Positions 1-64,000 of a stretch of DNA of 64,000 nt are shown here, in pieces; position 1 is the first letter of the stretch, and every line of letters begins with the position of its first letter. The stretch lies in assembly GCF_001465795.2 (NCBI RefSeq), contig NZ_CP013659.2, forward strand, positions 2,188,501-2,252,500, given 5' to 3'. The notes beneath the pieces are model-generated. The model was not told the DNA's origin and did no database searches. It saw nothing but the letters and a program-made list of their open reading frames with translations. The position numbers were made by a program, and so were the translations under genes. The DNA comes from Planococcus rifietoensis. Its GTDB lineage: Bacteria > Bacillota > Bacilli > Bacillales_A > Planococcaceae.

Positions 1-639
1 GCCTTCGATAACGTCGGATGAATACGCGAGCTCGTCTTCGAACACATCAATCGCCAGCAAGCCTGCGTCCGGTGCAACCCCAGCGCCGTAAGTCCGGTTG
101 TTATGCGCTGCCCCGATGATGCCCGCGACATGCGTCCCGTGATCGTCTTCACTTATGCTCGTCGCAGTCGCATAGGAGCTGACAATTTGCCCGTTCAAAT
201 CCGGATGATCCAGGTCAAAACCGTTATCGAGCACGGCGACCAACACATCCGTCGTCCCCATCGTTCTCGTCCAGGCGCGTTCCGACCCGATCAATTCGTG
301 ATGATACTGAAATGAATAATACGGATCGTTCGGCACCGCCGTCGTTTCGAGCAAATGGTCGGCCTCGACATTCGCCACGCTCGGCGACGTACCCAGCTGT
401 TCTATGTAATCGTCCACGCTTTGCCCTTCCGGCACCTCGACCGTCACGACTTTATTGGCCGTATTGATGTTCAAAGCATCGACGGTCTCGCCTGTCAGCG
501 CCTGGCTGCTGGTCCCTGCTTCAAGTGTGACGATAACGCGGTCTGTCTGATTGGCTTCCTCCGCTAACGCAAATCCTGCGGCATGAAACACCGCTGCTCC
601 CGTCAACACAGTAATTCCGATTTTCTTAGATGTATTCAA
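1..639 (-). CDS. S8 (subtilisin-like) serine protease, N-terminal part
   Basis: This gene runs off the left edge, so only about 213 N-terminal codons are visible. I chose a TTG start at 639 because GGAAGGGG lies just upstream and the protein opens with MNTSKKIGITVLTGAAVF, a secretion-type signal peptide. An inhibitor_I9-like propeptide follows (VIVTLEAG to NVEADH, about residues 35-100). The catalytic domain begins with YYSFQYHHELIG. The catalytic Asp sits in VAVLDNGFDLDHPDL, where DNG replaces the common DTG, and the catalytic His sits in DDHGTHVAGIIGA. The active-site Ser is outside the window. It is likely an exported protease. The family call is firm; the substrate is unknown. Confidence 0.9.
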   Translation of the reverse strand, partial: MNTSKKIGITVLTGAAVFHAAGFALAEEANQTDRVIVTLEAGTSSQALTGETVDALNINTANKVVTVEVPEGQSVDDYIEQLGTSPSVANVEADHLLETTAVPNDPYYSFQYHHELIGSERAWTRTMGTTDVLVAVLDNGFDLDHPDLNGQIVSSYATATSISEDDHGTHVAGIIGAAHNNRTYGAGVAPDAGLLAIDVFEDELAYSSDVIEG

Positions 640-774
640 ATTGTCGACCCCTTCCGTCTGCTTTCCGTGGCTGGTAAATTCCTGCATATTGTAACATTAT
701 TATTTTCCAATTAATAGTAATTCACTTTTTACGAATGGTAATCATTTCATATTCCACTATATGCGGATCGAGTT

Positions 775-884
775 GAATTGTGTGATGCACAGGGACAAAA
801 TCTATCTGCTCAATTTTAAAAACCGCACCCCAACGCCTTTTCGGCACTGGTGATGCAGTTTGAATTGTGTGATGCACAGGGACA
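775..884 (+). repeat. Interspersed element, 64-bp spacer class (110 bp)
   Basis: Two direct 23-bp repeats lie at 775-797 and 862-884, both with loop triplet GAT. The 64-bp spacer carries a decayed hairpin (AAAACCGCACCCC at about 818-831, GGTGATGCAGTTT at about 849-861) with a TTTTC loop. The element ends 10 nt from the stop of the membrane-protein gene at 895, so its hairpin is the only visible terminator for that gene. Confidence 0.85.
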
Positions 885-894
885 AGCAAACCAC

Positions 895-1206
895 TCACGC
901 TGTCTGCTCCTCTTTTTTCCACCGGTAATAATTATATCCGGCGTCAAACAACACCGTTAACAAGAACACCAACGCCACAACCTGCAGCTGCGTCTCCGTA
1001 AAGACCTCCTGCTGATAAATAATGAAATACATCAGCAGCATAAATGGGATTCCCCATAACGCGCGAATAAATCTCCTTCTATAGGAAAGCCTTTGATAGA
1101 GCAGCACAAATCCTTTATCTTTTTTCTTCTTATCCTTCAAAAAGTATTTCATGACAAGATTCACCACGATCACTATGAGCAATGGAACGATTAAGTAGCC
1201 GAGCAT
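895..1206 (-). CDS. small membrane protein, unknown function
   Basis: This 103-residue protein has about three hydrophobic segments: LGYLIVPLLIVIVVNLVMKYF at the N terminus, WGIPFMLLMYFIIY in the middle and LQVVALVFLLTVLFDAGY near the end. A Lys-rich DKKKKDKG stretch separates the first two. I start it at the ATG before LGYL, preceded by AGAGGTGG. The open frame continues 17 codons upstream, but those codons (SLCKTQF) come from the interspersed repeat at 1234-1256 and are not genic. I do not recognise the family. It is flanked on both sides by repeat elements. Confidence 0.65.
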   Translation of the reverse strand: MLGYLIVPLLIVIVVNLVMKYFLKDKKKKDKGFVLLYQRLSYRRRFIRALWGIPFMLLMYFIIYQQEVFTETQLQVVALVFLLTVLFDAGYNYYRWKKEEQTA

Positions 1207-1233
1207 ATCGATGTTTTCCACCTCTTCTCTTAT

Positions 1234-1321
1234 AAATTGTGTCTTGCACAGGGACAACTGACTACCAAAACCCTTCTGCTACAACAATCCCACCTCTCGA
1301 ATTGTTTGACGCACAGGGGCA
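1234..1321 (+). repeat. Interspersed element, 42-bp spacer class (88 bp)
   Basis: Repeats lie at 1234-1256 (loop CTT) and 1299-1321 (divergent: TTGTTTGACGCACAGGGGCA), separated by exactly 42 bp. The right edge is only 3 nt from the stop codon of the 68-residue gene at 1325, and the left edge is 27 nt upstream of the start of the membrane-protein gene ending at 1206. The decay of the second copy suggests an old insertion. Confidence 0.85.
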
Positions 1322-1324
1322 AAA

Positions 1325-1531
1325 TCACCCCGCCCGCCGAACACCAAACACCAGTCCAGCCGCGCCGCCCATCACGGCTCCCAAGTATGCCGCAAGCTCA
1401 TACCCTTCGAGCCCGAGACGCTCATGAATGTCCAATCCGCCCAAAAACGTGCCGCCGATGACAAGTCCGAGAAAAGCGCCGGCCAACACCCCTGCGATCA
1501 ATCCGATCAGTCCAGCTGCAAGTTTCGACAT
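1325..1531 (-). CDS. small glycine-rich membrane protein, unknown
   Basis: A 68-residue protein (MSKLAAGLIG to VFGVRRAG). It has two glycine/alanine-rich transmembrane stretches (LIGLIAGVLAGAFLGLVIGG and LAAYLGAVMGGAAGLVFGV) joined by a short soluble loop, DIHERLGLEGYE. The start at 1531 is supported by AGGGAGG 9 nt upstream; the same frame stays open far upstream without sense. The glycine-zipper look is typical of small bacterial membrane proteins, but I cannot assign a function. Confidence 0.65.
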   Translation of the reverse strand: MSKLAAGLIGLIAGVLAGAFLGLVIGGTFLGGLDIHERLGLEGYELAAYLGAVMGGAAGLVFGVRRAG

Positions 1532-1709
1532 GTCCTGATTCCTCCCTTGCCATTTCACCCCATTTCCTAAGTTCTTCACTCGCCCACAAATTCCTCTTCG
1601 CCGAAACCATGACCTACGAATCAAACGAATCATACACATCAAAAATAGATAGAATATTCGAACTATTAGTTTTATACTAGAGATGAATGAAACAGAAAGG
1701 GAGGGTTCT

Positions 1710-2447
1710 ATGAAAAAGCTCATCAAAACCATTGTCATCGTACTGCTCGCCAGCTTGCTTGCATCGCCAAGTGTCTTTGCCAAGAGCGATAACGCCAAAG
1801 AATCGCTCGTCGCAGTCGGCGATTCGATTCCGTTCGGCTTTAACCTCGGCCAGACCAACCAAAATCCCGCGAAAACCTCTTATCCTTATTTAATCGGCAA
1901 GCTCGCGGATCTGCGCGTGCGCAACCTCGGCGTTCCCGGATGGCAGTCGGATCAACTGCTTGAAGCCTTGCAGACCGACCAGAAATACCGCCAAGCGATC
2001 ATCCACTCGGATTATGTCGCCGTGACGATCGGCAATAACGATTTGCTCGCCATCCTGCGTGAAGCGGCGGCCGAAAGCGGCGGCGATCAAGTTTTGTTCC
2101 AGCAGTTGCTCGGCGCGAAACTTAACGAAAGCGACGTCTTTTCGAACATCCAGCAAATCATCACGGAAATCCGTTCCCTCACCGATTCGCCGGTCGTGCT
2201 TTATAATGTCTATAACCCATTCCAGCTGACCGACACGCTCCACTACGCCGCCGATGCCGTCCTTCCAACCATCAATACTGCCTTTACGGCTCTCGCTCTC
2301 ACCAACCAAGATGTCTTTCTAGCGGATGCCTACACGGCCTTCGGAAACAATCAAGCAGAATACGTCCTGCCGGCAGACATCCATCCGACCAAAGCCGGAC
2401 AAGCGAAACTCGCAGAAATCGGCTTAGGAGCACTCGGCCTCTACTAA
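1710..2447 (+). CDS. secreted SGNH/GDSL-family esterase-lipase
   Basis: A 245-residue hydrolase with a signal peptide (MKKLIKTIVIVLLASLLASPSVFA). The SGNH blocks are in order: block I VAVGDSIPFGF with the nucleophile Ser, block III TIGNNDLL, and block V DIHPTKAGQ with the catalytic Asp and His. I chose the ATG at 1710 because AAAGGGAGGG precedes it; the frame is open 9 codons further up. It probably deacylates or de-esterifies lipids or wall polymers outside the cell. It is a monocistronic plus-strand gene ended by the terminator at 2462-2489. Confidence 0.88.
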   Translation: MKKLIKTIVIVLLASLLASPSVFAKSDNAKESLVAVGDSIPFGFNLGQTNQNPAKTSYPYLIGKLADLRVRNLGVPGWQSDQLLEALQTDQKYRQAIIHSDYVAVTIGNNDLLAILREAAAESGGDQVLFQQLLGAKLNESDVFSNIQQIITEIRSLTDSPVVLYNVYNPFQLTDTLHYAADAVLPTINTAFTALALTNQDVFLADAYTAFGNNQAEYVLPADIHPTKAGQAKLAEIGLGALGLY

Positions 2448-2461
2448 GCGCATAAACCTTA

Positions 2462-2489
2462 AAAGCTGCCTCTTTTGGCAGCTTTTTTT
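2462..2489 (+). terminator. intrinsic terminator of the SGNH gene
   Basis: AAAAGCTGCC-tctttt-GGCAGC is followed by eight T. The T tract runs into TTGCGTTGAATTG, the start of the next repeat element; the same TTTGCGTT linker precedes the element at 19394. Confidence 0.9.
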
Positions 2490-2495
2490 TGCGTT

Positions 2496-2605
2496 GAATT
2501 GTGTGGTGCACAGGGACAACCGCACACTCCGCGAATCAAAAAACCGCATTCCCCCGCCTTTTCGGCGGTGGGGATGCGGTTAGAATTGTGTGATGCACAG
2601 GGACA
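2496..2605 (+). repeat. Interspersed element, 64-bp spacer class (110 bp)
   Basis: Repeats lie at 2496-2518 (loop GGT) and 2583-2605 (loop GAT). The 64-bp spacer ends in a strong hairpin at 2541-2581: AACCGCATTCCC pairs with GGGGATGCGGTT around CGCC-ttttc-GGCG. The hairpin lies just past the stop (2614) of the wall-protein gene, so it likely serves as that gene's terminator. The element fills the gap between two convergent genes. Confidence 0.92.
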
Positions 2606-2613
2606 ATACCGTA

Positions 2614-5154
2614 TCAGTCTTCCAATTCTTCATCCAATAGATCTTTTACCTTATCCGACACCGCTCCGGTTCCGCCGAAAATGGTGAAATCATCGTAGTT
2701 CGGCAATAGTTTGTCGGTCGCTTGCGGAATTTCATCCGGGCGGACGAGCAGGATCGGCGAGTCGTTTTTCGCTGCCAAGACAGAGCCCGTTAGTGCATCG
2801 GGGAAATCTCTGCCGGTGGCAATATACGCCCGCTCAGTGCCGGTCATGAGCCTCGTGGCAATTTCAGCGCCGGTTTCATAACGCGTTTCGCCGCCGTAGC
2901 GCGTCGGATCCGGCAATTCATTGAAGACGTCTTCGCTGACAACGCCGGTTTCACCAATGACATGCGTGGATGAGTAATCATCCAATGCTTGTTCCGTCTC
3001 CGCTGGCAATCGGTCTTCACGCGTCAGCAAGATCGGCACGCCGTTTTTCGCAGCGTACGGAGAAGCAGACAAGACATCCGGGAAGTTCAAGCCATTCGCG
3101 ACGACTGCGCTATCGGATTCCAGCTCTTCTGCAATCAAAGTCGCTGTTTCAAAGCGCGTGTCCCCGCCGATGCGGTCGATGGTCAAGTCCATGCTTCTCA
3201 ATTCCGCTTCTACATTTGCTGAAATCGCGCCTGTGCTTCCGAGGAGAATGACTTTCTCCGCGCCGAGACGCTCAATTTCTTTTTCCGTTTCAATGCCCAA
3301 ACGGTCAGGTCTCGTTAGCAGGATCGGTGCATCTTCCTGGAAGGCCAGCGGGCCGCCTGCAAGTGCATCCGGGAAGTTGCGCGACGTGGCTAGCACGACT
3401 GTATCTGATGCATCCCATCCTTGTTGCGAAATGGCAATCGCTGTCAAGTAGCGGTCAGACCCCGCAATCCGGTCGGTCACTTCCGCGTCGACTTTGACGA
3501 CCGTCGTGGTCGCTTCGTCACTTTCATTCCCCGCGTTATCAATCGCAATCGCCGTCAGCACTGTGCCGCCATCTTGTGCGTCAATCGGCAAAGTGAACGC
3601 CCCGTCACTGCCGGCTTCTCCTCTCGCCAATTCTTCAGAGCCGGCCCAAATGACGACCGTGCTTCCCGCTTCACCCGTTCCGCTGACGCTTGTCGATTTG
3701 TTGGTCACTTGATCGAGCACCGGCGCATCTGGTGCGGTCACGTCTTCCACAGTCATGACGGTCTCATCGCTTGCGTTGCCGTCTTCGTCTTCCAACACCA
3801 CCGTGATGTCCGTGCCAGCTTCTTGCTCCGGAATTTCCACAGCGAAGTTGCCGTCTTCATCCACCTCGCCTGTATACGATCCGTCTGGCGTCGTGACGAT
3901 GACTTCTGCCCCCGGCTCACCGGATCCTGTCACTTCTGTGTCACCTTCTTCTACATCATCGACATCCGGCGCATCCGGTGCGATGGTATCTTCAACGGTA
4001 ATGACGACAGCTTCACTTGTCAGCCCTGCGTCATCTGTCAAAAAGACGCCGAGTTCCGTGCCGCCCGGCTGTTCTGGAATGTCCACTTCAAAATTGCCGG
4101 ATCCGTCCACCGTGCCGCTGCCAATCACTTCATCCTCTTTGGTCACCGTCACTTCCGTTCCCGGCTCACCGGTTCCCGTGACGGATGTATCGCGGTCGGT
4201 CACGCCGTCCACATCCGGCGTTTCAGGTGCGGTCACATCGCTCACCGTCACTTCCAACGCTTCGCCTTCAGGATCGCCTGACGAAGAGTATGCTTGGACC
4301 GTCAGCACTGTCCCCGCTTGTTGCTGAGGAATCTCAACGGAATATGGGCTATTGGCATCGCTGTCGACCGTGCCGCTGCCGATTTCTTCATCGCCGTTAA
4401 ATACCCGGATTTCCGTTGCGGAGCCTTGCTTCTTGATTCCTTCGACCACGGTATCCTGATCCGTCACCGTGCCGACGGACAAATCGGTATTCTCCAAATT
4501 ATACAAGGAAGCTTGAGCCCCTTCATCCGTCAGCACGAACACATCCACTAGAGGAGAAGATGTCACAGCTCCGAAGAACTCCAGTTCACCCGAATCGCTC
4601 ACCGGCAAGTCTTCGCCGAGTGCATTCAAATCAATCACCAACTCCGCGCTCAACGTCGACGCGACGCTCACATTAAGCGCCTCAAAGCTTGACCCCGAAA
4701 CAAGCCCTGTGGATGGGTCGACTTCCAAATCATCCCCGCTGATCGTGCCACTGTTCACAGGAATCAACCCCAGCAAGAGCCGCTGTTCGTACTCGATCTG
4801 CGCTGCGTCCTGGAAATTCGGCAGCGCTAAAATCTCCTGGAATGCTTCCGGGAGCTGGAAATTATAATATTGTTCATTGAGCGCTCCGACATTCAACAAC
4901 ACTTCCCCGTCAATGTCCAAAGTCAACACGCCGGTCGTCGAATTATAATCCGCCCGCAAGCCTTGGTCTTCAAGCAAGGCAATATCCGCCAGTCCCGCCG
5001 CTTGTGCGGAGTTTTGTTGAAGCGAAATGCCGTTTTTGCCGGTACTGAGTTCTGCCGAAAGCGGCGACACCGCCAGCACGCCCGCCATCAGTGCCACCGA
5101 AAATAGTTTGGAGCTGCCATTTAACGTTAATCTCTTTCCAGAATAACTCTTCAT
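2614..5154 (-). CDS. surface protein with Ig-like repeats and three CWB2 wall-binding repeats
   Basis: An 846-residue exported protein. A signal peptide (about residues 1-34, ending SPLSA) is followed by a unique N-terminal region to about residue 235. Next come four Ig-like repeats of about 80 residues, each with the pattern D-T-x-V-x-G-T/S-G-E-P-G and a closing IPEQ-x-x-G-T, up to about residue 555. The C terminus has three cell-wall-binding (CWB2) repeats marked by RIAGSDRYLTA, RIGGDTRFETA and RYGGETRYETG, each followed by FPDAL/FPDVL and an ILLTR/ILLVR strand. GAGGAGGAA precedes the start. It is probably held on the wall by secondary polymers as in other CWB2 proteins. Acidic composition is marked. 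The ligand is unknown. Confidence 0.9.
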   Translation of the reverse strand: MKSYSGKRLTLNGSSKLFSVALMAGVLAVSPLSAELSTGKNGISLQQNSAQAAGLADIALLEDQGLRADYNSTTGVLTLDIDGEVLLNVGALNEQYYNFQLPEAFQEILALPNFQDAAQIEYEQRLLLGLIPVNSGTISGDDLEVDPSTGLVSGSSFEALNVSVASTLSAELVIDLNALGEDLPVSDSGELEFFGAVTSSPLVDVFVLTDEGAQASLYNLENTDLSVGTVTDQDTVVEGIKKQGSATEIRVFNGDEEIGSGTVDSDANSPYSVEIPQQQAGTVLTVQAYSSSGDPEGEALEVTVSDVTAPETPDVDGVTDRDTSVTGTGEPGTEVTVTKEDEVIGSGTVDGSGNFEVDIPEQPGGTELGVFLTDDAGLTSEAVVITVEDTIAPDAPDVDDVEEGDTEVTGSGEPGAEVIVTTPDGSYTGEVDEDGNFAVEIPEQEAGTDITVVLEDEDGNASDETVMTVEDVTAPDAPVLDQVTNKSTSVSGTGEAGSTVVIWAGSEELARGEAGSDGAFTLPIDAQDGGTVLTAIAIDNAGNESDEATTTVVKVDAEVTDRIAGSDRYLTAIAISQQGWDASDTVVLATSRNFPDALAGGPLAFQEDAPILLTRPDRLGIETEKEIERLGAEKVILLGSTGAISANVEAELRSMDLTIDRIGGDTRFETATLIAEELESDSAVVANGLNFPDVLSASPYAAKNGVPILLTREDRLPAETEQALDDYSSTHVIGETGVVSEDVFNELPDPTRYGGETRYETGAEIATRLMTGTERAYIATGRDFPDALTGSVLAAKNDSPILLVRPDEIPQATDKLLPNYDDFTIFGGTGAVSDKVKDLLDEELED

Positions 5155-5516
5155 TCATCTTCCTCCTCTTTTTTGGTTAGCCAAAAATCAAGTTATGGGT
5201 GAACGAGTAAATTATTTCCTTTTTAAATTAACGCCTCCTTTTTTTACTATATTTAACATAAGGCATTAATAACTAAATATTAACACATCTCCTCTTATCC
5301 GCAATTGATAACCGAAGCGCTACCCATGCGTAAGTGGTGACAATTTCATTTGACAGGAAAATAAGATAGAATTTTCAATTAATAATTATTACTAGAAGCG
5401 CAAATAAACATCAAAGCAAAATGAAATCCAGTTCATAAGTTTGTAGCATTTGAAAAATTTGACACTCAATAGTAAAATTAACCATTTTTTTATCATCGCT
5501 CTGTCATGTATGGCTA
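5155..5516. other. AT-rich intergenic region upstream of the wall-protein gene
   Basis: No open frame with a ribosome site is visible here. The stretch is strongly AT-rich and must hold the promoter of the 846-residue wall-protein gene (minus) near its left end and that of the aldo/keto reductase gene (plus) near its right end. I see no unambiguous -35/-10 pair. Confidence 0.5.
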
Positions 5517-5604
5517 AAATTGTGTGGTGCACAGGGACAACCAGACACTCAAATCCCTCCAAACCAACAATCTCTTCATTTAAATTGTGCCGTGCACAGG
5601 GATA
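5517..5604 (+). repeat. Interspersed element, 42-bp spacer class (88 bp)
   Basis: Repeats lie at 5517-5539 (loop GGT) and 5582-5604 (TGTGCCGTGCACA, with GGATA replacing GGACA). In the second copy the stem pair becomes C-G instead of the T-G found elsewhere. This locus is not next to a minus-strand stop codon: it lies about 80 nt upstream of the aldo/keto reductase start. Confidence 0.85.
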
Positions 5605-5685
5605 CAAACAAAAAAAGCTTAGACCCTCTAACTTCAGGGTATTCTATAAATTGTTGTGATAAAAACACGAAAAGGAGAATGTCCC

Positions 5686-6510
5686 GTGAACTATGTAACA
5701 TTAAACAATAAACTCGAAATGCCCCAATTAGGATTCGGTGTTTGGCAAGTCGACAGCGACCAAGCTGCCGAAGCCGTATCAACTGCATTAAAAACTGGCT
5801 ATACCTCTATCGATACAGCCATGATCTATAAAAACGAAGAAGGCGTCGGAAAAGCCTTGAAAGAAACTTCCGTCCCGCGTGAAGAGTTGTTTATCACTAC
5901 AAAAGTCTGGAACTCTGACCAAGGCTACGACAGCACTTTGCGCGCATTTGACGAAAGCCTTGAGCGCCTCGGCCTTGATTATGTGGACCTCTACCTCATC
6001 CACTGGCCAACGCCTGAGTTCGACAATTACGTCGAGACGTATAAAGCGATGGAAAAACTATACAAAGACGGCCGCGTCAAAGCGATCGGCGTCTGCAATT
6101 TCCAACCTGAACATCTACAACGCTTGTTGGACGAGTGCGACGTGCCGCCTGTCCTCAACCAAATCGAATGCCATCCATACTTGGCGCAAAATGACGTCAA
6201 AGAATTCTGTGCGCAGCACGATATTTTCGTGGAAGCGTGGAGCCCGCTTGACCAAGGCGGCGAAGTACTGAAAGACGAAGTGATTCAACAAATCGCTGAA
6301 GCACACAAAAAATCCCCAGCTCAAATCGTCTTGCGCTGGCACCTGCAAAACAACACGATCGTCATTCCGAAATCCGTCACACCGTCACGCATCGAAGAAA
6401 ACTTCAACGTCTTCGATTTCGAATTAAGCGAAGAGGACATGAACCAAATCAACGGGTTGGACAAAAACCGCCGCAAAGGCGCTCACCCGAACGAAATGAA
6501 CGTCCGTTAA
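5686..6510 (+). CDS. aldo/keto reductase
   Basis: A 274-residue NADPH-type aldo/keto reductase (AKR5-like). The catalytic tetrad is visible: Asp in SIDTAMIY, Tyr in AMIYKNEEGVG, Lys in ITTKVWN and His in LIHWPTP. IPKSVTPSRIEEN is the cofactor-phosphate loop. I chose the GTG at 5686 because AAAGGAG lies 8 nt upstream and the paralogue at 25418 starts similarly (V-T-L-N-N). It likely reduces small aldehydes or ketones in the cytosol; proximity to hxlAB may hint at reactive-aldehyde stress, but that is inference. The gene is monocistronic with its own terminator. Confidence 0.9.
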   Translation: MNYVTLNNKLEMPQLGFGVWQVDSDQAAEAVSTALKTGYTSIDTAMIYKNEEGVGKALKETSVPREELFITTKVWNSDQGYDSTLRAFDESLERLGLDYVDLYLIHWPTPEFDNYVETYKAMEKLYKDGRVKAIGVCNFQPEHLQRLLDECDVPPVLNQIECHPYLAQNDVKEFCAQHDIFVEAWSPLDQGGEVLKDEVIQQIAEAHKKSPAQIVLRWHLQNNTIVIPKSVTPSRIEENFNVFDFELSEEDMNQINGLDKNRRKGAHPNEMNVR

Positions 6511-6522
6511 TATCTCCATAAG

Positions 6523-6557
6523 AAAAGCCCGTTCCTTCCCTGGAACGGGCTTTTTTC
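6523..6557 (+). terminator. intrinsic terminator of the aldo/keto reductase gene
   Basis: AAAAGCCCGTTCC-ttccct-GGAACGGGC is followed by six T. It can act in both directions, because A-runs precede the stem. It abuts the repeat element at 6563 through the linker TTCTGCTT. Confidence 0.92.
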
Positions 6558-6562
6558 TGCTT

Positions 6563-6650
6563 AAATTGTGTGGTGCACAGGGACAAATGAACATACAAAT
6601 GCTGCCGCAGCAGGATTTCCGGCCCGCGAATTGTGTGGTGCACAGGGACA
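6563..6650 (+). repeat. Interspersed element, 42-bp spacer class (88 bp)
   Basis: Repeats lie at 6563-6585 and 6628-6650, both with loop GGT. The spacer contains GCTGCCGCAGCAGG and GATTTCCGGCCCG, matching the spacers at 9437 and 17930. It ends 7 nt from the stop codon of the minus-strand HxlR gene. Confidence 0.9.
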
Positions 6651-6657
6651 GCACCAA

Positions 6658-6990
6658 CTACAAATTCCTCTCCATATATCCCTTGCCCCAGTCGTACATC
6701 GAATCGAGGATCGGCATGAGGCTCCGCCCTTGTTCCGTCAGCGAATACTCCACTTTCGGCGGCACGACCGGATACACTTCGCGGTGGACGATCAAGTGAT
6801 CTTCCAATTCACGCAGCTGGTTCACCAGCATGCGTTGCGTGATGCCGGGCATGAGTTTTTTCAACTCGCCGAAACGCTTCGTGCCTGATTTCCCTAAATG
6901 CCACAACACGAGCATCTTCCACTTTCCGCCGATGATGGAAAGGGTCAATTCTTTTTCGCAATTAAATGTCTTCTCTCCCAAATTGGGCAT
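6658..6990 (-). CDS. HxlR-family (MarR-like winged helix) transcriptional regulator
   Basis: A 110-residue DNA-binding protein. The family pattern is intact: [22 protein letters not shown] near the N terminus, then [24 protein letters not shown] (recognition region) and [14 protein letters not shown] in the wing. The single N-terminal Cys in NCEKEL is the residue that senses electrophiles in some family members. A ribosome site GGAGGG precedes the ATG. HxlR proteins activate hxlAB in Bacillus; here hxlAB lies 1.1 kb away on the same strand with a HAD gene in between, so control of hxlAB is plausible but not shown. Confidence 0.88.
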
Positions 6991-7049
6991 TCATTTTCCC
7001 TCCATCGTTCGCGCATTTCATTCTTGTGATGTCTACTGGAATCCGTCGC

Positions 7050-7874
7050 TCACTGCCCCGAATCGACAGCGGCTGTCCGCGGTTCCAAGATGAATTTATT
7101 GAGCACGTGCAACACGCCTTCTTCGTTGTTCGACAAACTGGTGTAATCCGCGAGCTCTTTTAATTCGTCGACGGCGTTGCCCATGGCGATGCCGAATCCC
7201 GCTGCTTTGACGAGATCCGTGTCGTTATGGTTATCGCCGATCCCGATCACTTCCGAAGAATCAATGCCGAGATGTTCGGCCAAAAACTTCAAGGCACTGC
7301 CTTTATTCGCTTCCGGATGCGTCACTTCGAGGTAGCGCAGTTTGGATTTCTCGATACATGCTTCGTCGCCCAAAACCGCCTGCAATTCTTCCTGCACCGG
7401 CGCGAGGGCTTCCGGTTCGTCGATAAACAGCAATTTCATGAAGCCGTTTTTCGCAAGCTTGAGGAGATCCGGTTCGATTTCATAGCCGACTCCGACTTCT
7501 TTGGAATACGCTCTAACTTGTTCGTTATCCACGGCGCTGTAGAGCACATCGTCTTGATAGACTTGGATATGCATTTGCTTCTCCGCTGCCAAGTGGATGC
7601 ATTTTTGCGCGATCTCAAACGGCACGACGCGCTCACGCAGCACTTCTCCGCTCGTCGCCGATTTGATCATCGCCCCTTGGTACGTGATCATCGGTGCATC
7701 GAGCCCCAACTCCAAGGCGATGCGCTGTGCGGACGGGTACATGCGTCCCGTCGCAATCGTCACGACCACTCCGTGTTCCATCGATTCGCGAATCGCTGTC
7801 ATCGTATCTGTTGTCACCGTCAACTCATCCGTCAGCAAAGTTCCATCTAAATCAATTGCAATCATTTTATACAT
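7050..7874 (-). CDS. Cof-type HAD-IIB sugar-phosphatase family hydrolase
   Basis: A 274-residue HAD phosphatase. Motif I is IDLDGTLL, motif II TIATGRM, motif III Lys in EANKGSALKFL, and motif IV GIGDNHNDTDLVKAAGFGIAMGNA, which is typical of Cof/YidA proteins. The large cap domain spans about residues 85-190. AAGGAG precedes the start. Members dephosphorylate sugar phosphates or flavin-type substrates, and the exact substrate cannot be read from sequence. The gene stands alone, with about 220 nt to hxlB. Confidence 0.9.
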   Translation of the reverse strand: MYKMIAIDLDGTLLTDELTVTTDTMTAIRESMEHGVVVTIATGRMYPSAQRIALELGLDAPMITYQGAMIKSATSGEVLRERVVPFEIAQKCIHLAAEKQMHIQVYQDDVLYSAVDNEQVRAYSKEVGVGYEIEPDLLKLAKNGFMKLLFIDEPEALAPVQEELQAVLGDEACIEKSKLRYLEVTHPEANKGSALKFLAEHLGIDSSEVIGIGDNHNDTDLVKAAGFGIAMGNAVDELKELADYTSLSNNEEGVLHVLNKFILEPRTAAVDSGQ

Positions 7875-8049
7875 ACACTTGCTCCTTCATATCAAAATAG
7901 TTTCGTTGGCGGGCCTTTTATTAAAATTAAGCGCTGTACGAGCGGCTCGCCATTCATTTCAATCAACACTGCCCTGTCACCGCAGTTCTCCATTCCATCA
8001 ATTTTGCACCTCTGTGAGCGAGTTGTCCAATAGGTAAGCTTGGCATGAA

Positions 8050-8092
8050 AAATAAGCTTGAGACGGAATCACTTCCAGCCTCAAGCTTATTT
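8050..8092 (-). terminator. intrinsic terminator of hxlAB
   Basis: Inverted repeat AATAAGCTTGAG...CTCAAGCTTATT with a loop of about 15 nt, located just past the hxlB stop. On the minus strand it is followed by TTTTTCATG. Confidence 0.8.
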
Positions 8093-8097
8093 CTGTG

Positions 8098-8652
8098 TTA
8101 TTCCAAATTGGCGTGTGTGCCGAACATCGTATCGGCAGTGATGTGGTGCTGCTCCATATACGCCAAGACGAGCGCGTCGTACACCACCAATAGCGATTGC
8201 TCGAACAACGAACCCATCGGTTGAATGGATTTGCCGCTCGCACCCTCCGCCTTGGCTTGCGCCGGGATGGTGAGATGAAGGCTAGCAAGCTTGCCGATTG
8301 ATGACGCCGGATTGGTCGTCACCGCCGCGACCGTTGCGCCGATTGCGTTCGCTTTTTCCATCATCGCAAGCAAGCTGCCCGTTTCACCGGAACCCGATCC
8401 GACGATGAACAAATCATTTTCCTGCAAGCTCGGTGTCACCGTTTCGCCGACGACATAAGCGGTCAAGCCCATATGCACCATGCGCATGACGAACGCTTTC
8501 GCCATGAACCCCGAGCGGCCACCGCCTGCGACGAAAATCTTGTCGGCTTGCCCCATCGCAGTGACCAATCGGGATGCTTCTGCCTCGTCCACTTGCCCAA
8601 CTGTATGCGCAAGTTCGGCTGAAATTTCATTCATAAATCCAGAAGCGCTCAC
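8098..8652 (-). CDS. hxlB: 6-phospho-3-hexuloisomerase
   Basis: A 184-residue SIS-domain isomerase that converts 3-hexulose 6-phosphate to fructose 6-phosphate in the ribulose monophosphate pathway. The sugar-binding features are VAGGGRSGFMAKAFVMRM near residue 42 and VGSGSGETGSL near residue 85; the C terminus GTHANLE is typical for the family. A GTG start lies 1 nt after the hxlA stop, which implies translational coupling; an ATG six codons in is an alternative. Pairing with hxlA makes the function secure. Confidence 0.94.
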   Translation of the reverse strand: MSASGFMNEISAELAHTVGQVDEAEASRLVTAMGQADKIFVAGGGRSGFMAKAFVMRMVHMGLTAYVVGETVTPSLQENDLFIVGSGSGETGSLLAMMEKANAIGATVAAVTTNPASSIGKLASLHLTIPAQAKAEGASGKSIQPMGSLFEQSLLVVYDALVLAYMEQHHITADTMFGTHANLE

Positions 8653-8653
8653 G

Positions 8654-9295
8654 TTAAACCGTCACGCTTTCGTTCATCAACGCTTTGATTTTCGCCGCTT
8701 CTGATTGCTTGTCGTCTTTAGACGTGATGCCGCCCCCGACAATGATCAAATCCGGCTGCGCTTTGATCACTTCCGGCAAAGTTTCGAGCTTAATGCCCCC
8801 AGCAATCGCCGTTTTCGCATTTTTCACGACGCCTTTGATGGTGCGCAAGTCTGCAAATGAATCTTTGCCCTCTGCCTGCAAATCATAGCCCGTGTGAACG
8901 CAAATATAATCCGCTCCCAGTACGTCCAGTTCAGCTGCGCGTGTTTCGATGTCTTTCACGGCGATCATGTCGACCAGGATCTTCTTGCCAAGTTTCTTCG
9001 CTTCTTCGACTGCGCCTTTGATCGACGAATCTTCCGCCTGCGCGAGAATCGTCACGATGTCCGCTCCAGCAGCCGCTGCGTTGCCGACTTCATAAGCCGC
9101 CGCGTCCATGATTTTCACATCCGCCAAGACTTCAAGGTGTGGAAACGCCGCTTTCACTTCGCGAACGGCTTTCAATCCTTCTTGGTTAATGACCGGTGTG
9201 CCCAGTTCCACGATATCGATCGACCCTTCAACTTCTTTGATCAATTCGATGGCTTGCGGAATATCTACTAAATCCAATGCTAGTTGTAATTTCAT
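8654..9295 (-). CDS. hxlA: 3-hexulose-6-phosphate synthase
   Basis: A 213-residue TIM-barrel aldolase of the OMP decarboxylase superfamily. It condenses formaldehyde with ribulose 5-phosphate. Diagnostic motifs are LALDLVD, VELGTPVI, LADVKIMDAA (metal and catalytic Asp-Lys), VHTGYDLQ and IIVGGGIT. AGGAG lies about 10 nt before the ATG. It is the first gene of the hxlAB operon and likely serves formaldehyde detoxification. Two short palindromes lie in the upstream region (9329-9374). Confidence 0.95.
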   Translation of the reverse strand: MKLQLALDLVDIPQAIELIKEVEGSIDIVELGTPVINQEGLKAVREVKAAFPHLEVLADVKIMDAAAYEVGNAAAAGADIVTILAQAEDSSIKGAVEEAKKLGKKILVDMIAVKDIETRAAELDVLGADYICVHTGYDLQAEGKDSFADLRTIKGVVKNAKTAIAGGIKLETLPEVIKAQPDLIIVGGGITSKDDKQSEAAKIKALMNESVTV

Positions 9296-9328
9296 CTATG
9301 TGTAGCTCCTCATATGCGTATTTTGATG

Positions 9329-9374
9329 CTTACCAAGTGTAAGTCCTGCCCTACATCTTGGGAAGTACGCACTT
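9329..9374. promoter_or_regulatory. candidate operator palindromes upstream of hxlA
   Basis: Two short inverted repeats, CTTAC-caagt-GTAAG (9329-9343) and AAGT-acgc-ACTT (9363-9374), lie 34-79 nt upstream of the hxlA start. This is where HxlR-type activators bind in Bacillus hxlAB. Sequence symmetry is seen; assignment to HxlR is inference. Confidence 0.4.
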
Positions 9375-9413
9375 TAACCGCACATACAGACAAAAAGTAT
9401 ACCGTCACCTGTG

Positions 9414-9501
9414 GAATTGTGTGTCGCACAGGGACGAACAGACAGTCAAATGCCGCCGCGACGGGAATCCGGCCCGTCAAATTGTGTGGTGCACAGGGAC
9501 A
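9414..9501 (+). repeat. Interspersed element, 42-bp spacer class (88 bp)
   Basis: Repeats lie at 9414-9436 (loop CGC, ending GGACG) and 9479-9501 (loop GGT). The 42-bp spacer holds TCAAATGCCGCCGCGACGG, a good representative of the class. Another element begins 20 bp further on, giving a four-repeat array. Confidence 0.9.
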
Positions 9502-9521
9502 AGCAAGAATTCCCCCTACCG

Positions 9522-9631
9522 GAATTGTGTGGTGCACAGGGACGCAAACCACCATCCGCAACACAAAAACCGCATCCCGGCGCCGTTTCGGCCACCGGGA
9601 TGCGGTTGGAATTGTGTGGTGCACAGGGACA
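9522..9631 (+). repeat. Interspersed element, 64-bp spacer class (110 bp)
   Basis: Repeats lie at 9522-9544 and 9609-9631, both with loop GGT. The spacer carries the best-preserved hairpin of the class at about 9565-9607: AACCGCATCCCGG pairs with CCGGGATGCGGTT. The element ends 19 nt from the mtlD stop, so the hairpin probably terminates the mannitol transcript. Confidence 0.92.
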
Positions 9632-9650
9632 GCTGCAACAGCTGCAGCAA

Positions 9651-10856
9651 CTACTTCTTCATCGCCTCATACTGGCGCACGACTTCTTTCGCCAGTTCGC
9701 TGTCAGCTTCAAGCCCGCTGACTTCTGTCAATACGCGCTCCGGCCCGCCTTGTGCGATCATCTCTTGGATTTTTACCGCTTCTTCGTCTTCTGCATAATC
9801 GAACAACAACGCCGCCGCGATCGCTTTCGCGAGATGCGAATACGCAAGCCCCGCTTTTTGCGCTTGCACGGCCGGGCGCACGAGGCGGTCTTCCGGGCCG
9901 AGCTTGCGGATCGGCGCGCGGCCGACGCGCGTGACGCCGTCGTTCAAATAGCTGTTTTTGAAGCGTTCGATGTTTTTATCGATATAGTCAAGGTGCTCGT
10001 CTTCGTCCAAGCCGTATTGCTTCACGAGGTACGCGCCCGTCTCTTTTAAGGTTTCCCGCACTTCTTGTTCAATTTCCGGGTCGGCCAAGGTTTCATCGAT
10101 TGTCGTTTTGCCGGCGAGATAGCCGTAATACGCGATGACCGCGTGCCCCGTATTGACTGTGAACAGCTTGCGCTCAATGAACGGCGCCAAGTCTTCGACA
10201 ATCGTCATGCCGGTCACGTGAGGAATGTCTTCAGTCGTTTCAACAACCCACTCGTAATACGGCTCAACCAAGACATCAAGCGAATGGCCTTCCTGGATCG
10301 GCACAATGCGGTCGACCGCCGAATTAAAGAAATACACTTTGCCGGCGAGATCCGCTTTCGCTTCGTCGCTCAAATGGCTCAAAATATGTCCTTTCAAAAT
10401 ATCGGTCGCGCCGATCTGGTTTTCACAGGCAATGATGTATAATTTTTCCGAACCCGCGCTCATGTCTGTCGCTACATCCAAATCAGACGCCGGCACCAAA
10501 TCCGGCCCCGTCGCGAAATTGCCTTTGACGCGCGCTTCGATTCCTTTTGCGATTAACGGCGCAATGCGCGGCAAAATGTTCGGCCCGATTGCCGTCGTCA
10601 AATACGTCGCTTGCTGGATCTTCGCAATGACCGCTTCTTCGTCTTTCATATTATTGATGCCCGATACATTCTCCACCAAGACGCTTTCTTCTGTCTCCTG
10701 CGCCATGTTGACGCGGTACTGGCCTTGTGCGTTCAACCCGTCGATAACTTGTTCCGCCACATCGACGAAACTGACGTGATAGCCGGATTCCGAGAACAAC
10801 GCCCCGATAAACCCTCTGCCGATATTGCCTGCTCCAAAATGAATCGCTTGTTTCAT
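9651..10856 (-). CDS. mtlD: mannitol-1-phosphate 5-dehydrogenase
   Basis: A 401-residue polyol dehydrogenase that oxidises mannitol 1-phosphate to fructose 6-phosphate with NAD. The Rossmann signature AIHFGAGNIGRGFIG opens the protein. The long-chain polyol dehydrogenase signature includes the catalytic Lys in IERKLFTVNTGHAVIAYYGYLAG. I prefer the ATG at 10856 with GAAGGA 9 nt upstream; an ATG three codons earlier overlaps the mtlR stop. It is the last gene of the mtlA-mtlR-mtlD set. Confidence 0.95.
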   Translation of the reverse strand: MKQAIHFGAGNIGRGFIGALFSESGYHVSFVDVAEQVIDGLNAQGQYRVNMAQETEESVLVENVSGINNMKDEEAVIAKIQQATYLTTAIGPNILPRIAPLIAKGIEARVKGNFATGPDLVPASDLDVATDMSAGSEKLYIIACENQIGATDILKGHILSHLSDEAKADLAGKVYFFNSAVDRIVPIQEGHSLDVLVEPYYEWVVETTEDIPHVTGMTIVEDLAPFIERKLFTVNTGHAVIAYYGYLAGKTTIDETLADPEIEQEVRETLKETGAYLVKQYGLDEDEHLDYIDKNIERFKNSYLNDGVTRVGRAPIRKLGPEDRLVRPAVQAQKAGLAYSHLAKAIAAALLFDYAEDEEAVKIQEMIAQGGPERVLTEVSGLEADSELAKEVVRQYEAMKK

Positions 10857-10861
10857 TCCAA

Positions 10862-12937
10862 TCATTCCTTCATCAAATTATTTTGTAAGTATTCGTAAAA
10901 CAACTCTTCCAACTTGCCGCGGATGACGCCTTCATTCGATGACGAGAAAATCATCATCGCCGCTTCGCTTTCAATGAGGCTCGAACTAATCAAGCTCATG
11001 ATTTCCTGTTCGCGCTCGCTTAATTCCACCGGCGTCAGCATCAATAATAAATTCGTCATGTGCACGTCGCGGCCATCCATCCCTTTGACCGCACTCGGCG
11101 CATCCAAATGCACCACTTGGAACAGCAACTGCCCGACCGACTCGTCGCGGCAATGAAACAGCGCCATATTGGTCCCCGGGATCCCAAGGCCGCCTTTTGT
11201 TTCGCGGTCTTGTAATTGCCGCAACGTGCTCGCCGCATCCAACAACCCGTCCGACTCCAGGCCGTCCAATACATCCGAGAGCACACCCCAATAATCGGTG
11301 CCGCGCATGTTCACGACCCCGAAATGTTCGAGTATCGCTTCCATGCCGGTCTGCACTTGCTTGATGTCGAGCAGCAAGCGCCGCAGATCCGGCCGATGTT
11401 TCCTGCCCGCCTCGCCGAAATCTTCCGCCGGCAAATATTGCTTGTTGCGCGTCACTTTCTGGATATTGTGCTGCAAGTAATTCTCGATATGGCTGATGTC
11501 TTGTTCGTTCAAAAGGGGGCTCACCATCAAATAATCCACATCGGTGACCGGCAGGCGGATCGTCGAAATGACCAAATCGTAGTCCTGGAAGTTCGCCGTC
11601 TGGAAATCGTGGATCGACAAGATCTTCACCGTATCAATTTCCGGCAGCTCTTTTTGAATGCGGCTCGCCAGCATTTTCGACGTGCCGATACCAGTCGGGC
11701 AAACGACGACCGCGTCGATCTGCACACGTTCTTCATTCATCAATAAGGCCGATCCGAAATGAAGCACGATAAACGCCACTTCGTCCGCCGAGAACTCGAG
11801 GTCGTCAAACTCCGTCTCCAACGTCTGCTTGACCGCGAGAAACAGCATCGGGTATTTCTTCTTGATCTCGTCGGTCAACGGGTTGAACGATTCGAGCTTT
11901 TGCTTGAGCCGGAAAATGAGCGGCTCCATATGCGCAAGCAAGCCTTGGTACAAGGAGAAATCTTTCGTCAAATCAACGCCGAGCTGCCCCGACACGTCGC
12001 GTATCATGTTCTTGACCAGTTTCCCGAGCAGCACGCTATCGTAGTACAGCACATTGGACGCCTGGATTTTCGAACCCTTCAACACCACCGCAAGAAACTC
12101 AATATCGCGCTCCGTCAACTCCACGCCAAGCCGCTCATGCAAATCGTCACAAATCGCTTCGATCACATGGTACTCGCCGTTCGGCTCGCTGCCAGCCGGT
12201 TGCGCGTCCAGCAAAAAGCCGTTTTCGGTGCGCCGCAGCGCCAAAGCGAGATGCACGACCAAGCCCGTATAACCGCTGTCCGCCAAGCGGATCTGCTCGT
12301 CGCTGATGTGTTCGCCGACCAATTTATTCGCCGACGCGAGATAGTCTGGGTTGAAATAGCCGAGCACTTTGTCGTCCTGCGTCTTGCCGCGCTGCAAATA
12401 ATACAGGCTTTCAATGAGCTCTTCGTAGAAATGAATGAGGAAATAGGCAGCCAGCGCATGGCGTTTATGCGCTTCCTCACCTGCCACTTCCACACCGACA
12501 CCGCGCTGACGGGACAAAGTGACCGAGAACTTGCGCAGCCAATTGCCGAGCTCATCCAAATACGAAGTGAGCGTCGTCGTGCTGATGCCGAGCTGATTCG
12601 ACAGCACCTGCTTTTTAAAAAACGCGCCTTCTTCCATTAAAATGATGAGCAAGCGCAGCTTCTTCTCTTCAGGCGTCGCTTCCGGCGCACTCGATGCCGC
12701 AAGCTTTTGCATCAAGCGATAGATTTTCTCGTTATTGCCATCAATAAACAGCGCATCCGCCGCATTGCGCTTCATCGCAAGGCCGAACCCCTCCAAGAGC
12801 TTATCCACCGACTTCAAATCGCGCTGAATCGTCCGCGCGCTGACATCAAGATACGTCGCCAAGGAATTAACCGTATGCTTCGCCGACATCCGCGTCACCA
12901 GCTCAATAATCGACTTTTCCCTAACCGTGACAAACAT
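10862..12937 (-). CDS. mtlR: PRD-containing mannitol operon activator
   Basis: A 691-residue BglG/MtlR-type activator. N-terminal helix-turn-helix domains (about 1-120, including YLDVSARTIQRDLKSV) are followed by two PRD modules (about 170-390, with conserved His residues). Next comes an EIIB-like domain (VVCPTGIGTSKMLASRI, with the phosphorylatable Cys), and a C-terminal mannitol-type EIIA domain with GIPGTNMALFHCRDES. It senses mannitol transport through PTS phosphorylation. I start at the ATG at 12937 (AAGGGAG and AGGTG upstream); the open frame extends 24 codons further. Its position between mtlA and mtlD supports the call. Confidence 0.93.
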   Translation of the reverse strand: MFVTVREKSIIELVTRMSAKHTVNSLATYLDVSARTIQRDLKSVDKLLEGFGLAMKRNAADALFIDGNNEKIYRLMQKLAASSAPEATPEEKKLRLLIILMEEGAFFKKQVLSNQLGISTTTLTSYLDELGNWLRKFSVTLSRQRGVGVEVAGEEAHKRHALAAYFLIHFYEELIESLYYLQRGKTQDDKVLGYFNPDYLASANKLVGEHISDEQIRLADSGYTGLVVHLALALRRTENGFLLDAQPAGSEPNGEYHVIEAICDDLHERLGVELTERDIEFLAVVLKGSKIQASNVLYYDSVLLGKLVKNMIRDVSGQLGVDLTKDFSLYQGLLAHMEPLIFRLKQKLESFNPLTDEIKKKYPMLFLAVKQTLETEFDDLEFSADEVAFIVLHFGSALLMNEERVQIDAVVVCPTGIGTSKMLASRIQKELPEIDTVKILSIHDFQTANFQDYDLVISTIRLPVTDVDYLMVSPLLNEQDISHIENYLQHNIQKVTRNKQYLPAEDFGEAGRKHRPDLRRLLLDIKQVQTGMEAILEHFGVVNMRGTDYWGVLSDVLDGLESDGLLDAASTLRQLQDRETKGGLGIPGTNMALFHCRDESVGQLLFQVVHLDAPSAVKGMDGRDVHMTNLLLMLTPVELSEREQEIMSLISSSLIESEAAMMIFSSSNEGVIRGKLEELFYEYLQNNLMKE

Positions 12938-13229
12938 CCACTCACCTACTCCCTTGTCACCTTTCGTTAATGAAGACTTTGTTGAATCAAATACTGAGTC
13001 ATAAACCATGTTTTCCGAGGCTTACCGTGGGACAGGAATCGAACGGACACTTTTCCAAAACTCAAATATCCCACTGATCTATGCGCACTTCCTATAACTA
13101 TAGAAGACTATTGTTTTTTACCTATTCTATATACAGTTTCTCACTACTACGCATATTCCGCAAAAACACTGGTTTTCCTCTTTTATCTAACTGAGTTTAG
13201 CCCCTCTGCCTATTCGTCACACTGGGATG

Positions 13230-13352
13230 TAAAAGCGGAAGGCGGCGACTCCAGCGGGAATAGCATGAGTCTTGAGACCCCGCAGGAAGCGAAGCGACCG
13301 AGGAGGCTCAAGCCATGCCCGCGGAAAGCGTCCGCCTGGAGCGATTTCCCCA
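13230..13352. repeat. GC-rich palindromic intergenic repeat (Bacillales type)
   Basis: A GC-rich block of about 120 bp between mtlA and mtlR. It folds as a long imperfect palindrome: CTCCAGCGGGAATAGCATG pairs with CATGCCCGCGG...CTGGAG, and an inner TTGAG pairs with CTCAA around CCCCGCAGGAAGCGAAGCGA. I recall near-identical blocks as common intergenic repeats in Bacillales genomes. It is unrelated to the 23-bp repeat family. Its role is unknown; it could alter mtlA/mtlR transcript stoichiometry. Confidence 0.75.
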
Positions 13353-13416
13353 CTAACATTTACTATATCTGTTCACTTATTGATCTTGCTCACTTTGAAT
13401 AAACCAAAGAAATAGC

Positions 13417-13447
13417 ACAAAAAGGCAGGATCTCCCCTGCCTTTTCG
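13417..13447 (-). terminator. intrinsic terminator of mtlA
   Basis: On the minus strand GGCAGG-ggagat-CCTGCC is followed by TTTTTGTG, 10 nt after the mtlA stop. It would separate mtlA from mtlR-mtlD, which therefore need readthrough or their own promoter. Confidence 0.88.
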
Positions 13448-13456
13448 TGATGTTGA

Positions 13457-15406
13457 TTATTTGCTGTTCAAGATGTCGAGCAGTTCTTTAGAAGATTTCG
13501 CGGCGACGAGTTCGTCGACGTTCGACTGCTCGGCGCAGATGACCGCGATGCCTGACAGGATCTCCAGGTGCGTGCCGTCTTTACCAGCGATGGCGAAGAT
13601 CAATTTCGCTTTCTCTCCGTCAAAGTCTACCCCGTCCGGCACTTGGACAACCGTAAAGCCGGATTTGATCACCGCTTTTTTCGCTTCTTCGGTGCCGTGC
13701 GGAATCGCGACATCATTGCCCATATAGGTCGTCGTGATTTCCTCACGCTTCAACATTTCATCGACATACGATGGCTCGACGTATCCTGCTTTCACAAGTG
13801 CGTCACCTGCGAAGCGGATTGCTTCTTCTTTATTTCGGAAGCGTTTATTGATGAAAATATTGTCTTCCGTCAGTAGTGGAGCGTCGCCTTCATCACCAGT
13901 CGCTGCGTTCGCTTCGCTGTCGTCGACCAGTTCACTTTGCTCTTCTGTCACGCCATGTTTCATGCGCTCGATCAAGCGGTCGTATTCTGGGCTCGACAGG
14001 AAGTTATCGACCGAGATGTGGTACGCATCCGGGCGTTTGTCTTTCGCACGCGGCGTCAATTTATCCTGCGTGATGATGATTTGCGAATCGGCAGGGATCG
14101 ACGAAATCGCGCTGTTGGTGACTTTGATGTGCATGCCCGCTTCTTTTACTTTCTTACTCAAGAGCGAGGCGCCCATCGCGCTCGACCCCATTCCGGCGTC
14201 ACACGCAAAGACGATTTTTTGGACATCGTCCGGGAATTTTCCAGATGCAGAAGCCGTGCCTGCAGCTCCAGCTCCAGCGCTAGCGCCAAGTGCGCCGGCA
14301 ACCGAGCTCTTCTTGCCTTTCATTTCTTCCATACGTTTCGTTGCAGCTTCGACGTCTTCATCAGATGCTGTGTCTTTGCTGCGCTTCAAGATGACCGCTG
14401 AAATTAAGAACGAGACCGTCGCTGCGACCAAAATCGCCGTGAAGTTCGCGACGTATGCCATGCCTTCAGGCGGTGTGACCGCTGCGATCGCGAAGATACT
14501 GCCTGGTGATGCAGGGGCCATCAAGCCGCCGCCCATCAAGACCAGTGTGAACACGCCGCTCATGCCGCCGAGGATGACGGACAACAGAAGCATCGGTTTC
14601 ATTAACACGTACGGGAAGTAAATCTCGTGGATCCCGCCGAAAAAGTGGATAATAACTGCTCCTGGTGCCGATTGCTTCGCGATGCCTTTTCCGAAGAACA
14701 TGAACGCGAGCAAGACGCCAAGGCCAGGTCCTGGGTTCGCTTCAAGCAAGAACAGAACCGAACGGCCAGCCTGCTGGACTTGTTCAAGCCCAAGCGGCGT
14801 CAGGATGCCGTGGTTGATTGCATTATTGAGGAATAAAATTTTCCCCGGTTCGATCAAAATGCTTGTTAATGGAAGCAAGCCTGTTTCTAGCAACCAGTCA
14901 ACGCCTGCGACCAAGACTTGCGTCAATGCGCTGACGGCTGGTCCGATGCCGAGATAAGCGAAGATCGCTAGCGCCCCGCCGAGAATACCCGCGGAGAAGT
15001 TATTGACGAGCATTTCAAAACCAGAGCGGATCTTGCCTTCGATCAAATGGTCAAACTGCTTGATGACCCAAGCCGCAAGCGGCCCCATGATCATCGCGCC
15101 GAGGAACATCGGCGTATCCGGTGCCCCGACGATAACCCCCATCGTAGCGATTGCGCCAATGACGCCGCCTCGCTGGTCGTGCACCAGCTTACCGCCTGTA
15201 TAACCGATCAATAGCGGTAGCAAATACGTAATCATCGGCCCGACGAGTGACGCGAAATTCTCGTTCGGGAAAAAGCCCGTTGGAATAAATAATGCGGTAA
15301 TGAGACCCCAGGCAATAAACGCGCCGATGTTCGGCATAACCATCGAGCTCAGGAAGTTACCGAACTTCTGGACTTTCACTTTGACGCTTGAACGTTCTTG
15401 TGCCAT
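13457..15406 (-). CDS. mtlA: PTS mannitol transporter subunit IICBA
   Basis: A 649-residue fused permease that takes up and phosphorylates mannitol. The EIIC membrane domain covers about residues 1-340 (FGNFLSSMVMPNIGAFIAWG, then multiple membrane spans). After a linker rich in Ala and Gly, EIIB carries IVFACDAGMGSSAMGASLL with the phospho-Cys. EIIA at the C terminus carries DVAIPHGTEEAKKAV with the phospho-His. I chose the ATG at 15406 because AAAGGAGG lies 9 nt upstream; a closer ATG overlaps no spacer. EIIA is fused, so no separate mtlF is needed. A cre-like site lies about 70 nt upstream. Confidence 0.96.
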   Translation of the reverse strand: MAQERSSVKVKVQKFGNFLSSMVMPNIGAFIAWGLITALFIPTGFFPNENFASLVGPMITYLLPLLIGYTGGKLVHDQRGGVIGAIATMGVIVGAPDTPMFLGAMIMGPLAAWVIKQFDHLIEGKIRSGFEMLVNNFSAGILGGALAIFAYLGIGPAVSALTQVLVAGVDWLLETGLLPLTSILIEPGKILFLNNAINHGILTPLGLEQVQQAGRSVLFLLEANPGPGLGVLLAFMFFGKGIAKQSAPGAVIIHFFGGIHEIYFPYVLMKPMLLLSVILGGMSGVFTLVLMGGGLMAPASPGSIFAIAAVTPPEGMAYVANFTAILVAATVSFLISAVILKRSKDTASDEDVEAATKRMEEMKGKKSSVAGALGASAGAGAAGTASASGKFPDDVQKIVFACDAGMGSSAMGASLLSKKVKEAGMHIKVTNSAISSIPADSQIIITQDKLTPRAKDKRPDAYHISVDNFLSSPEYDRLIERMKHGVTEEQSELVDDSEANAATGDEGDAPLLTEDNIFINKRFRNKEEAIRFAGDALVKAGYVEPSYVDEMLKREEITTTYMGNDVAIPHGTEEAKKAVIKSGFTVVQVPDGVDFDGEKAKLIFAIAGKDGTHLEILSGIAVICAEQSNVDELVAAKSSKELLDILNSK

Positions 15407-15476
15407 TCCTTTCATCCTCCTTTTTTGGGCTCTTGCCCTTGTGCTTTGTTTGTTAATTCAGATTATACGCTCATTG

Positions 15477-15490
15477 TGTAAGCGCATTCA
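15477..15490. promoter_or_regulatory. candidate CcpA cre site for mtlA
   Basis: TGTAAGCGCATTCA matches the cre consensus TGWAANCGNTNWCA at all but one position on either strand, and lies 71-84 nt upstream of the mtlA start. Catabolite control of mannitol uptake is expected in Bacillota. Confidence 0.7.
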
Positions 15491-15545
15491 ATCTAATGAA
15501 AAACCAACTTTGTCGCCACTGTCCGGACAAGGCTGTCGTTGCCGC

Positions 15546-15632
15546 AAATTTGTCGTGCACAGGGACGAACCAAGAGCGAAATCCTGCTGCGACGCGAATC
15601 TGATGCGCCAAACTGTGTGATGCACAGGGACA
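15546..15632 (+). repeat. Interspersed element, 42-bp spacer class (first of tandem pair)
   Basis: Repeats lie at 15546-15567 (one base short: AAATTTGTCGTGCACAGGG) and 15610-15632 (AAACTGTGTGATGCACAGGG). The 42-bp spacer contains AAATCCTGCTGCGACGCG. It sits between the divergent mtlA and ptsH promoters, one of three loci not adjacent to a minus-strand stop codon. Confidence 0.85.
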
Positions 15633-15669
15633 CAACCGAAAAACAATCGCCAAGCCCTATTACCCGCGC

Positions 15670-15757
15670 AAATTGTGTCGCGCACAGGGACAAACTACCA
15701 TCAAAACCCCGACACGACGCGGTTTTCACGTCCCGAATTGTGCCGTGCACAGGGACA
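15670..15757 (+). repeat. Interspersed element, 42-bp spacer class (second of tandem pair)
   Basis: Repeats lie at 15670-15692 (loop CGC) and 15735-15757 (TGTGCCGTGCACA). The spacer contains ACGACGCGGTTTTCACG. Only 37 bp separate it from the previous element, making an array of four repeats over 212 bp upstream of ptsH. Confidence 0.87.
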
Positions 15758-15893
15758 TGTCGCCGCACTCGCGACAACACTGTCGTTTTTGATCCCACCT
15801 TCAAACGGCGCCCTGCTATGCAATTTGCGCAGAAACTGTCATAATGAGGGGTGAATTCGCTTACATCTCAACCACCCTAAGGAGGAATTATTC

Positions 15894-16163
15894 ATGGTAG
15901 AAAAATCATTCACAATCACAGATCCAGCAGGTATGCATGCACGTCCAGCTTCAGCACTCGTAGGTTCGTTATCAAAATTCCAATCGGACATCACGATGGA
16001 ATTCAAGGACAAAAAAGTTAACTTGAAATCAATCCTTGGCGTTATGTCACTTGGCGTTCCTTCTGGCTCAACAGTCCAGATCGCCGCAGACGGTGCAGAC
16101 GAAGCGGAAGCGATGGAAACAATCGAGCGCGTACTCCAAGAACAAGGAATCTCGAACGAATGA
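15894..16163 (+). CDS. ptsH: HPr phosphocarrier protein
   Basis: An 89-residue general PTS protein. The EI-phosphorylated His is in GMHARPAS (His-15 region) and the HPrK-regulated Ser in [11 protein letters not shown] (Ser-46 region), so it can act both in sugar transport and as CcpA corepressor. AAGGAGGAA lies upstream. It overlaps ptsI by 4 nt. A second, diverged HPr gene lies in the nag operon at 42677. Confidence 0.97.
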
Positions 16164-17866
16164 ACCGCATCTCCGGAATCGCAGCCTCTAACGGCATCGC
16201 CATCGCCAAGGCCTTCCGCCTGGAAAATCCGGAACTGACAATCGACAAGAAAAACGTAGCGGATACACAGGCGGAAATCCAGCGCTTCGGTCAAGCAGTA
16301 AATGAATCGATCGCTGAACTCGAAGTCATCAAAAAGCGCACCGCTGAAGAAATCAGCGACAAGGAAGCGGCCATTTTCGGCGCTCACTTGCTTGTCTTGG
16401 AAGACCCGGAATTGATCGGGCCGATCACCGACAAGATCAACAACGATAGCGTCAATGCAGAGTTCGCGCTTCACGAAACCTCGACGATGTTCGTCGACAT
16501 GTTCGAAGCGATGGACAATGAATACATGAAAGAACGCGCCGCCGATGTGCGCGATGTCACGAAACGCGTGCTCGCCCATCTGTTAGGCGTGAAGATCCAA
16601 AACCCGAGCATGATCACCGATGAAGTCGTCGTCATCGCAGAAGACTTGACGCCTTCCGATACGGTGCAATTAAACCCGAAATACATTAAAGGCTTCATCA
16701 CCGATATCGGCGGGCGCACGTCCCACTCCGCGATTCTCGCACGCACGCTGGAAATCCCGGCAGTTGTCGGCGCGAAATCAGCGATGAGCTCCATTGATAA
16801 CGGCACGATTGTCATCATCGACGGATTGGAAGGCGAAATCCTTCTCAACCCGGACGACGCGACACTTGCCGAATACAAGGAAAAACAAACGGCGTTCGCC
16901 AGCCAAAAAGCCGAATGGGCCAAGCTGAAAAACGAAGCAACGCTCACAAAAGACGGCGTTGCAGTCGAACTCGGCGCGAACATCGGCACACCGAAAGATC
17001 TCACCGGCGTTCTCGAAAACGGTGGCGAAGCGATCGGCTTGTACAGAACAGAATTCCTGTACATGGGCCGTGACGAGTTCCCGACTGAAGAAGAGCAATT
17101 CGACGCTTACTCAGCCGTCCTAAAAGGCATGGAAAACAAACCGACCGTCGTGCGCACACTCGACATCGGCGGCGATAAGGAATTGTCGTACTTGAAATTG
17201 CCGAAAGAACTCAACCCGTTCCTAGGCCTCCGTGCGATCCGTCTATGCCTCGAGATGCCGGACATGTTCCGCACGCAGCTGCGCGCACTTCTTCGTGCAA
17301 GCGTCCACGGGAATCTCAAGATCATGTTCCCGATGATCGCGACGCTCGATGAGTTCCGCGAAGCGAAAGCTATTCTATTGGAAGAAAAAGCGAAACTTGA
17401 AGCAGAAGGCGTTGAAGTGAGCGATTCAATCGAAGTCGGCATCATGGTAGAAATCCCGTCGACTGCCGTTATGGCAGACACTTTTGCAAAAGAAGTCGAC
17501 TTCTTCTCCATCGGCACCAACGATTTGATCCAATACACAATGGCCGCCGACCGCATGAACGAATCCGTGTCGTATCTCTACCAGCCGTACAACCCAGCCA
17601 TCCTGCGCCTCGTGAAGACCGTCATCGACGCGTCCCACAAAGAAGGCAAATGGACCGGCATGTGCGGCGAAATGGCCGGCGACGAAATCGCCATCCCGAT
17701 TCTCCTCGGCCTCGGCCTGGACGAATTCTCGATGAGCGCTTCGTCCATCTTAAAAGCCCGCTCCCAGCTAAGCCGCCTATCCAAAGCGGACATGGAAGGG
17801 CATACTGAACACATTCTCGGTCTCGCGACTTCCCAGGAAGTTGAAGACTACGTCAAAAACCTATAA
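16160..17866 (+). CDS. ptsI: PTS enzyme I (phosphoenolpyruvate-protein phosphotransferase)
   Basis: A 568-residue cytosolic enzyme that passes phosphate from PEP to HPr. The active His is in [21 protein letters not shown] (about residue 190). The PEP-binding barrel carries [30 protein letters not shown] and the catalytic Cys in [11 protein letters not shown]. The start codon overlaps the ptsH stop (ATGA), so the two are translationally coupled. It supplies phosphate for the mannitol and GlcNAc systems in this window. Confidence 0.97.
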
Positions 17867-17870
17867 TGCA

Positions 17871-17907
17871 AAAAAGCCGTGAACTCAAATGAGTTCACGG
17901 CTTTTTT
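17871..17907 (+). terminator. intrinsic terminator of ptsHI
   Basis: AAAAAAGCCGTGAACTC-aaat-GAGTTCACGGC is followed by six T. It is symmetric enough to act in both directions. The stem core TGAACTC...GAGTTCA recurs in the terminator at 19353, next to an unrelated gene but also beside a repeat element. Confidence 0.93.
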
Positions 17908-17994
17908 AATTGTGTGGTGCACAGGGACAACCAAGAATCAGAATCCCGCTGCGACGCGGATTTTCCGCCGCGAATTGTGTGATGCACAGGGACA
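17907..17994 (+). repeat. Interspersed element, 42-bp spacer class (88 bp)
   Basis: Repeats lie at 17907-17929 (loop GGT) and 17972-17994 (loop GAT). The spacer, AATCCCGCTGCGACGCGG then TTTTCCGCCGCG, itself can fold. The element starts inside the T tract of the ptsI terminator and ends 2 nt from the stop of a small minus-strand gene. Confidence 0.92.
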
Positions 17995-17996
17995 CC

Positions 17997-18167
17997 TTAC
18001 AATCCACGCTCCACTTTTACCACCTTACGATCCACCGGCACGTGCCACTGCGGCGCCAACTTCTCCAGCTTGTACTGTCTATAGCCGTCAATATAGTCCT
18101 TATAAGTTTGCAAATAGGTTTTGTTCGGGATCTCCATTGTCATTTCTTCTTTTACAATCGCAGTCAT
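17997..18167 (-). CDS. small charged protein, unknown (56 aa)
   Basis: A short frame encodes MTAIVKEEMTMEIPNKTYLQ followed by a Tyr/Lys-rich segment (TYKDYIDGYRQYKLEKL) and a basic tail ending KVERGL. GAGGAGG lies 9 nt before the ATG at 18167, and another in-frame ATG three codons earlier abuts the ribosome site. Its start context and codon use look genic, and the element at 17907 stops 2 nt short of its stop codon, as at other real genes. I do not recognise it. Confidence 0.55.
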   Translation of the reverse strand: MTAIVKEEMTMEIPNKTYLQTYKDYIDGYRQYKLEKLAPQWHVPVDRKVVKVERGL

Positions 18168-18306
18168 CCGATTCATCCTCCTCGATTTTGGTCCTTACAA
18201 GTACTGATCACGCGGCTACCAACTCATTTATTAAAAACATTTCTGTTGTAGCTAAATTAAATGCATCTCTTCCCTCTCTAAAATGAAAAGGATAGATTTG
18301 CCGTAT

Positions 18307-18717
18307 TCACTTTTTTCGCGGAAGCACATGGAGCGCATCCGTCAGGCGTTCAACAAAATCAGGGAACTCTTCTTTTGAAGTAATCCGCAGTGCATGCTGT
18401 CCGTCTTCTACTGACAAACGTTGGGAATAACTTGTCGGCAGCAAAATCGGATGTTCAATGAGCGCTCGCGTGAAACTTGGCAATTGCTCAACCGAAAGCA
18501 GGATCGTTGCCTCGTTCATCCCCTCCTGCTCGTCCCGATACAGTTGAACGGAAACGCCGCGGTCGAGTGGCAATCCGATATACAGCTGAGGAACTTGATG
18601 CCCTGCGATTTCAGGCGCGCTGCCGAGCGGGCAATTCCGCGTTTTCTCTACCGCTTGTGCGGCCATCATCTTGGCTATCTTGTCGTCTAGTGAAGTCACC
18701 TGCTGGGTGTTCATCAT
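18307..18717 (-). CDS. hypothetical protein
   Basis: A 136-residue soluble protein without signal peptide or membrane segment. It starts MMNTQQVTSLDDKIAKMMAAQAVEK and contains NCPLGSAPEIAG and PQLYIGLPLDRGVSVQLYRD. The start at 18717 has GGAGGA 9 nt upstream. It may share a transcript with no other gene: its upstream region is long and AT-rich, and its downstream neighbour is the 56-residue frame 139 nt away. I do not recognise a family. Confidence 0.6.
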   Translation of the reverse strand: MMNTQQVTSLDDKIAKMMAAQAVEKTRNCPLGSAPEIAGHQVPQLYIGLPLDRGVSVQLYRDEQEGMNEATILLSVEQLPSFTRALIEHPILLPTSYSQRLSVEDGQHALRITSKEEFPDFVERLTDALHVLPRKK

Positions 18718-19352
18718 GTCAACCATTCCTCCGCTCCATTTAATCGATTTACCAATGAAAGCTTCTTCCTTGCGAGCACCAATAAATAATTAAAAATCAT
18801 TTTATTATTATAATTGATACTTCATATAACTAATAACACTACAATAAACCTACATTAAGCACCAAAATATGTAAAGTAGTCTATGAAAATTCTCATAATT
18901 CAGATATTAATTTGCTTTTCTTATATACTTTTAATGGAAGATAATTAATTTGTTTCTGTCTTAAGAAAAAATCAACACTCAACACAAGCCACTGTTTCCA
19001 ACTTTTTCCACGCTTTCTCTTTTCACTTTCTCTCAATAAATACCCCACCCGGTTTCCATTAAAAGGCAAATCGCAATAATGATTTTTCGAAACTTTTTTC
19101 GCATAGTTTCAATGAAAACATCTATAGCTGCCAAACAATATCTATTCACTTTAATTTATAAACATTCAAAACCGATTCAGTCTTCTCTTGTATTGACGAC
19201 ATCTCCTCACTCCTTCCTTGTTCACCGAGTGCATAAAAGCTCCCGGTTTATTCTCTTCTATTTCAAACCACTTCTATGAATCAAAGAAAAACACACTCCA
19301 GCAAATAGTGCCGCATTCGGCTAAGATCGACGAAGAAATGTCATGCCAATAG
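18718..19352. other. AT-rich gene-free stretch
   Basis: About 630 nt without a convincing gene. One plus-strand frame at 19079-19279 lacks a ribosome site and has no recognisable content. The left end must hold the promoter of the 136-residue gene. No riboswitch-like structure was recognised. Confidence 0.5.
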
Positions 19353-19388
19353 AAAAAGCCTTGAACTCAATCGAGTTCAAAGCTTTTT
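19353..19388. terminator. bidirectional terminator near the symporter 3' end
   Basis: AAAAAGCCTTGAACTC-aatc-GAGTTCAAAGCTTTTT, with A and T runs on the two sides. For the minus-strand symporter gene it lies beyond the repeat element. The stem core resembles the ptsI terminator at 17871. Confidence 0.88.
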
Positions 19389-19393
19389 GCGTT

Positions 19394-19481
19394 AAATTGT
19401 GTAGCGCACAGGGACACCCAAGCAGCAGAATCCCGCCGCTATGGGAATCGCACACCCGAAATTGTGTCATGCACAGGGACA
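19394..19481 (+). repeat. Interspersed element, 42-bp spacer class (88 bp)
   Basis: Repeats lie at 19394-19416 (loop AGC) and 19459-19481 (loop CAT). The linker to the terminator reads TTTTTGCGTTAAATTG, matching the one at 2484-2500. The element ends 12 nt from the symporter stop. Confidence 0.9.
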
Positions 19482-19493
19482 AAACCGAAAATC

Positions 19494-20912
19494 CTACGAT
19501 TCATACCCTTCCCTAACCGCTTTCTGGCGTTTCGCTCGCTTCTTCACTTTTCGATCTTTTCGATAATACTCATCCGACGTAAAGAACTCGTTCTTCAAGT
19601 CTTTTACTTTGTTGCTCAACAGCAAAATCGCGATAACGTTCGGGATGAGGATCGCGGCGAGCATGATGTCGAGGAAGCCCCAGATGACTTCAGCTGCACC
19701 GACTGCGCCCAGAATGACGGCAAATATGTAGACCACTTGCATGCCGTGTGCCGCTTTCAAGCCGAACAAGAACTCCGCTTGCTTCGCGCCGTAGAATACG
19801 ACGACCAAAATCGTCGAGAGTACGAAGAAAATAAGGGCAACCGTTACGAGAATGGCACCAAAATCACCGAAAAACTCTTCAAATGCCAAGCTAGTCAACG
19901 CCGATGAATTTTCCATCGCGCCTTCTTCTGTCCATACGCCAGAAGACAAAATAACAAACGCTGTCGCCGTACAGACGATCAAAGTATCGACAACTACACC
20001 AATGACGGCCCAGAAGCCTTGGCGCACGGGATGGTCGGTCGTCGCCGCTGCGTGTGCAATCGGTGCTGTCCCAAGTCCCGCTTCGTTGGAATAAAGACCG
20101 CGGGCAAAGCCCCAACGGATAATTTCCACAATCGCCGCACCGGCAAATCCACCCACGACAGGCGCCGGAGAAAAGGCGTTGCTAAAGATCAGCATAAAGA
20201 ATTCCGGAACAGCTTGGACGTTCATCAACAAAATGACGACCGCTCCGCCGACATAGAACAAAGCCATGAACGGTACGAAAATCTCCGTCACTTTACCGAT
20301 GCGCTTGATGCCGCCAAAGACGACGATCGACACGAGCACAGCAGTCGCGATACCCGTCCACAACACCGGAATATTAAATGTCGCTTGCACCGTATTCGCG
20401 ATGGAATTACCTTGCACCATGATGCTCGGGATCAACTCGATCATCAATGCGAACGAGAACCAAATGCCGAGCCATTTCATGTTCAAGCCTTTCGTCATGT
20501 AATACATCGGCCCGCCGACAAATTCGCCTTTCGCGTTTTTCTCGCGGTATTCAACGGCGAGCACGCTTTCCGCGAACTTCAGCGCCATGCCGATCAATGC
20601 GATGACCCACATCCAGAAAATCGCGCCCGGTCCCCCGAACATGATTGCCGCCGGCACCCCGACGATGTTCGCCGCACCGATCGTGGATGACAAGGCAGAC
20701 GTCAATGCTTGGAACGGCGTAACCGTCCCTTCGCCTTTTGGTCTTCTGAAAATGCTCCCGAAAGTCTGTCCTACTATGTATCCGAAATAACGAAACTGAA
20801 AAAATCCTAATTTAAAAGTCATATAAAGTCCAGAAACCAATAACAATGTAATGAGTGGGATACCCCATAGCCACGCTGAAAAATCAGCAACCCCTTGTAA
20901 AAACTGTTCCAA
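19494..20912 (-). CDS. sodium:alanine/glycine symporter (AGCS family)
   Basis: A 472-residue membrane transporter with about 10-11 membrane spans. Family landmarks are LITLLLVSGLYMTFKLGFFQ near the N terminus, ALTSALSSTIGAANIVGVPAAI, GGPMYYMTKGL and GLGTAPIAHAAATTDHPVRQG. It imports alanine or glycine with sodium. The start is TTG at 20912 with GGGGG upstream. The C-terminal tail is basic and cytoplasmic (KDRKVKKRAKRQK). It is monocistronic. The substrate is assigned by family only. Confidence 0.92.
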   Translation of the reverse strand: MEQFLQGVADFSAWLWGIPLITLLLVSGLYMTFKLGFFQFRYFGYIVGQTFGSIFRRPKGEGTVTPFQALTSALSSTIGAANIVGVPAAIMFGGPGAIFWMWVIALIGMALKFAESVLAVEYREKNAKGEFVGGPMYYMTKGLNMKWLGIWFSFALMIELIPSIMVQGNSIANTVQATFNIPVLWTGIATAVLVSIVVFGGIKRIGKVTEIFVPFMALFYVGGAVVILLMNVQAVPEFFMLIFSNAFSPAPVVGGFAGAAIVEIIRWGFARGLYSNEAGLGTAPIAHAAATTDHPVRQGFWAVIGVVVDTLIVCTATAFVILSSGVWTEEGAMENSSALTSLAFEEFFGDFGAILVTVALIFFVLSTILVVVFYGAKQAEFLFGLKAAHGMQVVYIFAVILGAVGAAEVIWGFLDIMLAAILIPNVIAILLLSNKVKDLKNEFFTSDEYYRKDRKVKKRAKRQKAVREGYES

Positions 20913-21293
20913 CTGTTTTCCCCCTATAATATTTCAAGATATGAAATATTTCCCTCACTACATAAGGTTTAAACAGAAATCAGGAAATTAATTAGTAAAT
21001 TTAGAAAAACTCGGAAAATCCGCCTAAGCCGGAAAGCGACAGTTAATCCAATGCTCCTCCCCTAAAACACAAAAACCTCGGAATCCATTAGGGAACCCGA
21101 GGCTTTTGGCTGATGACTTATGAAATTACGATACAGGCATTTATCGAAAATGTGTTTTCATAGGATGTGCTTTCTGTTATCCACCATCAAATTCAATGCC
21201 GCTCCTCAAACTCCTTGTTGCAATTCCCAAATAACATTGTGAACTATTAAGGTGTTACCGAAATAGCTCGGCACTCAATTGCTAGAGCACTGG
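20913..21293. other. intergenic region upstream of the symporter
   Basis: No gene seen. It contains the promoter side of the symporter gene, and a minus-strand terminator at 21071-21106. I looked for a glycine riboswitch and did not find a convincing one. Confidence 0.5.
21071..21106 (-). terminator. intrinsic terminator downstream of the 169-aa gene
   Basis: On the minus strand CCTCGG-(15 nt)-CCGAGG is followed by TTTTTGTGTTTT. It lies about 190 nt past the stop of the upstream gene, leaving a long 3' UTR. Confidence 0.75.
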
Positions 21294-21803
21294 TTAGAAA
21301 TTACTCTCCACATAAGACGCTTCCTGCTCTTCTGACAACAAGCCTGTCGCACGTCCGACCGTTCCGTTATGCCATTCCCAGATGGTGTTGTGCACGTTCA
21401 CGGCATTGGAGAAATTGCCTTCTTCCCAAGCCGTCAAGCTTTGCTCATAGAATTCGTACTCCTCGTAAGCGCCTTCGTTGGCCTGCAAAATTTTCAGCAT
21501 TTCATCGATCCGCTCCGGCGTCATTTCGATTGCGCCGCGCTTTTCGGTTGCTTCGATTTTCTGATGCGTCATTTGGTGAAGATGAATCTGGAATTCAACT
21601 TCACTTAAACCTACCGTTTCCACAGTCTCATTCGCTTTCGGAGGTTCCGTATCTTCTTGCAGTTTTTCGTCCGCTTCCTCTGCTGCTTGAGAAATTTGTT
21701 GCTCATCGCTCTCAGTCAAGCTCTTGTACGCCCAATATCCGGCTCCCGCGAGTATAGCTAACCCCACCAGGAGGATAATGATCGTTCGTAATACGGTTTT
21801 CAA
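21294..21803 (-). CDS. membrane-anchored protein of unknown function
   Basis: A 169-residue protein with one N-terminal membrane segment (LRTIIILLVGLAILAGAGYWAY), a Glu-rich linker (AAEEADEKLQEDTEPPKANE), then a soluble domain with HLHQMTHQKIEATEKRGAIEM, NVHNTIWEWHNGTVGRATGLL and an acidic end. I chose the TTG at 21803 because GAAGGAAGGA lies 9 nt upstream. The HNxIWxxxNGTVGxATG signature resembles proteins annotated DUF6241, but I hold that loosely. It probably faces outside the membrane. Confidence 0.65.
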   Translation of the reverse strand: MKTVLRTIIILLVGLAILAGAGYWAYKSLTESDEQQISQAAEEADEKLQEDTEPPKANETVETVGLSEVEFQIHLHQMTHQKIEATEKRGAIEMTPERIDEMLKILQANEGAYEEYEFYEQSLTAWEEGNFSNAVNVHNTIWEWHNGTVGRATGLLSEEQEASYVESNF

Positions 21804-22087
21804 ATAAGCACGTCCTTCCTTCAATCGAGAACTTTACCCAATCAAAGCGTTTTTAAAATCAGTAAGGACTATTATACAGTAATAATCTATGAAAGAAAGC
21901 ATTTCTAGTATCTTTCTTCCTATTCATTCAGTAATCTCACATTACTCCAGCACTCCTATATTTCCACTTATTAAAAGAACAACCATCTTCTATTCAATTA
22001 ATCCGTCAATAATCCAGATTTACCTGCTATACTTTGATATAGGCATTTATACATAGACACATCATTCGCAACGAAAGGATCCTCACC

Positions 22088-22861
22088 ATGACACCTAAGA
22101 AACGCAATCGCCTGATCATCGGTTTGATCCTGCTGGGACTCTCACTCCCCCCGCTCACTCCGATGCTTATGGAAATCGCCTACCGCACCGAAATGAATAT
22201 CCGCTACGACATCGATGAGCTGAACGCTGATTACGCAGGAGCTCCGGACGATACCGATTACAACGGGAACATTATCCGCGCCTCACACGTCGAAACAGGC
22301 GAGCCATATTTTGATGATCAGGATGAGCTCGTCCATCCGAGCGACATCCGCCTGACGGTCAACGGCGAAACCGTCGAGACGCTCGAAGACTACCCGGTCC
22401 AATTGCTCGATTCTGGAGATATCGCAGTCGAAGGCCTCAACCGCTATACACATTACCTTACATACTGGACTGTTGAAGATAAATTCACCGACCAGGATTT
22501 CTTCGCCATCGTCATTTGGCAAAATGGCTATGACACGAGACAGATTGATGAAGATGGCTGGATGGAAGGCTATGTCGACTTGGAACAACTCGAATACAAA
22601 CTTATCACCATTGCGAAGGACGGCACTGTCTCAGAAGAATTATTCACATTTGAAAACAAATCCAAGCTGCAGACGCAATTGATTACCGAAGACTATAGCG
22701 GACCGATCAATTATTATTTGCCGCCGGGCTATTACTACCCGTCGCTATTGTATCCGTTGCTCTACCCGTGGATCACATCGATCGTTGGAATAGCTTTGAT
22801 TCTCTTCAACTTTCCTTACGGGGCACTGAAAAAGCGACGCGCAAAAAAAGATGCACACTAA
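22088..22861 (+). CDS. two-span membrane protein with large extracytoplasmic domain, unknown
   Basis: A 257-residue protein. An N-terminal span (LIIGLILLGLSLPPLTPMLM) and a C-terminal span (YPWITSIVGIALILFNFPYG) flank an acidic extracytoplasmic domain of about 190 residues with HVETGEPYFDDQDELVHPSD and many aromatic residues. The tail KKRRAKK should be cytoplasmic. AAAGGAT lies upstream of the ATG. It is 33 nt upstream of the VanZ-like gene, so the two likely form an operon. Family not recognised. Confidence 0.7.
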   Translation: MTPKKRNRLIIGLILLGLSLPPLTPMLMEIAYRTEMNIRYDIDELNADYAGAPDDTDYNGNIIRASHVETGEPYFDDQDELVHPSDIRLTVNGETVETLEDYPVQLLDSGDIAVEGLNRYTHYLTYWTVEDKFTDQDFFAIVIWQNGYDTRQIDEDGWMEGYVDLEQLEYKLITIAKDGTVSEELFTFENKSKLQTQLITEDYSGPINYYLPPGYYYPSLLYPLLYPWITSIVGIALILFNFPYGALKKRRAKKDAH

Positions 22862-22894
22862 CGAAACGACACCAACACTGGAAGGAAGGGCCAT

Positions 22895-23368
22895 ATGAAA
22901 GCTAAATACATCCCCGTCCTCCTTTGGGCGCTGTGCATCCTCGTTGCCACCAATAATTATAATTTCACGGCGCTGTTGGCAAACGATATTGACTTCAACA
23001 TCCGCCTGTTTCCGAACCTGTCCGATCTCTTCATCACGAGCGACATCCATCTCGACAGCAAGTTGTACGTGTTCCAGAAAACCGGCCACGCCTTGTCATT
23101 CGGCATTTTGTATCTCTTAATGAATCAAGCCCTCAAAGAACGACACGTCGCCTTTGTGCTGTGCAGCATGTTCGCTTTTTTCACCGAGTTCCTGCAATTA
23201 TTCTTTGAGCGCAGCGGCAGGCTGGCAGACGTTCTCATCGACATCGCAGGTATATACGTTGCCTACAGAGTGAGCCTGTATGTTAAAGCACAAGGCGGCA
23301 TCGTTCCCGCTTTCTCTCATGCCACACAGACGATATCCAACGTCCTAAAAGACGACAAAACTCATTAA
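22895..23368 (+). CDS. VanZ-like membrane protein
   Basis: A 157-residue protein with about four membrane spans. The VanZ-family signature is visible: FQKTGHALSFGILYLLMNQAL, then FFTEFLQLFFERSGRLADVLIDIAGI, where the conserved H, E and D residues stand. GGAAGG precedes the ATG. VanZ proteins are linked to low-level teicoplanin resistance and envelope functions, but most members are uncharacterised. It is the second gene of a pair with the preceding membrane protein and is closed by a strong terminator. Confidence 0.85.
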   Translation: MKAKYIPVLLWALCILVATNNYNFTALLANDIDFNIRLFPNLSDLFITSDIHLDSKLYVFQKTGHALSFGILYLLMNQALKERHVAFVLCSMFAFFTEFLQLFFERSGRLADVLIDIAGIYVAYRVSLYVKAQGGIVPAFSHATQTISNVLKDDKTH

Positions 23369-23376
23369 TCGAACAC

Positions 23377-23413
23377 AAAAAGGCGGACATCTCACCTGAG
23401 AGGCCCGCCTTTT
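23377..23413 (+). terminator. bidirectional terminator between convergent genes
   Basis: AAAAAGGCGG...CCGCCTTTTT with a loop of about 17 nt. It serves the VanZ-like gene and, in reverse, the YCII gene. This convergent junction has no repeat element, in contrast to those at 2.5, 6.6 and 17.9 kb. Confidence 0.9.
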
Positions 23414-23432
23414 TCATTTAACTAGCACCTAA

Positions 23433-23765
23433 CTAGCTACTTGTATTCCAAAGCTGCCGAATTTCAATAACGCCATTTGCCCTAGCACAAGGCGTGTTAG
23501 CGACGAGTGCAATTACTTCCTCGACATTTGCTGCTTCGATGATTGAAAATCCCGCAAGCGGCAGGTCATGAGTTTCTTCGATTCCTTCTGTCACGTGTAG
23601 CTTTTGGTCCCAATTTCGAACAGCTGTTACTGTAGGTTGTACGGCCGACATCAAATTCCCTCGTTCTTCTATCACCTTGTCTTGAGCCAGCGTTTCCTTC
23701 TTCTCGCTATCGCTCAAACCGTTCCACCCGGCTTCATCTCCGTATGCCAAGCAAAGAAACTTCAT
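23433..23765 (-). CDS. YCII-related (DGPF-type) protein
   Basis: A 110-residue small alpha/beta protein. It begins MKFLCLAYGDEAGWNGLSDSEK and ends LAGFSIIEAANVEEVIALVANTPCARANGVIEIRQLW, the typical YCII/DGPF ferredoxin-like fold pattern in which a G-F-x-I-x-E-A strand is followed by a helix and an EIR-P/QLW strand. I start at the ATG at 23765 (GAGAGGGTGG upstream); the frame is open 25 codons further. Members are often near ECF sigma factors, but none is present here. The function is unknown. Confidence 0.8.
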   Translation of the reverse strand: MKFLCLAYGDEAGWNGLSDSEKKETLAQDKVIEERGNLMSAVQPTVTAVRNWDQKLHVTEGIEETHDLPLAGFSIIEAANVEEVIALVANTPCARANGVIEIRQLWNTSS

Positions 23766-23878
23766 CGTCCACCCTCTCCTCTTTTTTGTTTTGATAGACC
23801 TCTTCGCCAAAACTATCCATATTCCTTTAGGCGGTCTCACAAAATGGAAGAGAGGCTAGAAGCACCTTCTGCTGGAAC

Positions 23879-24496
23879 TTATCCAAACAACTTCAATAAC
23901 TCCCCAAACTCCTCAATCACATAATCATATTCATCCACGTCCCCAAACCCATACGCCGCATAGACAAACGGGAGCCCAGCCATTTTCGCTGCCTCATGGT
24001 CGCCTTTCGTATCGCCGACATACACGGCCTTCGCCACATCGTTGCGCTCCATGATCAGCTGGATGTTTTTGCCCTTCGACAAGCCCGTCCTCCCCGGATT
24101 CTCGAAATCGGTGAAATGCTTGTCCAGCGCATGGTACTCATAGAAGCTTTCGATATAGCCTTCCTGGCAATTACTGACGATGTACAACTTGTATTTCTGT
24201 GACAGCCGCTCCGACACATCCTCCACGCCGGCGTACAATTCCCCGCCTTGTTGCCGCAAATGCACGCATTCCAGTTCCGAGGATTCTTCCGTCAGCTTTT
24301 CGCACTTTTCTTTTGAGAGATGCGGAAACAGCTTCTCCCCGACTTGATCCGCCTGCAGCCCCATAATGCCGCGCAAATCGTCTTTTGTCAGTTGCTCATC
24401 GACGCCGTTATCGGCCAATACCTTATTCCACACCGCAACCGACACCTCGAGCGGATTCCAAAGCGTGCCGTCCAAATCAAAAATGATGCTATCCAT
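23879..24496 (-). CDS. HAD-family hydrolase (tandem paralogue 1)
   Basis: A 205-residue phosphatase of the PGP/beta-PGM-like subfamily. Motif I is DSIIFDLDGTLWN, motif II IVSNCQEGY, motif III Lys in GLSKGKNI, and motif IV VYVGDTKGDHEAAKMAGLPFVYAAYGFG. A helical cap domain spans about 15-80. The ATG at 24496 has GGAAGG upstream; the open frame continues into the repeat element at 24542 and that part is not genic. It is a tandem duplicate of the gene at 24677 with the same length and closely similar sequence throughout. Confidence 0.9.
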   Translation of the reverse strand: MDSIIFDLDGTLWNPLEVSVAVWNKVLADNGVDEQLTKDDLRGIMGLQADQVGEKLFPHLSKEKCEKLTEESSELECVHLRQQGGELYAGVEDVSERLSQKYKLYIVSNCQEGYIESFYEYHALDKHFTDFENPGRTGLSKGKNIQLIMERNDVAKAVYVGDTKGDHEAAKMAGLPFVYAAYGFGDVDEYDYVIEEFGELLKLFG

Positions 24497-24541
24497 ATGT
24501 ATATCTTCCTTCCCTCTGTGTTTTCTCCAGTTTACCTCAAC

Positions 24542-24629
24542 AAATTGTGTCATGCACAGGGACGCAAACCGGACCAAATCCCGTTCTATCAATCTTTTTC
24601 ACCCGTGAATTGTGTGATGCACAGGGACA
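24542..24629 (+). repeat. Interspersed element, 42-bp spacer class (88 bp)
   Basis: Repeats lie at 24542-24564 (loop CAT) and 24607-24629 (loop GAT). It lies between the two duplicated HAD genes, on the far side of the terminator at 24635 as seen from the upstream gene, so here the order stop-terminator-element differs from the usual stop-element-terminator. Confidence 0.9.
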
Positions 24630-24634
24630 CTAAA

Positions 24635-24674
24635 GAAAAACCGGAACTCTCCCCCATACGAGAATTCCGGCTTC
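24635..24674 (-). terminator. intrinsic terminator of HAD paralogue 2
   Basis: AACCGGAACTCTC...GAGAATTCCGG stem directly after the stop codon. On the minus strand it ends in TTTTTCTTTA. Confidence 0.82.
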
Positions 24675-24676
24675 TG

Positions 24677-25294
24677 TTATCCAAACAAGTTCAATAATTC
24701 CTTAAACTCGTCAATCACGTAATCAAACTCATCCACGTCCCCAAACCCATACGCCGCATAGACGAACGGGAGACCCGCCTCTTTTGCTGCTTTGTGGTCG
24801 CCTTTCGTATCGCCCACATAAACCGCGCGCTCCACATTGTTTCGCTCCATGACCAATTGGATGTTCTCGCCTTTTGATAAGCCCGTTCTCCCCGGGTTCT
24901 CAAAATCGACGAAATGCTCGTCTAGTTTGTGGTACGCATAAAAACTTTCGATATAACCGTCCTGGCAATTGCTGACGATGTACAAATTGTATTTCTGCGA
25001 GAGCTGTTCGAGTACATGCTCCACATCATCGAACAACTGCCCGCCCCGTTTTCTCACGTACGCACTTTCCAGCTCCGACGACAGTTCTTCAAATTTCCGG
25101 TGCTGTTCGTCCGATAAATGAGGAAACAGCTTCTCCCTGATTTCATGCGCCTGCAGCCCCATGACGCCGCGCACGTCCTCTTTCGTTAACGTTTTCTCCG
25201 CGCCGCTTTCCTCTAGAGCTTCGTTCCAAGCCTCCAAAACGGTATCCAGCGAATCCCATAATGTTCCGTCCAAATCAAAAATGATGCTGTCCAT
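24677..25294 (-). CDS. HAD-family hydrolase (tandem paralogue 2)
   Basis: A 205-residue HAD phosphatase with the same motifs as its neighbour: DSIIFDLDGTLWDS, IVSNCQDGY, GLSKGENI and VYVGDTKGDHKAAKEAGLPFVYAAYGFG. It differs mainly in the cap (LDTVLEAWNEALEESGAEKTL). The ATG at 25294 has AAAGGAGT upstream. Identical length and order of motifs indicate a local duplication. GDTKGD rather than a PGM-type motif suggests a phosphoglycolate-phosphatase-like or nucleotidase-like activity; the substrate is unknown. Confidence 0.9.
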   Translation of the reverse strand: MDSIIFDLDGTLWDSLDTVLEAWNEALEESGAEKTLTKEDVRGVMGLQAHEIREKLFPHLSDEQHRKFEELSSELESAYVRKRGGQLFDDVEHVLEQLSQKYNLYIVSNCQDGYIESFYAYHKLDEHFVDFENPGRTGLSKGENIQLVMERNNVERAVYVGDTKGDHKAAKEAGLPFVYAAYGFGDVDEFDYVIDEFKELLNLFG

Positions 25295-25370
25295 ATATAT
25301 AACTCCTTTCAATTAAAATATTACTGTTTCTTATAAAGTAACCAACAAGAATATAAACCATTCTACATTA

Positions 25371-25402
25371 AAACAGCCAACTATAATGCTAGTTGACTGT
25401 TT
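25371..25402 (-). terminator. intrinsic terminator of the galactonate operon
   Basis: AAACAGCCAACTA-taatgc-TAGTTGACTGTTT, followed by TTTTAATG on the minus strand, 16 nt past the stop of the last gene. Confidence 0.87.
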
Positions 25403-25417
25403 AAAATGAATCCTATA

Positions 25418-26248
25418 TTAAAAATCAAATGTGTCTGGATCTGCTCCACTTCTACTATTGATATTCAAAGCGCTAATTTTATTCATATCTTCTTCAGATA
25501 AGTGAAAATCGAAAATATCTGCATTTTCAACAATACGATGCTCTTTAACAGATTTCGGAATTGTGACTACACCATTTTGAATATCCCAACGAAGAATGAT
25601 TTGTGCTGGAGACTTTTGGTATTTTTCTGCCAGTTCTATAATAACTGGTTCACTGAGTAATACACCTTTTTTCAGTGGTGACCACGCTTCCAAACGAATA
25701 TCGTTTTTCTCACAAAATTCTTTTACTTCTGTCTGCGTAAGATGTGGATGATATTCTACTTGGTTGATTACTGGCTTTACATCACAATCTTTTAATATAT
25801 CCTCCAAATGATGAACATTAAAGTTACTTACACCGATAGCCCGAACTTTTCCGTCTTTATATAATTTTTCAAGCGCTTTCCATGTTTCTTGAAATTTCTC
25901 TTTTACTGGCCAATGAATTAAATATAAATCTAAATATTCAAGTCCTAGTTTTTCTAAACTCACTTCAAATGCAGCCAATGTACTTTCATATCCGTGATCA
26001 CTGTTCCATACCTTTGTAGTAATGAACAATTCTTCTCTAGGCACCCCTGATTCTTTAATTCCTTGCCCAACTCCTTTTTCATTATCATAGAAAGATGCTG
26101 TATCGATACTACGGTAACCGTTCTTGATAGCAGATTTTACAGACTCAACGACCAATTCCCCATCCTCTACTTTGAATACACCTAGTCCCATAATCGGCAT
26201 TTTTACTCCATTGTTTAAAGTGACGGTTTCTTGTAAGTTTGTATACAT
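25418..26248 (-). CDS. aldo/keto reductase (galactonate operon)
   Basis: A 276-residue aldo/keto reductase related to the one at 5686. The tetrad is intact: Asp in SIDTASFY, Tyr in ASFYDNEKG, Lys in ITTKVWN and His in LIHWPVK, with IPKSVKEHRIVEN for the cofactor. GGAGGAAG precedes the ATG. It is the last gene of the eight-gene operon headed by dgoA, 25 nt after the hydroxyacid dehydrogenase gene. Its codons are richer in A/T than the 5.7-kb copy. In context it may reduce a keto-sugar acid or feed galactose-derived aldehydes to the pathway; that is inference. Confidence 0.88.
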   Translation of the reverse strand: MYTNLQETVTLNNGVKMPIMGLGVFKVEDGELVVESVKSAIKNGYRSIDTASFYDNEKGVGQGIKESGVPREELFITTKVWNSDHGYESTLAAFEVSLEKLGLEYLDLYLIHWPVKEKFQETWKALEKLYKDGKVRAIGVSNFNVHHLEDILKDCDVKPVINQVEYHPHLTQTEVKEFCEKNDIRLEAWSPLKKGVLLSEPVIIELAEKYQKSPAQIILRWDIQNGVVTIPKSVKEHRIVENADIFDFHLSEEDMNKISALNINSRSGADPDTFDF

Positions 26249-26273
26249 ATTCTTCCTCCAGTAATCGTATTTT

Positions 26274-27242
26274 TTATTTAAGTTCTTTTACTATATTAGG
26301 TACTTGTTTCCCGGTTACTCCAGCGACTAAATTCTCAGCTGCTTTCATCGCCATATTGAACCGAGTTTTTTCTGTAGCAGATCCCATGTGGGGCAGCGTT
26401 ACTACGTTTTCCATCGTTAATAGGGGATTGTCTTTTGCAACTGGCTCGACTTCATAAACATCTAATCCTGCTCCGGCGATTTCTCCTTGCTGCAATGCAA
26501 CAATCAAGTCTTGCTCTTTCACCAGTTTTCCTCTCGAACTGTTAAAAAAGAACGCTGTTTTCTTCATTAGTTTGAATTCATTTTCGCCAATAATGCCTTG
26601 TGTAGCGGGATTCAGCGGCAATAATACAACTACAAAGTCAGCGGTCTTCAATAATTCATCCATTTCTGCATAGCGTACTCCATATTTTTCTTCTATATCA
26701 AGCCGTCTCGAGCGATTGTAGTAGACGACATCCATATCAAAACCGAGCGAAGCCCGCTTGGCTACTTTCTCACCGATATTGCCCATGCCAATGATGCCGA
26801 GCCTAGAATTATAGACATCCTTTCCTAAGAAATAGCCATCATCCAGTTTGCTCCATTTGCCTTGTTTCACATAATAGTCGAGTTCCCCGAGCTTTCTTGC
26901 CGCCATGAGAATCATGCCCATCGTATGATCTGCGACGCTATCATCCAAGACGTTTGGTGTGTTCGTGCCGATGATGTTGCGCCTTTTCATCACTTCGATA
27001 TCGAAAGTATCGTAGCCTGCGGCAATATTGCTGACAATTTTCAAATGTGGCGCATGATCCAAAAATTCGTCGGTCACGACTCCTTTGGATGTCATCAAGC
27101 CTTCCACTTCTGCCACTTCGTGAAATAATTGTTCTTTCGGAATCGGCGTTTCTCCTTCCCAAATCTTGTAATCGCAATACTCACCGATATACGCTTCTAC
27201 TTCCGCTGGTATGGATTTCGCTATGAATACTTTCGGCTTCAT
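26274..27242 (-). CDS. D-2-hydroxyacid dehydrogenase (glyoxylate / 2-ketoaldonate reductase type)
   Basis: A 322-residue NAD(P)-dependent enzyme. The Rossmann motif is LGIIGMGNIGEKVAKRA. Catalytic residues are Arg in NSSRGKLVKE, Glu in DVYEVEPVA and His in LPHMGSATEKTR. I chose the ATG at 27242 with AAGGAG 9 nt upstream; the frame overlaps the dgoD stop. In sugar-acid operons such enzymes usually reduce 2-ketogluconate, hydroxypyruvate or glyoxylate. Co-transcription with dgoD suggests reduction of 2-ketogalactonate to galactonate, which I infer but cannot prove. Confidence 0.88.
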   Translation of the reverse strand: MKPKVFIAKSIPAEVEAYIGEYCDYKIWEGETPIPKEQLFHEVAEVEGLMTSKGVVTDEFLDHAPHLKIVSNIAAGYDTFDIEVMKRRNIIGTNTPNVLDDSVADHTMGMILMAARKLGELDYYVKQGKWSKLDDGYFLGKDVYNSRLGIIGMGNIGEKVAKRASLGFDMDVVYYNRSRRLDIEEKYGVRYAEMDELLKTADFVVVLLPLNPATQGIIGENEFKLMKKTAFFFNSSRGKLVKEQDLIVALQQGEIAGAGLDVYEVEPVAKDNPLLTMENVVTLPHMGSATEKTRFNMAMKAAENLVAGVTGKQVPNIVKELK

Positions 27243-27256
27243 CCTCTTCAGCTCCT

Positions 27257-28405
27257 TTACCATTCCGCTATGCTGCCATCTTCATGGCGCCAAACCGGAT
27301 TTCTCCAGTTGTGGCCGATTTCACTTTGTTTCCTAACGTATTCTTCATCAATTTCGATGCCGAGGCCAGGGCCTTGAGGAATTTTCACAAACCCTTTTTC
27401 GTAGTCGAACACCGATGGATCTTTGATATAATCCAGCAAATCATTGCCTTTATTATAGTGAATGCCTAAACTTTGCTCCTGGATGAACGCATTGTGTGCC
27501 GTGGCATCCAGCTGCAAGCATGCGGCAAGTGCGATCGGCCCCAACGGACAATGCGGTGCCAAGGCTACATCGTATGCTTCCGCCATCGAAGCGATTTTTT
27601 TGCATTCGGTTATACCTCCTGCATGCGATAAGTCCGGCTGGATGATGTCGACATAGCCATCCGCCAAAATTTGCTTGAAATCCCATCTGGAAAACATCCG
27701 TTCACCGGTCGCGATGGGAATCGTCGTATGGTTAGCAATTTCCCTTAAAGCTTCATTATTTTCAGCCAACACCGGCTCTTCTATAAACATCGGTCGGAAT
27801 TGTTCAAGCTCTTTAACCAAAACTTTTGCCATCGGCTTATGTACTCTGCCATGAAAATCAATACCGATGCCGATATACGGACCCACTGCTTCGCGAACAG
27901 CCGCGACTCGTGCTAACGCCTGATCGACTTTTTCATGGGAGTCGATGTATTGAAGCTCCTCCGTGCCATTCATCTTAACGGCTGAAAATCCAGTCTCCAC
28001 CACTTTTGCAGCTGCAGTGCCGACATCCGCCGGCCGGTCGCCCCCAATCCATGAATAGACTTTAATGGAATCCCGAGACGCGCCACCGAGCAATTGATAA
28101 ACTGGCGCATTGTAATATTTCCCTTTAATATCCCACAATGCCTGGTCAATTCCTGAAATGGCACTCATTAAAATAGGACCGCCGCGATAAAATCCAGAAC
28201 GATAGAGCATATTCCAATGATCCTCGATGCGTAGTGGATCTTTTCCGATTAAGTACTCCATCAACTCTGTGACACAAGCTTTGACAGTTGCTGCTCGACC
28301 TTCAACGACTGGTTCTCCCCACCCTGTAATGCCTTCATCCGTCTCAATCTTTAAGAACAGCCAACGAGGTGGAACTTGAAATAATTCATAGCTAATGATT
28401 TTCAT
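27257..28405 (-). CDS. dgoD: D-galactonate dehydratase
   Basis: A 382-residue enolase-superfamily enzyme that dehydrates D-galactonate to 2-keto-3-deoxygalactonate. The expected residues of DgoD enzymes are visible: metal ligands Asp in [11 protein letters not shown], Glu in FIEEPVL and Glu in [11 protein letters not shown], with catalytic His in DFHGR and in [10 protein letters not shown]. The length equals characterised DgoD proteins. The neighbouring dgoK and dgoA genes confirm the pathway. It overlaps or abuts its neighbours in a single minus-strand operon. Confidence 0.95.
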
Positions 28406-28408
28406 TAC

Positions 28409-29896
28409 TTATTCTCCTTGTGCTTTCGGCTTTTTGATTCGCTTTGTGATAAGTGGTGAAAATAGGGTGATAATGGCTAATGACAACAAGACTACAGTGA
28501 TCGGTCTTGTAAAAAAGATGCTGAAATCACCCTGTGACATAACCAATGATCTTCTGAAATTGCTTTCCATCAATGGTCCGAGAATAATTCCGAGAATGAC
28601 TGGAGAAGCAGGAAACTCGTAACGAAGCATGAAATAACCGATGACTCCGGCGATAAACATGACTACGACATCAAAGTAATTGTTGCCGAGTGAATAAGAA
28701 CCAACTACACAAAGCACTAGAATGATCGGTGTCAAAATCGCTTTCGGAATCAATAGGATTTTTGTGAACAATCTTATGCCGAATAAGCCCACGACGAGAA
28801 TCATGAAATTGGCGACAAGCATGCCGACGAACAAAGTATAAACTAAAGGCCCGTTGTTCTCGAACAACATTGGTCCTGGTTGAAGACCTTGTACCATCAG
28901 TGCTCCGAGTAAAACGGCTGTTACAGCATCGCCAGGAATTCCGAGTGTCAAAAGAGGAATCATCGCGCCACCCGTGACACTATTATTTGCAGCTTCCGGT
29001 GCTGCTACGCCTTTCATAGACCCTTTTCCGAATTCTTCTTTGTCTTTTGAAAAGCGTTTTGCTTCATTATATGCAACAAAAGCAGTAATATCTCCACCTG
29101 CTCCTGGTATCATCCCGATGAAGGTACCGATACCCGCAGAGCGTAAAATAGTACCAATCAAGACTTTGAATTCTAGCCACTTTAGTCTAACCTTATCGAC
29201 TTTAATCATCAGCTTCTGCTTCGAGAAGACATTGCCCATGGCGCGAAACGCTTCAGAAGCAGCGAACAAGCCGATCATGACCGGGATGAGGTTGATCCCG
29301 CTCGATAGATTCATATTATCGAACGTAAATCTTGGAAATCCACCGATTGGATCGATTCCGACGGTGGCGATCAACAATCCGACAAAGCCAGCGATTAATC
29401 CTTTGACCATCGACTTGCCGGCGATGCTTGATATGATTGAAATCCCAAACACAGCGAGCGCGAAAGTTTCTGGTGCACTAAAACGCAGTGCGAAACTCGC
29501 TAATTGAGGAGCCACTAAAATCAAGACTATGACACTTAAAATCCCACCTATAGTCGAGGCCAGCGTCGAAATAGTCAAGGCTTTATGGGCCAGCCCCTTT
29601 TTCGCCATGGCGTAGCCGTCGATTGCAGTAGCAGCTGAGGCTGGCGTTCCTGGTGTGTTAATTAAGATGGCTGTTAATGAACCACCATATACCGCCCCAA
29701 AGTAAACACCAATTAGCAGTAAGATGCCTGTGACAGGTTCCATACCGAATGTAATCGGTAAAATGAGCGCAACGCCCATTGTAGCCGTCAACCCTGGCAA
29801 TGAACCAATTGTAATTCCGGCAACGGTTCCCAATAGAAGGATGAGTATAACTTCTATTTGAAGTACATTGACGATTCCTTGTGCAAACAAATCCAT
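28409..29896 (-). CDS. tctA: tripartite tricarboxylate transporter, large permease TctA
   Basis: A 495-residue membrane protein with about 11-12 spans. TctA landmarks are GTVAGITIGSLPGLTATMGVAL, YGGSLTAILINTPGTPASAATAIDGY, and GMIPGAGGDITAFVAYNEAKRFSK, which includes the second Gly-rich substrate loop. It forms the transport channel with TctB, fed by the periplasmic-type binding protein TctC. Located between dgoD and tctB, it likely imports galactonate or a related sugar acid. Tct systems are best known for citrate, so this substrate is contextual inference. Confidence 0.92.
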   Translation of the reverse strand: MDLFAQGIVNVLQIEVILILLLGTVAGITIGSLPGLTATMGVALILPITFGMEPVTGILLLIGVYFGAVYGGSLTAILINTPGTPASAATAIDGYAMAKKGLAHKALTISTLASTIGGILSVIVLILVAPQLASFALRFSAPETFALAVFGISIISSIAGKSMVKGLIAGFVGLLIATVGIDPIGGFPRFTFDNMNLSSGINLIPVMIGLFAASEAFRAMGNVFSKQKLMIKVDKVRLKWLEFKVLIGTILRSAGIGTFIGMIPGAGGDITAFVAYNEAKRFSKDKEEFGKGSMKGVAAPEAANNSVTGGAMIPLLTLGIPGDAVTAVLLGALMVQGLQPGPMLFENNGPLVYTLFVGMLVANFMILVVGLFGIRLFTKILLIPKAILTPIILVLCVVGSYSLGNNYFDVVVMFIAGVIGYFMLRYEFPASPVILGIILGPLMESNFRRSLVMSQGDFSIFFTRPITVVLLSLAIITLFSPLITKRIKKPKAQGE

Positions 29897-29912
29897 TCAG
29901 TTCATCCCCTAA

Positions 29913-30356
29913 TTAAGAAAATAATGAACCCATTGGGATGGATACATTTAAGAAGTTTTGAAAAAAGATTAAAATAAATAAGTTTGTTCCTATAGGAATA
30001 CTGATAAGAATAATCCAATTTTTTACCTTTGAAAAAAGCAATAGACTCAAAATCAATAAGAAAGTAGAAATGTAAAACCCGATGAACGGGATGATGATCA
30101 AGTAAACTAATACAAGCAGCATAGTAATGGCTGAGTATTTAAATGTATCTTCTTCACGGGTTGGCTCAACTTTCTCCCTGGCACCTTGAAAAATCAACAT
30201 GGCTCCCAATACAAACAAAAAGATGCAATACACACGCGGCATAAATTCAGCACCGATGGCTTGATTGCTTGAGTCAGGAAAATCAAAAGTTAGTGCATAG
30301 AAAAATCCAGCAATGATAATGACAAGTAATCCACTAATAGAATTGGCGTTCTTCAA
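29913..30356 (-). CDS. tctB: tripartite tricarboxylate transporter, small permease TctB
   Basis: A 147-residue membrane protein with four spans (ISGLLVIIIAGFFYALTF, AEFMPRVYCIFLFVLGAMLIF, ITMLLVLVYLIIIPFIGFYI, IILISIPIGTNLFILIFF). Low conservation is normal for TctB; assignment rests on topology and position between tctA and tctC. A terminator-like hairpin lies just upstream (30372-30407). Confidence 0.88.
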   Translation of the reverse strand: MKNANSISGLLVIIIAGFFYALTFDFPDSSNQAIGAEFMPRVYCIFLFVLGAMLIFQGAREKVEPTREEDTFKYSAITMLLVLVYLIIIPFIGFYISTFLLILSLLLFSKVKNWIILISIPIGTNLFILIFFQNFLNVSIPMGSLFS

Positions 30357-30371
30357 CTTAATTCACTCCTT

Positions 30372-30407
30372 AAAAAAAGGAGACCCAGCTTCGTGCCAAG
30401 TCTCCTT
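30372..30407 (-). terminator. intercistronic terminator/attenuator between tctC and tctB
   Basis: On the minus strand AAGGAGAC-(15 nt)-GTCTCC is followed by seven T. It sits inside the operon between the binding-protein gene and the permease genes, so it would lower permease expression relative to the binding protein. The distal stem half may also mask the ribosome site. Confidence 0.8.
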
Positions 30408-30453
30408 CATGGCAGTCCATTCGACCAGTCAATTTTTTCAGAAAATCAGAAAA

Positions 30454-31434
30454 TTATATCCCTAAATCTCCAATGATCTGTCCATAATCCTCTTCGTTTT
30501 CCGCCATGAAATCTCCGAACTCTTGTGAATCGAGCATGCGGATACCCAAACCATTATTCTCCATAAATTCGAGGAACTCTTCTTCCTGTGCAGCTTCCAT
30601 AAACGCTTCTTCAAGAGTTGCGACAACTTCGTCAGGCGTTTCGGCTGGAACAGTCAATCCTCTCCAAGTACCAGTAGTGTTTATTTCAACGCCACTTTCA
30701 TTGAACGTCGGAACATCTGGAAGTAAATCAGATCTCTCGTCGGACATGATTGCCAATGTTTTCAGGTTCCCAGCATCCAGCTGTGATTTCACTTCTGCTG
30801 GACTTACTGTCACAGCGTCAATATGCCCTCCAACCAAGGCAGTTACCGCTGGTGCTGCACCTTCGTGAGGCACGTGGTTCAATTCGATTTCTGCTGCATT
30901 TTCAAGATTAGCTGCAGCGATATGCCAGATGGATCCTGTCCCAGCGTTCCCAACATTTAATTCACCTGGGTTTTCTTCCGCATACGCTATAAATTCTTCC
31001 AAGGTATCGTAAGGAGCATCAGCCGGAACGGTCAATGCAGCTGGATCAAAATTGATTAGGCCGATTGGTTTGAATTGATCATATGTTAATGGTGACAAAC
31101 CTAAATGCTTAAACATCGTTAGTTCAACAAACGCCATTGTTACCGTATAGCCATCAGCTTCTGCGTTAGCACCTTCGGTCATGCCGACTGAACCGCTTCC
31201 GCCCGGTTTATTTACTACCCCGACCGACTGCCCCAGGTTATCTTCAACAGCAGTAGCTAACGCGCGTGCAGTGGCATCCGTTCCGCCACCTGCGGAAGCC
31301 GGAACGATCAACTCAATTTGTTTTTCAGGGAAATTGCTTCCCTCGTCCCCTGTAGCACTCGTACTGTCATCCCCACACCCTGCTGCTGTTAGTGCAAAAG
31401 CTGATAAAGTTAAAACTCCCAATATTTTCTTCAT
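30454..31434 (-). CDS. tctC: tripartite tricarboxylate transporter binding lipoprotein TctC
   Basis: A 326-residue solute-binding lipoprotein. The signal peptide ends with a lipobox, LTAAGCGDD. The mature part has the TctC pattern: IELIVPASAGGGTDATARALA, VVNKPGGSGSVGMTEGA, GNAGTGSIWHIAAANLE and HVPHEGAAPAVTALVGGHID. GGGGGG lies upstream of the ATG inside the dgoK end. It captures a carboxylated solute outside the membrane; galactonate is the contextual guess. Confidence 0.93.
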   Translation of the reverse strand: MKKILGVLTLSAFALTAAGCGDDSTSATGDEGSNFPEKQIELIVPASAGGGTDATARALATAVEDNLGQSVGVVNKPGGSGSVGMTEGANAEADGYTVTMAFVELTMFKHLGLSPLTYDQFKPIGLINFDPAALTVPADAPYDTLEEFIAYAEENPGELNVGNAGTGSIWHIAAANLENAAEIELNHVPHEGAAPAVTALVGGHIDAVTVSPAEVKSQLDAGNLKTLAIMSDERSDLLPDVPTFNESGVEINTTGTWRGLTVPAETPDEVVATLEEAFMEAAQEEEFLEFMENNGLGIRMLDSQEFGDFMAENEEDYGQIIGDLGI

Positions 31435-32478
31435 TTAAATTCCCCCCATTTTCTTGTAATCGCTTTCATTCAACTCATCATTTTGAAAGTATGCAGATGC
31501 TACTTCCTGAGCACCGTATACCAAAGATCCCTCGACTTGTGCGTCATCGGCTTCGATAATATTCCATCCCTGGTTCATGTATTGCAATAAATGGCTGAAT
31601 ACTTGGCGCAAAGGTTTGGATCCCCCAACCACTACCCAGTTGATATCTTCTTGATCGATTGATTGCATCAATGCTTTTAAGTCATCCGCTATGACCGCTC
31701 CAACATAATAGTTGGCTCGCTCACTTTCTGTCAGCTCTGCAAATAATTCCAGTAGTCTGATGTGGTAAAAGCTTCGAGTCAGTCCATACTTTTTCGCCGC
31801 TTCATAGCCTTTTTCCAACATGACTGGTTCGATTATACGAATCAGCTCTTCATTCAGAGAACCCGAAAGAATCGTTTCTTTTTGAATCGCGTGTAGCGTT
31901 TCCCCGCCTAATGTGGATAAGCAGGATTCCAAACGCTGCTGTTCATCGACGACCACATATTTTGTATGTGAGCCCGGCAAAACCATGAACCCCTTACCTT
32001 GGATGTCGAATTGCTTCAATAAGCCAATCGTTTCAACTTCTTCGCCACGCATGACATCATATTCATTTATAAAATCCACTACATCATTAGAGTCGGAAGA
32101 CACCTTGTTCTTCATCCCTGGAACAAAGATACAAGGGATATCAAGAAATTCTTTGAGCTTAATGACGATGGAATCTGTAGCAAAATCATTTACACTTGCT
32201 GGACCAGTGACATGAGGAACTTCATACACCCCTAATTTCGAAGTAATCATTCCTGAAGCTACTATATAGGAGATATTCCTTGATGAAATTTCATTTGTCA
32301 TTAATAATTTTTCAATCGATTCTTTCAACTTCTCTTTAAGCCGATTATTGTTTCCATCGATGGCTGTGTTTCTCACACCTACATTAATTTTCAGTTGATC
32401 AAGGACAGTGTTTTCAACTGTCTCGACTAAACGGATCCTTGAATTTGTTGTACCGGAATCAATTAAAATAACTTTCAT
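31435..32478 (-). CDS. dgoK: 2-dehydro-3-deoxygalactonokinase
   Basis: A 347-residue ASKHA-fold kinase that phosphorylates 2-keto-3-deoxygalactonate at C6. The N-terminal phosphate loop is LIDSGTTNSRIRLV; GFMVLPGSHTKYVVVD and NWVVVGGSKPLRQVF are further DgoK landmarks. I chose the ATG at 32478 (MKVILID) over one four codons upstream. It lies directly between dgoA and tctC and is adjacent to both, so it belongs to the operon. Confidence 0.93.
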   Translation of the reverse strand: MKVILIDSGTTNSRIRLVETVENTVLDQLKINVGVRNTAIDGNNNRLKEKLKESIEKLLMTNEISSRNISYIVASGMITSKLGVYEVPHVTGPASVNDFATDSIVIKLKEFLDIPCIFVPGMKNKVSSDSNDVVDFINEYDVMRGEEVETIGLLKQFDIQGKGFMVLPGSHTKYVVVDEQQRLESCLSTLGGETLHAIQKETILSGSLNEELIRIIEPVMLEKGYEAAKKYGLTRSFYHIRLLELFAELTESERANYYVGAVIADDLKALMQSIDQEDINWVVVGGSKPLRQVFSHLLQYMNQGWNIIEADDAQVEGSLVYGAQEVASAYFQNDELNESDYKKMGGI

Positions 32479-32494
32479 ACTACGCCCCACTTTT

Positions 32495-33142
32495 TCATGA
32501 ATTCTGTATAGCTGTTGCTCGATCAGCTATCTCAACAAAGTCCCTCGCACGTTTTTCGATTTCCTGGAAATCACCCCGCTTGACCAACTCGTTATCCACA
32601 AGAGCACTGCCAATTCCAAGCGCTGTACAACCGGCCTTGAAGAATGCGTCAGCATTGTCAATTGAAATTCCGCCGACTGCCATGACATCAATATGCGGTA
32701 GTGGTCCCTTTAAATCCTTTATATAGTTTGGGCCGACAGAACGTGCTGGAAAGATTTTCACCATTTTTGCGCCAACTTCGTATGCCGTTAATGCTTCAGT
32801 AGGCGTCAATACACCTGGAACGATGAAAGTTCCGTAGCGATTCGCCATGTGGATAGTGGATTCTTTTAATGTTGGCGCCAGCAAGAAAGCTGCACCTGAC
32901 AAAATGGATTGTCTGGCACTTTCTGGATCCAACACCGTTCCTGCTCCCACAATTAAGTCTGGATACTTTTCTTTTAGTCCTTTGATTCCTTCGAGTGCAC
33001 CCGGTGTATTCAGCGTCACTTCGACAATTCTGATGCCTCCCCGATGCAAGCTTTCAACCGTTAATTCAAGATCGGCGAGTGAATCTGTCCGTATAATGGC
33101 AACTATTTTATGTTTTTTAATGCTGTCTAAGACATGAAACAA
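32495..33142 (-). CDS. dgoA: 2-dehydro-3-deoxy-6-phosphogalactonate aldolase
   Basis: A 215-residue class I aldolase of the KDPG/KDPGal family. The catalytic Glu is in RIVEVTLNTPGA and the Schiff-base Lys in AKMVKIFPARSVG; GAGTVLDPE and AVGGISIDNADAF are conserved phosphate-binding parts. It splits KDPGal to pyruvate and glyceraldehyde 3-phosphate. The start is TTG at 33142 with GGAGGGTGGG upstream. It is the first gene of the operon, under a consensus promoter, two operators and a cre site. Sequence alone does not separate KDPG from KDPGal specificity; dgoK and dgoD do. Confidence 0.93.
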   Translation of the reverse strand: MFHVLDSIKKHKIVAIIRTDSLADLELTVESLHRGGIRIVEVTLNTPGALEGIKGLKEKYPDLIVGAGTVLDPESARQSILSGAAFLLAPTLKESTIHMANRYGTFIVPGVLTPTEALTAYEVGAKMVKIFPARSVGPNYIKDLKGPLPHIDVMAVGGISIDNADAFFKAGCTALGIGSALVDNELVKRGDFQEIEKRARDFVEIADRATAIQNS

Positions 33143-33159
33143 CTAATCCCACCCTCCCT

Positions 33160-33226
33160 GTTCCTTAATAAGGAACTATGTTTCTTATTAAGGTTATTTT
33201 TTTGACGTTCCTTATTAAGGAACGTC
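33160..33226. promoter_or_regulatory. paired palindromic operators in the dgoA leader
   Basis: Two perfect palindromes, GTTCCTTAATAAGGAAC (33160-33176) and the same core GTTCCTTATTAAGGAAC extended by GAC/GTC arms (33204-33226). A degenerate third copy lies between them (GTTTCTTATTAAGGTTA, 33180-33196). They lie downstream of the -10 box, in repressor position. A matching site occurs in front of the regulator-containing unit (34939), so the IclR protein encoded at 33296 is the likely ligand. Confidence 0.82.
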
Positions 33227-33250
33227 GTTTCTTTTTCTGATTCTAAAAAT

Positions 33251-33279
33251 ATTATATGTTCACTTGAAAGCGCTGTCAA
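33251..33279 (-). promoter_or_regulatory. promoter of the galactonate operon with overlapping cre
   Basis: On the minus strand TTGACA (33274-33279) and TATAAT (33251-33256) are both consensus with 17-bp spacing. A perfect cre match, TGAAAGCGCTGTCA, at 33265-33278 overlaps the -35 box. This implies a strong sigma-A promoter shut by CcpA when preferred sugars are present. Confidence 0.9.
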
Positions 33280-33295
33280 CAAATATTTTGAATTT

Positions 33296-34063
33296 TCATT
33301 TTGCTCCAAGTAATCGTGATATCTCAGTAGAAACTTTTAAGACTTCTTCTGCCATCATTTCCAACTTTTCTTCCGTCACTCTCATAATCGGTCCGGCCAC
33401 ACTGATGCCCGCTACAACTTCATGTTTATGATTAAATATTGGTGCCGCAGAACATTTAATACCCATTTCATGCTCTTCATCGTCAATTGAATAACCTCTT
33501 AACCTTATTTCTTGTATATCTTTAAGCATTTCTTCTCTAGTAGTTCTAGTTTTTTCTGTATACTTTTTCAAACCGGTTTCCTTAATAATTTGTTCTATTT
33601 GCTGATCTTCTAAAAATGCAAAAATAGCTTTACCGATCCCTGTACAATGTATTGGAGCACGCTTTCCGATATTTGAGAACATCCGAATTGTTGCAGAGGA
33701 CTCCAATTTGTCAATATAAACAATTTCATTTTTATCCATAATTGCTAAATGCGCTGTCTCTCCCGTCGTTTCAGTGAGCTGCCGGAGATACGGAGAAGCC
33801 ACCTTTCGAATATCTAGATTATCCGTAACCACCTGCCCTAGTTCAATAAACTTTAAACCTAGATAGTATTTCTCTGTTTGTAAATCCTGCTGAACAAATC
33901 CTTTATTGTAAAGTGACATCAAAAGTCGGTGCGCAGTACTCTTTGACACATCTAATCGATGTGAAAGTTCAGTTACTCCAAGTCCATTGGGTAGGTCTTG
34001 TAATATCTCAATAATATTTAAAGCTCTTTCAACTGATTGAACTGAGCTTACTGGTTTTGTCAT
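33296..34063 (-). CDS. IclR-family transcriptional regulator of galactonate genes
   Basis: A 255-residue regulator. The winged helix-turn-helix spans about 8-70 (VERALNIIEILQDL, VTELSHRLDVSKSTAHRLLMSL). The effector domain follows, with TTGETAHLAIMDKNEIVYIDKLES, HCTGIGKAIFAF and GIKCSAAPIFNHKHEVVAGISVAGP. It lies between the dgo promoter and the isomerase gene, 48 nt after the latter in the same direction. The matching palindromes before both units point to control of both, probably repression relieved by a sugar acid. Confidence 0.92.
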   Translation of the reverse strand: MTKPVSSVQSVERALNIIEILQDLPNGLGVTELSHRLDVSKSTAHRLLMSLYNKGFVQQDLQTEKYYLGLKFIELGQVVTDNLDIRKVASPYLRQLTETTGETAHLAIMDKNEIVYIDKLESSATIRMFSNIGKRAPIHCTGIGKAIFAFLEDQQIEQIIKETGLKKYTEKTRTTREEMLKDIQEIRLRGYSIDDEEHEMGIKCSAAPIFNHKHEVVAGISVAGPIMRVTEEKLEMMAEEVLKVSTEISRLLGAK

Positions 34064-34110
34064 TTATATCACTCCATACGAATTTTTTAATCTTTACTTT
34101 ATTTACCTAT

Positions 34111-34920
34111 TTATAAAAGAGGGATTAAGTTCCTCTTAATATATTTGCTAATATCATTTATTGCCTGAGCAGGATTATTAGATGACTCATCTGTCTCTTC
34201 TTCCATCATGATCCAACCTGAGTAATGAGTTGCTTTAAGATACTTCACAATTTCTACAAATTGTATTTCACCTGTCCCCATCTTTTTCCACTCCATGTTC
34301 GATGAAGCATCTTTAAAATGAACATGCTTAATCCACTCCCGATATTTCTCGAATGTATTCAAGACATTCATCCCCCCCATCATTATATGACCGGCATCTG
34401 GAGTATATCCAATGTAAGCTGAATTAAGCCCTTCAAAAAGTCTTTGATAGTCCTCCGGACTTCGAAATGGTGCATTCTCTGGAGAACTTGGATGGAAAGA
34501 ACAATCTACTCCTTGAATAAGAGCCCTCTTCGCCAAATTGTTAGCACAATTAATAATATTGTCTTGCTTTTCGCTGAGTTGATTTTTATTCTCTAATACT
34601 CTTGGAGCTATATTCAAAATAGCACCTTTAAAATTTTGCACATAATCTATATAGTAATTGGCTTTTGCTTTTTCTTCCTCAGATTCTTGTAGTTCTTTCC
34701 AACTAAAGGGAATTGTAAGAGCTGCCAATTTCAAATTGCGACTTTCTAGTTCTTTTTTTAATGCCAATGGAGAATTTTTAAATCTTCCTAGCAAGGAAAC
34801 TTGTATATCAATGCTTTCAAATCCTGCAACATCTACAGTTTCAGTAATCGACGACAAATAATCAGTTTCTTTATCATAATCTAATTCCCAGGTTGACCCA
34901 TGGCATCCAAATCTAATCAA
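34111..34920 (-). CDS. sugar phosphate isomerase/epimerase-like TIM-barrel protein
   Basis: A 269-residue xylose-isomerase-like TIM barrel (AP endonuclease 2 fold). Metal-binding type motifs include VDCSFHPSSPEN, IGYTPDAGHIMMGG, IKHVHFKDASS and WIMMEEETDES. I chose a TTG at 34920, 5 nt after AGAGGTGA; a GTG three codons earlier is possible. It is first gene of a unit with the IclR gene, under its own promoter, cre site and IclR-type operator. It may epimerise or isomerise a keto-sugar acid upstream of DgoD. Its reaction is unknown. Confidence 0.82.
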   Translation of the reverse strand: MIRFGCHGSTWELDYDKETDYLSSITETVDVAGFESIDIQVSLLGRFKNSPLALKKELESRNLKLAALTIPFSWKELQESEEEKAKANYYIDYVQNFKGAILNIAPRVLENKNQLSEKQDNIINCANNLAKRALIQGVDCSFHPSSPENAPFRSPEDYQRLFEGLNSAYIGYTPDAGHIMMGGMNVLNTFEKYREWIKHVHFKDASSNMEWKKMGTGEIQFVEIVKYLKATHYSGWIMMEEETDESSNNPAQAINDISKYIKRNLIPLL

Positions 34921-34938
34921 AAAATTCACCTCTCTGTT

Positions 34939-34955
34939 GTTCCTCTATAAAGAAC
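34939..34955. promoter_or_regulatory. IclR-type operator of the isomerase-iclR unit
   Basis: GTTCCTCTATAAAGAAC, an imperfect copy of the dgoA-leader palindrome with intact GTTCC/GAAC arms. It lies about 20-35 nt downstream of the predicted start point, the same position relative to the promoter as the extended operator at the dgo operon. Confidence 0.75.
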
Positions 34956-34980
34956 GCTGTTTCTAAATTTAGATAGTATA

Positions 34981-35009
34981 ACTATAGTTATTAATGTAAG
35001 CGGTGTCAA
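34981..35009 (-). promoter_or_regulatory. promoter of the isomerase-iclR unit with cre
   Basis: On the minus strand TTGACA (35004-35009) and TATAGT (34981-34986) with 17-bp spacing. A perfect cre match, TGTAAGCGGTGTCA, lies at 34995-35008 and overlaps the -35, repeating the design of the dgo promoter. Confidence 0.87.
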
Positions 35010-35060
35010 TCCAATTACAAAAATGCCTTTAATAATAAGATACTCTAGTGTTTCGGTAAT

Positions 35061-35093
35061 AAAAAAAGCCTGTCGTTAGACAGACTTAGTTTC
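35061..35093 (-). terminator. intrinsic terminator of comK
   Basis: On the minus strand AAGTCTGTC-taac-GACAGGCTT is followed by a T run, 8 nt past the comK stop. Confidence 0.88.
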
Positions 35094-35101
35094 GTGACTT
35101 T

Positions 35102-35683
35102 CTATTCCGCAGCCTTATGCTCATAATTCACATGCCCCGCCTGCTTGACCAAATGATAAGTCGTCTCCGGCAATGTCCGCGCACTTTCGAAAAACCGCTT
35201 CTGCGCTTCCATTTTGAACTGGAGCTCATACGCTTTTTCCATGCGTCGCTGGATCGACTTCTTACTGCCATCGAGGATGATCGAACTGCCATTGCTCAAA
35301 TTGACTTTTGTCGTGCAGCCGTCGATGCTGATGCATTCCATAATGTGCTGAAGCGACAGCCAGACACAGCCATCCAATAGCGCCGATTTGCTCGGCAATA
35401 AGATGATTCCTTTATCGCGATCGATGATGATTGGGTTCTTATTAAGCTTCCCGAGAATCGCCGCCGAGCCTTCCACCGCGCCGCGCATGCTCGAGCCCCG
35501 GAAACGCAAATTCGTATCGATCAAATCGAAGGGCTTCGACTCGACTTTGATCATTCCGTCCGTATGGTAAATCACAGAATTCAAGCAACCATTTTCATCA
35601 TAGTCCGGCAAAATCAATACGGTATCTTGCCCGATTTCTTTTTCCATATTCATTTCCAACTTGAAATTCTTGCGCTTCCTCAT
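35102..35683 (-). CDS. comK: competence transcription factor ComK
   Basis: A 193-residue protein of the ComK family. Conserved patches are FDLIDTNLRFRGSSMRGAVEGSAAILG, NPIIIDRDKGIILLPSKS, CVWLSLQHI and VNLSNGSSIILDGSKKSIQRRMEKAY. ComK activates DNA-uptake and recombination genes. AAAAGGGGAT precedes the ATG. It is monocistronic with a strong terminator and a structured 5' region (dyad at 35730-35760). I see no clear pair of AT-boxes for ComK autoregulation in the upstream region, so control may differ from Bacillus subtilis. Confidence 0.92.
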   Translation of the reverse strand: MRKRKNFKLEMNMEKEIGQDTVLILPDYDENGCLNSVIYHTDGMIKVESKPFDLIDTNLRFRGSSMRGAVEGSAAILGKLNKNPIIIDRDKGIILLPSKSALLDGCVWLSLQHIMECISIDGCTTKVNLSNGSSIILDGSKKSIQRRMEKAYELQFKMEAQKRFFESARTLPETTYHLVKQAGHVNYEHKAAE

Positions 35684-35729
35684 CTTTCTATCCCCTTTTA
35701 GTGTTTTTACTTATCTCTTCAACCAAAAA

Positions 35730-35760
35730 GGAGTATACTAACTATTAGTTGGTACACTCC
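35730..35760. promoter_or_regulatory. 31-bp dyad upstream of comK
   Basis: GGAGT-a-TACTAACT-att-AGTTGGTA-c-ACTCC, nearly perfect. It lies 47-77 nt upstream of the comK ATG. It could be an operator or a 5'-UTR hairpin for comK, or the first hairpin of a plus-strand RNA ending at 35818. Confidence 0.6.
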
Positions 35761-35818
35761 AACTGAGTGCCTCCAGATGTCTGTCTCCCAAGACCATTAC
35801 ATCCGGAGGTTTCTTTTT
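35746..35818 (+). ncRNA. candidate small RNA divergent from comK
   Basis: A TATACT box at 35734-35739 precedes a stretch that can form AGTTGG-tacact-CCAACT and then ends in a strong two-tier terminator (CCTCCAGATGT, inner GTCT/AGAC, ACATCCGGAGG, then TTTCTTTTT). No frame with a start is present. The terminator works only in the plus direction. The -35 is weak, so the promoter is uncertain. Transcript existence is inference. Confidence 0.4.
35770..35818 (+). terminator. strong plus-strand intrinsic terminator with no upstream plus-strand gene
   Basis: CCTCCAGATGT-ct-GTCT-ccca-AGAC-catt-ACATCCGGAGG followed by TTTCTTTTT. The nearest plus-strand gene upstream ends far away at 23368, so it must serve a local RNA. 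Confidence 0.8.
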
Positions 35819-35819
35819 G

Positions 35820-36328
35820 CTTTTATCCCCCTAAGCGTGAACACAGCACACCTCCCCATCTCTAGATTCATCGTCAGTTTCGAGAACAGCTATCCGATTC
35901 AACAATATGCAACAATTCAGTATCGCGGCATATCATATTCTTCCACGTTTTAGATAAACCCCCATCAGCCAAACCACATCTGACACTCCGTCAATCCAAG
36001 CGGGCTCTCGCGACCGTTGATCTCCAGCGACTTATGCTGAAAACCATACGGCCGCTAAAGCGGAATTAATTTGTCACTCTATTCTAACTTTTATTATTAT
36101 ATAGTTTATTAGTATCACTTGTATACAATTATTTTCCTATTTAATGAGAATTTATAACTTGATAATAAAGATAATAACTAATCCTCAATTAGACATTATG
36201 GACGCTTTATTTCACCATTATCTGTCGAAGTTCTAGCAGAAATAAGCATATTTTATCTTTTACTCTTCTGTCCGACTTTCTAGATTTAATCAAAAAAAAT
36301 CCGTGCTTTCACCTGGTCTGCCAAAAGC
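35820..36328. other. gene-free stretch with a GC-rich block
   Basis: No gene with a ribosome site. AT-rich flanks enclose a GC-richer block at about 35965-36060 whose minus strand reads as a short open frame beginning RPYGFQHKSLEINGRESPLG and ending MWFG-stop. It looks like a conserved remnant or intergenic repeat and not an expressed gene. Confidence 0.4.
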
Positions 36329-36370
36329 AAAAAAGCCAGTAATCGAATTAACCGATTACTGGCTTTTCTT
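36329..36370. terminator. bidirectional terminator of the acid-sugar operon
   Basis: AAAAAAGCCAGTAATCG-(7 nt)-CGATTACTGGCTTTTCTTTT. It closely resembles the terminator at 48261 beside an unrelated gene. It abuts the repeat element at 36373. Confidence 0.9.
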
Positions 36371-36372
36371 TT

Positions 36373-36470
36373 GAATTGTGTCATGCACAGGGACAAAGTC
36401 AGCCGAATATACCAACAAATCCCTACCCGACAGCTTTTCTGTTGTCAGAATAGTTCCGTGCACAGGGACA
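36373..36470 (+). repeat. Interspersed element, 52-bp spacer class (98 bp)
   Basis: Repeats lie at 36373-36395 (loop CAT) and 36448-36470 (variant GAATAGTTCCGTGCACAGGG). The 52-bp spacer ends in GACAGCTTTTCTGTTGTC. The element at 41801 has the same spacer length, the same variant second repeat and the same following CACTAAC. It ends 24 nt from the pdxA2 stop. Confidence 0.9.
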
Positions 36471-36494
36471 CTAACGAACGACTACGACTACCCA

Positions 36495-37493
36495 CTATCT
36501 CTTCGGTGCCAACTCCACCGCTTGGCGCAAAGCTTCCACCAAGCTGTTCTCATCAGCAATTCCCGTTCCGGCAATATCGAAGGCTGTTCCGTGATCCACG
36601 CTCGTCCGGATGATCGGCAAGCCGACGGTAATGTTCACGCCAGCTTCAAGCCCCAGTACTTTTACTGGCGCGTGTCCTTGGTCATGGTACATGGCGACGA
36701 CGATGTCAAAATCACCCCGCACTGTTCGGAAAAACAAGGTATCTGCCGGCAGCGGTCCTTGTACATCGATTCCTTCTTGTTGCGCTTGCTGAACAGCAGG
36801 AATGACTTTTTCTTCTTCCTCGCCGTAACCGAACAAGCCGTTTTCTCCAGCATGCGGATTAATGCCGCAGACCGCGATTTTCGGACTTTCGATTCCTGCT
36901 TTTTTCAATGTATCATTTGCCAAGTGGATTACGTGCAACACGCGTTCCGGCGTAATCATGTTAATGGCATCCACAATGCCGACGTGGGTGGTGACATGAA
37001 TGACCTTTAAATTTGGCGCTGACAGCATCATGGAATAATCCTTAGTGCCAGTCAAGTCAGCCAGAATTTCTGTATGCCCCGGATACATATGGCCGCCTTT
37101 TTGCAACGCTTCCTTATTGAGCGGCGCTGTACAAATCGCGTCAATTTCTCCTGCGTTCGCCAGTTCGATGGCTTTTGCCAAATATTGAAAAGCTGCATTG
37201 CCTGCTTGTGGAGAGACTTCACCAAGCGGCAGATCTTCTGTCAACAGCCCTAAATCCAAGCAATCGATGCTTTCACGCTCGAATGTGGCTTCTGACGGAG
37301 ATGCAATTCTGTGAATAGTTTTGGTGCTTGCAGTATATTGTTTCGCCCGCTCTAAAATGCTGGCATCGCCGATGACAAACGAACGACTCGTTTCGTGTAC
37401 GACGTCATGATCAAAACTTTTCAAAATGATTTCTGGGCCGACGCCCGCGGCATCACCCATCGTGATGCCTATCATTGGTTTACTGATGGTCAT
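36495..37493 (-). CDS. pdxA2: four-carbon acid-sugar phosphate dehydrogenase (PdxA2 type)
   Basis: A 332-residue NAD-dependent dehydrogenase of the PdxA family. It carries GITMGDAAGVGPEI, TAPLNKEAL, the metal-binding His of GHTEILADLTG, and the second His region MYHDQGHAPVKVLGL. Paired with a DUF1537 kinase it fits the PdxA2 role: oxidative decarboxylation of threonate or erythronate 4-phosphate to dihydroxyacetone phosphate. AAAGGGG lies 9 nt before the ATG. It overlaps the kinase gene by 14 nt. True vitamin B6 PdxA is unlikely because no other pyridoxine gene is near. Confidence 0.88.
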   Translation of the reverse strand: MTISKPMIGITMGDAAGVGPEIILKSFDHDVVHETSRSFVIGDASILERAKQYTASTKTIHRIASPSEATFERESIDCLDLGLLTEDLPLGEVSPQAGNAAFQYLAKAIELANAGEIDAICTAPLNKEALQKGGHMYPGHTEILADLTGTKDYSMMLSAPNLKVIHVTTHVGIVDAINMITPERVLHVIHLANDTLKKAGIESPKIAVCGINPHAGENGLFGYGEEEEKVIPAVQQAQQEGIDVQGPLPADTLFFRTVRGDFDIVVAMYHDQGHAPVKVLGLEAGVNITVGLPIIRTSVDHGTAFDIAGTGIADENSLVEALRQAVELAPKR

Positions 37494-38766
37494 AAGTTTT
37501 TGCCCCTTTCAAATAATCCACTACATGGACCAGTGAATCTTCATTGCCGAATCCGCCCGCTTTGGTGATGACGGAAATTTCCTTGTCCCGCCATTTGGCC
37601 AAGCCAAGCGGCAATCCTGCCTCAACTTCAAATTTCAATTCCATATCCAAAATGCCGAGACGGTTGCAGATCGCTTTTGCTGTATCGCCGCCAGTCATGA
37701 CGACCGCATCGAATGGATACTTTTCCATTGCCGCGTTCACCAAACTGCCTAGACCTTGCGCAATTACCGTGGAGGCTGTTTCGGCCGTTTCGCCATGCTG
37801 GTTCGCCCAGGCTTTCACCTTATCACGGTTGCGTTCAGATGCTGCGACAAAAATCACCGCACTATCCCACCCCGCTGCTTCGTCCAACTTTGAAATCGAC
37901 TGTTTTACCCCTGCTGGATTTTCCAGCAAAGCAAGCGGATCAATTTCAATCATACACGTTGATGGCCGTTCACTTAATTTCGTTACTTGGCTCTGGGTGT
38001 TTTTTGATAAACTGCCACTCACCACAAGCACTTTTTCCTTCTGTTCGACGAGCTGTTCGTCATTGTTTGCAGCTGAAGTATACAAGTGATTAATGAGACC
38101 GGCAGATCCTGCAAACCCAATGTGTAAATCGAGTTTCGCTTCAAGAGAAGCCAGGATAGCCAGATCCTCTTCTTCCAAGGTATCACAGACAATCCATTTA
38201 ACGCCGTTTTGGACTTGTTGTGCAATCCACAATTCCGGTGCTTCTCCGTGCAGCCGGACTTGATCGAGTACATCAACCATGACGCCTTCACTTTCAAGCA
38301 AGTCCGGAATGTAATCGTGCAAGACAGGCGTTTTTGGGTCGCGGGCAAATTCGGTCTCCGTGACCGGCTGGCCATATACATATAAATGCCCGTCTTCCAC
38401 TGTTCGCCCCATACTTGGAAACGCTGGCGCAATCAATAGGACATCCAGCTCCGCTTCCTCTTGCAGCGCTTTTAATTCCTTTCCAACATTGCCGCGAAGT
38501 GTTGAATCAATTTTTTTATAGAACGTCGTGACGCCGCGTTCTTTCAAGTTCCTTATTTCTGAGCATACATTTTCATACGCTTGATCTGATGCTATCGAAC
38601 GGCTGTTGGTATCCGCAACCCATACATCGATCTCTGGTTCCTCTGCAACTGGGTGAGCTGGCGGGGTGAGCATCACCTTGGACCGCAGCCCTTTTTGCGC
38701 CAGCCTGACACCGCTGTCGTTTGCCCCTGTAAAATCGTCCGCGATTATTCCAATCTTCCCAGCCAT
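37480..38766 (-). CDS. four-carbon acid-sugar kinase (DUF1537 family)
   Basis: A 428-residue two-domain kinase. The N-terminal domain carries IGIIADDFTGANDSGVRLAQKG (conserved Asp pair) and KIDSTLRGNVGKEL. The C-terminal ATP-binding domain carries LVVSGSLSKNTQSQV and VVMTGGDTAKAICNRLG. Members phosphorylate D-threonate, L-threonate or D-erythronate. I chose the ATG at 38766, 8 nt after AAGGAG. It sits between the permease gene (12 nt upstream) and pdxA2, so all three form one operon. Stereochemistry of the substrate cannot be decided here. Confidence 0.9.
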   Translation of the reverse strand: MAGKIGIIADDFTGANDSGVRLAQKGLRSKVMLTPPAHPVAEEPEIDVWVADTNSRSIASDQAYENVCSEIRNLKERGVTTFYKKIDSTLRGNVGKELKALQEEAELDVLLIAPAFPSMGRTVEDGHLYVYGQPVTETEFARDPKTPVLHDYIPDLLESEGVMVDVLDQVRLHGEAPELWIAQQVQNGVKWIVCDTLEEEDLAILASLEAKLDLHIGFAGSAGLINHLYTSAANNDEQLVEQKEKVLVVSGSLSKNTQSQVTKLSERPSTCMIEIDPLALLENPAGVKQSISKLDEAAGWDSAVIFVAASERNRDKVKAWANQHGETAETASTVIAQGLGSLVNAAMEKYPFDAVVMTGGDTAKAICNRLGILDMELKFEVEAGLPLGLAKWRDKEISVITKAGGFGNEDSLVHVVDYLKGAKTYDHQ

Positions 38767-38778
38767 ATCGACCACTCC

Positions 38779-39771
38779 TTATTTGCCCTTTTGTAGCATC
38801 TCACCATTTTCGAAGATAAATCCTTTGCGCTCTAAACGCTTCACTAGAAAGCCGATGTATAGCGGCAGCAAAATCGCCGTCGTGACAGTTGATGCCGCTA
38901 CTTGAACCGTTGCAATATCAACTACAGACGCAAAACTAGCACTTGCCGCTGCGATAGCCGCAGGTGTTGCGACGGCATTACCGGCAGTCGAACCTTCCGC
39001 AGCCCCGACAATCGGATTCCATTTCAACGCTTTGAACACAATATAGCCTGCAGTACCGGTTACAAATACCGTTAAGAGACCAAGTATAATACCACCCAAA
39101 CCGCCTTGAACAATCGCAGTAAAGTCAATTCCCATCCCAAGCGCGAATGCAAAGAATGGAATCAGCATCAAGCTGCCTTTATCCAGGAAAGCACGCATGT
39201 CTTCATCCAAGTTCCCCAAAACCATACCGACGATAATCGGCAACAACACAGCGATAAACGCCACCGGAGAAAACAGACCTTCCACAAAGCCCATCGCACC
39301 GAAAATGCTCAGCGCCACCATCGTCAAAAATGGTCCATCATTCAAGGCCAACAGTGAATAGGCTGCCCGGTCTTCTTTATTTCCGTATTGGCCAACTAAT
39401 GCCACAAACAACCCGCCGTTGCTATTAGTCATCGCCGCGATGATCGCGATCGGCGCCAATCCGAGCCATAAGCCATTATCTCCCGCAAACATGTACGCAA
39501 TCAATCCAAACAGCGCACCGACCACCCATTTTGTCGCGAGCAAGGTCGCGCCTTTACCAAGTGACACGCCAACATTTCTTAAATTGATCTGTGCGCCTGT
39601 GCATAATAGGAACAATGCGATCAAGGCGCTCGCGCTATCTACAAACAGCGCTTGTGTAAATCCGCCAATCCGCAATAAATCAGGTGCTACTGTATTGATG
39701 ACCGCTGCTGTGAGCAATGGCACGACCATCATGCCGCCGGGAATCCGGTCCAGAGTCGCTTTAATCTTCAT
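38779..39771 (-). CDS. KdgT-family 2-keto-3-deoxygluconate-type permease
   Basis: A 330-residue transporter with about 10 spans. KdgT signatures include LDRIPGGMMVVPLLTAAVINT, LFLLCTGAQINLRNVGVSLGKGA, AAMTNSNGGLFVALVGQYG, and AAEGSTAGNAVATPAAIAAA. I start at the ATG at 39771 (AGAGGGATTA upstream); the frame is open 20 codons further. Its operon partners use C4 sugar acids, so it probably imports threonate or erythronate and not KDG. A promoter, cre site and regulator repeats lie just upstream. Confidence 0.9.
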   Translation of the reverse strand: MKIKATLDRIPGGMMVVPLLTAAVINTVAPDLLRIGGFTQALFVDSASALIALFLLCTGAQINLRNVGVSLGKGATLLATKWVVGALFGLIAYMFAGDNGLWLGLAPIAIIAAMTNSNGGLFVALVGQYGNKEDRAAYSLLALNDGPFLTMVALSIFGAMGFVEGLFSPVAFIAVLLPIIVGMVLGNLDEDMRAFLDKGSLMLIPFFAFALGMGIDFTAIVQGGLGGIILGLLTVFVTGTAGYIVFKALKWNPIVGAAEGSTAGNAVATPAAIAAASASFASVVDIATVQVAASTVTTAILLPLYIGFLVKRLERKGFIFENGEMLQKGK

Positions 39772-39816
39772 GTTAATCCCTCTTTTCTCTATTTTAAAAG
39801 ATTGAAAATTGTAATA

Positions 39817-39830
39817 AGAAAACGTTTTCA
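39817..39830. promoter_or_regulatory. candidate cre site of the acid-sugar operon
   Basis: The minus strand reads TGAAAACGTTTTCT, 13 of 14 positions matching the cre consensus. It lies just downstream of the predicted promoter and upstream of the permease start. Confidence 0.75.
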
Positions 39831-39836
39831 TAATCC

Positions 39837-39920
39837 ACTATAAAAATAATAATTAACTTTTGCAACACTATTAATTAAATTAATGTCCATAATCGTAAAT
39901 TAGTTTAAAATTGCAACACT
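39837..39920 (-). promoter_or_regulatory. promoter and PrpR-type regulator repeats of the acid-sugar operon
   Basis: Two direct copies of TTGCAACACT (plus strand, 39860-39869 and 39911-39920), 51 bp apart, lie between the regulator gene and the permease gene. The proximal copy overlaps a possible -35 (TTGCAA, 39860-39865), 17 bp from TATAGT (minus; 39837-39842). No sigma-54 -24/-12 element is visible. Binding by the adjacent regulator is inference. Confidence 0.6.
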
Positions 39921-39944
39921 TTTATGCAAAAAAATAGCACAAAC

Positions 39945-41648
39945 TCAATCTTTGAGTTTGCGCCATAGGGTGGCACGGTTAATTCCCAATCGCTTGGCTG
40001 CCTGCGTTTGATTGTAATTTTCTTCTTTCAGCACTTGTTCGATAATAAAGCGCTCGATTTCCTTCAGACTGTGCTGTGGATCTAAATAAAACGACGGTTC
40101 GACCACGCCGCTTGTCTGCTCAAAAGGAAGCGACGTGATCGTCTGTTTTTCAATAACATACGATTTTTCCGCCACCGCTATCTTTTTCACATAGCTTTTC
40201 ATTTCCTCCAGATTGCCTGGCCAGTTGTGCTTGCTCAAAATCGCCATGGCCTCTTCCCGCAAGCGGACAGGCTGGGTTCCGAGTTGTTGATGATATTCGG
40301 TCAGAAATTGATTGACCAAATACGGAATATCCTCTTGGCGTTCTCTCATCGCCGGCACCTGCACTTGAATAGATGATCCGAGTGCATCAGCTACTTTTTC
40401 ATCATATGCTGGTAGCAAAGCGATGAAATGGACGTCGCCCCGTCCGAGCGATTGGAGCAGTTTTTCTGTCTGCTTGATGGTTTCCAGATCAGGCAATTTG
40501 CCATAAGCCAAGACGATGGTCGATTGTTCCGGCAGATTAAATGCTGGCAGTTGCTCGAACTCATCCATCTCCACCGTCAACAACAAGCCACTCCTGTTGC
40601 GGAACACATGGAGATATTCAGCCAAGGTTTGTTTTCCAGTGCTGTTCTCACCAATAATTAGTACAGGCTGTCTAGAGGCATCTTCACTTTCAATCATTTG
40701 CCGGACCTTCTTCATTTCGGGGCTTTCTGACACAATCAATGGCAATTGCGCAGGCTGCGCTAACGTCAACGCAGCGTTTTGGTTATTGACTGAAATCTGT
40801 TCGAATGACCATGCCGTAAACAAACCGCTGCGATCTTCCAGTACTTCTCCTTTTACGTAAAAAGCCGCTGCTGAATCGACATACAGCTTTACAAGAGATG
40901 AGACATTTGACGACGATAATTGCTTTTGCAGTTCGAGCAATTCTGTGCTGGATATCGGCTGGTGACGGAATGCAGCGTAGCGTTCGAATAACAGCTCGCC
41001 ATCTTCAGTCAGAATGACAACGTCTTTGTGCCATACATCTAGCAGCAATTCGAGCGCGCGCAATTGCTGTTGGTTTTTCTCGGCATACAAGAACAAACGC
41101 CGCGCCTCTTCAAAAGCTTCCAGCAATGTCTCGCGCCCTGATTGAATCAATAAGCCGTTTAATCCAAGCTTAGCTGCCGCATCGATGGTGACAACATCCC
41201 CGAGCACTTGCTTGACGCCGCGTTCTTTTAAATGCTTCAAAACGCTCTCCACTTCCGCCGCAGAAGACAGCTCCACCACTTCAAGCCTCAACTCCAGCAA
41301 ACTGACAATAGAGGCAGCTCCCATCGTGATGTTCGGAAATCCGATGAGTGCTTTCAGCTCGTTTGAATGTCCTTCAGCCAGCATAATCGACCGAAGCAAA
41401 TCATAGCCTGAGATATGAATTTCCACGACTGGAAGCGATACCGCTTCTCTGATCATTCTCGCTGTCCCGCCGCGGCTGATTAATACATCCGCCCCGTTTC
41501 GCTCCATTTCTAAAGCCAGCGCAACGCCCGCCTCCAAGTTCCCGACAGCGCGCGTAATCTGTAAATCTTCCTGCCCAATCGCCAGCTCGTCTATCAGCGG
41601 CATCATCGCCTCGTACGGGGAAATGAATCCTACCTTAACTTTCCGCAT
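39945..41648 (-). CDS. PrpR-type regulator with degenerate AAA+ domain
   Basis: A 567-residue regulator. A PrpR_N sensor domain covers about 1-180 (VGFISPYEAMMPLIDELA, ADVLISRGGTARMIRE, VVEIHISGYDLLRSI). A central AAA+ domain (about 305-490) keeps a P-loop-like GENSTGKQTLAEYL and RERQEDIPYLVNQFL but lacks GAFTGA and the usual Walker B acidic pair (STIVLAYGKLPDL). A Fis-type helix-turn-helix ends the protein (NYNQTQAAKRLGINRATLWRKL). I chose the ATG at 41648, 7 nt after GGAGGT. It is upstream of the acid-sugar genes on the same strand and probably controls them without sigma-54. Confidence 0.88.
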   Translation of the reverse strand: MRKVKVGFISPYEAMMPLIDELAIGQEDLQITRAVGNLEAGVALALEMERNGADVLISRGGTARMIREAVSLPVVEIHISGYDLLRSIMLAEGHSNELKALIGFPNITMGAASIVSLLELRLEVVELSSAAEVESVLKHLKERGVKQVLGDVVTIDAAAKLGLNGLLIQSGRETLLEAFEEARRLFLYAEKNQQQLRALELLLDVWHKDVVILTEDGELLFERYAAFRHQPISSTELLELQKQLSSSNVSSLVKLYVDSAAAFYVKGEVLEDRSGLFTAWSFEQISVNNQNAALTLAQPAQLPLIVSESPEMKKVRQMIESEDASRQPVLIIGENSTGKQTLAEYLHVFRNRSGLLLTVEMDEFEQLPAFNLPEQSTIVLAYGKLPDLETIKQTEKLLQSLGRGDVHFIALLPAYDEKVADALGSSIQVQVPAMRERQEDIPYLVNQFLTEYHQQLGTQPVRLREEAMAILSKHNWPGNLEEMKSYVKKIAVAEKSYVIEKQTITSLPFEQTSGVVEPSFYLDPQHSLKEIERFIIEQVLKEENYNQTQAAKRLGINRATLWRKLKD

Positions 41649-41757
41649 TATGTACCTCCACTTTTTCAATCCTTTGCCTTATTTTAGCAAAGTCGTGAGA
41701 TGCGGTATACTTCCCGGTTCATAATTAAATCATAAGGGAGAAAAATACGAATGCATG

Positions 41758-41797
41758 AAAAGAACCGCCAGCTGACAGTTCAGCTGGCGGTTCTTTT
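41758..41797. terminator. bidirectional terminator of the nag-side operon
   Basis: AAAAGAACCGCCAGCTGA-acag-type loop-TCAGCTGGCGGTTCTTTT, a near-perfect palindrome. It ends transcription from the SIS gene (minus) and would also stop any plus-strand RNA started at the TATACT box near 41706. It abuts the repeat element at 41801. Confidence 0.9.
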
Positions 41798-41800
41798 GAA

Positions 41801-41898
41801 GAATTGTGTCGTGCACAGGGACAAAAACGCTCAAACTTCTCAAAAAATCCCCACCCAACAGCATTTCCGTTGTTAGAATAGTTCCGTGCACAGGGACA
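41801..41898 (+). repeat. Interspersed element, 52-bp spacer class (98 bp)
   Basis: Repeats lie at 41801-41823 (loop CGT) and 41876-41898 (variant GAATAGTTCCGTGCACAGGG). The spacer ends in AACAGCATTTCCGTTGTT, homologous to that at 36396-36447. The element ends 21 nt from the SIS-gene stop. Confidence 0.9.
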
Positions 41899-41919
41899 CT
41901 AACCGCAACCACACACCCA

Positions 41920-42654
41920 CTACAACAAAGAAATCCGCTCCCGATACTTCTCAATGAGCCGCATATTATGCGCATCCGCCCCGTCGATATTGCCGCTCAA
42001 AAAAATCGGCGGCGCAAAACCGGAATCGGCCATAAGCTTAATCGCTTCCGCAAAAATCGCATTCAACATGGTGGCCCCGACGACCGTAGAAGTCGGGCCA
42101 AACGGAACTTCTACGTGTTCATACGACAAAATCGCATCCCCTGACACCGAATGGTTGTCGATAACGAGATCCACCGCATCGAACAAGTACTTGCCAGTGT
42201 TATGGCGCGAAGCTTGGCTCCTTGAATAGTCGAGCGATGTGATGCCAATGACAAATGCGCCTTTCTCACGAGCCGCGAGTGCCGCATCCACCGGCACCGG
42301 ATTGCGGCCGGAAGTGGAGATGACAAAAACCACATCGCCAGGACGGAAATCCTGTTCCTCCAAGAACCCTGAAGCGTAGCCGTTCTCCCGCTCCAGTTGA
42401 GAGGATCGGACCGCACCTTCATGCAGCATGAGCGGCTCGACAAAAATCGGCTTGACTGGCACCAATCCACCGGCGCGGTAAAACACTTCTTCCGTCAAAA
42501 TATGCGAATGTCCGCACCCAAACAATTGAACGATGCCGCCTGCTTGGATCGCGGCTGACACTTTGTCAGCCGCCACAAGCATCGCCGGCCGCTCTTGTTT
42601 TTCCACAAGCTCCAAGCGTTCCTGCACTCGTTTAAAATAATCGTTTAACATCAC
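41920..42654 (-). CDS. SIS-domain sugar isomerase-like protein (UPF0309 type)
   Basis: A 244-residue protein. The SIS domain carries LFGCGHSHILTEEVFYRAGG, VVFVISTSGRNPVPVDAAL and FVIGITSLDYSRSQASRH. The first two codons are both ATG and either may start. It is the last gene of the cluster with HPr2, nagR and nagB, 22 nt after HPr2. It resembles UPF0309/GmhA-like proteins that handle sugar phosphates. A role in amino-sugar phosphate metabolism is contextual; it is not a MurQ etherase by motif. Confidence 0.85.
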   Translation of the reverse strand: MMLNDYFKRVQERLELVEKQERPAMLVAADKVSAAIQAGGIVQLFGCGHSHILTEEVFYRAGGLVPVKPIFVEPLMLHEGAVRSSQLERENGYASGFLEEQDFRPGDVVFVISTSGRNPVPVDAALAAREKGAFVIGITSLDYSRSQASRHNTGKYLFDAVDLVIDNHSVSGDAILSYEHVEVPFGPTSTVVGATMLNAIFAEAIKLMADSGFAPPIFLSGNIDGADAHNMRLIEKYRERISLL

Positions 42655-42676
42655 TCGTCCACCTCAACTCACTGTC

Positions 42677-42946
42677 TTACGCTTTCCCTAGCCCTTCCGC
42701 TACGATCAGTTCTTCCACTTTGGCCATAAGGGATTCTTCATCGCTGCCATCGGCTGTGATTTTGATGGTGTGGCCTTTTGAGACACCGAGTGACATGACG
42801 CCCATAATGGACTTCAAGTTTACTTCTCTTTCTTTATAGAGCATTTTGACATCTGCAGAAAACGGCGACACCGCTCCTACTAATTTCGAAGCTGGTCGTG
42901 CGTGAAGCCCTTCGTCGCTGATGATGGTATACGTTTTTTCAATCAT
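42677..42946 (-). CDS. second HPr-family phosphocarrier protein
   Basis: An 89-residue HPr paralogue. Both regulatory sites are present: His in EGLHARPASKLVG and Ser in LKSIMGVMSLGVSKG. The sequence otherwise diverges from PtsH at 15894. AGGAG lies 8 nt before the ATG at 42946. Because the catalytic His is retained it is not a Crh-type protein, which lacks it. Its place between nagR and the SIS gene suggests dedicated service to GlcNAc uptake. Confidence 0.9.
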   Translation of the reverse strand: MIEKTYTIISDEGLHARPASKLVGAVSPFSADVKMLYKEREVNLKSIMGVMSLGVSKGHTIKITADGSDEESLMAKVEELIVAEGLGKA

Positions 42947-42965
42947 GTTCATTTCTCCTTTGCGC

Positions 42966-43688
42966 TTACCGCTGAATTTCGGTCGTGAATTTATAACGGT
43001 CGGCCCGGTATGTGCTGCGGACCACTTCAAATGGCAAGTCGCCTTCTAGAAAGCTGATGCGTTCAATCATCAAGATCGCTGCGGGCGGTTGGATCTGCAG
43101 CAAATCGGCATCATCTTTCTTTACCAGTCCTGCTTCCATGCGCTGCGTCGCGTGGCTGATTTTCAGCTGCTGCTTGTTCTCGATGACCGCATACAGCGAG
43201 CCTTGGAACGACTCTTCTGTCAGATTCGGAAAGCGTTTAACCGGCAAAAAGGTGCGTTCGATGGCCATTGGCTTGTCGTCCGCAAAACGAATGCGCTCGA
43301 CAAAATACACTTGGTCGCCATCGTCCAGCTGCAACTCGTGTGCAACGTCGGTTTCCGGCTCCAGGATTTCAAATCCGATCAGCTTGCTGCTGGGCACCAT
43401 GCCGCGCGACTCCATGTCTTCCGTAAAGCTGGTCAAGCCATTGAGCGGCTGCTCCACCTTTGGAGAGGCCACGAACGTGCCGCGCCCTTTTTCCCGGTAC
43501 AACAAGCCGTCATTGACCAAATTGGTGATCGACTGGCGCACCGTCATGCGGCTGACCGCGAAGCGTTCGGACAGTTCGCGTTCGGATGGAATCGACGTGC
43601 CAACGGAAAAGTCGCCTTGCTGAATTTGCTGCTTCAGCTGTTCTTCTATTTGAATGTAAATGGGAATCGGCGATTGTTTGTCCAGCAC
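42966..43688 (-). CDS. nagR: GntR/HutC-family regulator of N-acetylglucosamine genes
   Basis: A 240-residue regulator. GntR winged helix at the N terminus (LDKQSPIPIYIQIEEQLKQQ, SERELSERFAVSRMTVRQSI), then a UTRA effector domain (LTSFTEDMESRGMVPSSKLIGF to YRADRYKF). It resembles NagR/YvoA, which binds GlcN-6-P or GlcNAc-6-P. I favour the GTG at 43688, 8 nt after AAGGAG; upstream in-frame starts overlap nagB. A matching dre-like operator lies upstream of nagE (47625). Confidence 0.92.
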   Translation of the reverse strand: MLDKQSPIPIYIQIEEQLKQQIQQGDFSVGTSIPSERELSERFAVSRMTVRQSITNLVNDGLLYREKGRGTFVASPKVEQPLNGLTSFTEDMESRGMVPSSKLIGFEILEPETDVAHELQLDDGDQVYFVERIRFADDKPMAIERTFLPVKRFPNLTEESFQGSLYAVIENKQQLKISHATQRMEAGLVKKDDADLLQIQPPAAILMIERISFLEGDLPFEVVRSTYRADRYKFTTEIQR

Positions 43689-43693
43689 AGCCA

Positions 43694-44434
43694 TCACTCC
43701 TTTTCTGCCGCTGCCAGGCTATAGGCTTCCTTGTCTACTATGAGTGTAACATGCGGATGCTTCCATAAAAACGACACCGGAAAATCTTCGCTGACCCCGC
43801 CAGCCAAAAACCGTTTCACTGCCGGTGCTTTCTTTTTGCCGGAAGCCAGCACCAAGATTTGTTCACTTTTTAGAATCGACTGAATGCCCATCGTAATGGC
43901 GTGCGTCGGCACACTATTCAGGTCGCTGAAAAACCGCGCATTGCTCTTGCGGGTCGATTCTTCTAGTTTCACGCAATGAGTCACACTCGCTTCAGGTGTA
44001 CCGGGCTCGTTAAAGCCAATATGGCCGTTTGTCCCGAGTCCGAGAATTTGCAGATGCGGCGGGCCGATTCTGTCAATCAAGGCCTCATAGCGCCGGCATT
44101 CGTCTTCTACCGGAGAAGCTGTACCGTCTGGAATATGCGTGTTGTCTAGTTGAATATCGATGTGCTGGAATAGGTGCTCATTCATAAAATAGCGGTAGCT
44201 GTTCGGATGAGCTGCTGAAAGTCCGCAGTATTCATCCAAGCTGATCGTTTGAACTTGCTTGTAAGAGATATTGCGTTCTTGGACGCCGCGAATTAATTGC
44301 TCGTAAAGGCCGAGCGGCGTCGATCCGGTGGCAAGTCCAAGTACCGAACGGCTGTTGTCCAGAATCTGCTGTTCCACTAACCTTGCCGCGCTGCTGCTCA
44401 TCTCTTCGTAGTTTTCGACTCGTATCAGTTTCAT
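43694..44434 (-). CDS. nagB: glucosamine-6-phosphate deaminase
   Basis: A 246-residue enzyme that converts glucosamine 6-phosphate to fructose 6-phosphate and ammonia. Landmarks are LGLATGSTPLGLYEQL, SLDEYCGLSAAHPNSY (catalytic Asp), LGLGTNGHIGFNEPG (Asn-Gly-His) and the lid with VTLIVDKEAYSL. The ATG at 44434 has GGAAGGA 9 nt upstream. It follows nagA by 5 nt and precedes nagR. Confidence 0.95.
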   Translation of the reverse strand: MKLIRVENYEEMSSSAARLVEQQILDNSRSVLGLATGSTPLGLYEQLIRGVQERNISYKQVQTISLDEYCGLSAAHPNSYRYFMNEHLFQHIDIQLDNTHIPDGTASPVEDECRRYEALIDRIGPPHLQILGLGTNGHIGFNEPGTPEASVTHCVKLEESTRKSNARFFSDLNSVPTHAITMGIQSILKSEQILVLASGKKKAPAVKRFLAGGVSEDFPVSFLWKHPHVTLIVDKEAYSLAAAEKE

Positions 44435-44439
44435 CACAG

Positions 44440-45600
44440 TCATTCCTTCCTGTAGGCGATTGTTCCTCTGCAAATGGTCAATTGAACGTTCAAATTGTCA
44501 TCTAAAATGGCGATATCCGCATCCGCACCGCTACAGACTTTGCCTTTATTGGCTAATCCCAATTCGTTTGCGGCATTGGCGGACGTCATGGCCACCAATT
44601 CATTTACGCTGCAGCCGGTGATAGACTGCACATTCTGAATCGCTCTGTCCATCGTCAAGATGCTGCCAGCTAAGGTTCCATCCGCAAGCCGTGCGTCTTT
44701 TTTCGTCACCTGCACATCCTGTCCGCCTAAATCATAGACACCTGGGGGCAAGCCTTTTGCGCGCATGGCATCGGTAATCAATATTAAGCGCTCGGCTCCT
44801 TTTTGCCGAAACGCCATTTCGACGGAAGCGGGATGGCTGTGAATGAAATCGGCAATGAGTTCGACCATCAAGCCATCTTCCATCAACGCCGCACCCACAA
44901 CACCCGGCTTGCGATGATGGAACGGGCTCATTTGGTTATAGAGATGCGTCACGTGGTTCGCGCCGGAACGAACGGCTGCCTGTACTTCCTCAAAAGTGGC
45001 ATCGGAATGGCCGATGGAGGCAATGACCTTATCCTCCGTCAGTTTTTTGATAAACTCCATGGCGCCCCGGGTTTCTGGCGCTAAAGTAACCAAACGGATC
45101 TGGTTGCCGCTCTTTTTTTGCCATTCGCGAAATAAGGGATACGACGCTTCGACGATATGTTCAATCGGCTGCGCCCCTGCACGTTCAGCAGAAATAAACG
45201 GTCCTTCCAAATGAACGCCGAGCATCTCCGCCTGCCCTTCACTAGCATGAAACTCACAGATATTTTCCAGCGCTGCTGAAATGGCCTCATCCGATTGCGT
45301 CATCGTGGTCGCGAGAAAACTGGTCGTTCCTTCTTTCGGCAAAGCTTCCGCTAAGCCAGCCAAGTCTTCTGGCGTCGCGTCCATCGAATCGTGCCCTGCC
45401 GCGCCGTGAATATGGACGTCGATAAATCCAGGAAACGCAGTCCAGTTTTTACCGCTTGCTTCTATATGAATGTCAGCTGGCACTTCAATCTTTTCGGCCA
45501 CGCGGCTTATTTTGCCGTCTTCGATGAGGATATCCCCGATAACACTTTCTTCCACCGCATCTGCAATGGTGATGCCCGAAATCAATAGGCTGTTCTTCAC
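44440..45600 (-). CDS. nagA: N-acetylglucosamine-6-phosphate deacetylase
   Basis: A 386-residue amidohydrolase that removes acetate from GlcNAc-6-phosphate. Metal and active-site motifs are GFIDVHIHGAAGHDSMDA, VHLEGPFIS, ASIGHSDATFEE, THLYNQMSPFHHRKPG and LITDAMRAKG. The start is a GTG at 45600 with AAGGAGGAA upstream. It is downstream of nagE, separated by a terminator-like hairpin, and overlaps no gene. Confidence 0.95.
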   Translation of the reverse strand: MKNSLLISGITIADAVEESVIGDILIEDGKISRVAEKIEVPADIHIEASGKNWTAFPGFIDVHIHGAAGHDSMDATPEDLAGLAEALPKEGTTSFLATTMTQSDEAISAALENICEFHASEGQAEMLGVHLEGPFISAERAGAQPIEHIVEASYPLFREWQKKSGNQIRLVTLAPETRGAMEFIKKLTEDKVIASIGHSDATFEEVQAAVRSGANHVTHLYNQMSPFHHRKPGVVGAALMEDGLMVELIADFIHSHPASVEMAFRQKGAERLILITDAMRAKGLPPGVYDLGGQDVQVTKKDARLADGTLAGSILTMDRAIQNVQSITGCSVNELVAMTSANAANELGLANKGKVCSGADADIAILDDNLNVQLTICRGTIAYRKE

Positions 45601-45617
45601 GTTGATTCCTCCTTAGG

Positions 45618-45654
45618 AAAAACCAGGAGAATCACGATGGATGTCCTGGCTTTT
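45618..45654 (-). terminator. terminator-like hairpin between nagE and nagA
   Basis: On the minus strand AAAAGCCAGGA-(14 nt)-TCCTGGTTTTT lies right after the nagE stop and ends at the nagA ribosome site. It should partly uncouple transporter and enzyme expression. Confidence 0.78.
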
Positions 45655-45662
45655 CTGTTTTT

Positions 45663-47576
45663 CTATTCAATTTTCATAATGGAATGGGTTCCTTGTGGTT
45701 GATCGCCATCTTTCAAGATGATGACTTTTTGGTCTGTCAGGTTGGTGAAAATGACTGGTGTCGCAAGTGATGGTGCATTGGCGTCCAAGAATTTCAAGTC
45801 AAGCTTCAGCAATTTGTCGCCGCGCTGGACGAGCTGTCCTTGTTCAACGAATAGCTCAAAACCTTCGCCATCCAGTTTGACGGTATCCAAACCGACGTGA
45901 ATCAAGATTTCAATGCCGGTATCGGTCTCGATGCCGATCGCGTGCTTCGTCGGGAAGACGCTGACGACACGCCCGTCCACTGGTGAATAAAGCACATCTC
46001 CAGTTGGCATAATGGCAAATCCAGGCCCCATCATTTCTTTGGCAAAAACGTCATCCGGCACTTCTGACAGCGAAATGATTTTCCCGTCGATCGGCATTTC
46101 AAAATCTTTCGGGATGATTTCTTTCATGGCCGGTTCCTCATTCGACGTATCTTCAACCGCTGCAGTTTCCGTACCCGCCTCAGGAGCCGGGTTGCCGTTT
46201 GCGACACGCGGTTTCATCGCATCTCCTAAGAATTCCACAGCCGTTCCGATAACGACTTGCACATTCGTCTTGTTAATTTTCATAACGCCCATGGCACCGT
46301 GGCGTTTCAAGGCTTTTTCGTCTACGAGATCTGCATCTTTCAAGGTCATGCGCAGACGCGTTGTGCAATACTCGGTCGCGACAATATTATCCGCACCGCC
46401 CAAAGCTTCAATCGTGTTATAGGCTCTTACATCAATTGCGTTATTGCCTGAAGCTGCATTGTCTGCATCCTCGTCTTCGTCTTCACGGCCAGGTGTTTTC
46501 AGGTCCAGTTTGACAATCAAGAAATAGAAGATGAAGAAGTAAATGACGCCGAACACGAGTCCCATGACCAATAAAATGAGCGGGTTGGTCGCGAGCCCGA
46601 AATTCAGCACATAGTCAATCGCTCCGGCAGAAAAGCCGAAACCGTGATGGATATCCAAGGCGTACGCGACCATCATCGACACGCCCGTTAGTAAGGCATG
46701 GACGACATACAACACAGGCGACAAGAACATGAACGTAAACTCAATCGGTTCTGTGATCCCTGTCAAGAATGATGTGAAGCCGATACTGAAGAACATCCCG
46801 CCAACCAGTGCTTTGCGTTCTTTTTTTGCTGCCGCGTACATCGCAAGACAAGCAGCCGGCAAACCGAACATCATGATCGGGAAGAAGCCAGACAGGAATG
46901 GTCCTGCCGTTGGGTCGCCCCGCAAGAAGCGGTTAATTTCTCCGCGCACCACTTCTCCACTAGCAGTCGTGAACGTTCCGAAATCAAACCAGACAATCGT
47001 GTTGATGACGTGGTGAAGGCCAGTCGGCAACAACAGACGGTTTAAGAAACCGTAAGCACCAACGCCAAACATCCCCGCATTCAAGATCCAGTTGCCGGCA
47101 CCGTCAATAAGATCCTGGATCGGAGGCCAGGCAACACCGAGTACACCAGCCAAAATGGTCATGGCGGCTGCGGTGATAATCGGCACAAAGCGCCTGCCAC
47201 CGAAAAAGGCCAGCCATTGCGGAAATTTCACATTATAGAATTTATTGTACAAGAGACCTGCGACAATTCCGGAGATAATCCCGGCAAAGACGCCCATATC
47301 AATCGTCTCGTTAATTGTGACAATCGCGGAAGTTAACACCAGATACGCAATCGCACCGGCCAATGCCGCTCCCCCGCTGCCATCATGTGCAAGCCCCATC
47401 GCAATCCCGATGGCAAAGATGATCGCCAAGTTATCGATAATCCCCGCGCCCGCCGCCGACATGAACGGAATCCCAAGCAAATCATCCTGTCCAAAACGCA
47501 GCAGCAAAGCAGCCGCAGGCAATGTCGCAATCGGGAACATCAACGACTTCCCTATTTTCTGCAGAAAACCAAACAT
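45663..47576 (-). CDS. nagE: PTS N-acetylglucosamine transporter subunit IICBA
   Basis: A 637-residue fused permease. EIIC (about 1-370) starts MFGFLQKIGKSLMFPIATLPAAALLLRFG and carries LTGITEPIEFTFMFLSP. EIIB (about 390-460) has the phospho-Cys in VATEYCTTRLRMTLKD. EIIA (about 490-637) has IEILIHVGLDTVKLDG with the phospho-His. GGGGTGG precedes the ATG. It imports and phosphorylates GlcNAc, feeding nagA and nagB. It heads the nag genes and has a NagR-type operator in its promoter. Confidence 0.95.
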   Translation of the reverse strand: MFGFLQKIGKSLMFPIATLPAAALLLRFGQDDLLGIPFMSAAGAGIIDNLAIIFAIGIAMGLAHDGSGGAALAGAIAYLVLTSAIVTINETIDMGVFAGIISGIVAGLLYNKFYNVKFPQWLAFFGGRRFVPIITAAAMTILAGVLGVAWPPIQDLIDGAGNWILNAGMFGVGAYGFLNRLLLPTGLHHVINTIVWFDFGTFTTASGEVVRGEINRFLRGDPTAGPFLSGFFPIMMFGLPAACLAMYAAAKKERKALVGGMFFSIGFTSFLTGITEPIEFTFMFLSPVLYVVHALLTGVSMMVAYALDIHHGFGFSAGAIDYVLNFGLATNPLILLVMGLVFGVIYFFIFYFLIVKLDLKTPGREDEDEDADNAASGNNAIDVRAYNTIEALGGADNIVATEYCTTRLRMTLKDADLVDEKALKRHGAMGVMKINKTNVQVVIGTAVEFLGDAMKPRVANGNPAPEAGTETAAVEDTSNEEPAMKEIIPKDFEMPIDGKIISLSEVPDDVFAKEMMGPGFAIMPTGDVLYSPVDGRVVSVFPTKHAIGIETDTGIEILIHVGLDTVKLDGEGFELFVEQGQLVQRGDKLLKLDLKFLDANAPSLATPVIFTNLTDQKVIILKDGDQPQGTHSIMKIE

Positions 47577-47610
47577 AAAATTTCCACCCCTTTATGTATT
47601 CTTAATTTTC

Positions 47611-47646
47611 ACTATAGCCGTAACATGTATAGTTGTCTATACCAAT
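47611..47646 (-). promoter_or_regulatory. nagE promoter with NagR/dre-type operator
   Basis: On the minus strand TAGACA (47634-47639) and TATAGT (47611-47616) are spaced by 17 bp. The dyad GTATAGTTGTCTATAC (47627-47642) covers the -35 and matches the known ATTGGTATAGACAAC-type site of YvoA/NagR regulators. A weaker cre-like AGTAAGCGGTTACT lies at 47667-47680. Confidence 0.82.
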
Positions 47647-47896
47647 TTCATAAATAATAAAAATAAAGTAAGCGGTTACTGAATGACATAGCAGTTATGT
47701 ATGTGAAGAAGTATTCCCGTAAGAATCACTCTCGCCAAAATCGCTAGCATCTGTTCTTTTACCAATTGCCCGCCTACCGATGAAGCGAAAATCTTTTAAC
47801 CCTTGTGAATTTCGGGTAGACAACAATTGAAGCCAGGCATGCTTATATATGAAGAAACAGAATCCAACAATGTTTTGTAAGGAGGTGCATCCACTC

Positions 47897-48196
47897 ATGA
47901 CACAAAAAGATGAAAATAATCGTTCGGAAATTGATATTAGTTCAAAAAACCATGAACTCTTTATTCGCAACCGCTATAAGTTTTACTACAATATAAACGA
48001 TGTGCTGATCGCCGTTTGGTTTATAATCGGCAGTATTTTGTTCTTTTGGAAGGAAACCGAAACGATAGCGATTTGGTTTTTCCTCTTGGGAAGCATCGAG
48101 CTGTTAGTTCGACCACTGATGCGGATATTCAGCGAAGTTCACTTGAAGAATATTCGATCAGGAAAAGCTGGGTCCGGAGAAGATACCCGTCGATGA
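47897..48196 (+). CDS. YrhK-like small membrane protein
   Basis: A 99-residue protein with two membrane spans (VLIAVWFIIGSILFFW and TIAIWFFLLGSIELLVRPL). The YrhK-domain pattern is present: F-x-x-NRYKFYYNINDVL and an end of RIFSEVHLKNI. AAGGAGGTG lies 10 nt before the ATG at 47897. It is an isolated plus-strand gene. The function of the family is unknown. Confidence 0.78.
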   Translation: MTQKDENNRSEIDISSKNHELFIRNRYKFYYNINDVLIAVWFIIGSILFFWKETETIAIWFFLLGSIELLVRPLMRIFSEVHLKNIRSGKAGSGEDTRR

Positions 48197-48260
48197 ACAG
48201 TTGTCACAGGTGAATTTTTTAGAATGCTACTTGTTTCACATCGTATTGTTGTTTGAAATC

Positions 48261-48304
48261 AAAAAAGAAGCCAGCAATCGGTTGAACCGACTGCTGGCTT
48301 CTTT
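48261..48304. terminator. bidirectional terminator between convergent genes
   Basis: AAAAAAGAAGCCAGCAATCG-(loop)-CGACTGCTGGCTTCTTT. Its stem is similar to the terminator at 36329 although the neighbouring genes are unrelated. It abuts the repeat element at 48309. Confidence 0.9.
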
Positions 48305-48308
48305 GCTT

Positions 48309-48396
48309 ATATTGTGTCACGCACAGGGACAAAACCACACTCAAATCCCCAGATAAAGGCTTTTCCTACCCGGAAATTGTGTGGTGCACAGGGACA
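48309..48396 (+). repeat. Interspersed element, 42-bp spacer class (88 bp), rightmost copy
   Basis: Repeats lie at 48309-48331 (loop CAC) and 48374-48396 (loop GGT). The spacer starts ACCACACTCAAATCCCC. It ends 10 nt from the stop of the ABC permease gene. No further copy occurs in the remaining 15.6 kb. Confidence 0.9.
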
Positions 48397-48406
48397 ATTA
48401 CAATCC

Positions 48407-49099
48407 CTACGTCCGGCTAACCAAATAAGACTCATACTTCCCAGTCAACTTCACAACCAATGCCGCCACACCCCAATACATCAAAGCAGCCACCACAAAC
48501 GCTTCGACATAGTACGAGTTCGACGCCGCGATCAACCGGGCTTCAGCGAAGATGTCGACGACTGTAATCATGAACCCGAGCGAGATGGCTTTCATGACCA
48601 CGAGGAAGGCGCTGCCGAACTCAGGCAAAGCTTCGACCAATGCTTGCGGTGTGATGATTCGCTTGAATGCCTGGAATGGCGTATACCCAAGCGATCTTGC
48701 CGCTTCAATCTGGCCGTAGCTGACCGATAGAAATGAGCCTCTAATCGTTTCGGCCTGGAAGGACGAAACCGTCAGTGACACCGCGACAATCAGGATCACA
48801 ACCGGTGAGATATTGTTCGCGTTGTAATCCAAATTCATTAAGCCGGTGAAATAGCCGATGATGCTCGGCAAGGAATAATACATGATAAAGATGAACACGA
48901 TAAGCGGTGTTCCTCTCAAAAACAGCTTGAACAGTAGGACCACCTGCTTCAGCACCGGCACATTGTATTCCTGGACTAGTGCCATTCCTGTCCCGATTAA
49001 AATCGACAGGATGAAAATCGTGATGGCCAAAGCGACGGTTTGGGGAACAACAGATAAGATGCCGAAAAAGTTATCGACCAAAATCTCCATGTTGAGCAT
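48407..49099 (-). CDS. amino-acid-type ABC transporter permease (2)
   Basis: A 230-residue HisMQ-family permease with about five spans. The coupling EAA loop reads QIEAARSLGYTPFQAFKRIITPQAL. It starts at an ATG right after the first permease gene, with GAGGGTGG upstream. It pairs with the permease at 49100 to form the membrane channel of a polar amino-acid or opine importer, with the ATPase at 50764 and the interrupted binding-protein gene at 49907. Confidence 0.9.
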   Translation of the reverse strand: MLNMEILVDNFFGILSVVPQTVALAITIFILSILIGTGMALVQEYNVPVLKQVVLLFKLFLRGTPLIVFIFIMYYSLPSIIGYFTGLMNLDYNANNISPVVILIVAVSLTVSSFQAETIRGSFLSVSYGQIEAARSLGYTPFQAFKRIITPQALVEALPEFGSAFLVVMKAISLGFMITVVDIFAEARLIAASNSYYVEAFVVAALMYWGVAALVVKLTGKYESYLVSRT

Positions 49100-49810
49100 T
49101 TACGCCACCCTCTTTGCTTTGAGGCCTGAATCGAGCTTGAATTTCTGTGTTTTCTTCTCAAACAAACGCACCATGCCATCTGATAAGAATGTCACGACTA
49201 TGTAGATGGCTGCCACAATCAAGAACACTTGCACTTGGTTCATGCCAAACGAAGACGCAGCAATCAACTCTGCGCGACCCATGATATCGGCAACACCTAG
49301 GGCGAATACGAGCGATGTATCGTGGATCAAGTGAATGAGCGCATTCCCCCATCCAGGCAACGCGACCGGAACCGTCTGTGGCAAGATGATTCGGAAGAAT
49401 TTCTTCGTCGGCGTGTAGCCCAAGCTGTCAGCTGCTTCATGCTGCCCTTTATCGACTGCTTTATATGCAGCACGCAACACTTCCGTCAAATAGCCACCGT
49501 GGTAAAGCGTCAAGGCTAAAATCGCTGCGACGGTTGCGCTCATGCTGGTGACATTGATGCCAAAATTCCCGAGCAGCGGCGGCAGTGCGTAATAAACAAT
49601 GAACAATTGAATGATAATCGGCACACTTCTGGTAAACGAAGAAATGACAACCGTAATTTGCTTCAGGACTGGAATATTCTTGACGTTGATCATCGTCAGT
49701 ACAGCACCTAATAATAAGCCCAGTACCGCAGACGCCAACAGAATGATAAACGTGATGTGCGCGACATCCAGTAATAACGAAACGATTTCCCACGTACTCG
49801 GTGTAACCAT
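49100..49810 (-). CDS. amino-acid-type ABC transporter permease (1)
   Basis: A 236-residue HisMQ-family permease. The EAA loop reads GQHEAADSLGYTPTKKFFRIILPQTVPVALPGWGN. AAAGGGGAGG lies upstream of the start. It precedes the second permease by no gap. Two different permeases suggest a heterodimeric importer, as in histidine and octopine systems. Confidence 0.9.
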   Translation of the reverse strand: MVTPSTWEIVSLLLDVAHITFIILLASAVLGLLLGAVLTMINVKNIPVLKQITVVISSFTRSVPIIIQLFIVYYALPPLLGNFGINVTSMSATVAAILALTLYHGGYLTEVLRAAYKAVDKGQHEAADSLGYTPTKKFFRIILPQTVPVALPGWGNALIHLIHDTSLVFALGVADIMGRAELIAASSFGMNQVQVFLIVAAIYIVVTFLSDGMVRLFEKKTQKFKLDSGLKAKRVA

Positions 49811-49906
49811 ACGACGAGCCTCCCCTTTCGCAACTGGCGTTCACGCCCCATTATAAATCCATTCCCCAGCTTTATAATGAGGCATCACCGCCAAATCTAA
49901 TCTTGC

Positions 49907-50743
49907 CTATTCTTTCTTCGTCACATCATACTGGAACACATCTTCTCCGTAATATTCCTCTGAAATCTCAGACAGCGTGCCTTCTTCTCTCAGTTCCGTC
50001 AGCGCCTGGTCCACTTCTTCCATCAGCTTTTCATTTTCTTCTGATTTGTAGATGAGCATGATCGTCTCGCCGACATAGATTGGATCTGGTTGAACCACTT
50101 CGAGTCCAAGTTCATCGATGATCTCGTTTTGCCCCAGGTTAGCTGGCCCGATAAACGCATCGTATTTACCGTCATTGATTTCTTTCAAACGCTGTGCGTA
50201 AGGGATATCGCCACTGGATTCTTCCAGCTTAAGTTCATGCTCAGGGTTTGCTTTCTGTCAGTCCAAGACCACCTGCAAAGTTCCGCCGCCAGCCGTGAAT
50301 GGCGTAATTTTCTTGCCAACCAAATCTTCCAGCGTTTCAATGCCGCTGCCTTCTTTTACGTACATTTTGATCAAGCTTCGGCCAGTCGGTTCAGAAGGCA
50401 CAAGGAATTGTTCTTCGCGTTCAGGTGTTGGGTAGAAACCGCCGACATTGAGTTCGTACTTCCCTGTTTTCAATCCCGTTTCCTGGGCACTGTCCGCGAC
50501 CGCTTGAATATTAAATGCATAATCTTCAAGTTTTTCATCGATGGCGCGCAGTACGTCCGGCTCATAGCCTAGGATTTTGCCGTCCGCCGTTTGCCAGCTC
50601 AAGTTTTTGGAAGTCGGAGGCGTCGTCACTTCAATCGTCCTGACGTCGCCGTCTTCCGCAGCCCCTGCCGTTGGCTCATCGCCGCACGCTGCCAAAGTCA
50701 AAACCGTTCCCAATGCGAACACAGATAATGTAAGTTTCTTCAA
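49907..50743 (-). pseudogene. amino-acid ABC transporter binding lipoprotein with internal TGA
   Basis: The frame runs 50743 to 49907 without frameshift but holds one TGA at 50258-50260, between VVLD and QKANPEHELKL. A single change from TGG (Trp) would restore about 278 residues. The N-terminal half has a lipobox signal (VLTLAACGDE; TTG start 9 nt after AAAGGGG) and GKYELNVGGFYPTPERE; the C-terminal half has YDAFIGPANLGQNEI and ends VFQYDVTKKE. Both halves look under normal coding constraint, so the stop is recent, a sequencing error, or read through. Confidence 0.85.
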
Positions 50744-50763
50744 TAAAAACATCCCCTTTTGTT

Positions 50764-51528
50764 TTATGAGTGAACTGCCATTAATTCAATTGCTTCCGGA
50801 TAGTAATGCTTGAGAAATTGCCGTGTTCGTTCGTTTTGCGATTGTTCGAAGATTTCTTCCGGCGACCCTTGTTCAACAATATGGCCTTTTTCCATAAAGA
50901 CGATTTTGTTTGAGACTTTGCGCGCAAAGTCCATTTCGTGTGTGACGAGCAGAATCGTGACACCCGTCTGTGCGACGCGTTCAATGACTTTCAGTACTTC
51001 CGCGACCAATTCCGGATCGAGCGACGAGGTCGGTTCATCGAACAGCACGACATCAGGTTCGACGGCCAAAGCCCGCGCGATGCTCACCCGCTGTTGTTGA
51101 CCGCCTGACAAGCGCGACGGGTACTCGTCTTTCTTTTCCAATAAGCCGACTTTTTCAAGAAGATCGATGCTTTTTTCGTAGGCTTCTTTTTTGGACTTTT
51201 TCTGGACGGCGATTTGGGCATCCATGACGTTTTCAACGACCGTTTTGTTTTTGAATAAATTAAATTGCTGGAACACCATCGCCGTATTGCGCCTTAACTG
51301 AAGAACCTCTTTTTTGTGGATTTTCTTGAAATCGACACTTACATCCGCCAACTGCATTTGTCCTTCGTCCGGTTCGACCAAGTAATTGACGCATTTCAGG
51401 ATGGTTGTTTTCCCCGTTCCACTCGGTCCGATAAATGTGACGACGTCGCCTTTATTGACCTGTAAATCCACGCCTTTCAATACTTCCTTATCCCCGAATG
51501 ACACTTTCAAGTTTTGAATCGCTAACAT
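50764..51528 (-). CDS. amino-acid-type ABC transporter ATPase
   Basis: A 254-residue ATPase. Walker A is IGPSGTGKTTILKC, the Q-loop VFQQFNLF, the signature LSGGQQQRVSIARAL, Walker B VVLFDEPTSSLDPE and the switch His LVTHEMDFA. It heads the transporter genes and lies 44 nt after the opine dehydrogenase gene on the same strand. The GlnQ/HisP subfamily imports polar amino acids. Confidence 0.95.
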   Translation of the reverse strand: MLAIQNLKVSFGDKEVLKGVDLQVNKGDVVTFIGPSGTGKTTILKCVNYLVEPDEGQMQLADVSVDFKKIHKKEVLQLRRNTAMVFQQFNLFKNKTVVENVMDAQIAVQKKSKKEAYEKSIDLLEKVGLLEKKDEYPSRLSGGQQQRVSIARALAVEPDVVLFDEPTSSLDPELVAEVLKVIERVAQTGVTILLVTHEMDFARKVSNKIVFMEKGHIVEQGSPEEIFEQSQNERTRQFLKHYYPEAIELMAVHS

Positions 51529-51571
51529 GAACCCTCACTCCTTTACGGAATTATTGTCAATCGCATGTGTT

Positions 51572-52630
51572 TCAGTTAATCAATTTCTCAGCGGCGCCGT
51601 AGCTGCTCAACTCTTCGAAGGTGATGTTCTCAAGATTTACGCCTTCTTTGCGGTAATCCACTGCTGACAGCAAACAAGTGATGTCGATCAATGAGTCAGT
51701 GTATGGAATATCAATTCCGGCTTTTTTGGCGATTTCTGAAATGGCTACTAAGCCGAACGGGATGTCTTCTGTGAAGTAACGATGATTTAAGGTGGTCGGC
51801 CCGTTGCCTTCTGGGAACAAGCCAGGCAAGGCTTTGTACAGATCGGAATAATCGGTGCCATAGAAATTGTTCAAGATGCTCAGAATGTCTTGAGTCTCGA
51901 CATGGAACAGATCGGCAATCTTCCTACGCTCTTCGTCTACTTTTTCGATGTAGCGAACCGTCAGCGGTGAGACGCCGTCCGGATAAAAACGGAACGCTTT
52001 CGAATCGTCGATGCGGCTGGCATTGAATACTGAGATCGGCACATGGACAACGACGTTTGTGTTATTGAACGAAGTTTCGAAAATGTTCTTGGATGGGATG
52101 AGATGCGGAAATCTCTCCCAGAACCGAAGCGGCAATGCCGGCTGGCCATTCGATGTCGACAGCGTACTGACCAATACATTGCTCTTGATCCGCCTGATGA
52201 CTACGCCTCCTGCATCGTCGGCGTTGCTGATGAACGGCTGTGCGCTCGTTTCAGCGATCGTGATGTTTTTCGTTTCGATGTCACTCCCGAGAATCTGTTT
52301 GCACTCAATCGCTCCCCAATATCCAGGAATAAAGACGATGGTCTGGTTGGGCTCTAAATATGGCTGCATTTCCTTGATGACCGGCTTATGCCCATCCGCC
52401 GTCGTCGAGACGATAATGATCTCTGCTCCGCTCAACACTTGCTCCATCGAAGTCGAAGCTTTCAGTTGAACGTATCCGGAATAAATGCCGGTCACGTCCA
52501 ATCCTTCACGAGAAATTCTCGCCGCCCTGTTTTCATCTCTTGTGTACAAGCTCACCTTTTCATCGTTCAATGCCAGATAGCCAGCAATTGCCTGGCCCGT
52601 ATTCCCTCCACCGATCACTGCATACGTCAC
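51572..52630 (-). CDS. opine (octopine/nopaline-type) dehydrogenase
   Basis: A 352-residue NAD(P)-dependent dehydrogenase. The N-terminal Rossmann fold begins MTYAVIGGGNTGQAIAGYLA. The C-terminal domain has the octopine-dehydrogenase-type pattern with FNNTNVVVHVPISVFNASRID, SDLYKALPG and NHRYFTEDIPFGLVAISEIAKKAGI. Such enzymes join an amino acid to a keto acid, or split such opines. No nicotianamine-synthase-like or racemase gene is nearby, so metallophore synthesis as in staphylopine loci is not supported. Proximity to an importer favours opine or amino-acid catabolism. Confidence 0.88.
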   Translation of the reverse strand: MTYAVIGGGNTGQAIAGYLALNDEKVSLYTRDENRAARISREGLDVTGIYSGYVQLKASTSMEQVLSGAEIIIVSTTADGHKPVIKEMQPYLEPNQTIVFIPGYWGAIECKQILGSDIETKNITIAETSAQPFISNADDAGGVVIRRIKSNVLVSTLSTSNGQPALPLRFWERFPHLIPSKNIFETSFNNTNVVVHVPISVFNASRIDDSKAFRFYPDGVSPLTVRYIEKVDEERRKIADLFHVETQDILSILNNFYGTDYSDLYKALPGLFPEGNGPTTLNHRYFTEDIPFGLVAISEIAKKAGIDIPYTDSLIDITCLLSAVDYRKEGVNLENITFEELSSYGAAEKLIN

Positions 52631-52662
52631 AGAACCACCCCTAAGTTTAGTTTATGGCCAGG

Positions 52663-53364
52663 TTATTTCCCCTCGCTCGCTGCTTTGTTCGCGCTCTCGT
52701 ATTGTTCGACTGCCTTGACCGCGACTCTCATCGCTTCAATGATGTGCTTTTCAATCTCCAGCTCCGCCCGGTCTTTATCTCGGTTAACCATCGCATCCAG
52801 GATAACTTCGTGCTCATCGGATGAGGTTTTGATCTCAACCAAATGCTGGTGCGCCAAATGGCGGTAGCGATTCAGCCGGTCATTCAACTGAAAGATGATT
52901 TTTACGACTGTCGTGTTATTGCTGATGGTATAGATGGCGTTGTGAAACTTGCCGCCGAAATCCTCGGTATCTTTGTAATTCTCCAAACGCGACGTCAATT
53001 GCACCATCTTTGTGAGATAGGATAAATACTCAATCGACTCATCCGTTAAATTATCGATGGCATCGCGGATCAAGATCCCTTCGAGCTTGCTTCGCATGAT
53101 AAACAGCTCTTTAACTTCTTTAATCGAAATTGGCGTGACACTGAAAGTGCCATTGGAATTACGCACCACTAACTCTTCCACTTCCAATCGCTGCAAGGCT
53201 TCACGAAGCGGCGTGCGGCTGATTTCCAGTTCTTTCCCAAGCTTCTCATTAACAATCGCCTGGCCAGGTTCCAACACACATTTCAAGATCTTTTCTTTAA
53301 TTTGTTCATATGCAATATCTTTTGCGGATATTCTGCCTAAATTGCTTTCCATCGTTTCAAACAA
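52663..53364 (-). CDS. GntR-family (FCD domain) regulator
   Basis: A 233-residue FadR-subfamily regulator. The winged helix carries AYEQIKEKILKCVLEPGQAI, LGKELEISRTPLREALQRLE; the all-helical FCD ligand domain carries LFIMRSKLEGILIRDA, FHNAIYTISNN and SSDEHEVILDAM with metal-type His residues. I chose the TTG at 53364, 5 nt after AGGGGGTGG; an ATG at 53352 is an alternative. It lies 32 nt upstream of the opine dehydrogenase gene and probably controls the whole transporter operon. Confidence 0.88.
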   Translation of the reverse strand: MFETMESNLGRISAKDIAYEQIKEKILKCVLEPGQAIVNEKLGKELEISRTPLREALQRLEVEELVVRNSNGTFSVTPISIKEVKELFIMRSKLEGILIRDAIDNLTDESIEYLSYLTKMVQLTSRLENYKDTEDFGGKFHNAIYTISNNTTVVKIIFQLNDRLNRYRHLAHQHLVEIKTSSDEHEVILDAMVNRDKDRAELEIEKHIIEAMRVAVKAVEQYESANKAASEGK

Positions 53365-53393
53365 GATTGCCACCCCCTTGAACAATTTAATAT

Positions 53394-53434
53394 CTGAATA
53401 ATTGTATACATTTATTATAACTTTAATTATTCAG
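53394..53434. promoter_or_regulatory. candidate GntR operator and promoter
   Basis: A perfect 10-bp inverted repeat, CTGAATAATT (53394-53403) and AATTATTCAG (53425-53434), brackets 21 bp that hold GTATAC and a minus-strand TATAAT box (53415-53420). It starts 30 nt upstream of the GntR start, as expected for autoregulation. Confidence 0.65.
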
Positions 53435-53521
53435 AATACAATGACTATTTTGAATTTATTTTCTTTAAAGGCTTTATTGTTTTAGCTTTAGTTACTAAAT
53501 ATAAGAGTTTACCAATAAAAA

Positions 53522-53554
53522 TAGAGCCACCGATAATTTTTATCGACGGCTCTA
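53522..53554 (-). terminator. intrinsic terminator of the polysaccharide locus
   Basis: On the minus strand TAGAGCCGTCGATAA...TTATCGGTGGCTCTA is followed by TTTTTATT. It closes the AT-rich polysaccharide genes, about 60 nt past the flippase stop. Confidence 0.88.
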
Positions 53555-53614
53555 AAGTGAAATCATTTTGTAAATTATTTATTGAATCTTAAATTTAATT
53601 TGTGGAATTTAAAG

Positions 53615-55159
53615 TTATAAATTCTTCATAGGAATAACTTTTTTAAATAAAACTATCAATTTGTTACTTTCATTTTTGAATAGTTCTTTTTCATAACTAT
53701 TCATGCCTAACTTCCACAAAATGGCTAAATAAACGACACTAAAAATTGTTCCTTTTAGTATTAATCCAGTCCAACTTATATAGTTTATCCAACTTAATAG
53801 ATGCCCTATAAAAGTTGCAATTATCATTGAAATTAAAAGATATCCAAATACTTTTCTATAAAATAATAACATATTTAATTTCACTTTAAATTGATAAAAA
53901 ATATTCATAGCAATTATATTACCAATGGTTAACGATAACGTGGTTCCTAAGGCAGTTCCAATTATACCGTACCATTTGGTGAGATAAATACTAATAACTA
54001 CATTTACTATAGAAATACACAAATAAATTATTGCTCTATATCCATGCATATTTTTGGCTTGTAAAATTGTAATACCAATTGTTTGAGTTAATACTACTGA
54101 TAATGGTATTACTATTACAAGTGTTATATACCAAGCTTCCATAAATTCGCTACCTACCCATAGGTATATAAAATCTTTTCCAAAAAGAATGAAATTACTG
54201 AGCACTAATCCAATTACTATGAATTGTAAACGACCAGTTTTGATCATTAAATTTGTTAACTCTTCTCCTGTTGTTTCGAGCACTACCATTTTTGTTATCT
54301 TAGGAAGAAAAACACTTGAAATAGCAGTAGAAAATGCAATAAAATATTGACCAATTAGCATCCCTACAGCAAATATAGCCACTTCACTCGTACTTGCCAT
54401 AACACCTAATATTAAATGCCCTATTCTCCAATAAATTTGATCTACGATTACGCTAATGAAAATTAGTGAAGAGTAAGAGAAAATTTCTTTTATTAGATTT
54501 GAATTTAAATCGTAAAATTTTATTTTCACGTTTAATTTCCTTAAAGCATAGAAAATCATTGAAAACATCATTATTACATTTAATATTGCATCAACTAAAA
54601 CAACTGTAATCACATTATAATTCAAATTTAATAAGATAACTATCGCTAACACACGAACTAATGCTCTGATTATTGTCAAAAGGCGAGGGAAAACAAACTT
54701 TTCATAGGCTGTTATTATTCCTCTAAACAAATTCATTGGTAATGTAAACGAAAGACTTATTACTAGAATAATAAACATTACTTTTGCAATTTCGATTTCT
54801 TCACCTGTTAGAGAATTTCCAAAAATCAATTCTAAATTTATATATATAAGTGATCCTAGTATAAGAACAGCAAAAGATATTAGAGAATATATAATTAAAG
54901 TTAAAAATATAAAATTTTCTTCTTCTTCTTTCTTGCTTTCTGCTCTGAATTTAGATATGAATCTTATTGTAGTATTGCTTAAACCAAAATCTAACACTGC
55001 AATATAGCCAACAAATGCGCCAATTAGTATATATAAGCCATATTCTGATGATCCTAGGCTTTTAATTAAAAATGGCGTTAAGAATAAATTCGTGAGATTA
55101 GTTACTAATAGCGAGATATAAGATAAGTAAATTCCACTTTTTAGTTGGCTTTTTGCCAT
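53615..55159 (-). CDS. polysaccharide flippase (Wzx-like, MATE/MOP superfamily)
   Basis: A 514-residue membrane protein with about 12-14 spans. The family start is visible: SGIYLSYISLLVTNLTNLFLTPFLIKSLGSSEYGLYILIGAFVGYIAVLDFGLSNTTIRFISKF. It flips lipid-linked repeat units across the membrane. I chose the ATG at 55159 (GGTGA upstream). It is the last gene of the locus. Codon use is strongly AT-rich, like its neighbours and unlike the left half of the window. Confidence 0.9.
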   Translation of the reverse strand: MAKSQLKSGIYLSYISLLVTNLTNLFLTPFLIKSLGSSEYGLYILIGAFVGYIAVLDFGLSNTTIRFISKFRAESKKEEEENFIFLTLIIYSLISFAVLILGSLIYINLELIFGNSLTGEEIEIAKVMFIILVISLSFTLPMNLFRGIITAYEKFVFPRLLTIIRALVRVLAIVILLNLNYNVITVVLVDAILNVIMMFSMIFYALRKLNVKIKFYDLNSNLIKEIFSYSSLIFISVIVDQIYWRIGHLILGVMASTSEVAIFAVGMLIGQYFIAFSTAISSVFLPKITKMVVLETTGEELTNLMIKTGRLQFIVIGLVLSNFILFGKDFIYLWVGSEFMEAWYITLVIVIPLSVVLTQTIGITILQAKNMHGYRAIIYLCISIVNVVISIYLTKWYGIIGTALGTTLSLTIGNIIAMNIFYQFKVKLNMLLFYRKVFGYLLISMIIATFIGHLLSWINYISWTGLILKGTIFSVVYLAILWKLGMNSYEKELFKNESNKLIVLFKKVIPMKNL

Positions 55160-55287
55160 GAGAGTCACCATTCTTTTAATTAATTACTATGTATTAAATC
55201 TCTCTATATAACTACTAGAGTTCAGTAGTTTAACGAAATAAAACACAAAAAATTTCACATATTACTAATATTAAAAAATTAAAGTTA

Positions 55288-56358
55288 TCATTCTTTCAAA
55301 TGCTTGTCTAAAATCTTAAAATGCTGTTTTGCTTCTTGTGAATATCTGGTCATATCAATTAAGTTATTTTCTTTTTCTAAAGAGAAAATAATTTCTTCGT
55401 AATCATTTTCAAATAAACTTTTTATTGACTTTACAGTGCCTTCGTATTTCAAATCATCTAAAGTATTTATCATTTTCTCACTATAAGCTATCGGAATCAC
55501 TGAGGAACTTTGTACTAATCCTAATATCATAGCATGAAATCTAGAAGCTACCACAATTTCCATAGAATTGAATTCCTTTAAAAAATAATCAATATCTCCA
55601 CTGTAATTTACAATTTCCACTTCATCTGACAGATAGGAAACTCTATTTAACAGGTTATTCGCAGCAGTTAAATCTCCTTCTTCCTCACAAAAGGAAAATA
55701 ACTTTATAGTATAACCCTTACTAGCATAATTAATTATTATTTCTTTTAAATTGTTTAAATAAATTTCCTCTTTTTCCAACAATTCTTTCCTGTCACTCAA
55801 ATTTATAATTGAGATCCCAATGCTTTTAGGGGTTTTTTCGTAATTATTTGAATATGAGAGTACGATATCAGGTGATACTCTTGCGTTATCTATGTCATGA
55901 AATAGTTTCAATGACTTTGTATCTCTAAATGATATATCATTAAATACTTTAAATAATTCTTTGTACGAATTCAAATACTCATCTTTTTTAAAAGGACCAA
56001 AATTACAGCCAAGCAAGAAGTTGTTGCTAAATGAATTTACTTTTAAAGAATATTTATGAAATTTACGCTTCCACTTGTCATTTTCAATAAAAAGCGATCC
56101 GCCAATATGAACATGAGAATTTACAAAAAAAGAAAGTATTTTTGTTGCAAATAGCCTCCTGAAAATTTTATAAGATATTTCATCGATGTAATAACCTATA
56201 GTCGAAGCGTGTAAATTATTAAAGGATTTTAAAAAAACTGTTTTTTGGGGTGTAAATATTATAAATTTTATATATGGAAATCTTTCACATAAAATTTTAA
56301 GAAACAAATCATCTCCCAGGTTGTTATTAACATAAGCAGATAACATAATTTTTTTCAT
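55288..56358 (-). CDS. polysaccharide pyruvyl transferase family protein
   Basis: A 356-residue protein of the CsaB/WcaK superfamily. Visible signatures are LSAYVNNNLGDDLFLKIL at the N terminus, HIGGSLFIEN, FNDISFRDTKSLKLF, VSPDIVLSYS and EIVVASRFHAMILGLVQSSSVIPIAYSEK, with the invariant RFH. It would add pyruvyl ketals to the polymer. The ATG at 56358 has AAGGGGG upstream and overlaps the end of the glycosyltransferase gene region. Confidence 0.87.
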   Translation of the reverse strand: MKKIMLSAYVNNNLGDDLFLKILCERFPYIKFIIFTPQKTVFLKSFNNLHASTIGYYIDEISYKIFRRLFATKILSFFVNSHVHIGGSLFIENDKWKRKFHKYSLKVNSFSNNFLLGCNFGPFKKDEYLNSYKELFKVFNDISFRDTKSLKLFHDIDNARVSPDIVLSYSNNYEKTPKSIGISIINLSDRKELLEKEEIYLNNLKEIIINYASKGYTIKLFSFCEEEGDLTAANNLLNRVSYLSDEVEIVNYSGDIDYFLKEFNSMEIVVASRFHAMILGLVQSSSVIPIAYSEKMINTLDDLKYEGTVKSIKSLFENDYEEIIFSLEKENNLIDMTRYSQEAKQHFKILDKHLKE

Positions 56359-56372
56359 ATGGTCCCCCTTAT

Positions 56373-57428
56373 CTATCTTCTCAATATCTTTATTTGACTT
56401 TTGAACCACCATATACTACTTATTAGTTTATAACTTTTTTTCTCTAGCAAGTAATTCAATATGAAGAAATAAGGTTCCTTCCTTGGGTCGAATAGATTTA
56501 TTTTCAAAAGTTTCTCTAATTGGCTATCGTATGGTATTTCTTCTATTATTTTTTTTAGACTTTTCTTTGAAAAATTCTTTTTTTGTAATAAAGTATAGTA
56601 TTCAATATTACTTACAAAAGCACTCACATATCTTTTTGATAATACTCGTTCGATTTGATTATTATTTAAATCAAAATAAGCAGCGAAATTTTTCATATAA
56701 TTATATTTAATGCGTTCGGACTGGAAATATTCATATGTAAAGTTATTGGTAGCACTTAATTGATTGTTATTATAAAAGTACAAATCTCTAGATACTACAG
56801 CTATTTTTGTAACTTTTTTTAAATATTCCAAATTAAATAATCTATCTTCACCATATTTCATATCTTCAGTGAATCTAATGTTATTTTTTAATATTAATTT
56901 TCTACTGAATATTTTTGTACAAACACTATTTAAATCATTATTTTCAATAAATATTCTAACAATATCTTTTATTTCATCCTCTTTTAGAACTTTTATATCT
57001 TCAAAATTAAATCTAAAGGCATTCTTTTGCTTTTCTCTCAAGAAATTGAAAAGCACCCATTCATGGTCATCACTTTCTAATTTGTTAATTAACCAATCAA
57101 TATTTTTAGATATTACTAAATCATCGCTATCGATAAACCAAACATATTTACCTCTGGCGTTTGCTAATCCTCTATTTCTTGATATACTCACTCCAGAGTT
57201 TTCTTGGCTAAGTATGTATAAGTTTTTAATTCCCGAGTACTTATTAATTACGTTTAAAGTATTATCATTAGATCCATCATTAATAAGGATAATCTCAATT
57301 CTCTCTAGATAACTTAAATTTCGAAAAATCGATTCAAGACATTTGTCAATGCTTAATTCCCCATTATAAATTGGAATAATTATAGTTAACAAAGGAGTTG
57401 GGTTTGACTTCGATTTATTTAAATCCAT
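56373..57428 (-). CDS. family 2 glycosyltransferase
   Basis: A 351-residue GT-A enzyme. LLTIIIPIYNGELSIDKCLES opens the nucleotide-binding domain, IILINDGSNDNT follows, and the metal-binding DxD motif is in WFIDSDDLV. ENSGVSISRNRGLANARG is also typical. It adds one sugar of the repeat unit on the cytoplasmic face. Its start overlaps the polymerase gene end by 14 nt. Confidence 0.92.
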   Translation of the reverse strand: MDLNKSKSNPTPLLTIIIPIYNGELSIDKCLESIFRNLSYLERIEIILINDGSNDNTLNVINKYSGIKNLYILSQENSGVSISRNRGLANARGKYVWFIDSDDLVISKNIDWLINKLESDDHEWVLFNFLREKQKNAFRFNFEDIKVLKEDEIKDIVRIFIENNDLNSVCTKIFSRKLILKNNIRFTEDMKYGEDRLFNLEYLKKVTKIAVVSRDLYFYNNNQLSATNNFTYEYFQSERIKYNYMKNFAAYFDLNNNQIERVLSKRYVSAFVSNIEYYTLLQKKNFSKKSLKKIIEEIPYDSQLEKLLKINLFDPRKEPYFFILNYLLEKKSYKLISSIWWFKSQIKILRR

Positions 57429-58614
57429 TTTTTTTGTATCCTTTCAATAAAGTTATCCATGAAAATCCAATCCCTAAATATACATAAGTAAACTTGTCAT
57501 ACCAAGTAACTGTAGTAAAATCTCCGAAAAGTTTAATAGAGAAAAGTAATATTAGCGTATTTGTTATATAATCTCTTTCTTTAATATATCTTATTAAAAC
57601 AAAAATTATATATAAGTGAAGTCCATAAAAAATCAAAGTCCAGATGAGACCGTTATTCACCAACAGTTCTATATAATTATTATGAGACGGACTGAATGTT
57701 CCGAAAAAATCTTCATAGATTACACGATAATTTCCAGTTCCATAACCTAATAAGGGGCTTTCCTTAAAAATTTCCCAACCGAACTGTATCATAGTGCTTC
57801 TAGTTTCAAAAGAATTATCGGTTTCACTGTTACCTGATAAAGAAGCTATCAAACTTTCGAACCTTTTAAATGTGTTATCGAAAATATTTAAAGTACTTAA
57901 CCAAAATAAAGCCCCCATTGCAACTCCCAAAGATATAAACAGGGTAAAAATCTTTTTGTAGTTATAAATCATAACAAGTAAAATCAAACAGATTATTAAC
58001 AACAATACTGCTTTTCTTGAACCAGATAGTATGGCAAATAAAAAAGGTATAGTGCTAATTAAAAATGGAGAGTACCTCTTTTTATGTAAAGCATAGGAAA
58101 CTAAAATAGCGAACGTAATCACTGAAAAATATCCAAAACTATTCTCCTGATTGATGTCTCCGCCGACCCTTAACCCATATAGTAATGCATTTAGCAACTC
58201 TTCCAGTCCATAATAATAGATCGAATATCCGCACATTATCAACCCACCGACAACTATATATTTCAGCAGTTTTTCAATATCTCTTTTTTTCTCAATAGTG
58301 TTATATATGCCTAATGATAATATAGAGAGTTGAGCAAGGGTCACAGATTTACTAAATACAATATTCCCATCCATGCTCCAAAAGTAGGACAAGAAAGAAA
58401 GAAAGAGAAGGATTATAATAATAATTATAAATTTCGGTACTTTAATTTCATTTTCTAAAATAATTTTTCTGGCAATTAAAGCCATAAACATAACAAAGAA
58501 TAATTGTGAGATAACATTTAATTGAACGTCAAAATTAAATATAAACAAGGTCGTTATATATATCCCTAAAATGTCTACTAAATAGTTATTAGAAGAACTG
58601 ACTTTTGTTATCAT
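57415..58614 (-). CDS. O-antigen polymerase/ligase-like protein (Wzy)
   Basis: A 399-residue membrane protein with about 10-12 spans. The Wzy_C-like region carries ESPLLGYGTGNYRVIYEDFFGTFSPSHNNYIELLVNNGLIWTL, with the conserved G-x-G and HN(N)Y-E-L pattern. AAGGAG lies upstream of the ATG. It likely polymerises the repeat units outside the membrane. Confidence 0.87.
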   Translation of the reverse strand: MITKVSSSNNYLVDILGIYITTLFIFNFDVQLNVISQLFFVMFMALIARKIILENEIKVPKFIIIIIILLFLSFLSYFWSMDGNIVFSKSVTLAQLSILSLGIYNTIEKKRDIEKLLKYIVVGGLIMCGYSIYYYGLEELLNALLYGLRVGGDINQENSFGYFSVITFAILVSYALHKKRYSPFLISTIPFLFAILSGSRKAVLLLIICLILLVMIYNYKKIFTLFISLGVAMGALFWLSTLNIFDNTFKRFESLIASLSGNSETDNSFETRSTMIQFGWEIFKESPLLGYGTGNYRVIYEDFFGTFSPSHNNYIELLVNNGLIWTLIFYGLHLYIIFVLIRYIKERDYITNTLILLFSIKLFGDFTTVTWYDKFTYVYLGIGFSWITLLKGYKKNGFK

Positions 58615-58753
58615 TTATATTTCTCCTTGTTTATTTAACATTAAATAATGAAAACTAAAGTATTACTAATTGAAAATTTTATACTGATCTTTTAGAGTTT
58701 TGCAAAATCCATTTTAAAATAATCTTGAATATTTTTAGATTAATTTCATTTAC

Positions 58754-59944
58754 TTAGCATTTTTCCAGCGTTTTAGAAAGCTTTTTAAAGAAGGTATCGT
58801 AGTCATAAACAAGTGATCTTTCATAAGATAAAGAACTGTAGGTTGCTCTTAGTTCTTTATTAATTGATAACTCAATTATTTTCTCTGCTAATTTTTCTTC
58901 TTCCCTATTAATTTGGTTAACATGGTAGTTTGGAGGGCCACTTTTAAATGGTTCGATTAGAATTCCATAACTTTTGAAAAAAGGTAAGTTATTATTTCTT
59001 TCTTCAGACTGCATTAAAATCTCTTTAGGTCCATTTTTACAATCTGTAGAAATCACTGGTAATCCAACTGCCATCGCTTCTACAATAGCATTTGGAAATC
59101 CTTCATTTAAAGATGAGCATACATAAAAGTCACATCTCATAAGAAAGTTATACGGGTTTTTTTGAAATCCAACAAAAAAAACATCTTCTTGGAGTCCTGA
59201 TTTTTTAATCATTTCTTTAATATCTTTTTCTAATTCTCCCCTATGGCCAATAAATACAAGCCCTAAGTCAGGAATTTCTTTTTTTGCTAAGATAAAAGCT
59301 TTTATTAAATGCCAATATCCTTTATCTTGTTTAAAAGCTCCCATAGTCACAGCAGTAGTATGAGTTTCTGTGAAATTGATAAAATCTAACTCACTTTGTT
59401 TTAATTTTTCATGAGATAATTTTTGAATGTAATCTACGTTAAAAGGATTTGGCAGTACTATTAGCTTGCTAGAATCAACGTTATAATCATTAATGAAGTC
59501 TAACTTCATTCTATCGGTTTGTACAATAAATCGAAAAGAGTTTTTTATCATTTTAGAATACTTATGCCCATTCTTTTCATAATCTCTTTGTCCTCTGCAT
59601 GTCAGAATTGATTTACCTTTGTGATTTGCAAAATAATTAACTGTATTTGCAGCATATAAAAAACTAATTGTAGTTTCTATATTATATTTACGTAAGTAAT
59701 AAGATAACTTGATTATTCTTGAAAATCTATTTAATACTTTTAGAATTTTATTATTACTTGCGCTGGAATTCAAATTCACTAAAGTTCCGCCATAGTCGTA
59801 ACTTATATTCGAATCATCATAAACAAAAACAAATACATCAATGCCTGACTCTTCAAATAACTTTGATGTGATAGAAACTACTCTTTCTGCACCACCAGAT
59901 TCTAAATGAGGTATTAGCAGACCGATTTTTTTATTTGAATTCAT
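58754..59944 (-). CDS. family 4 glycosyltransferase
   Basis: A 396-residue GT-B enzyme. The N terminus has GLLIPHLESGGAERVVSITSKL. The donor-binding half has VTMGAFKQDKGYWHLIKAF, LGLVFIGHRGE, FYVCSSLNEGFPNAIVEAMAVGLPVISTDCKNGPKEIL, including the E-x7-E type motif. It ends just inside the preceding acyltransferase gene's stop region (4-nt overlap), so the two are coupled. Confidence 0.93.
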   Translation of the reverse strand: MNSNKKIGLLIPHLESGGAERVVSITSKLFEESGIDVFVFVYDDSNISYDYGGTLVNLNSSASNNKILKVLNRFSRIIKLSYYLRKYNIETTISFLYAANTVNYFANHKGKSILTCRGQRDYEKNGHKYSKMIKNSFRFIVQTDRMKLDFINDYNVDSSKLIVLPNPFNVDYIQKLSHEKLKQSELDFINFTETHTTAVTMGAFKQDKGYWHLIKAFILAKKEIPDLGLVFIGHRGELEKDIKEMIKKSGLQEDVFFVGFQKNPYNFLMRCDFYVCSSLNEGFPNAIVEAMAVGLPVISTDCKNGPKEILMQSEERNNNLPFFKSYGILIEPFKSGPPNYHVNQINREEEKLAEKIIELSINKELRATYSSLSYERSLVYDYDTFFKKLSKTLEKC

Positions 59945-60471
59945 AATACTTCTAGATCTTTTCTGTTTTTTATAACTTTAGCCGGATTTCCTACCACTAT
60001 CGAATACTCTGGAATATCTTTCGCAACTACTGTTCCGGCTCCTAGTATACTTCCTCTTCCAATTTTAACCCCTGGTAGAATAATAACTCTTCTTCCTAAC
60101 CAACAATCATCGCTTATAAGAACGGGTTTAACTTTTTCAGATCCTTGCTGTTGCATAGGAATATCTGTTCTACTACTTGCATGATTATGTGTATATATAA
60201 TTACTTCAGGACCCATATTCACATTTTTACCTATCATAACAGGACCATGAATTTCACAATTAACACCTATTCCAGAATTATCATCTAAAGTAACTTGACT
60301 ATTAAAAACAGCACCTCTCTCAATGTTAATGTTTTTTCCGGTCGATTTCATTATTTTTCTAGCAAAAAAACCTCTAATATTTTTTGCTGTTTTCAAATGG
60401 TTAGATTGAGGTAAATGCTTTCCGAAAAATGAATAAAGCAGTATGAGTATCTTTTCTTTCCTTGATTTCAT
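59941..60471 (-). CDS. left-handed beta-helix O-acetyltransferase
   Basis: A 176-residue hexapeptide-repeat acyltransferase of the maltose/galactoside acetyltransferase type. Repeats include NSQVTLDDNSGIGVNCEIHGPVMIGKNVNMGPEVII, the catalytic His is in YTHNHASS, and ISDDCWLGRRVIILPGVKIGRGSILGAGTVVAKDIPEYSIVVGNPAKVIK closes the fold. I chose the ATG at 60471 with AGGAGAT upstream. It probably acetylates a sugar of the polymer. Confidence 0.92.
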   Translation of the reverse strand: MKSRKEKILILLYSFFGKHLPQSNHLKTAKNIRGFFARKIMKSTGKNINIERGAVFNSQVTLDDNSGIGVNCEIHGPVMIGKNVNMGPEVIIYTHNHASSRTDIPMQQQGSEKVKPVLISDDCWLGRRVIILPGVKIGRGSILGAGTVVAKDIPEYSIVVGNPAKVIKNRKDLEVL

Positions 60472-60490
60472 AAAATACAAATCTCCTGTT

Positions 60491-61525
60491 TTATTTAAAA
60501 TTTTTAATTAATTTATTTATAACTAGATCTGCATGATATTTTTTTCCTTCTTCAATGCAGTTTATTTTCATTTCCTCCACAACTCTTATATTCTTCACCA
60601 AATAAAGAAGTTTGTTATAAAAATCTTCACGGACATTAAATTCGTATACATAGCCTGTAGAACCCATAGTTATAATATCTTCCCAAGATTCCCATTTTGA
60701 AGCTACAACTGGTAATCCACTCAAATAGGCATCAAGAATTGTTCCAGGAAAGCCTTCAGTATAAAACTTTGTTGGAAATAACAATAAATAATACTGACTT
60801 AATATCGGAATAATGTCGTTATATTCTACTGTACCTTTATATTGAACAAAATTTTTATTTGAAATAATGAGTTTTTCTAATTCTTTTTTATAAATCGGAT
60901 CTATAGGACCGTAAATATCTAGAGTTACTGCCGGATCGATTTCGTTTATTCTTCTAACAACTTCTATTGCTTCACCAATCCCTTTTTTTTCGTTGATTCT
61001 TGAAAATATACACAATTTTTTAATCCTATGATTTAACGGAGCCACTTTTTGTAGATCTATCGGCGGAATCATTTTGAAGTTTTCCATTATTTCTACATTG
61101 TTGACACTAATTTCATTAAGTTTTTTCTGGAAAGTCTGGGTTTGGACATAAATAATATCTATTTTTTTAATGAAATTTAAAAGTATTTTTTTTCCTTCTA
61201 ATAAATTCACCAACCATGCTCCAACTACTATATAATGCAATTTTCTATTAAATAATCCGCATAAAATAACAAATAACGGTACGAATGCACGCACACCATT
61301 ATGCGCCGGAATAATTATAATATTTTCGCAGTTTTTAACTAATTTAAAACACATTAATAACAACTTAAATGGATTTGCTTTCCACCCCTCAGTATCAATA
61401 ATGGCAATTTCATTTGCTCCATAAATTTCTTCTAACTTTTTTTTTATAATTCTAGTTTTTATAGTTTGCCCGCCTTTTGCCTCTTTCCCTAATGCAAAAT
61501 TACCGCAGATGCCAATTTTTTTCAT
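60491..61525 (-). CDS. family 4-type glycosyltransferase
   Basis: A 344-residue GT-B enzyme. The N terminus IGICGNFALGKEAKGGQTIKTR is a donor-loop type seen in some capsule transferases. The C-terminal half has CIFSRINEKKGIGEAIEVVRRI, VTLDIYGPIDP and LLLFPTKFYTEGFPGTILDAYLSGLPVVASKWESW. It adds a sugar to the lipid-linked unit. About 120 AT-rich nt separate it from the UDP-sugar dehydrogenase gene upstream. Confidence 0.9.
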   Translation of the reverse strand: MKKIGICGNFALGKEAKGGQTIKTRIIKKKLEEIYGANEIAIIDTEGWKANPFKLLLMCFKLVKNCENIIIIPAHNGVRAFVPLFVILCGLFNRKLHYIVVGAWLVNLLEGKKILLNFIKKIDIIYVQTQTFQKKLNEISVNNVEIMENFKMIPPIDLQKVAPLNHRIKKLCIFSRINEKKGIGEAIEVVRRINEIDPAVTLDIYGPIDPIYKKELEKLIISNKNFVQYKGTVEYNDIIPILSQYYLLLFPTKFYTEGFPGTILDAYLSGLPVVASKWESWEDIITMGSTGYVYEFNVREDFYNKLLYLVKNIRVVEEMKINCIEEGKKYHADLVINKLIKNFK

Positions 61526-61648
61526 ATTATATCTCCATTTTAGAACTTATTATTTTAGCGTTAGTGCTTAATGATTTTTGCCATTAAGCACATCAATTAT
61601 TAATCGCATTTTTCACTATTAAGATACTATAATGTAACGAAAATTTAA

Positions 61649-62929
61649 TTATAGTCTCCACAAATCTATTGCATTAGGTTTTTCACTTAATGGCAAAATA
61701 CTTTTAACATCTACAAGTATTCCTTTTTGATTTTTTAATAAGGACTGCATTTCTTTCCAATTTTTTTCAACATATTTTTTGTGGGGCACAGCTAATACTA
61801 TAGCGTCAGCTTCTTCTAATTTATTGTATGGTATTAATTTGATTCCATATTGTTTTTCAGCTTCTTCCGAAGTTGCTTCAGCATCCGTTACTTGGACCTC
61901 GATATCATATTCCTGCAATTCTCTAATAATATCTAAAACTTTTGAATTACGTAAATCTGGAACGTTTTCTTTAAAAGTTAGACCTAAGACAGTAACCTTA
62001 GCACCTTGAACTCCTACGCCTTGTTTAATTAACTTTTTTACTAAGGTTCTTGCAATATATTTTCCTAGTTCATCATTTATTCTGCGTCCTGATAAAATAA
62101 CATCTGGTTGATATCCCACTGCTTGAGCTTTGTGTGTTAGATAATAGGGGTCTACACCAATACAATGGCCACCAACTAGCCCTGGAGAGAACTTAAGAAA
62201 ATTCCATTTGGTACCTGCTGCTTCTAATACTTCAGCAGTGTCAATGTTAAGAATATCAAAAATCATTGCTAGTTCATTCATTAGAGCAATATTTACATCA
62301 CGTTGAGTATTCTCAATTACTTTAGCAGCTTCTGCAACCTTAATCGAGCTTGCTTTGTGTACTCCTGCTTTAACTACACTAGAGTATGTATCTGCTATGA
62401 CATTTAATATTTCATTATTTTGACCAGCTACTACTTTAGTAATAGTGGTAAAGGTGTGCTCTTTATCACCTGGGTTAATGCGCTCGGGTGAATAACCTAC
62501 AAAGAAGTCTTCACCATATTTTAATCCGGAGGACTTTTCAAGAACCGGAACACAAACTTCTTCTGTAGCTCCCGGGTATACAGTTGACTCATACACAACT
62601 ATTGTTCCACTAGTTAAAACTTTACCCACAGTCTCAGATGCTTTAATTAATGGATTGAGATCTGGCTGGTTATGTTCATTGATTGGTGTAGGCACCGCCA
62701 CAATTATAAAATCTGTTTTACTTAAGCTAGAAGGGTTTGATGTGAATTCAATATTGACATTCTTTAATTCTTCATCAGTTACTTCATTAGTATAGTCTGT
62801 ACCACTTTTTAAAGTTGAAATTCGATTTGAATTAATATCAAATCCTATAATTTGATGTTTTTCACCAAAAGCAACTGCTACTGGTAAACCAACATAACCT
62901 AAACCTACGACTCCAATTTTTCTATTCAT
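61649..62929 (-). CDS. UDP-N-acetylhexosamine/UDP-glucose 6-dehydrogenase (TviB/WbpA type)
   Basis: A 426-residue nucleotide-sugar dehydrogenase. The NAD-binding motif is IGVVGLGYVGLPVAVAFG, the middle has YESTVYPGATEEVCVPVLE and GYSPERINPGDKEH, and the catalytic Cys is in GLVGGHCIGVDPYYLTHKA. The pattern is closest to TviB-like enzymes that make UDP-N-acetyl-hexosaminuronate. I chose the ATG at 62929, which overlaps the epimerase stop. The polymer is therefore expected to hold a uronic acid. Confidence 0.9.
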   Translation of the reverse strand: MNRKIGVVGLGYVGLPVAVAFGEKHQIIGFDINSNRISTLKSGTDYTNEVTDEELKNVNIEFTSNPSSLSKTDFIIVAVPTPINEHNQPDLNPLIKASETVGKVLTSGTIVVYESTVYPGATEEVCVPVLEKSSGLKYGEDFFVGYSPERINPGDKEHTFTTITKVVAGQNNEILNVIADTYSSVVKAGVHKASSIKVAEAAKVIENTQRDVNIALMNELAMIFDILNIDTAEVLEAAGTKWNFLKFSPGLVGGHCIGVDPYYLTHKAQAVGYQPDVILSGRRINDELGKYIARTLVKKLIKQGVGVQGAKVTVLGLTFKENVPDLRNSKVLDIIRELQEYDIEVQVTDAEATSEEAEKQYGIKLIPYNKLEEADAIVLAVPHKKYVEKNWKEMQSLLKNQKGILVDVKSILPLSEKPNAIDLWRL

Positions 62930-63939
62930 TACAATTTCACTCCATAATATTTGATGTACCAATCAACAAATTTTCCCACACCATGTTTAATATTTGTTTT
63001 TGGCTGAAAATCAATTTCTGTAAATAAATCTTCTACATTTGCATATGTAGCTGGAACATCTCCCGCTTGAAGTGGCATAAAGTTCTTAATTGCTTTTTTA
63101 CCAGTTTTTTCTTCAATAGCTTCGATAAAATCCATTAATCTTACTGGATTGTTGTTTCCTATATTATATATTCTATACGGCGCATAGCTAGTTCCAGGAT
63201 TTGGATTTTTACCTGTCCATTTAGGATTTGGCTTTGCTGGTTTTTTTATCAACCTTGATATTGCTTCAACAATATCATCGACGTAAGTAAAATCTCTCAT
63301 CATTTCTCCATTATTAAAAACGTTTATTGGTCTTTCTTCAATGATATTTTTTGTAAACATAAATAAGGCCATATCAGGGCGTCCCCAAGGCCCATATACC
63401 GTAAAAAATCGCAAACCAGTCGTAGGAAGATTATATAAACTACTGTATGTATGGGCCATTAACTCATTAGCTTTCTTAGTTGCTGCGTATAAACTCAATG
63501 GGTGATCAACATTGTCGTCAACATTAAATGGCAACGTTTCATTGGCTCCATATACTGAGCTGGAGGAAGCATAAATTAAATGTTTAACGTTACTATGCCG
63601 ACTAGCCTCTAATACGTTCATAAATCCCACTATATTTGAGTCAATATAAGCACTAGGATTTTCTAAGCTATATCGAACCCCTGCCTGAGCTGCTAAATTA
63701 ACTACTACTTCTGGATTTTCTTTCAAGAAAATATCATTTATTTCTTTTTTATTTTCTAAATTTGTTTTGTAAAAATTAAAATCATCACAACTAAGTAATT
63801 TTAACCTAGCCTCTTTTAATGAAACAGAATAATAATCATTTAAATTATCAATACCTACTACTTCATACTTAAGTTCTAAGAGTTTCTTAGATAAAGTCGA
63901 TCCTATAAATCCCGCAGCACCAGTGATTAATATTTTCAT
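62929..63939 (-). CDS. NAD-dependent UDP-sugar epimerase (UDP-glucuronate 4-epimerase-like)
   Basis: A 336-residue short-chain dehydrogenase-type epimerase. The NAD motif is [16 protein letters not shown]; the catalytic Ser-Tyr-Lys are in [11 protein letters not shown] and [35 protein letters not shown] and [14 protein letters not shown] are typical of UDP-glucuronate 4-epimerases. I chose the ATG at 63939, 8 nt after AAGGAAAG. It is coupled to the dehydrogenase gene, so the pair likely makes an epimerised UDP-uronic acid. The locus continues beyond the window. Confidence 0.92.
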
Positions 63940-64000
63940 AACAAGCACTTTCCTTTACTATTTTAATTAGTTTCTAACTACTTTTAATGTTTTTTCTCTG

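Follow-up and report, generated by a model that had tools for sequence, protein, structure and literature searches.

Thirty copies of a 23-bp repeat lie beside unrelated genes in the window (the whole stretch of 64,000 nucleotides analysed here), and the question is what kind of element they form and how they came to be there. Matches to the core TTGTGTNNYGCACAGGGAC with up to three mismatches were counted and compared with those in shuffled sequence. The window contains 30 matches, against a shuffle mean of 0.15 and a maximum of 1, all of them on the plus strand; they form 15 same-strand pairs at 13 loci between positions 776 and 48396. The copy number, the loci and the two-copy organisation claimed by the first-pass annotation were thus recovered, and all of the pairs are direct. 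The spacing within pairs is 65 bp in ten elements, 87 bp in three and 75 bp in two. Inverted dimers of the REPIN/BIME type are absent from the window, all 15 elements being direct pairs. No element in the window lies inside a called gene, which agrees with the intergenic placement reported earlier, as judged by a crude codon-usage gene caller that itself missed the transposase gene described below. Some mechanically listed open reading frames extend into elements. The elements are as follows.

Element 1, 776..884, plus strand: direct repeat, spacing 87 bp.
Element 2, 1235..1321, plus strand: direct repeat, spacing 65 bp, second copy degenerate.
Element 3, 2497..2605, plus strand: spacing 87 bp; behind a hairpin with a T-run, between convergent genes, with a CWB2 protein gene whose called stop is 7 bp away.
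Element 4, 5518..5604, plus strand: spacing 65 bp.
Element 5, 6564..6650, plus strand: spacing 65 bp; behind a terminator-like hairpin.
Element 6, 9415..9501, plus strand: spacing 65 bp; first in a tandem of two.
Element 7, 9523..9631, plus strand: spacing 87 bp; its central hairpin is strong (z -3.74 in the DNA fold).
Element 8, 15546..15632, plus strand: spacing 65 bp; first in a tandem of two; the site in genome G015 holds one element.
Element 9, 15671..15757, plus strand: spacing 65 bp.
Element 10, 17908..17994, plus strand: spacing 65 bp; directly behind a terminator-like hairpin.
Element 11, 19395..19481, plus strand: spacing 65 bp; behind a terminator-like hairpin, with a Na:alanine symporter gene whose called stop is 11 bp away.
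Element 12, 24543..24629, plus strand: spacing 65 bp; separates two tandem paralogues.
Element 13, 36374..36470, plus strand: spacing 75 bp; behind a terminator-like hairpin, with a pdxA-like gene whose called stop is 23 bp away.
Element 14, 41802..41898, plus strand: spacing 75 bp; behind a terminator-like hairpin.
Element 15, 48310..48396, plus strand: spacing 65 bp; behind a terminator-like hairpin; cluster 2 (see below) ends with this copy.

A search of the complete genome, proposed in the first-pass annotation, revealed 84 matches at up to three mismatches in the genome containing the window, probably a Planococcus (G000; chromosome C1, 3.5 Mb). All 77 matches with zero to two mismatches fall in C1:345557-451922 (cluster 1) or C1:2169147-2236895 (cluster 2, that of the window), and no copy with two or fewer mismatches was found elsewhere on the chromosome. 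Among the seven matches with three mismatches, two are window copies and five lie outside the clusters; a control with the core read backward gave seven, and the five outlying matches are about what chance would give. The search therefore returned 79 copies, but in two clusters that together occupy about 5% of the chromosome, and a genome-wide family was rejected.

Element anatomy was analysed on 146 elements (301 copies), a set that pools orthologous copies from four genomes and was selected by similarity to the core, so that part of the conservation is there by construction. Read on the sense strand of the preceding gene, the unit consists of the stop codon, a GTCCC tag with a mini-hairpin (TGTGY-NNN-RCACA), a spacer that may fold into a central hairpin, then GTCCC and mini-hairpin a second time and, often, the terminator hairpin of the gene. 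The tag is GCCCC in some copies, and the canonical GT[AG]G is absent. Spacing between same-strand neighbours is 65 bp in 99 cases, 75-77 bp in 10 and 86-88 bp in 29. The complementary arms TGTGY and RCACA around three nucleotides are present in the core; covariation across the 301 copies gave no support for the mini-hairpin, the last pair being C-A in 10 of 301 against about 5 under independence, and its support from folding is weak, since four of five strands did not clearly exceed shuffles. Strong hairpins at most 20 nt away are seen on the 5' side in 67 of 146 elements and on the 3' side in four (control points, 49 of 1230). A facing stop codon no more than 30 nt away is present in 72 of 146 elements on the 3' side and in none on the 5' side.

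This fixed position between stop codon and hairpin also suits a function in mRNA, in which the elements would form structured stretches of the 3'-UTR, lying between stop codon and terminator and serving to stabilise or trim the transcript upstream, the transposase being only their past source. Copies kept at 21 of 24 comparable loci in a relative point the same way. However, no Rfam family scored above its gathering score in the 144 kb made up of the window plus four 20-kb cluster stretches, and among five folded DNA strands four were not clearly above shuffles, the exception being one 87-bp type (z -3.74). Moreover, 28 of the 46 genomes of the genus lack the core at one mismatch or fewer, and confinement to 5% of the chromosome is not what a general role in mRNA would lead one to expect. 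We consider this explanation somewhat doubtful.

Analysis of the surroundings revealed one Y1 HUH gene at C1:2169444-2170046, on the margin of cluster 2 and 18.5 kb ahead of the window. Its protein scores 83.5 bits with NF047646, the NCBI model for REP-associated tyrosine transposases (RAYTs; cut-off 80), and 63.7 with PF01797, and it matches the solved structure PDB 4er8, labelled TnpArep (E 4.6e-4). Its translation contains the motifs NHYH (HYH) and YIHRNP; HuH plus Y---NP is the RAYT signature given in PMC6006769. With the IS200 TnpA model it reaches 26 bits against a cut-off of 55, so it is not an IS200 equivalog. All 12 genomes with a RAYT at least 80% identical have repeats flanking the gene on either side. 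Since a RAYT is thus embedded in the repeats, the family belongs near the REP/RAYT class. The earlier description of the family as unfamiliar stands insofar as Rfam gave no match in the 144 kb and a literature search found no publication describing it, but a place apart from named kinds is not supported. The edge position of the RAYT is not universal, because in G005 copies of a relaxed core occur also up to about 10 kb on its other side. No Y1 gene was found at the cluster 1 position in G000, G001, G008, G015, G019 and G045, and a Y1 gene in cluster 1 was rejected, none being there among the placeable hits of a protein search (46 genomes) or a PF01797 search (18 genomes). Elsewhere in their genomes, G019 and G014 each have a single further Y1 gene, a frame of 137 aa.

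Comparison across the genus revealed at least 19 copies in 11 of 13 genomes with a RAYT at least 80% identical, against one of 33 others (Fisher p 6.6e-8, not corrected for relatedness); P. maitriensis (G014), which has both RAYT lineages, was counted with the first. Two drafts (G016 and G028) have many copies and no RAYT hit, and neither core nor RAYT hit was found in some genomes, for example G004, G006 and G013. Genomes of a sister RAYT clade (64-72% identity) have at most one match to the window core; this clade carries variant cores, with inverted pairs in 7 of 12 genomes. A plasmid origin was dropped, as a PLSDB search gave no real match (one 27-bp piece, E 0.3). Among viral contigs, one exact core occurs in one contig of 6,971 bp.

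The first-pass annotation had held that conservation beside unrelated genes demands mobility or strong selection, and had proposed comparing occupied and empty orthologous sites. The 21 of 24 loci occupied in a relative give no clear new insertion. The sole unoccupied comparable site is in G001, and may be a loss because G015 and G019 carry copies there; its use as proof of insertion was withdrawn. Unit number at a site does vary, the window tandem of two (15546..15757) corresponding to one element in G015. Change is therefore visible in unit number, but mobility was not directly seen.

Larger changes between genomes bear on another explanation, that the elements are recombination seams, where crossing-over of same-oriented elements (through RecA or RAYT) adds, removes or swaps gene blocks, loosely as in integrons. 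Element-bounded gene blocks are modestly enriched among cluster indels: of 32 clean indels, a few of which share a breakpoint, 12 are bounded on both sides by an element and also show one in the short allele (null 6.85, sd 2.25, p 0.024). By eye, both ends are alike in terminator and element in indel events 26 and 23, and in elements in event 13. However, two versions of a gene-gap test each reached significance in just 2 of 12 ordered genome pairs, and control regions outside the clusters also have indels above 700 bp (3, 7 and 2 in about 33, 47 and 21 kb aligned). A related operon in cluster 1 (G001/G015) and cluster 2 (G000) shows 63-80% protein identity and dissimilar adjoining elements, so its transfer between clusters is not supported. 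Integron-like cassettes were demoted as the main reading after the stricter indel and gene-gap counts, and we regard recombination seams as an unlikely explanation.

Each replication arm has one cluster in all seven genomes placed. In cluster 1, 57 of 79 elements have the core on the strand opposite the leading one, as do 60 of 67 in cluster 2 and 32 of 39 within convergent gene pairs. Helically phased protein-binding sites organising two chromosomal domains would fit one cluster per arm, as well as spacings of 65, 75-77 and 86-88 bp, which are steps of about one helical turn. Lengthened central hairpins may equally produce these steps, and some genomes of the genus lack core and RAYT hit altogether. 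Two sites placed at random fall on opposite arms and within 285 kb of the mirror position 16% of the time, for which reason mirror placement was dropped as proof of arm contact. We judge such sites very improbable.

Overall, the elements are probably non-autonomous and of REP type, belonging to a RAYT system with a single-strand HUH/Y1 transposase. The data directly establish their anatomy, the linkage to a RAYT, the different core of a different RAYT clade, confinement, polarity to hairpins and stop codons, and unit-number change. That the RAYT drives their movement is an inference, as are the mini-hairpin as its recognition signal, the choice of strand and the cause of locality. In this model the RAYT would recognise the tagged mini-hairpin while the DNA is single-stranded, which for most copies means on the lagging-strand template; two same-strand copies would be cut, and the resulting piece would be joined next to a different hairpin in the vicinity. 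Local action, loss of gene-hitting insertions and tandem gain and loss of units would then explain two old, stable, strand-biased clusters. It is quite improbable that the elements form a domain-locked transposon population, kept over much of the genus history and a core change in two segments, one per replication arm. If they did, insertion would be limited by physical proximity and the RAYT-less cluster seeded across facing arms, and repeat maps would therefore record chromosome folding.

How REPs spread is an open question, and the genome-wide distribution of most families obscures the rule. In many species of the present genus, a small element with a fixed polarity to hairpins and stop codons is found together with a RAYT lineage and is strictly local, while a sister lineage has inverted pairs. 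Locality, target choice, strand use and the switch between direct and inverted pairs therefore become testable, both by comparison and with a single purified protein.

In canonical REPs the palindrome has a 5' GT[AG]G tag at its foot, and most REP families are genome-wide. In IS200/IS605 elements (IS608), a Y1 transposase acts on two same-strand hairpins. The present family shares with the REP/RAYT systems (REPtrons) of E. coli and Stenotrophomonas a RAYT-model Y1 HUH gene flanked by short repeats, many intergenic copies and a core particular to each RAYT clade; it differs in its GTCCC tag, its same-strand dimers, its two clusters and its Bacillota host. As in REPINs and BIMEs, the unit is two REP copies and a spacer, and the sister RAYT clade of the genus has inverted pairs as they do, whereas the window family is paired head-to-tail. 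Two same-strand hairpins with a Y1 transposase recall IS200/IS605 ends and MITEs, in contrast to the low IS200 score of the protein; lagging-strand use by IS200/IS605 is described in PMC6006769. Location near gene 3' ends, as found here, has been described for REPs, and so has an occasional arrangement in palindromes (PMC3733652). Copies local to tnpAREP genes or in few blocks also have precedents, since Marinomonas REPMa/REPMb are concentrated near their own tnpAREP genes (PMC8266576) and T. roseum GTAG-23 occurs in clustered blocks at few loci (PMC3733652). The Marinomonas repeats were interpreted as a recent arrival (PMC8266576); here, in contrast, sites are common to several species and a second cluster lacks a RAYT. 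Judged from sequence, the repeats may best be filed as a variant of RAYT/REP elements, distinguished by the GTCCC tag, same-strand dimers (65, 75-77 and 86-88 bp) and confinement to two domains.

A total of 30 matches to the 23-bp core TTGTGTNNYGCACAGGGAC were found in the window at up to three mismatches, all on the + strand, compared with a mean of 0.15 in 100 shuffled windows. These cores form 15 head-to-tail pairs (elements) at 13 loci, the same numbers of copies, pairs and loci as claimed in the first-pass annotation, and are spaced by 65 bp (10 pairs), 87 bp (three) or 75 bp (two). Its claim that no copy lies within a gene agrees with our gene calls, none of which contains a window element; the codon-usage caller written for this analysis is crude and missed the transposase gene listed below. 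Analysis of eight cluster regions in four genomes revealed same-strand neighbours 65 bp (99), 75-77 bp (10) and 86-88 bp (29) apart, with a minority at other spacings. One window element lies between tandem paralogous genes (23879-25312; DNA 83% identical over 300 bp) and another near the stop codon of a protein with three Big_6 and three CWB2 cell-wall-binding stretches (2614-5154).

The whole-genome search proposed in that annotation gave 84 matches at up to three mismatches in the P. rifietoensis chromosome (G000; a single contig, C1, of 3,505,011 bp), and the backward-sequence control gave seven altogether. All 77 cores with at most two mismatches occur in two clusters, and five of the seven three-mismatch cores lie outside both.

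C1:345557-451922, cluster 1 of cores
C1:2169147-2236895, cluster 2 of cores, reaching into the window
C1:2169474-2169809, Y1_Tnp (PF01797) match within a 201-aa ORF, the REP-associated tyrosine transposase (RAYT) gene, 18.5 kb before the window start
C1:2188501-2252500, the window
C1:3188205, dnaA

The position of dnaA places the clusters on opposite arms. All 16 bins of the window have negative GC skew, the pattern that a leading - strand would give. Window positions 52001-64000, which begin 3.6 kb past the end of cluster 2 and hold no element, have a GC content of 0.27-0.34 (0.39-0.53 in the remaining window) and carry polysaccharide genes (pyruvyl transferase, glycosyl transferases, Wzy-type ligase and UDP-sugar dehydrogenase).

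In a genome profile search the RAYT gene was the only G000 gene matching Y1_Tnp. Its product passes the NCBIfam model NF047646 for REP-associated tyrosine transposases (83.5 bits; cut-off 80) and scores 26 on the IS200 model, under the cut-off of 55. Among solved structures, residues 10-142 match 4er8 (E 4.6e-4), a chain with the label TnpArep from E. coli. Among the 46 genomes of the genus set, 18 contain at least one core at up to one mismatch and 13 contain at least 19. A RAYT at least 80% identical was found in 11 of these 13 genomes and in one of the other 33 (G035, with four core copies), an association with a Fisher p of 6.6e-8 when kinship among genomes is ignored; the drafts G016 and G028 have numerous cores and no RAYT match. 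Repeats flank the gene on both sides in all 12 genomes with RAYT at this identity, and all eight named relatives whose best segment reaches it are labelled Planococcus. In-frame stops in the RAYT copies of G042, G040 and G021 (L048, L050 and L059) hint that the gene is decaying in some species.

No match to the core was found in genomes with a best RAYT identity of 64-72%, with the exception of one match in G009. This sister clade, one supported group in the RAYT tree, has variant cores, such as ATTGTTTCGCTCACAGGGGCGCG in G045; the rows with direct pairs are left unresolved as to forming one clade. Inverted variant pairs about 110-135 bp apart occur in seven of its 12 tree genomes, and none was scored in the remaining five. 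They lie by or near RAYT in G014 (P. maitriensis, second RAYT copy), G021, G022, G029, G038 and G045, and in cluster 1 in G008. Both RAYT lineages are present in P. maitriensis, where 38 kb separates them. A Chryseomicrobium RAYT (48% identity; L124:9031-11945) lies amid GGTGCCTGTCACC palindromes, some as direct pairs.

Two core groups, one with RAYT, were found at zero or one mismatch in at least six other genomes (G001, G005, G014, G015, G019 and G041). In G000 and these genomes except G005, all copies found in the RAYT-side group lie on one side of the gene, except a pair just past it; in G005, relaxed-core copies also occur on its other side, up to about 10 kb away. The G019 core variant has the loop and then ACACAGGGAC, and a relaxed scan limited to its two clusters gave 51 copies. 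A relaxed core at up to one mismatch falls at two places in G008 (9 of 11 copies), G011 (10 of 11) and G045 (15 of 16), with one, two and one matches in the respective backward controls. In seven genomes the distance from dnaA to the cluster midpoint is 624-729 kb for one arm and 715-1015 kb for the other; a random pair of sites has a 16% chance of falling on opposite arms within 285 kb of the mirror position. Proteins orthologous to G000 cluster 1 genes surround the cluster 1 position in G008 (10 above the cut) and G045 (five). No called cluster 2 gene of G000 exceeded the same cut in G008, G045 or G023, so that what the sister clade shares for cluster 2 is a similar dnaA distance, not proven orthology. 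No Y1 gene was found at cluster 1 in G000, G001, G008, G015, G019 or G045. Other repeats were also observed: an unrelated one, GACAGGACGTCGCGGTGC, in G045 (C1:2566093-2659599 and 186303), a further family of the genus with local concentration, as 8 of its 11 copies fall within 16 kb, and AAAAGTTCATGTAA in G008 (C1:2620997-2685184), some arrayed about 21 bp apart.

For 24 of 33 G000 loci, at least one of G001, G015 and G019 offered a comparable site. The orthologous-site comparison proposed in the first-pass annotation found 21 of the 24 clearly occupied, so that the element sites are mostly old; two were not interpretable and one, the G001 counterpart of 367998-368086, was unoccupied. This empty site does not serve as proof of insertion since its counterpart is filled in G015 and G019, and G001 may have lost the element. 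No new insertion was pinned down among the loci compared. Unit number varies at a site, for example five copies in G015 and two in G000. Some gene-block indels have elements at both ends. Inside the clusters (long allele at least 800 bp, short allele below 450 bp), 12 of 32 indels had an element at each end as well as in the short allele (a few of the 32 have a breakpoint in common), against a null of 6.85 (sd 2.25, p 0.024). Gene-gap tests were significant in two of 12 ordered genome pairs in each of two versions, and control regions outside the clusters carry indels too. We read these gene-block changes as occasional recombination at repeats.

Analysis of 301 copies from four genomes, chosen by likeness to the core, revealed TTGTG...CACAGGG[A/G]C as nearly invariant, partly by construction of the set. 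At the last stem pair, T-G occurs 232 times, T-A 35, C-G 24 and C-A 10; about five C-A pairs are expected under independence, so the stem has no covariation support. Among five DNA strands folded, only the one 87-bp element was clearly better than shuffles. The polarity counts include orthologous elements more than once. Of 146 elements, 67 have the end of a strong hairpin no more than 20 nt from their 5' side and four from their 3' side; for control intergenic points the figure is 49 of 1230. Facing called stop codons up to 30 nt away are present at the 3' side of 72 elements and at the 5' side of none. Relative to the leading strand, the core strand is the opposite one for 57 of 79 elements in cluster 1, for 60 of 67 in cluster 2 and, between convergent genes, where gene direction cannot decide, for 32 of 39. 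At co-directional lagging-strand genes, where numbers are small, it runs opposite the gene in three and along it in seven.

Overall, the probable reading is a RAYT accompanied by direct-dimer elements of its own. These are mostly old and strand-biased, frequently sit between a stop codon and a hairpin, and are restricted to two domains. Movement of the elements by RAYT, and the reason for their confinement, are inferred. We place the window elements in the REP/RAYT kind, as a new direct-dimer form; no description of the family was found in the literature searched, which included few subscription papers. REP classes and tags are laid out in PMC6006769, whose main text does not contain the word 'Firmicutes'. 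The RAYT motifs are NHYH and YIHRNP, the latter agreeing with the Y---NP signature ascribed there to class 2. On its opposite strand, the unit reads GTCCC and then TGTGY-NNN-RCACA and resembles a tagged REP in which the GT[AG]G tag is absent. Most REP families are described as genome-wide (PMC3733652), T. roseum GTAG-23 as gathered into blocks at few loci (same paper), and Marinomonas REPs as concentrated near their tnpAREP genes (PMC8266576).
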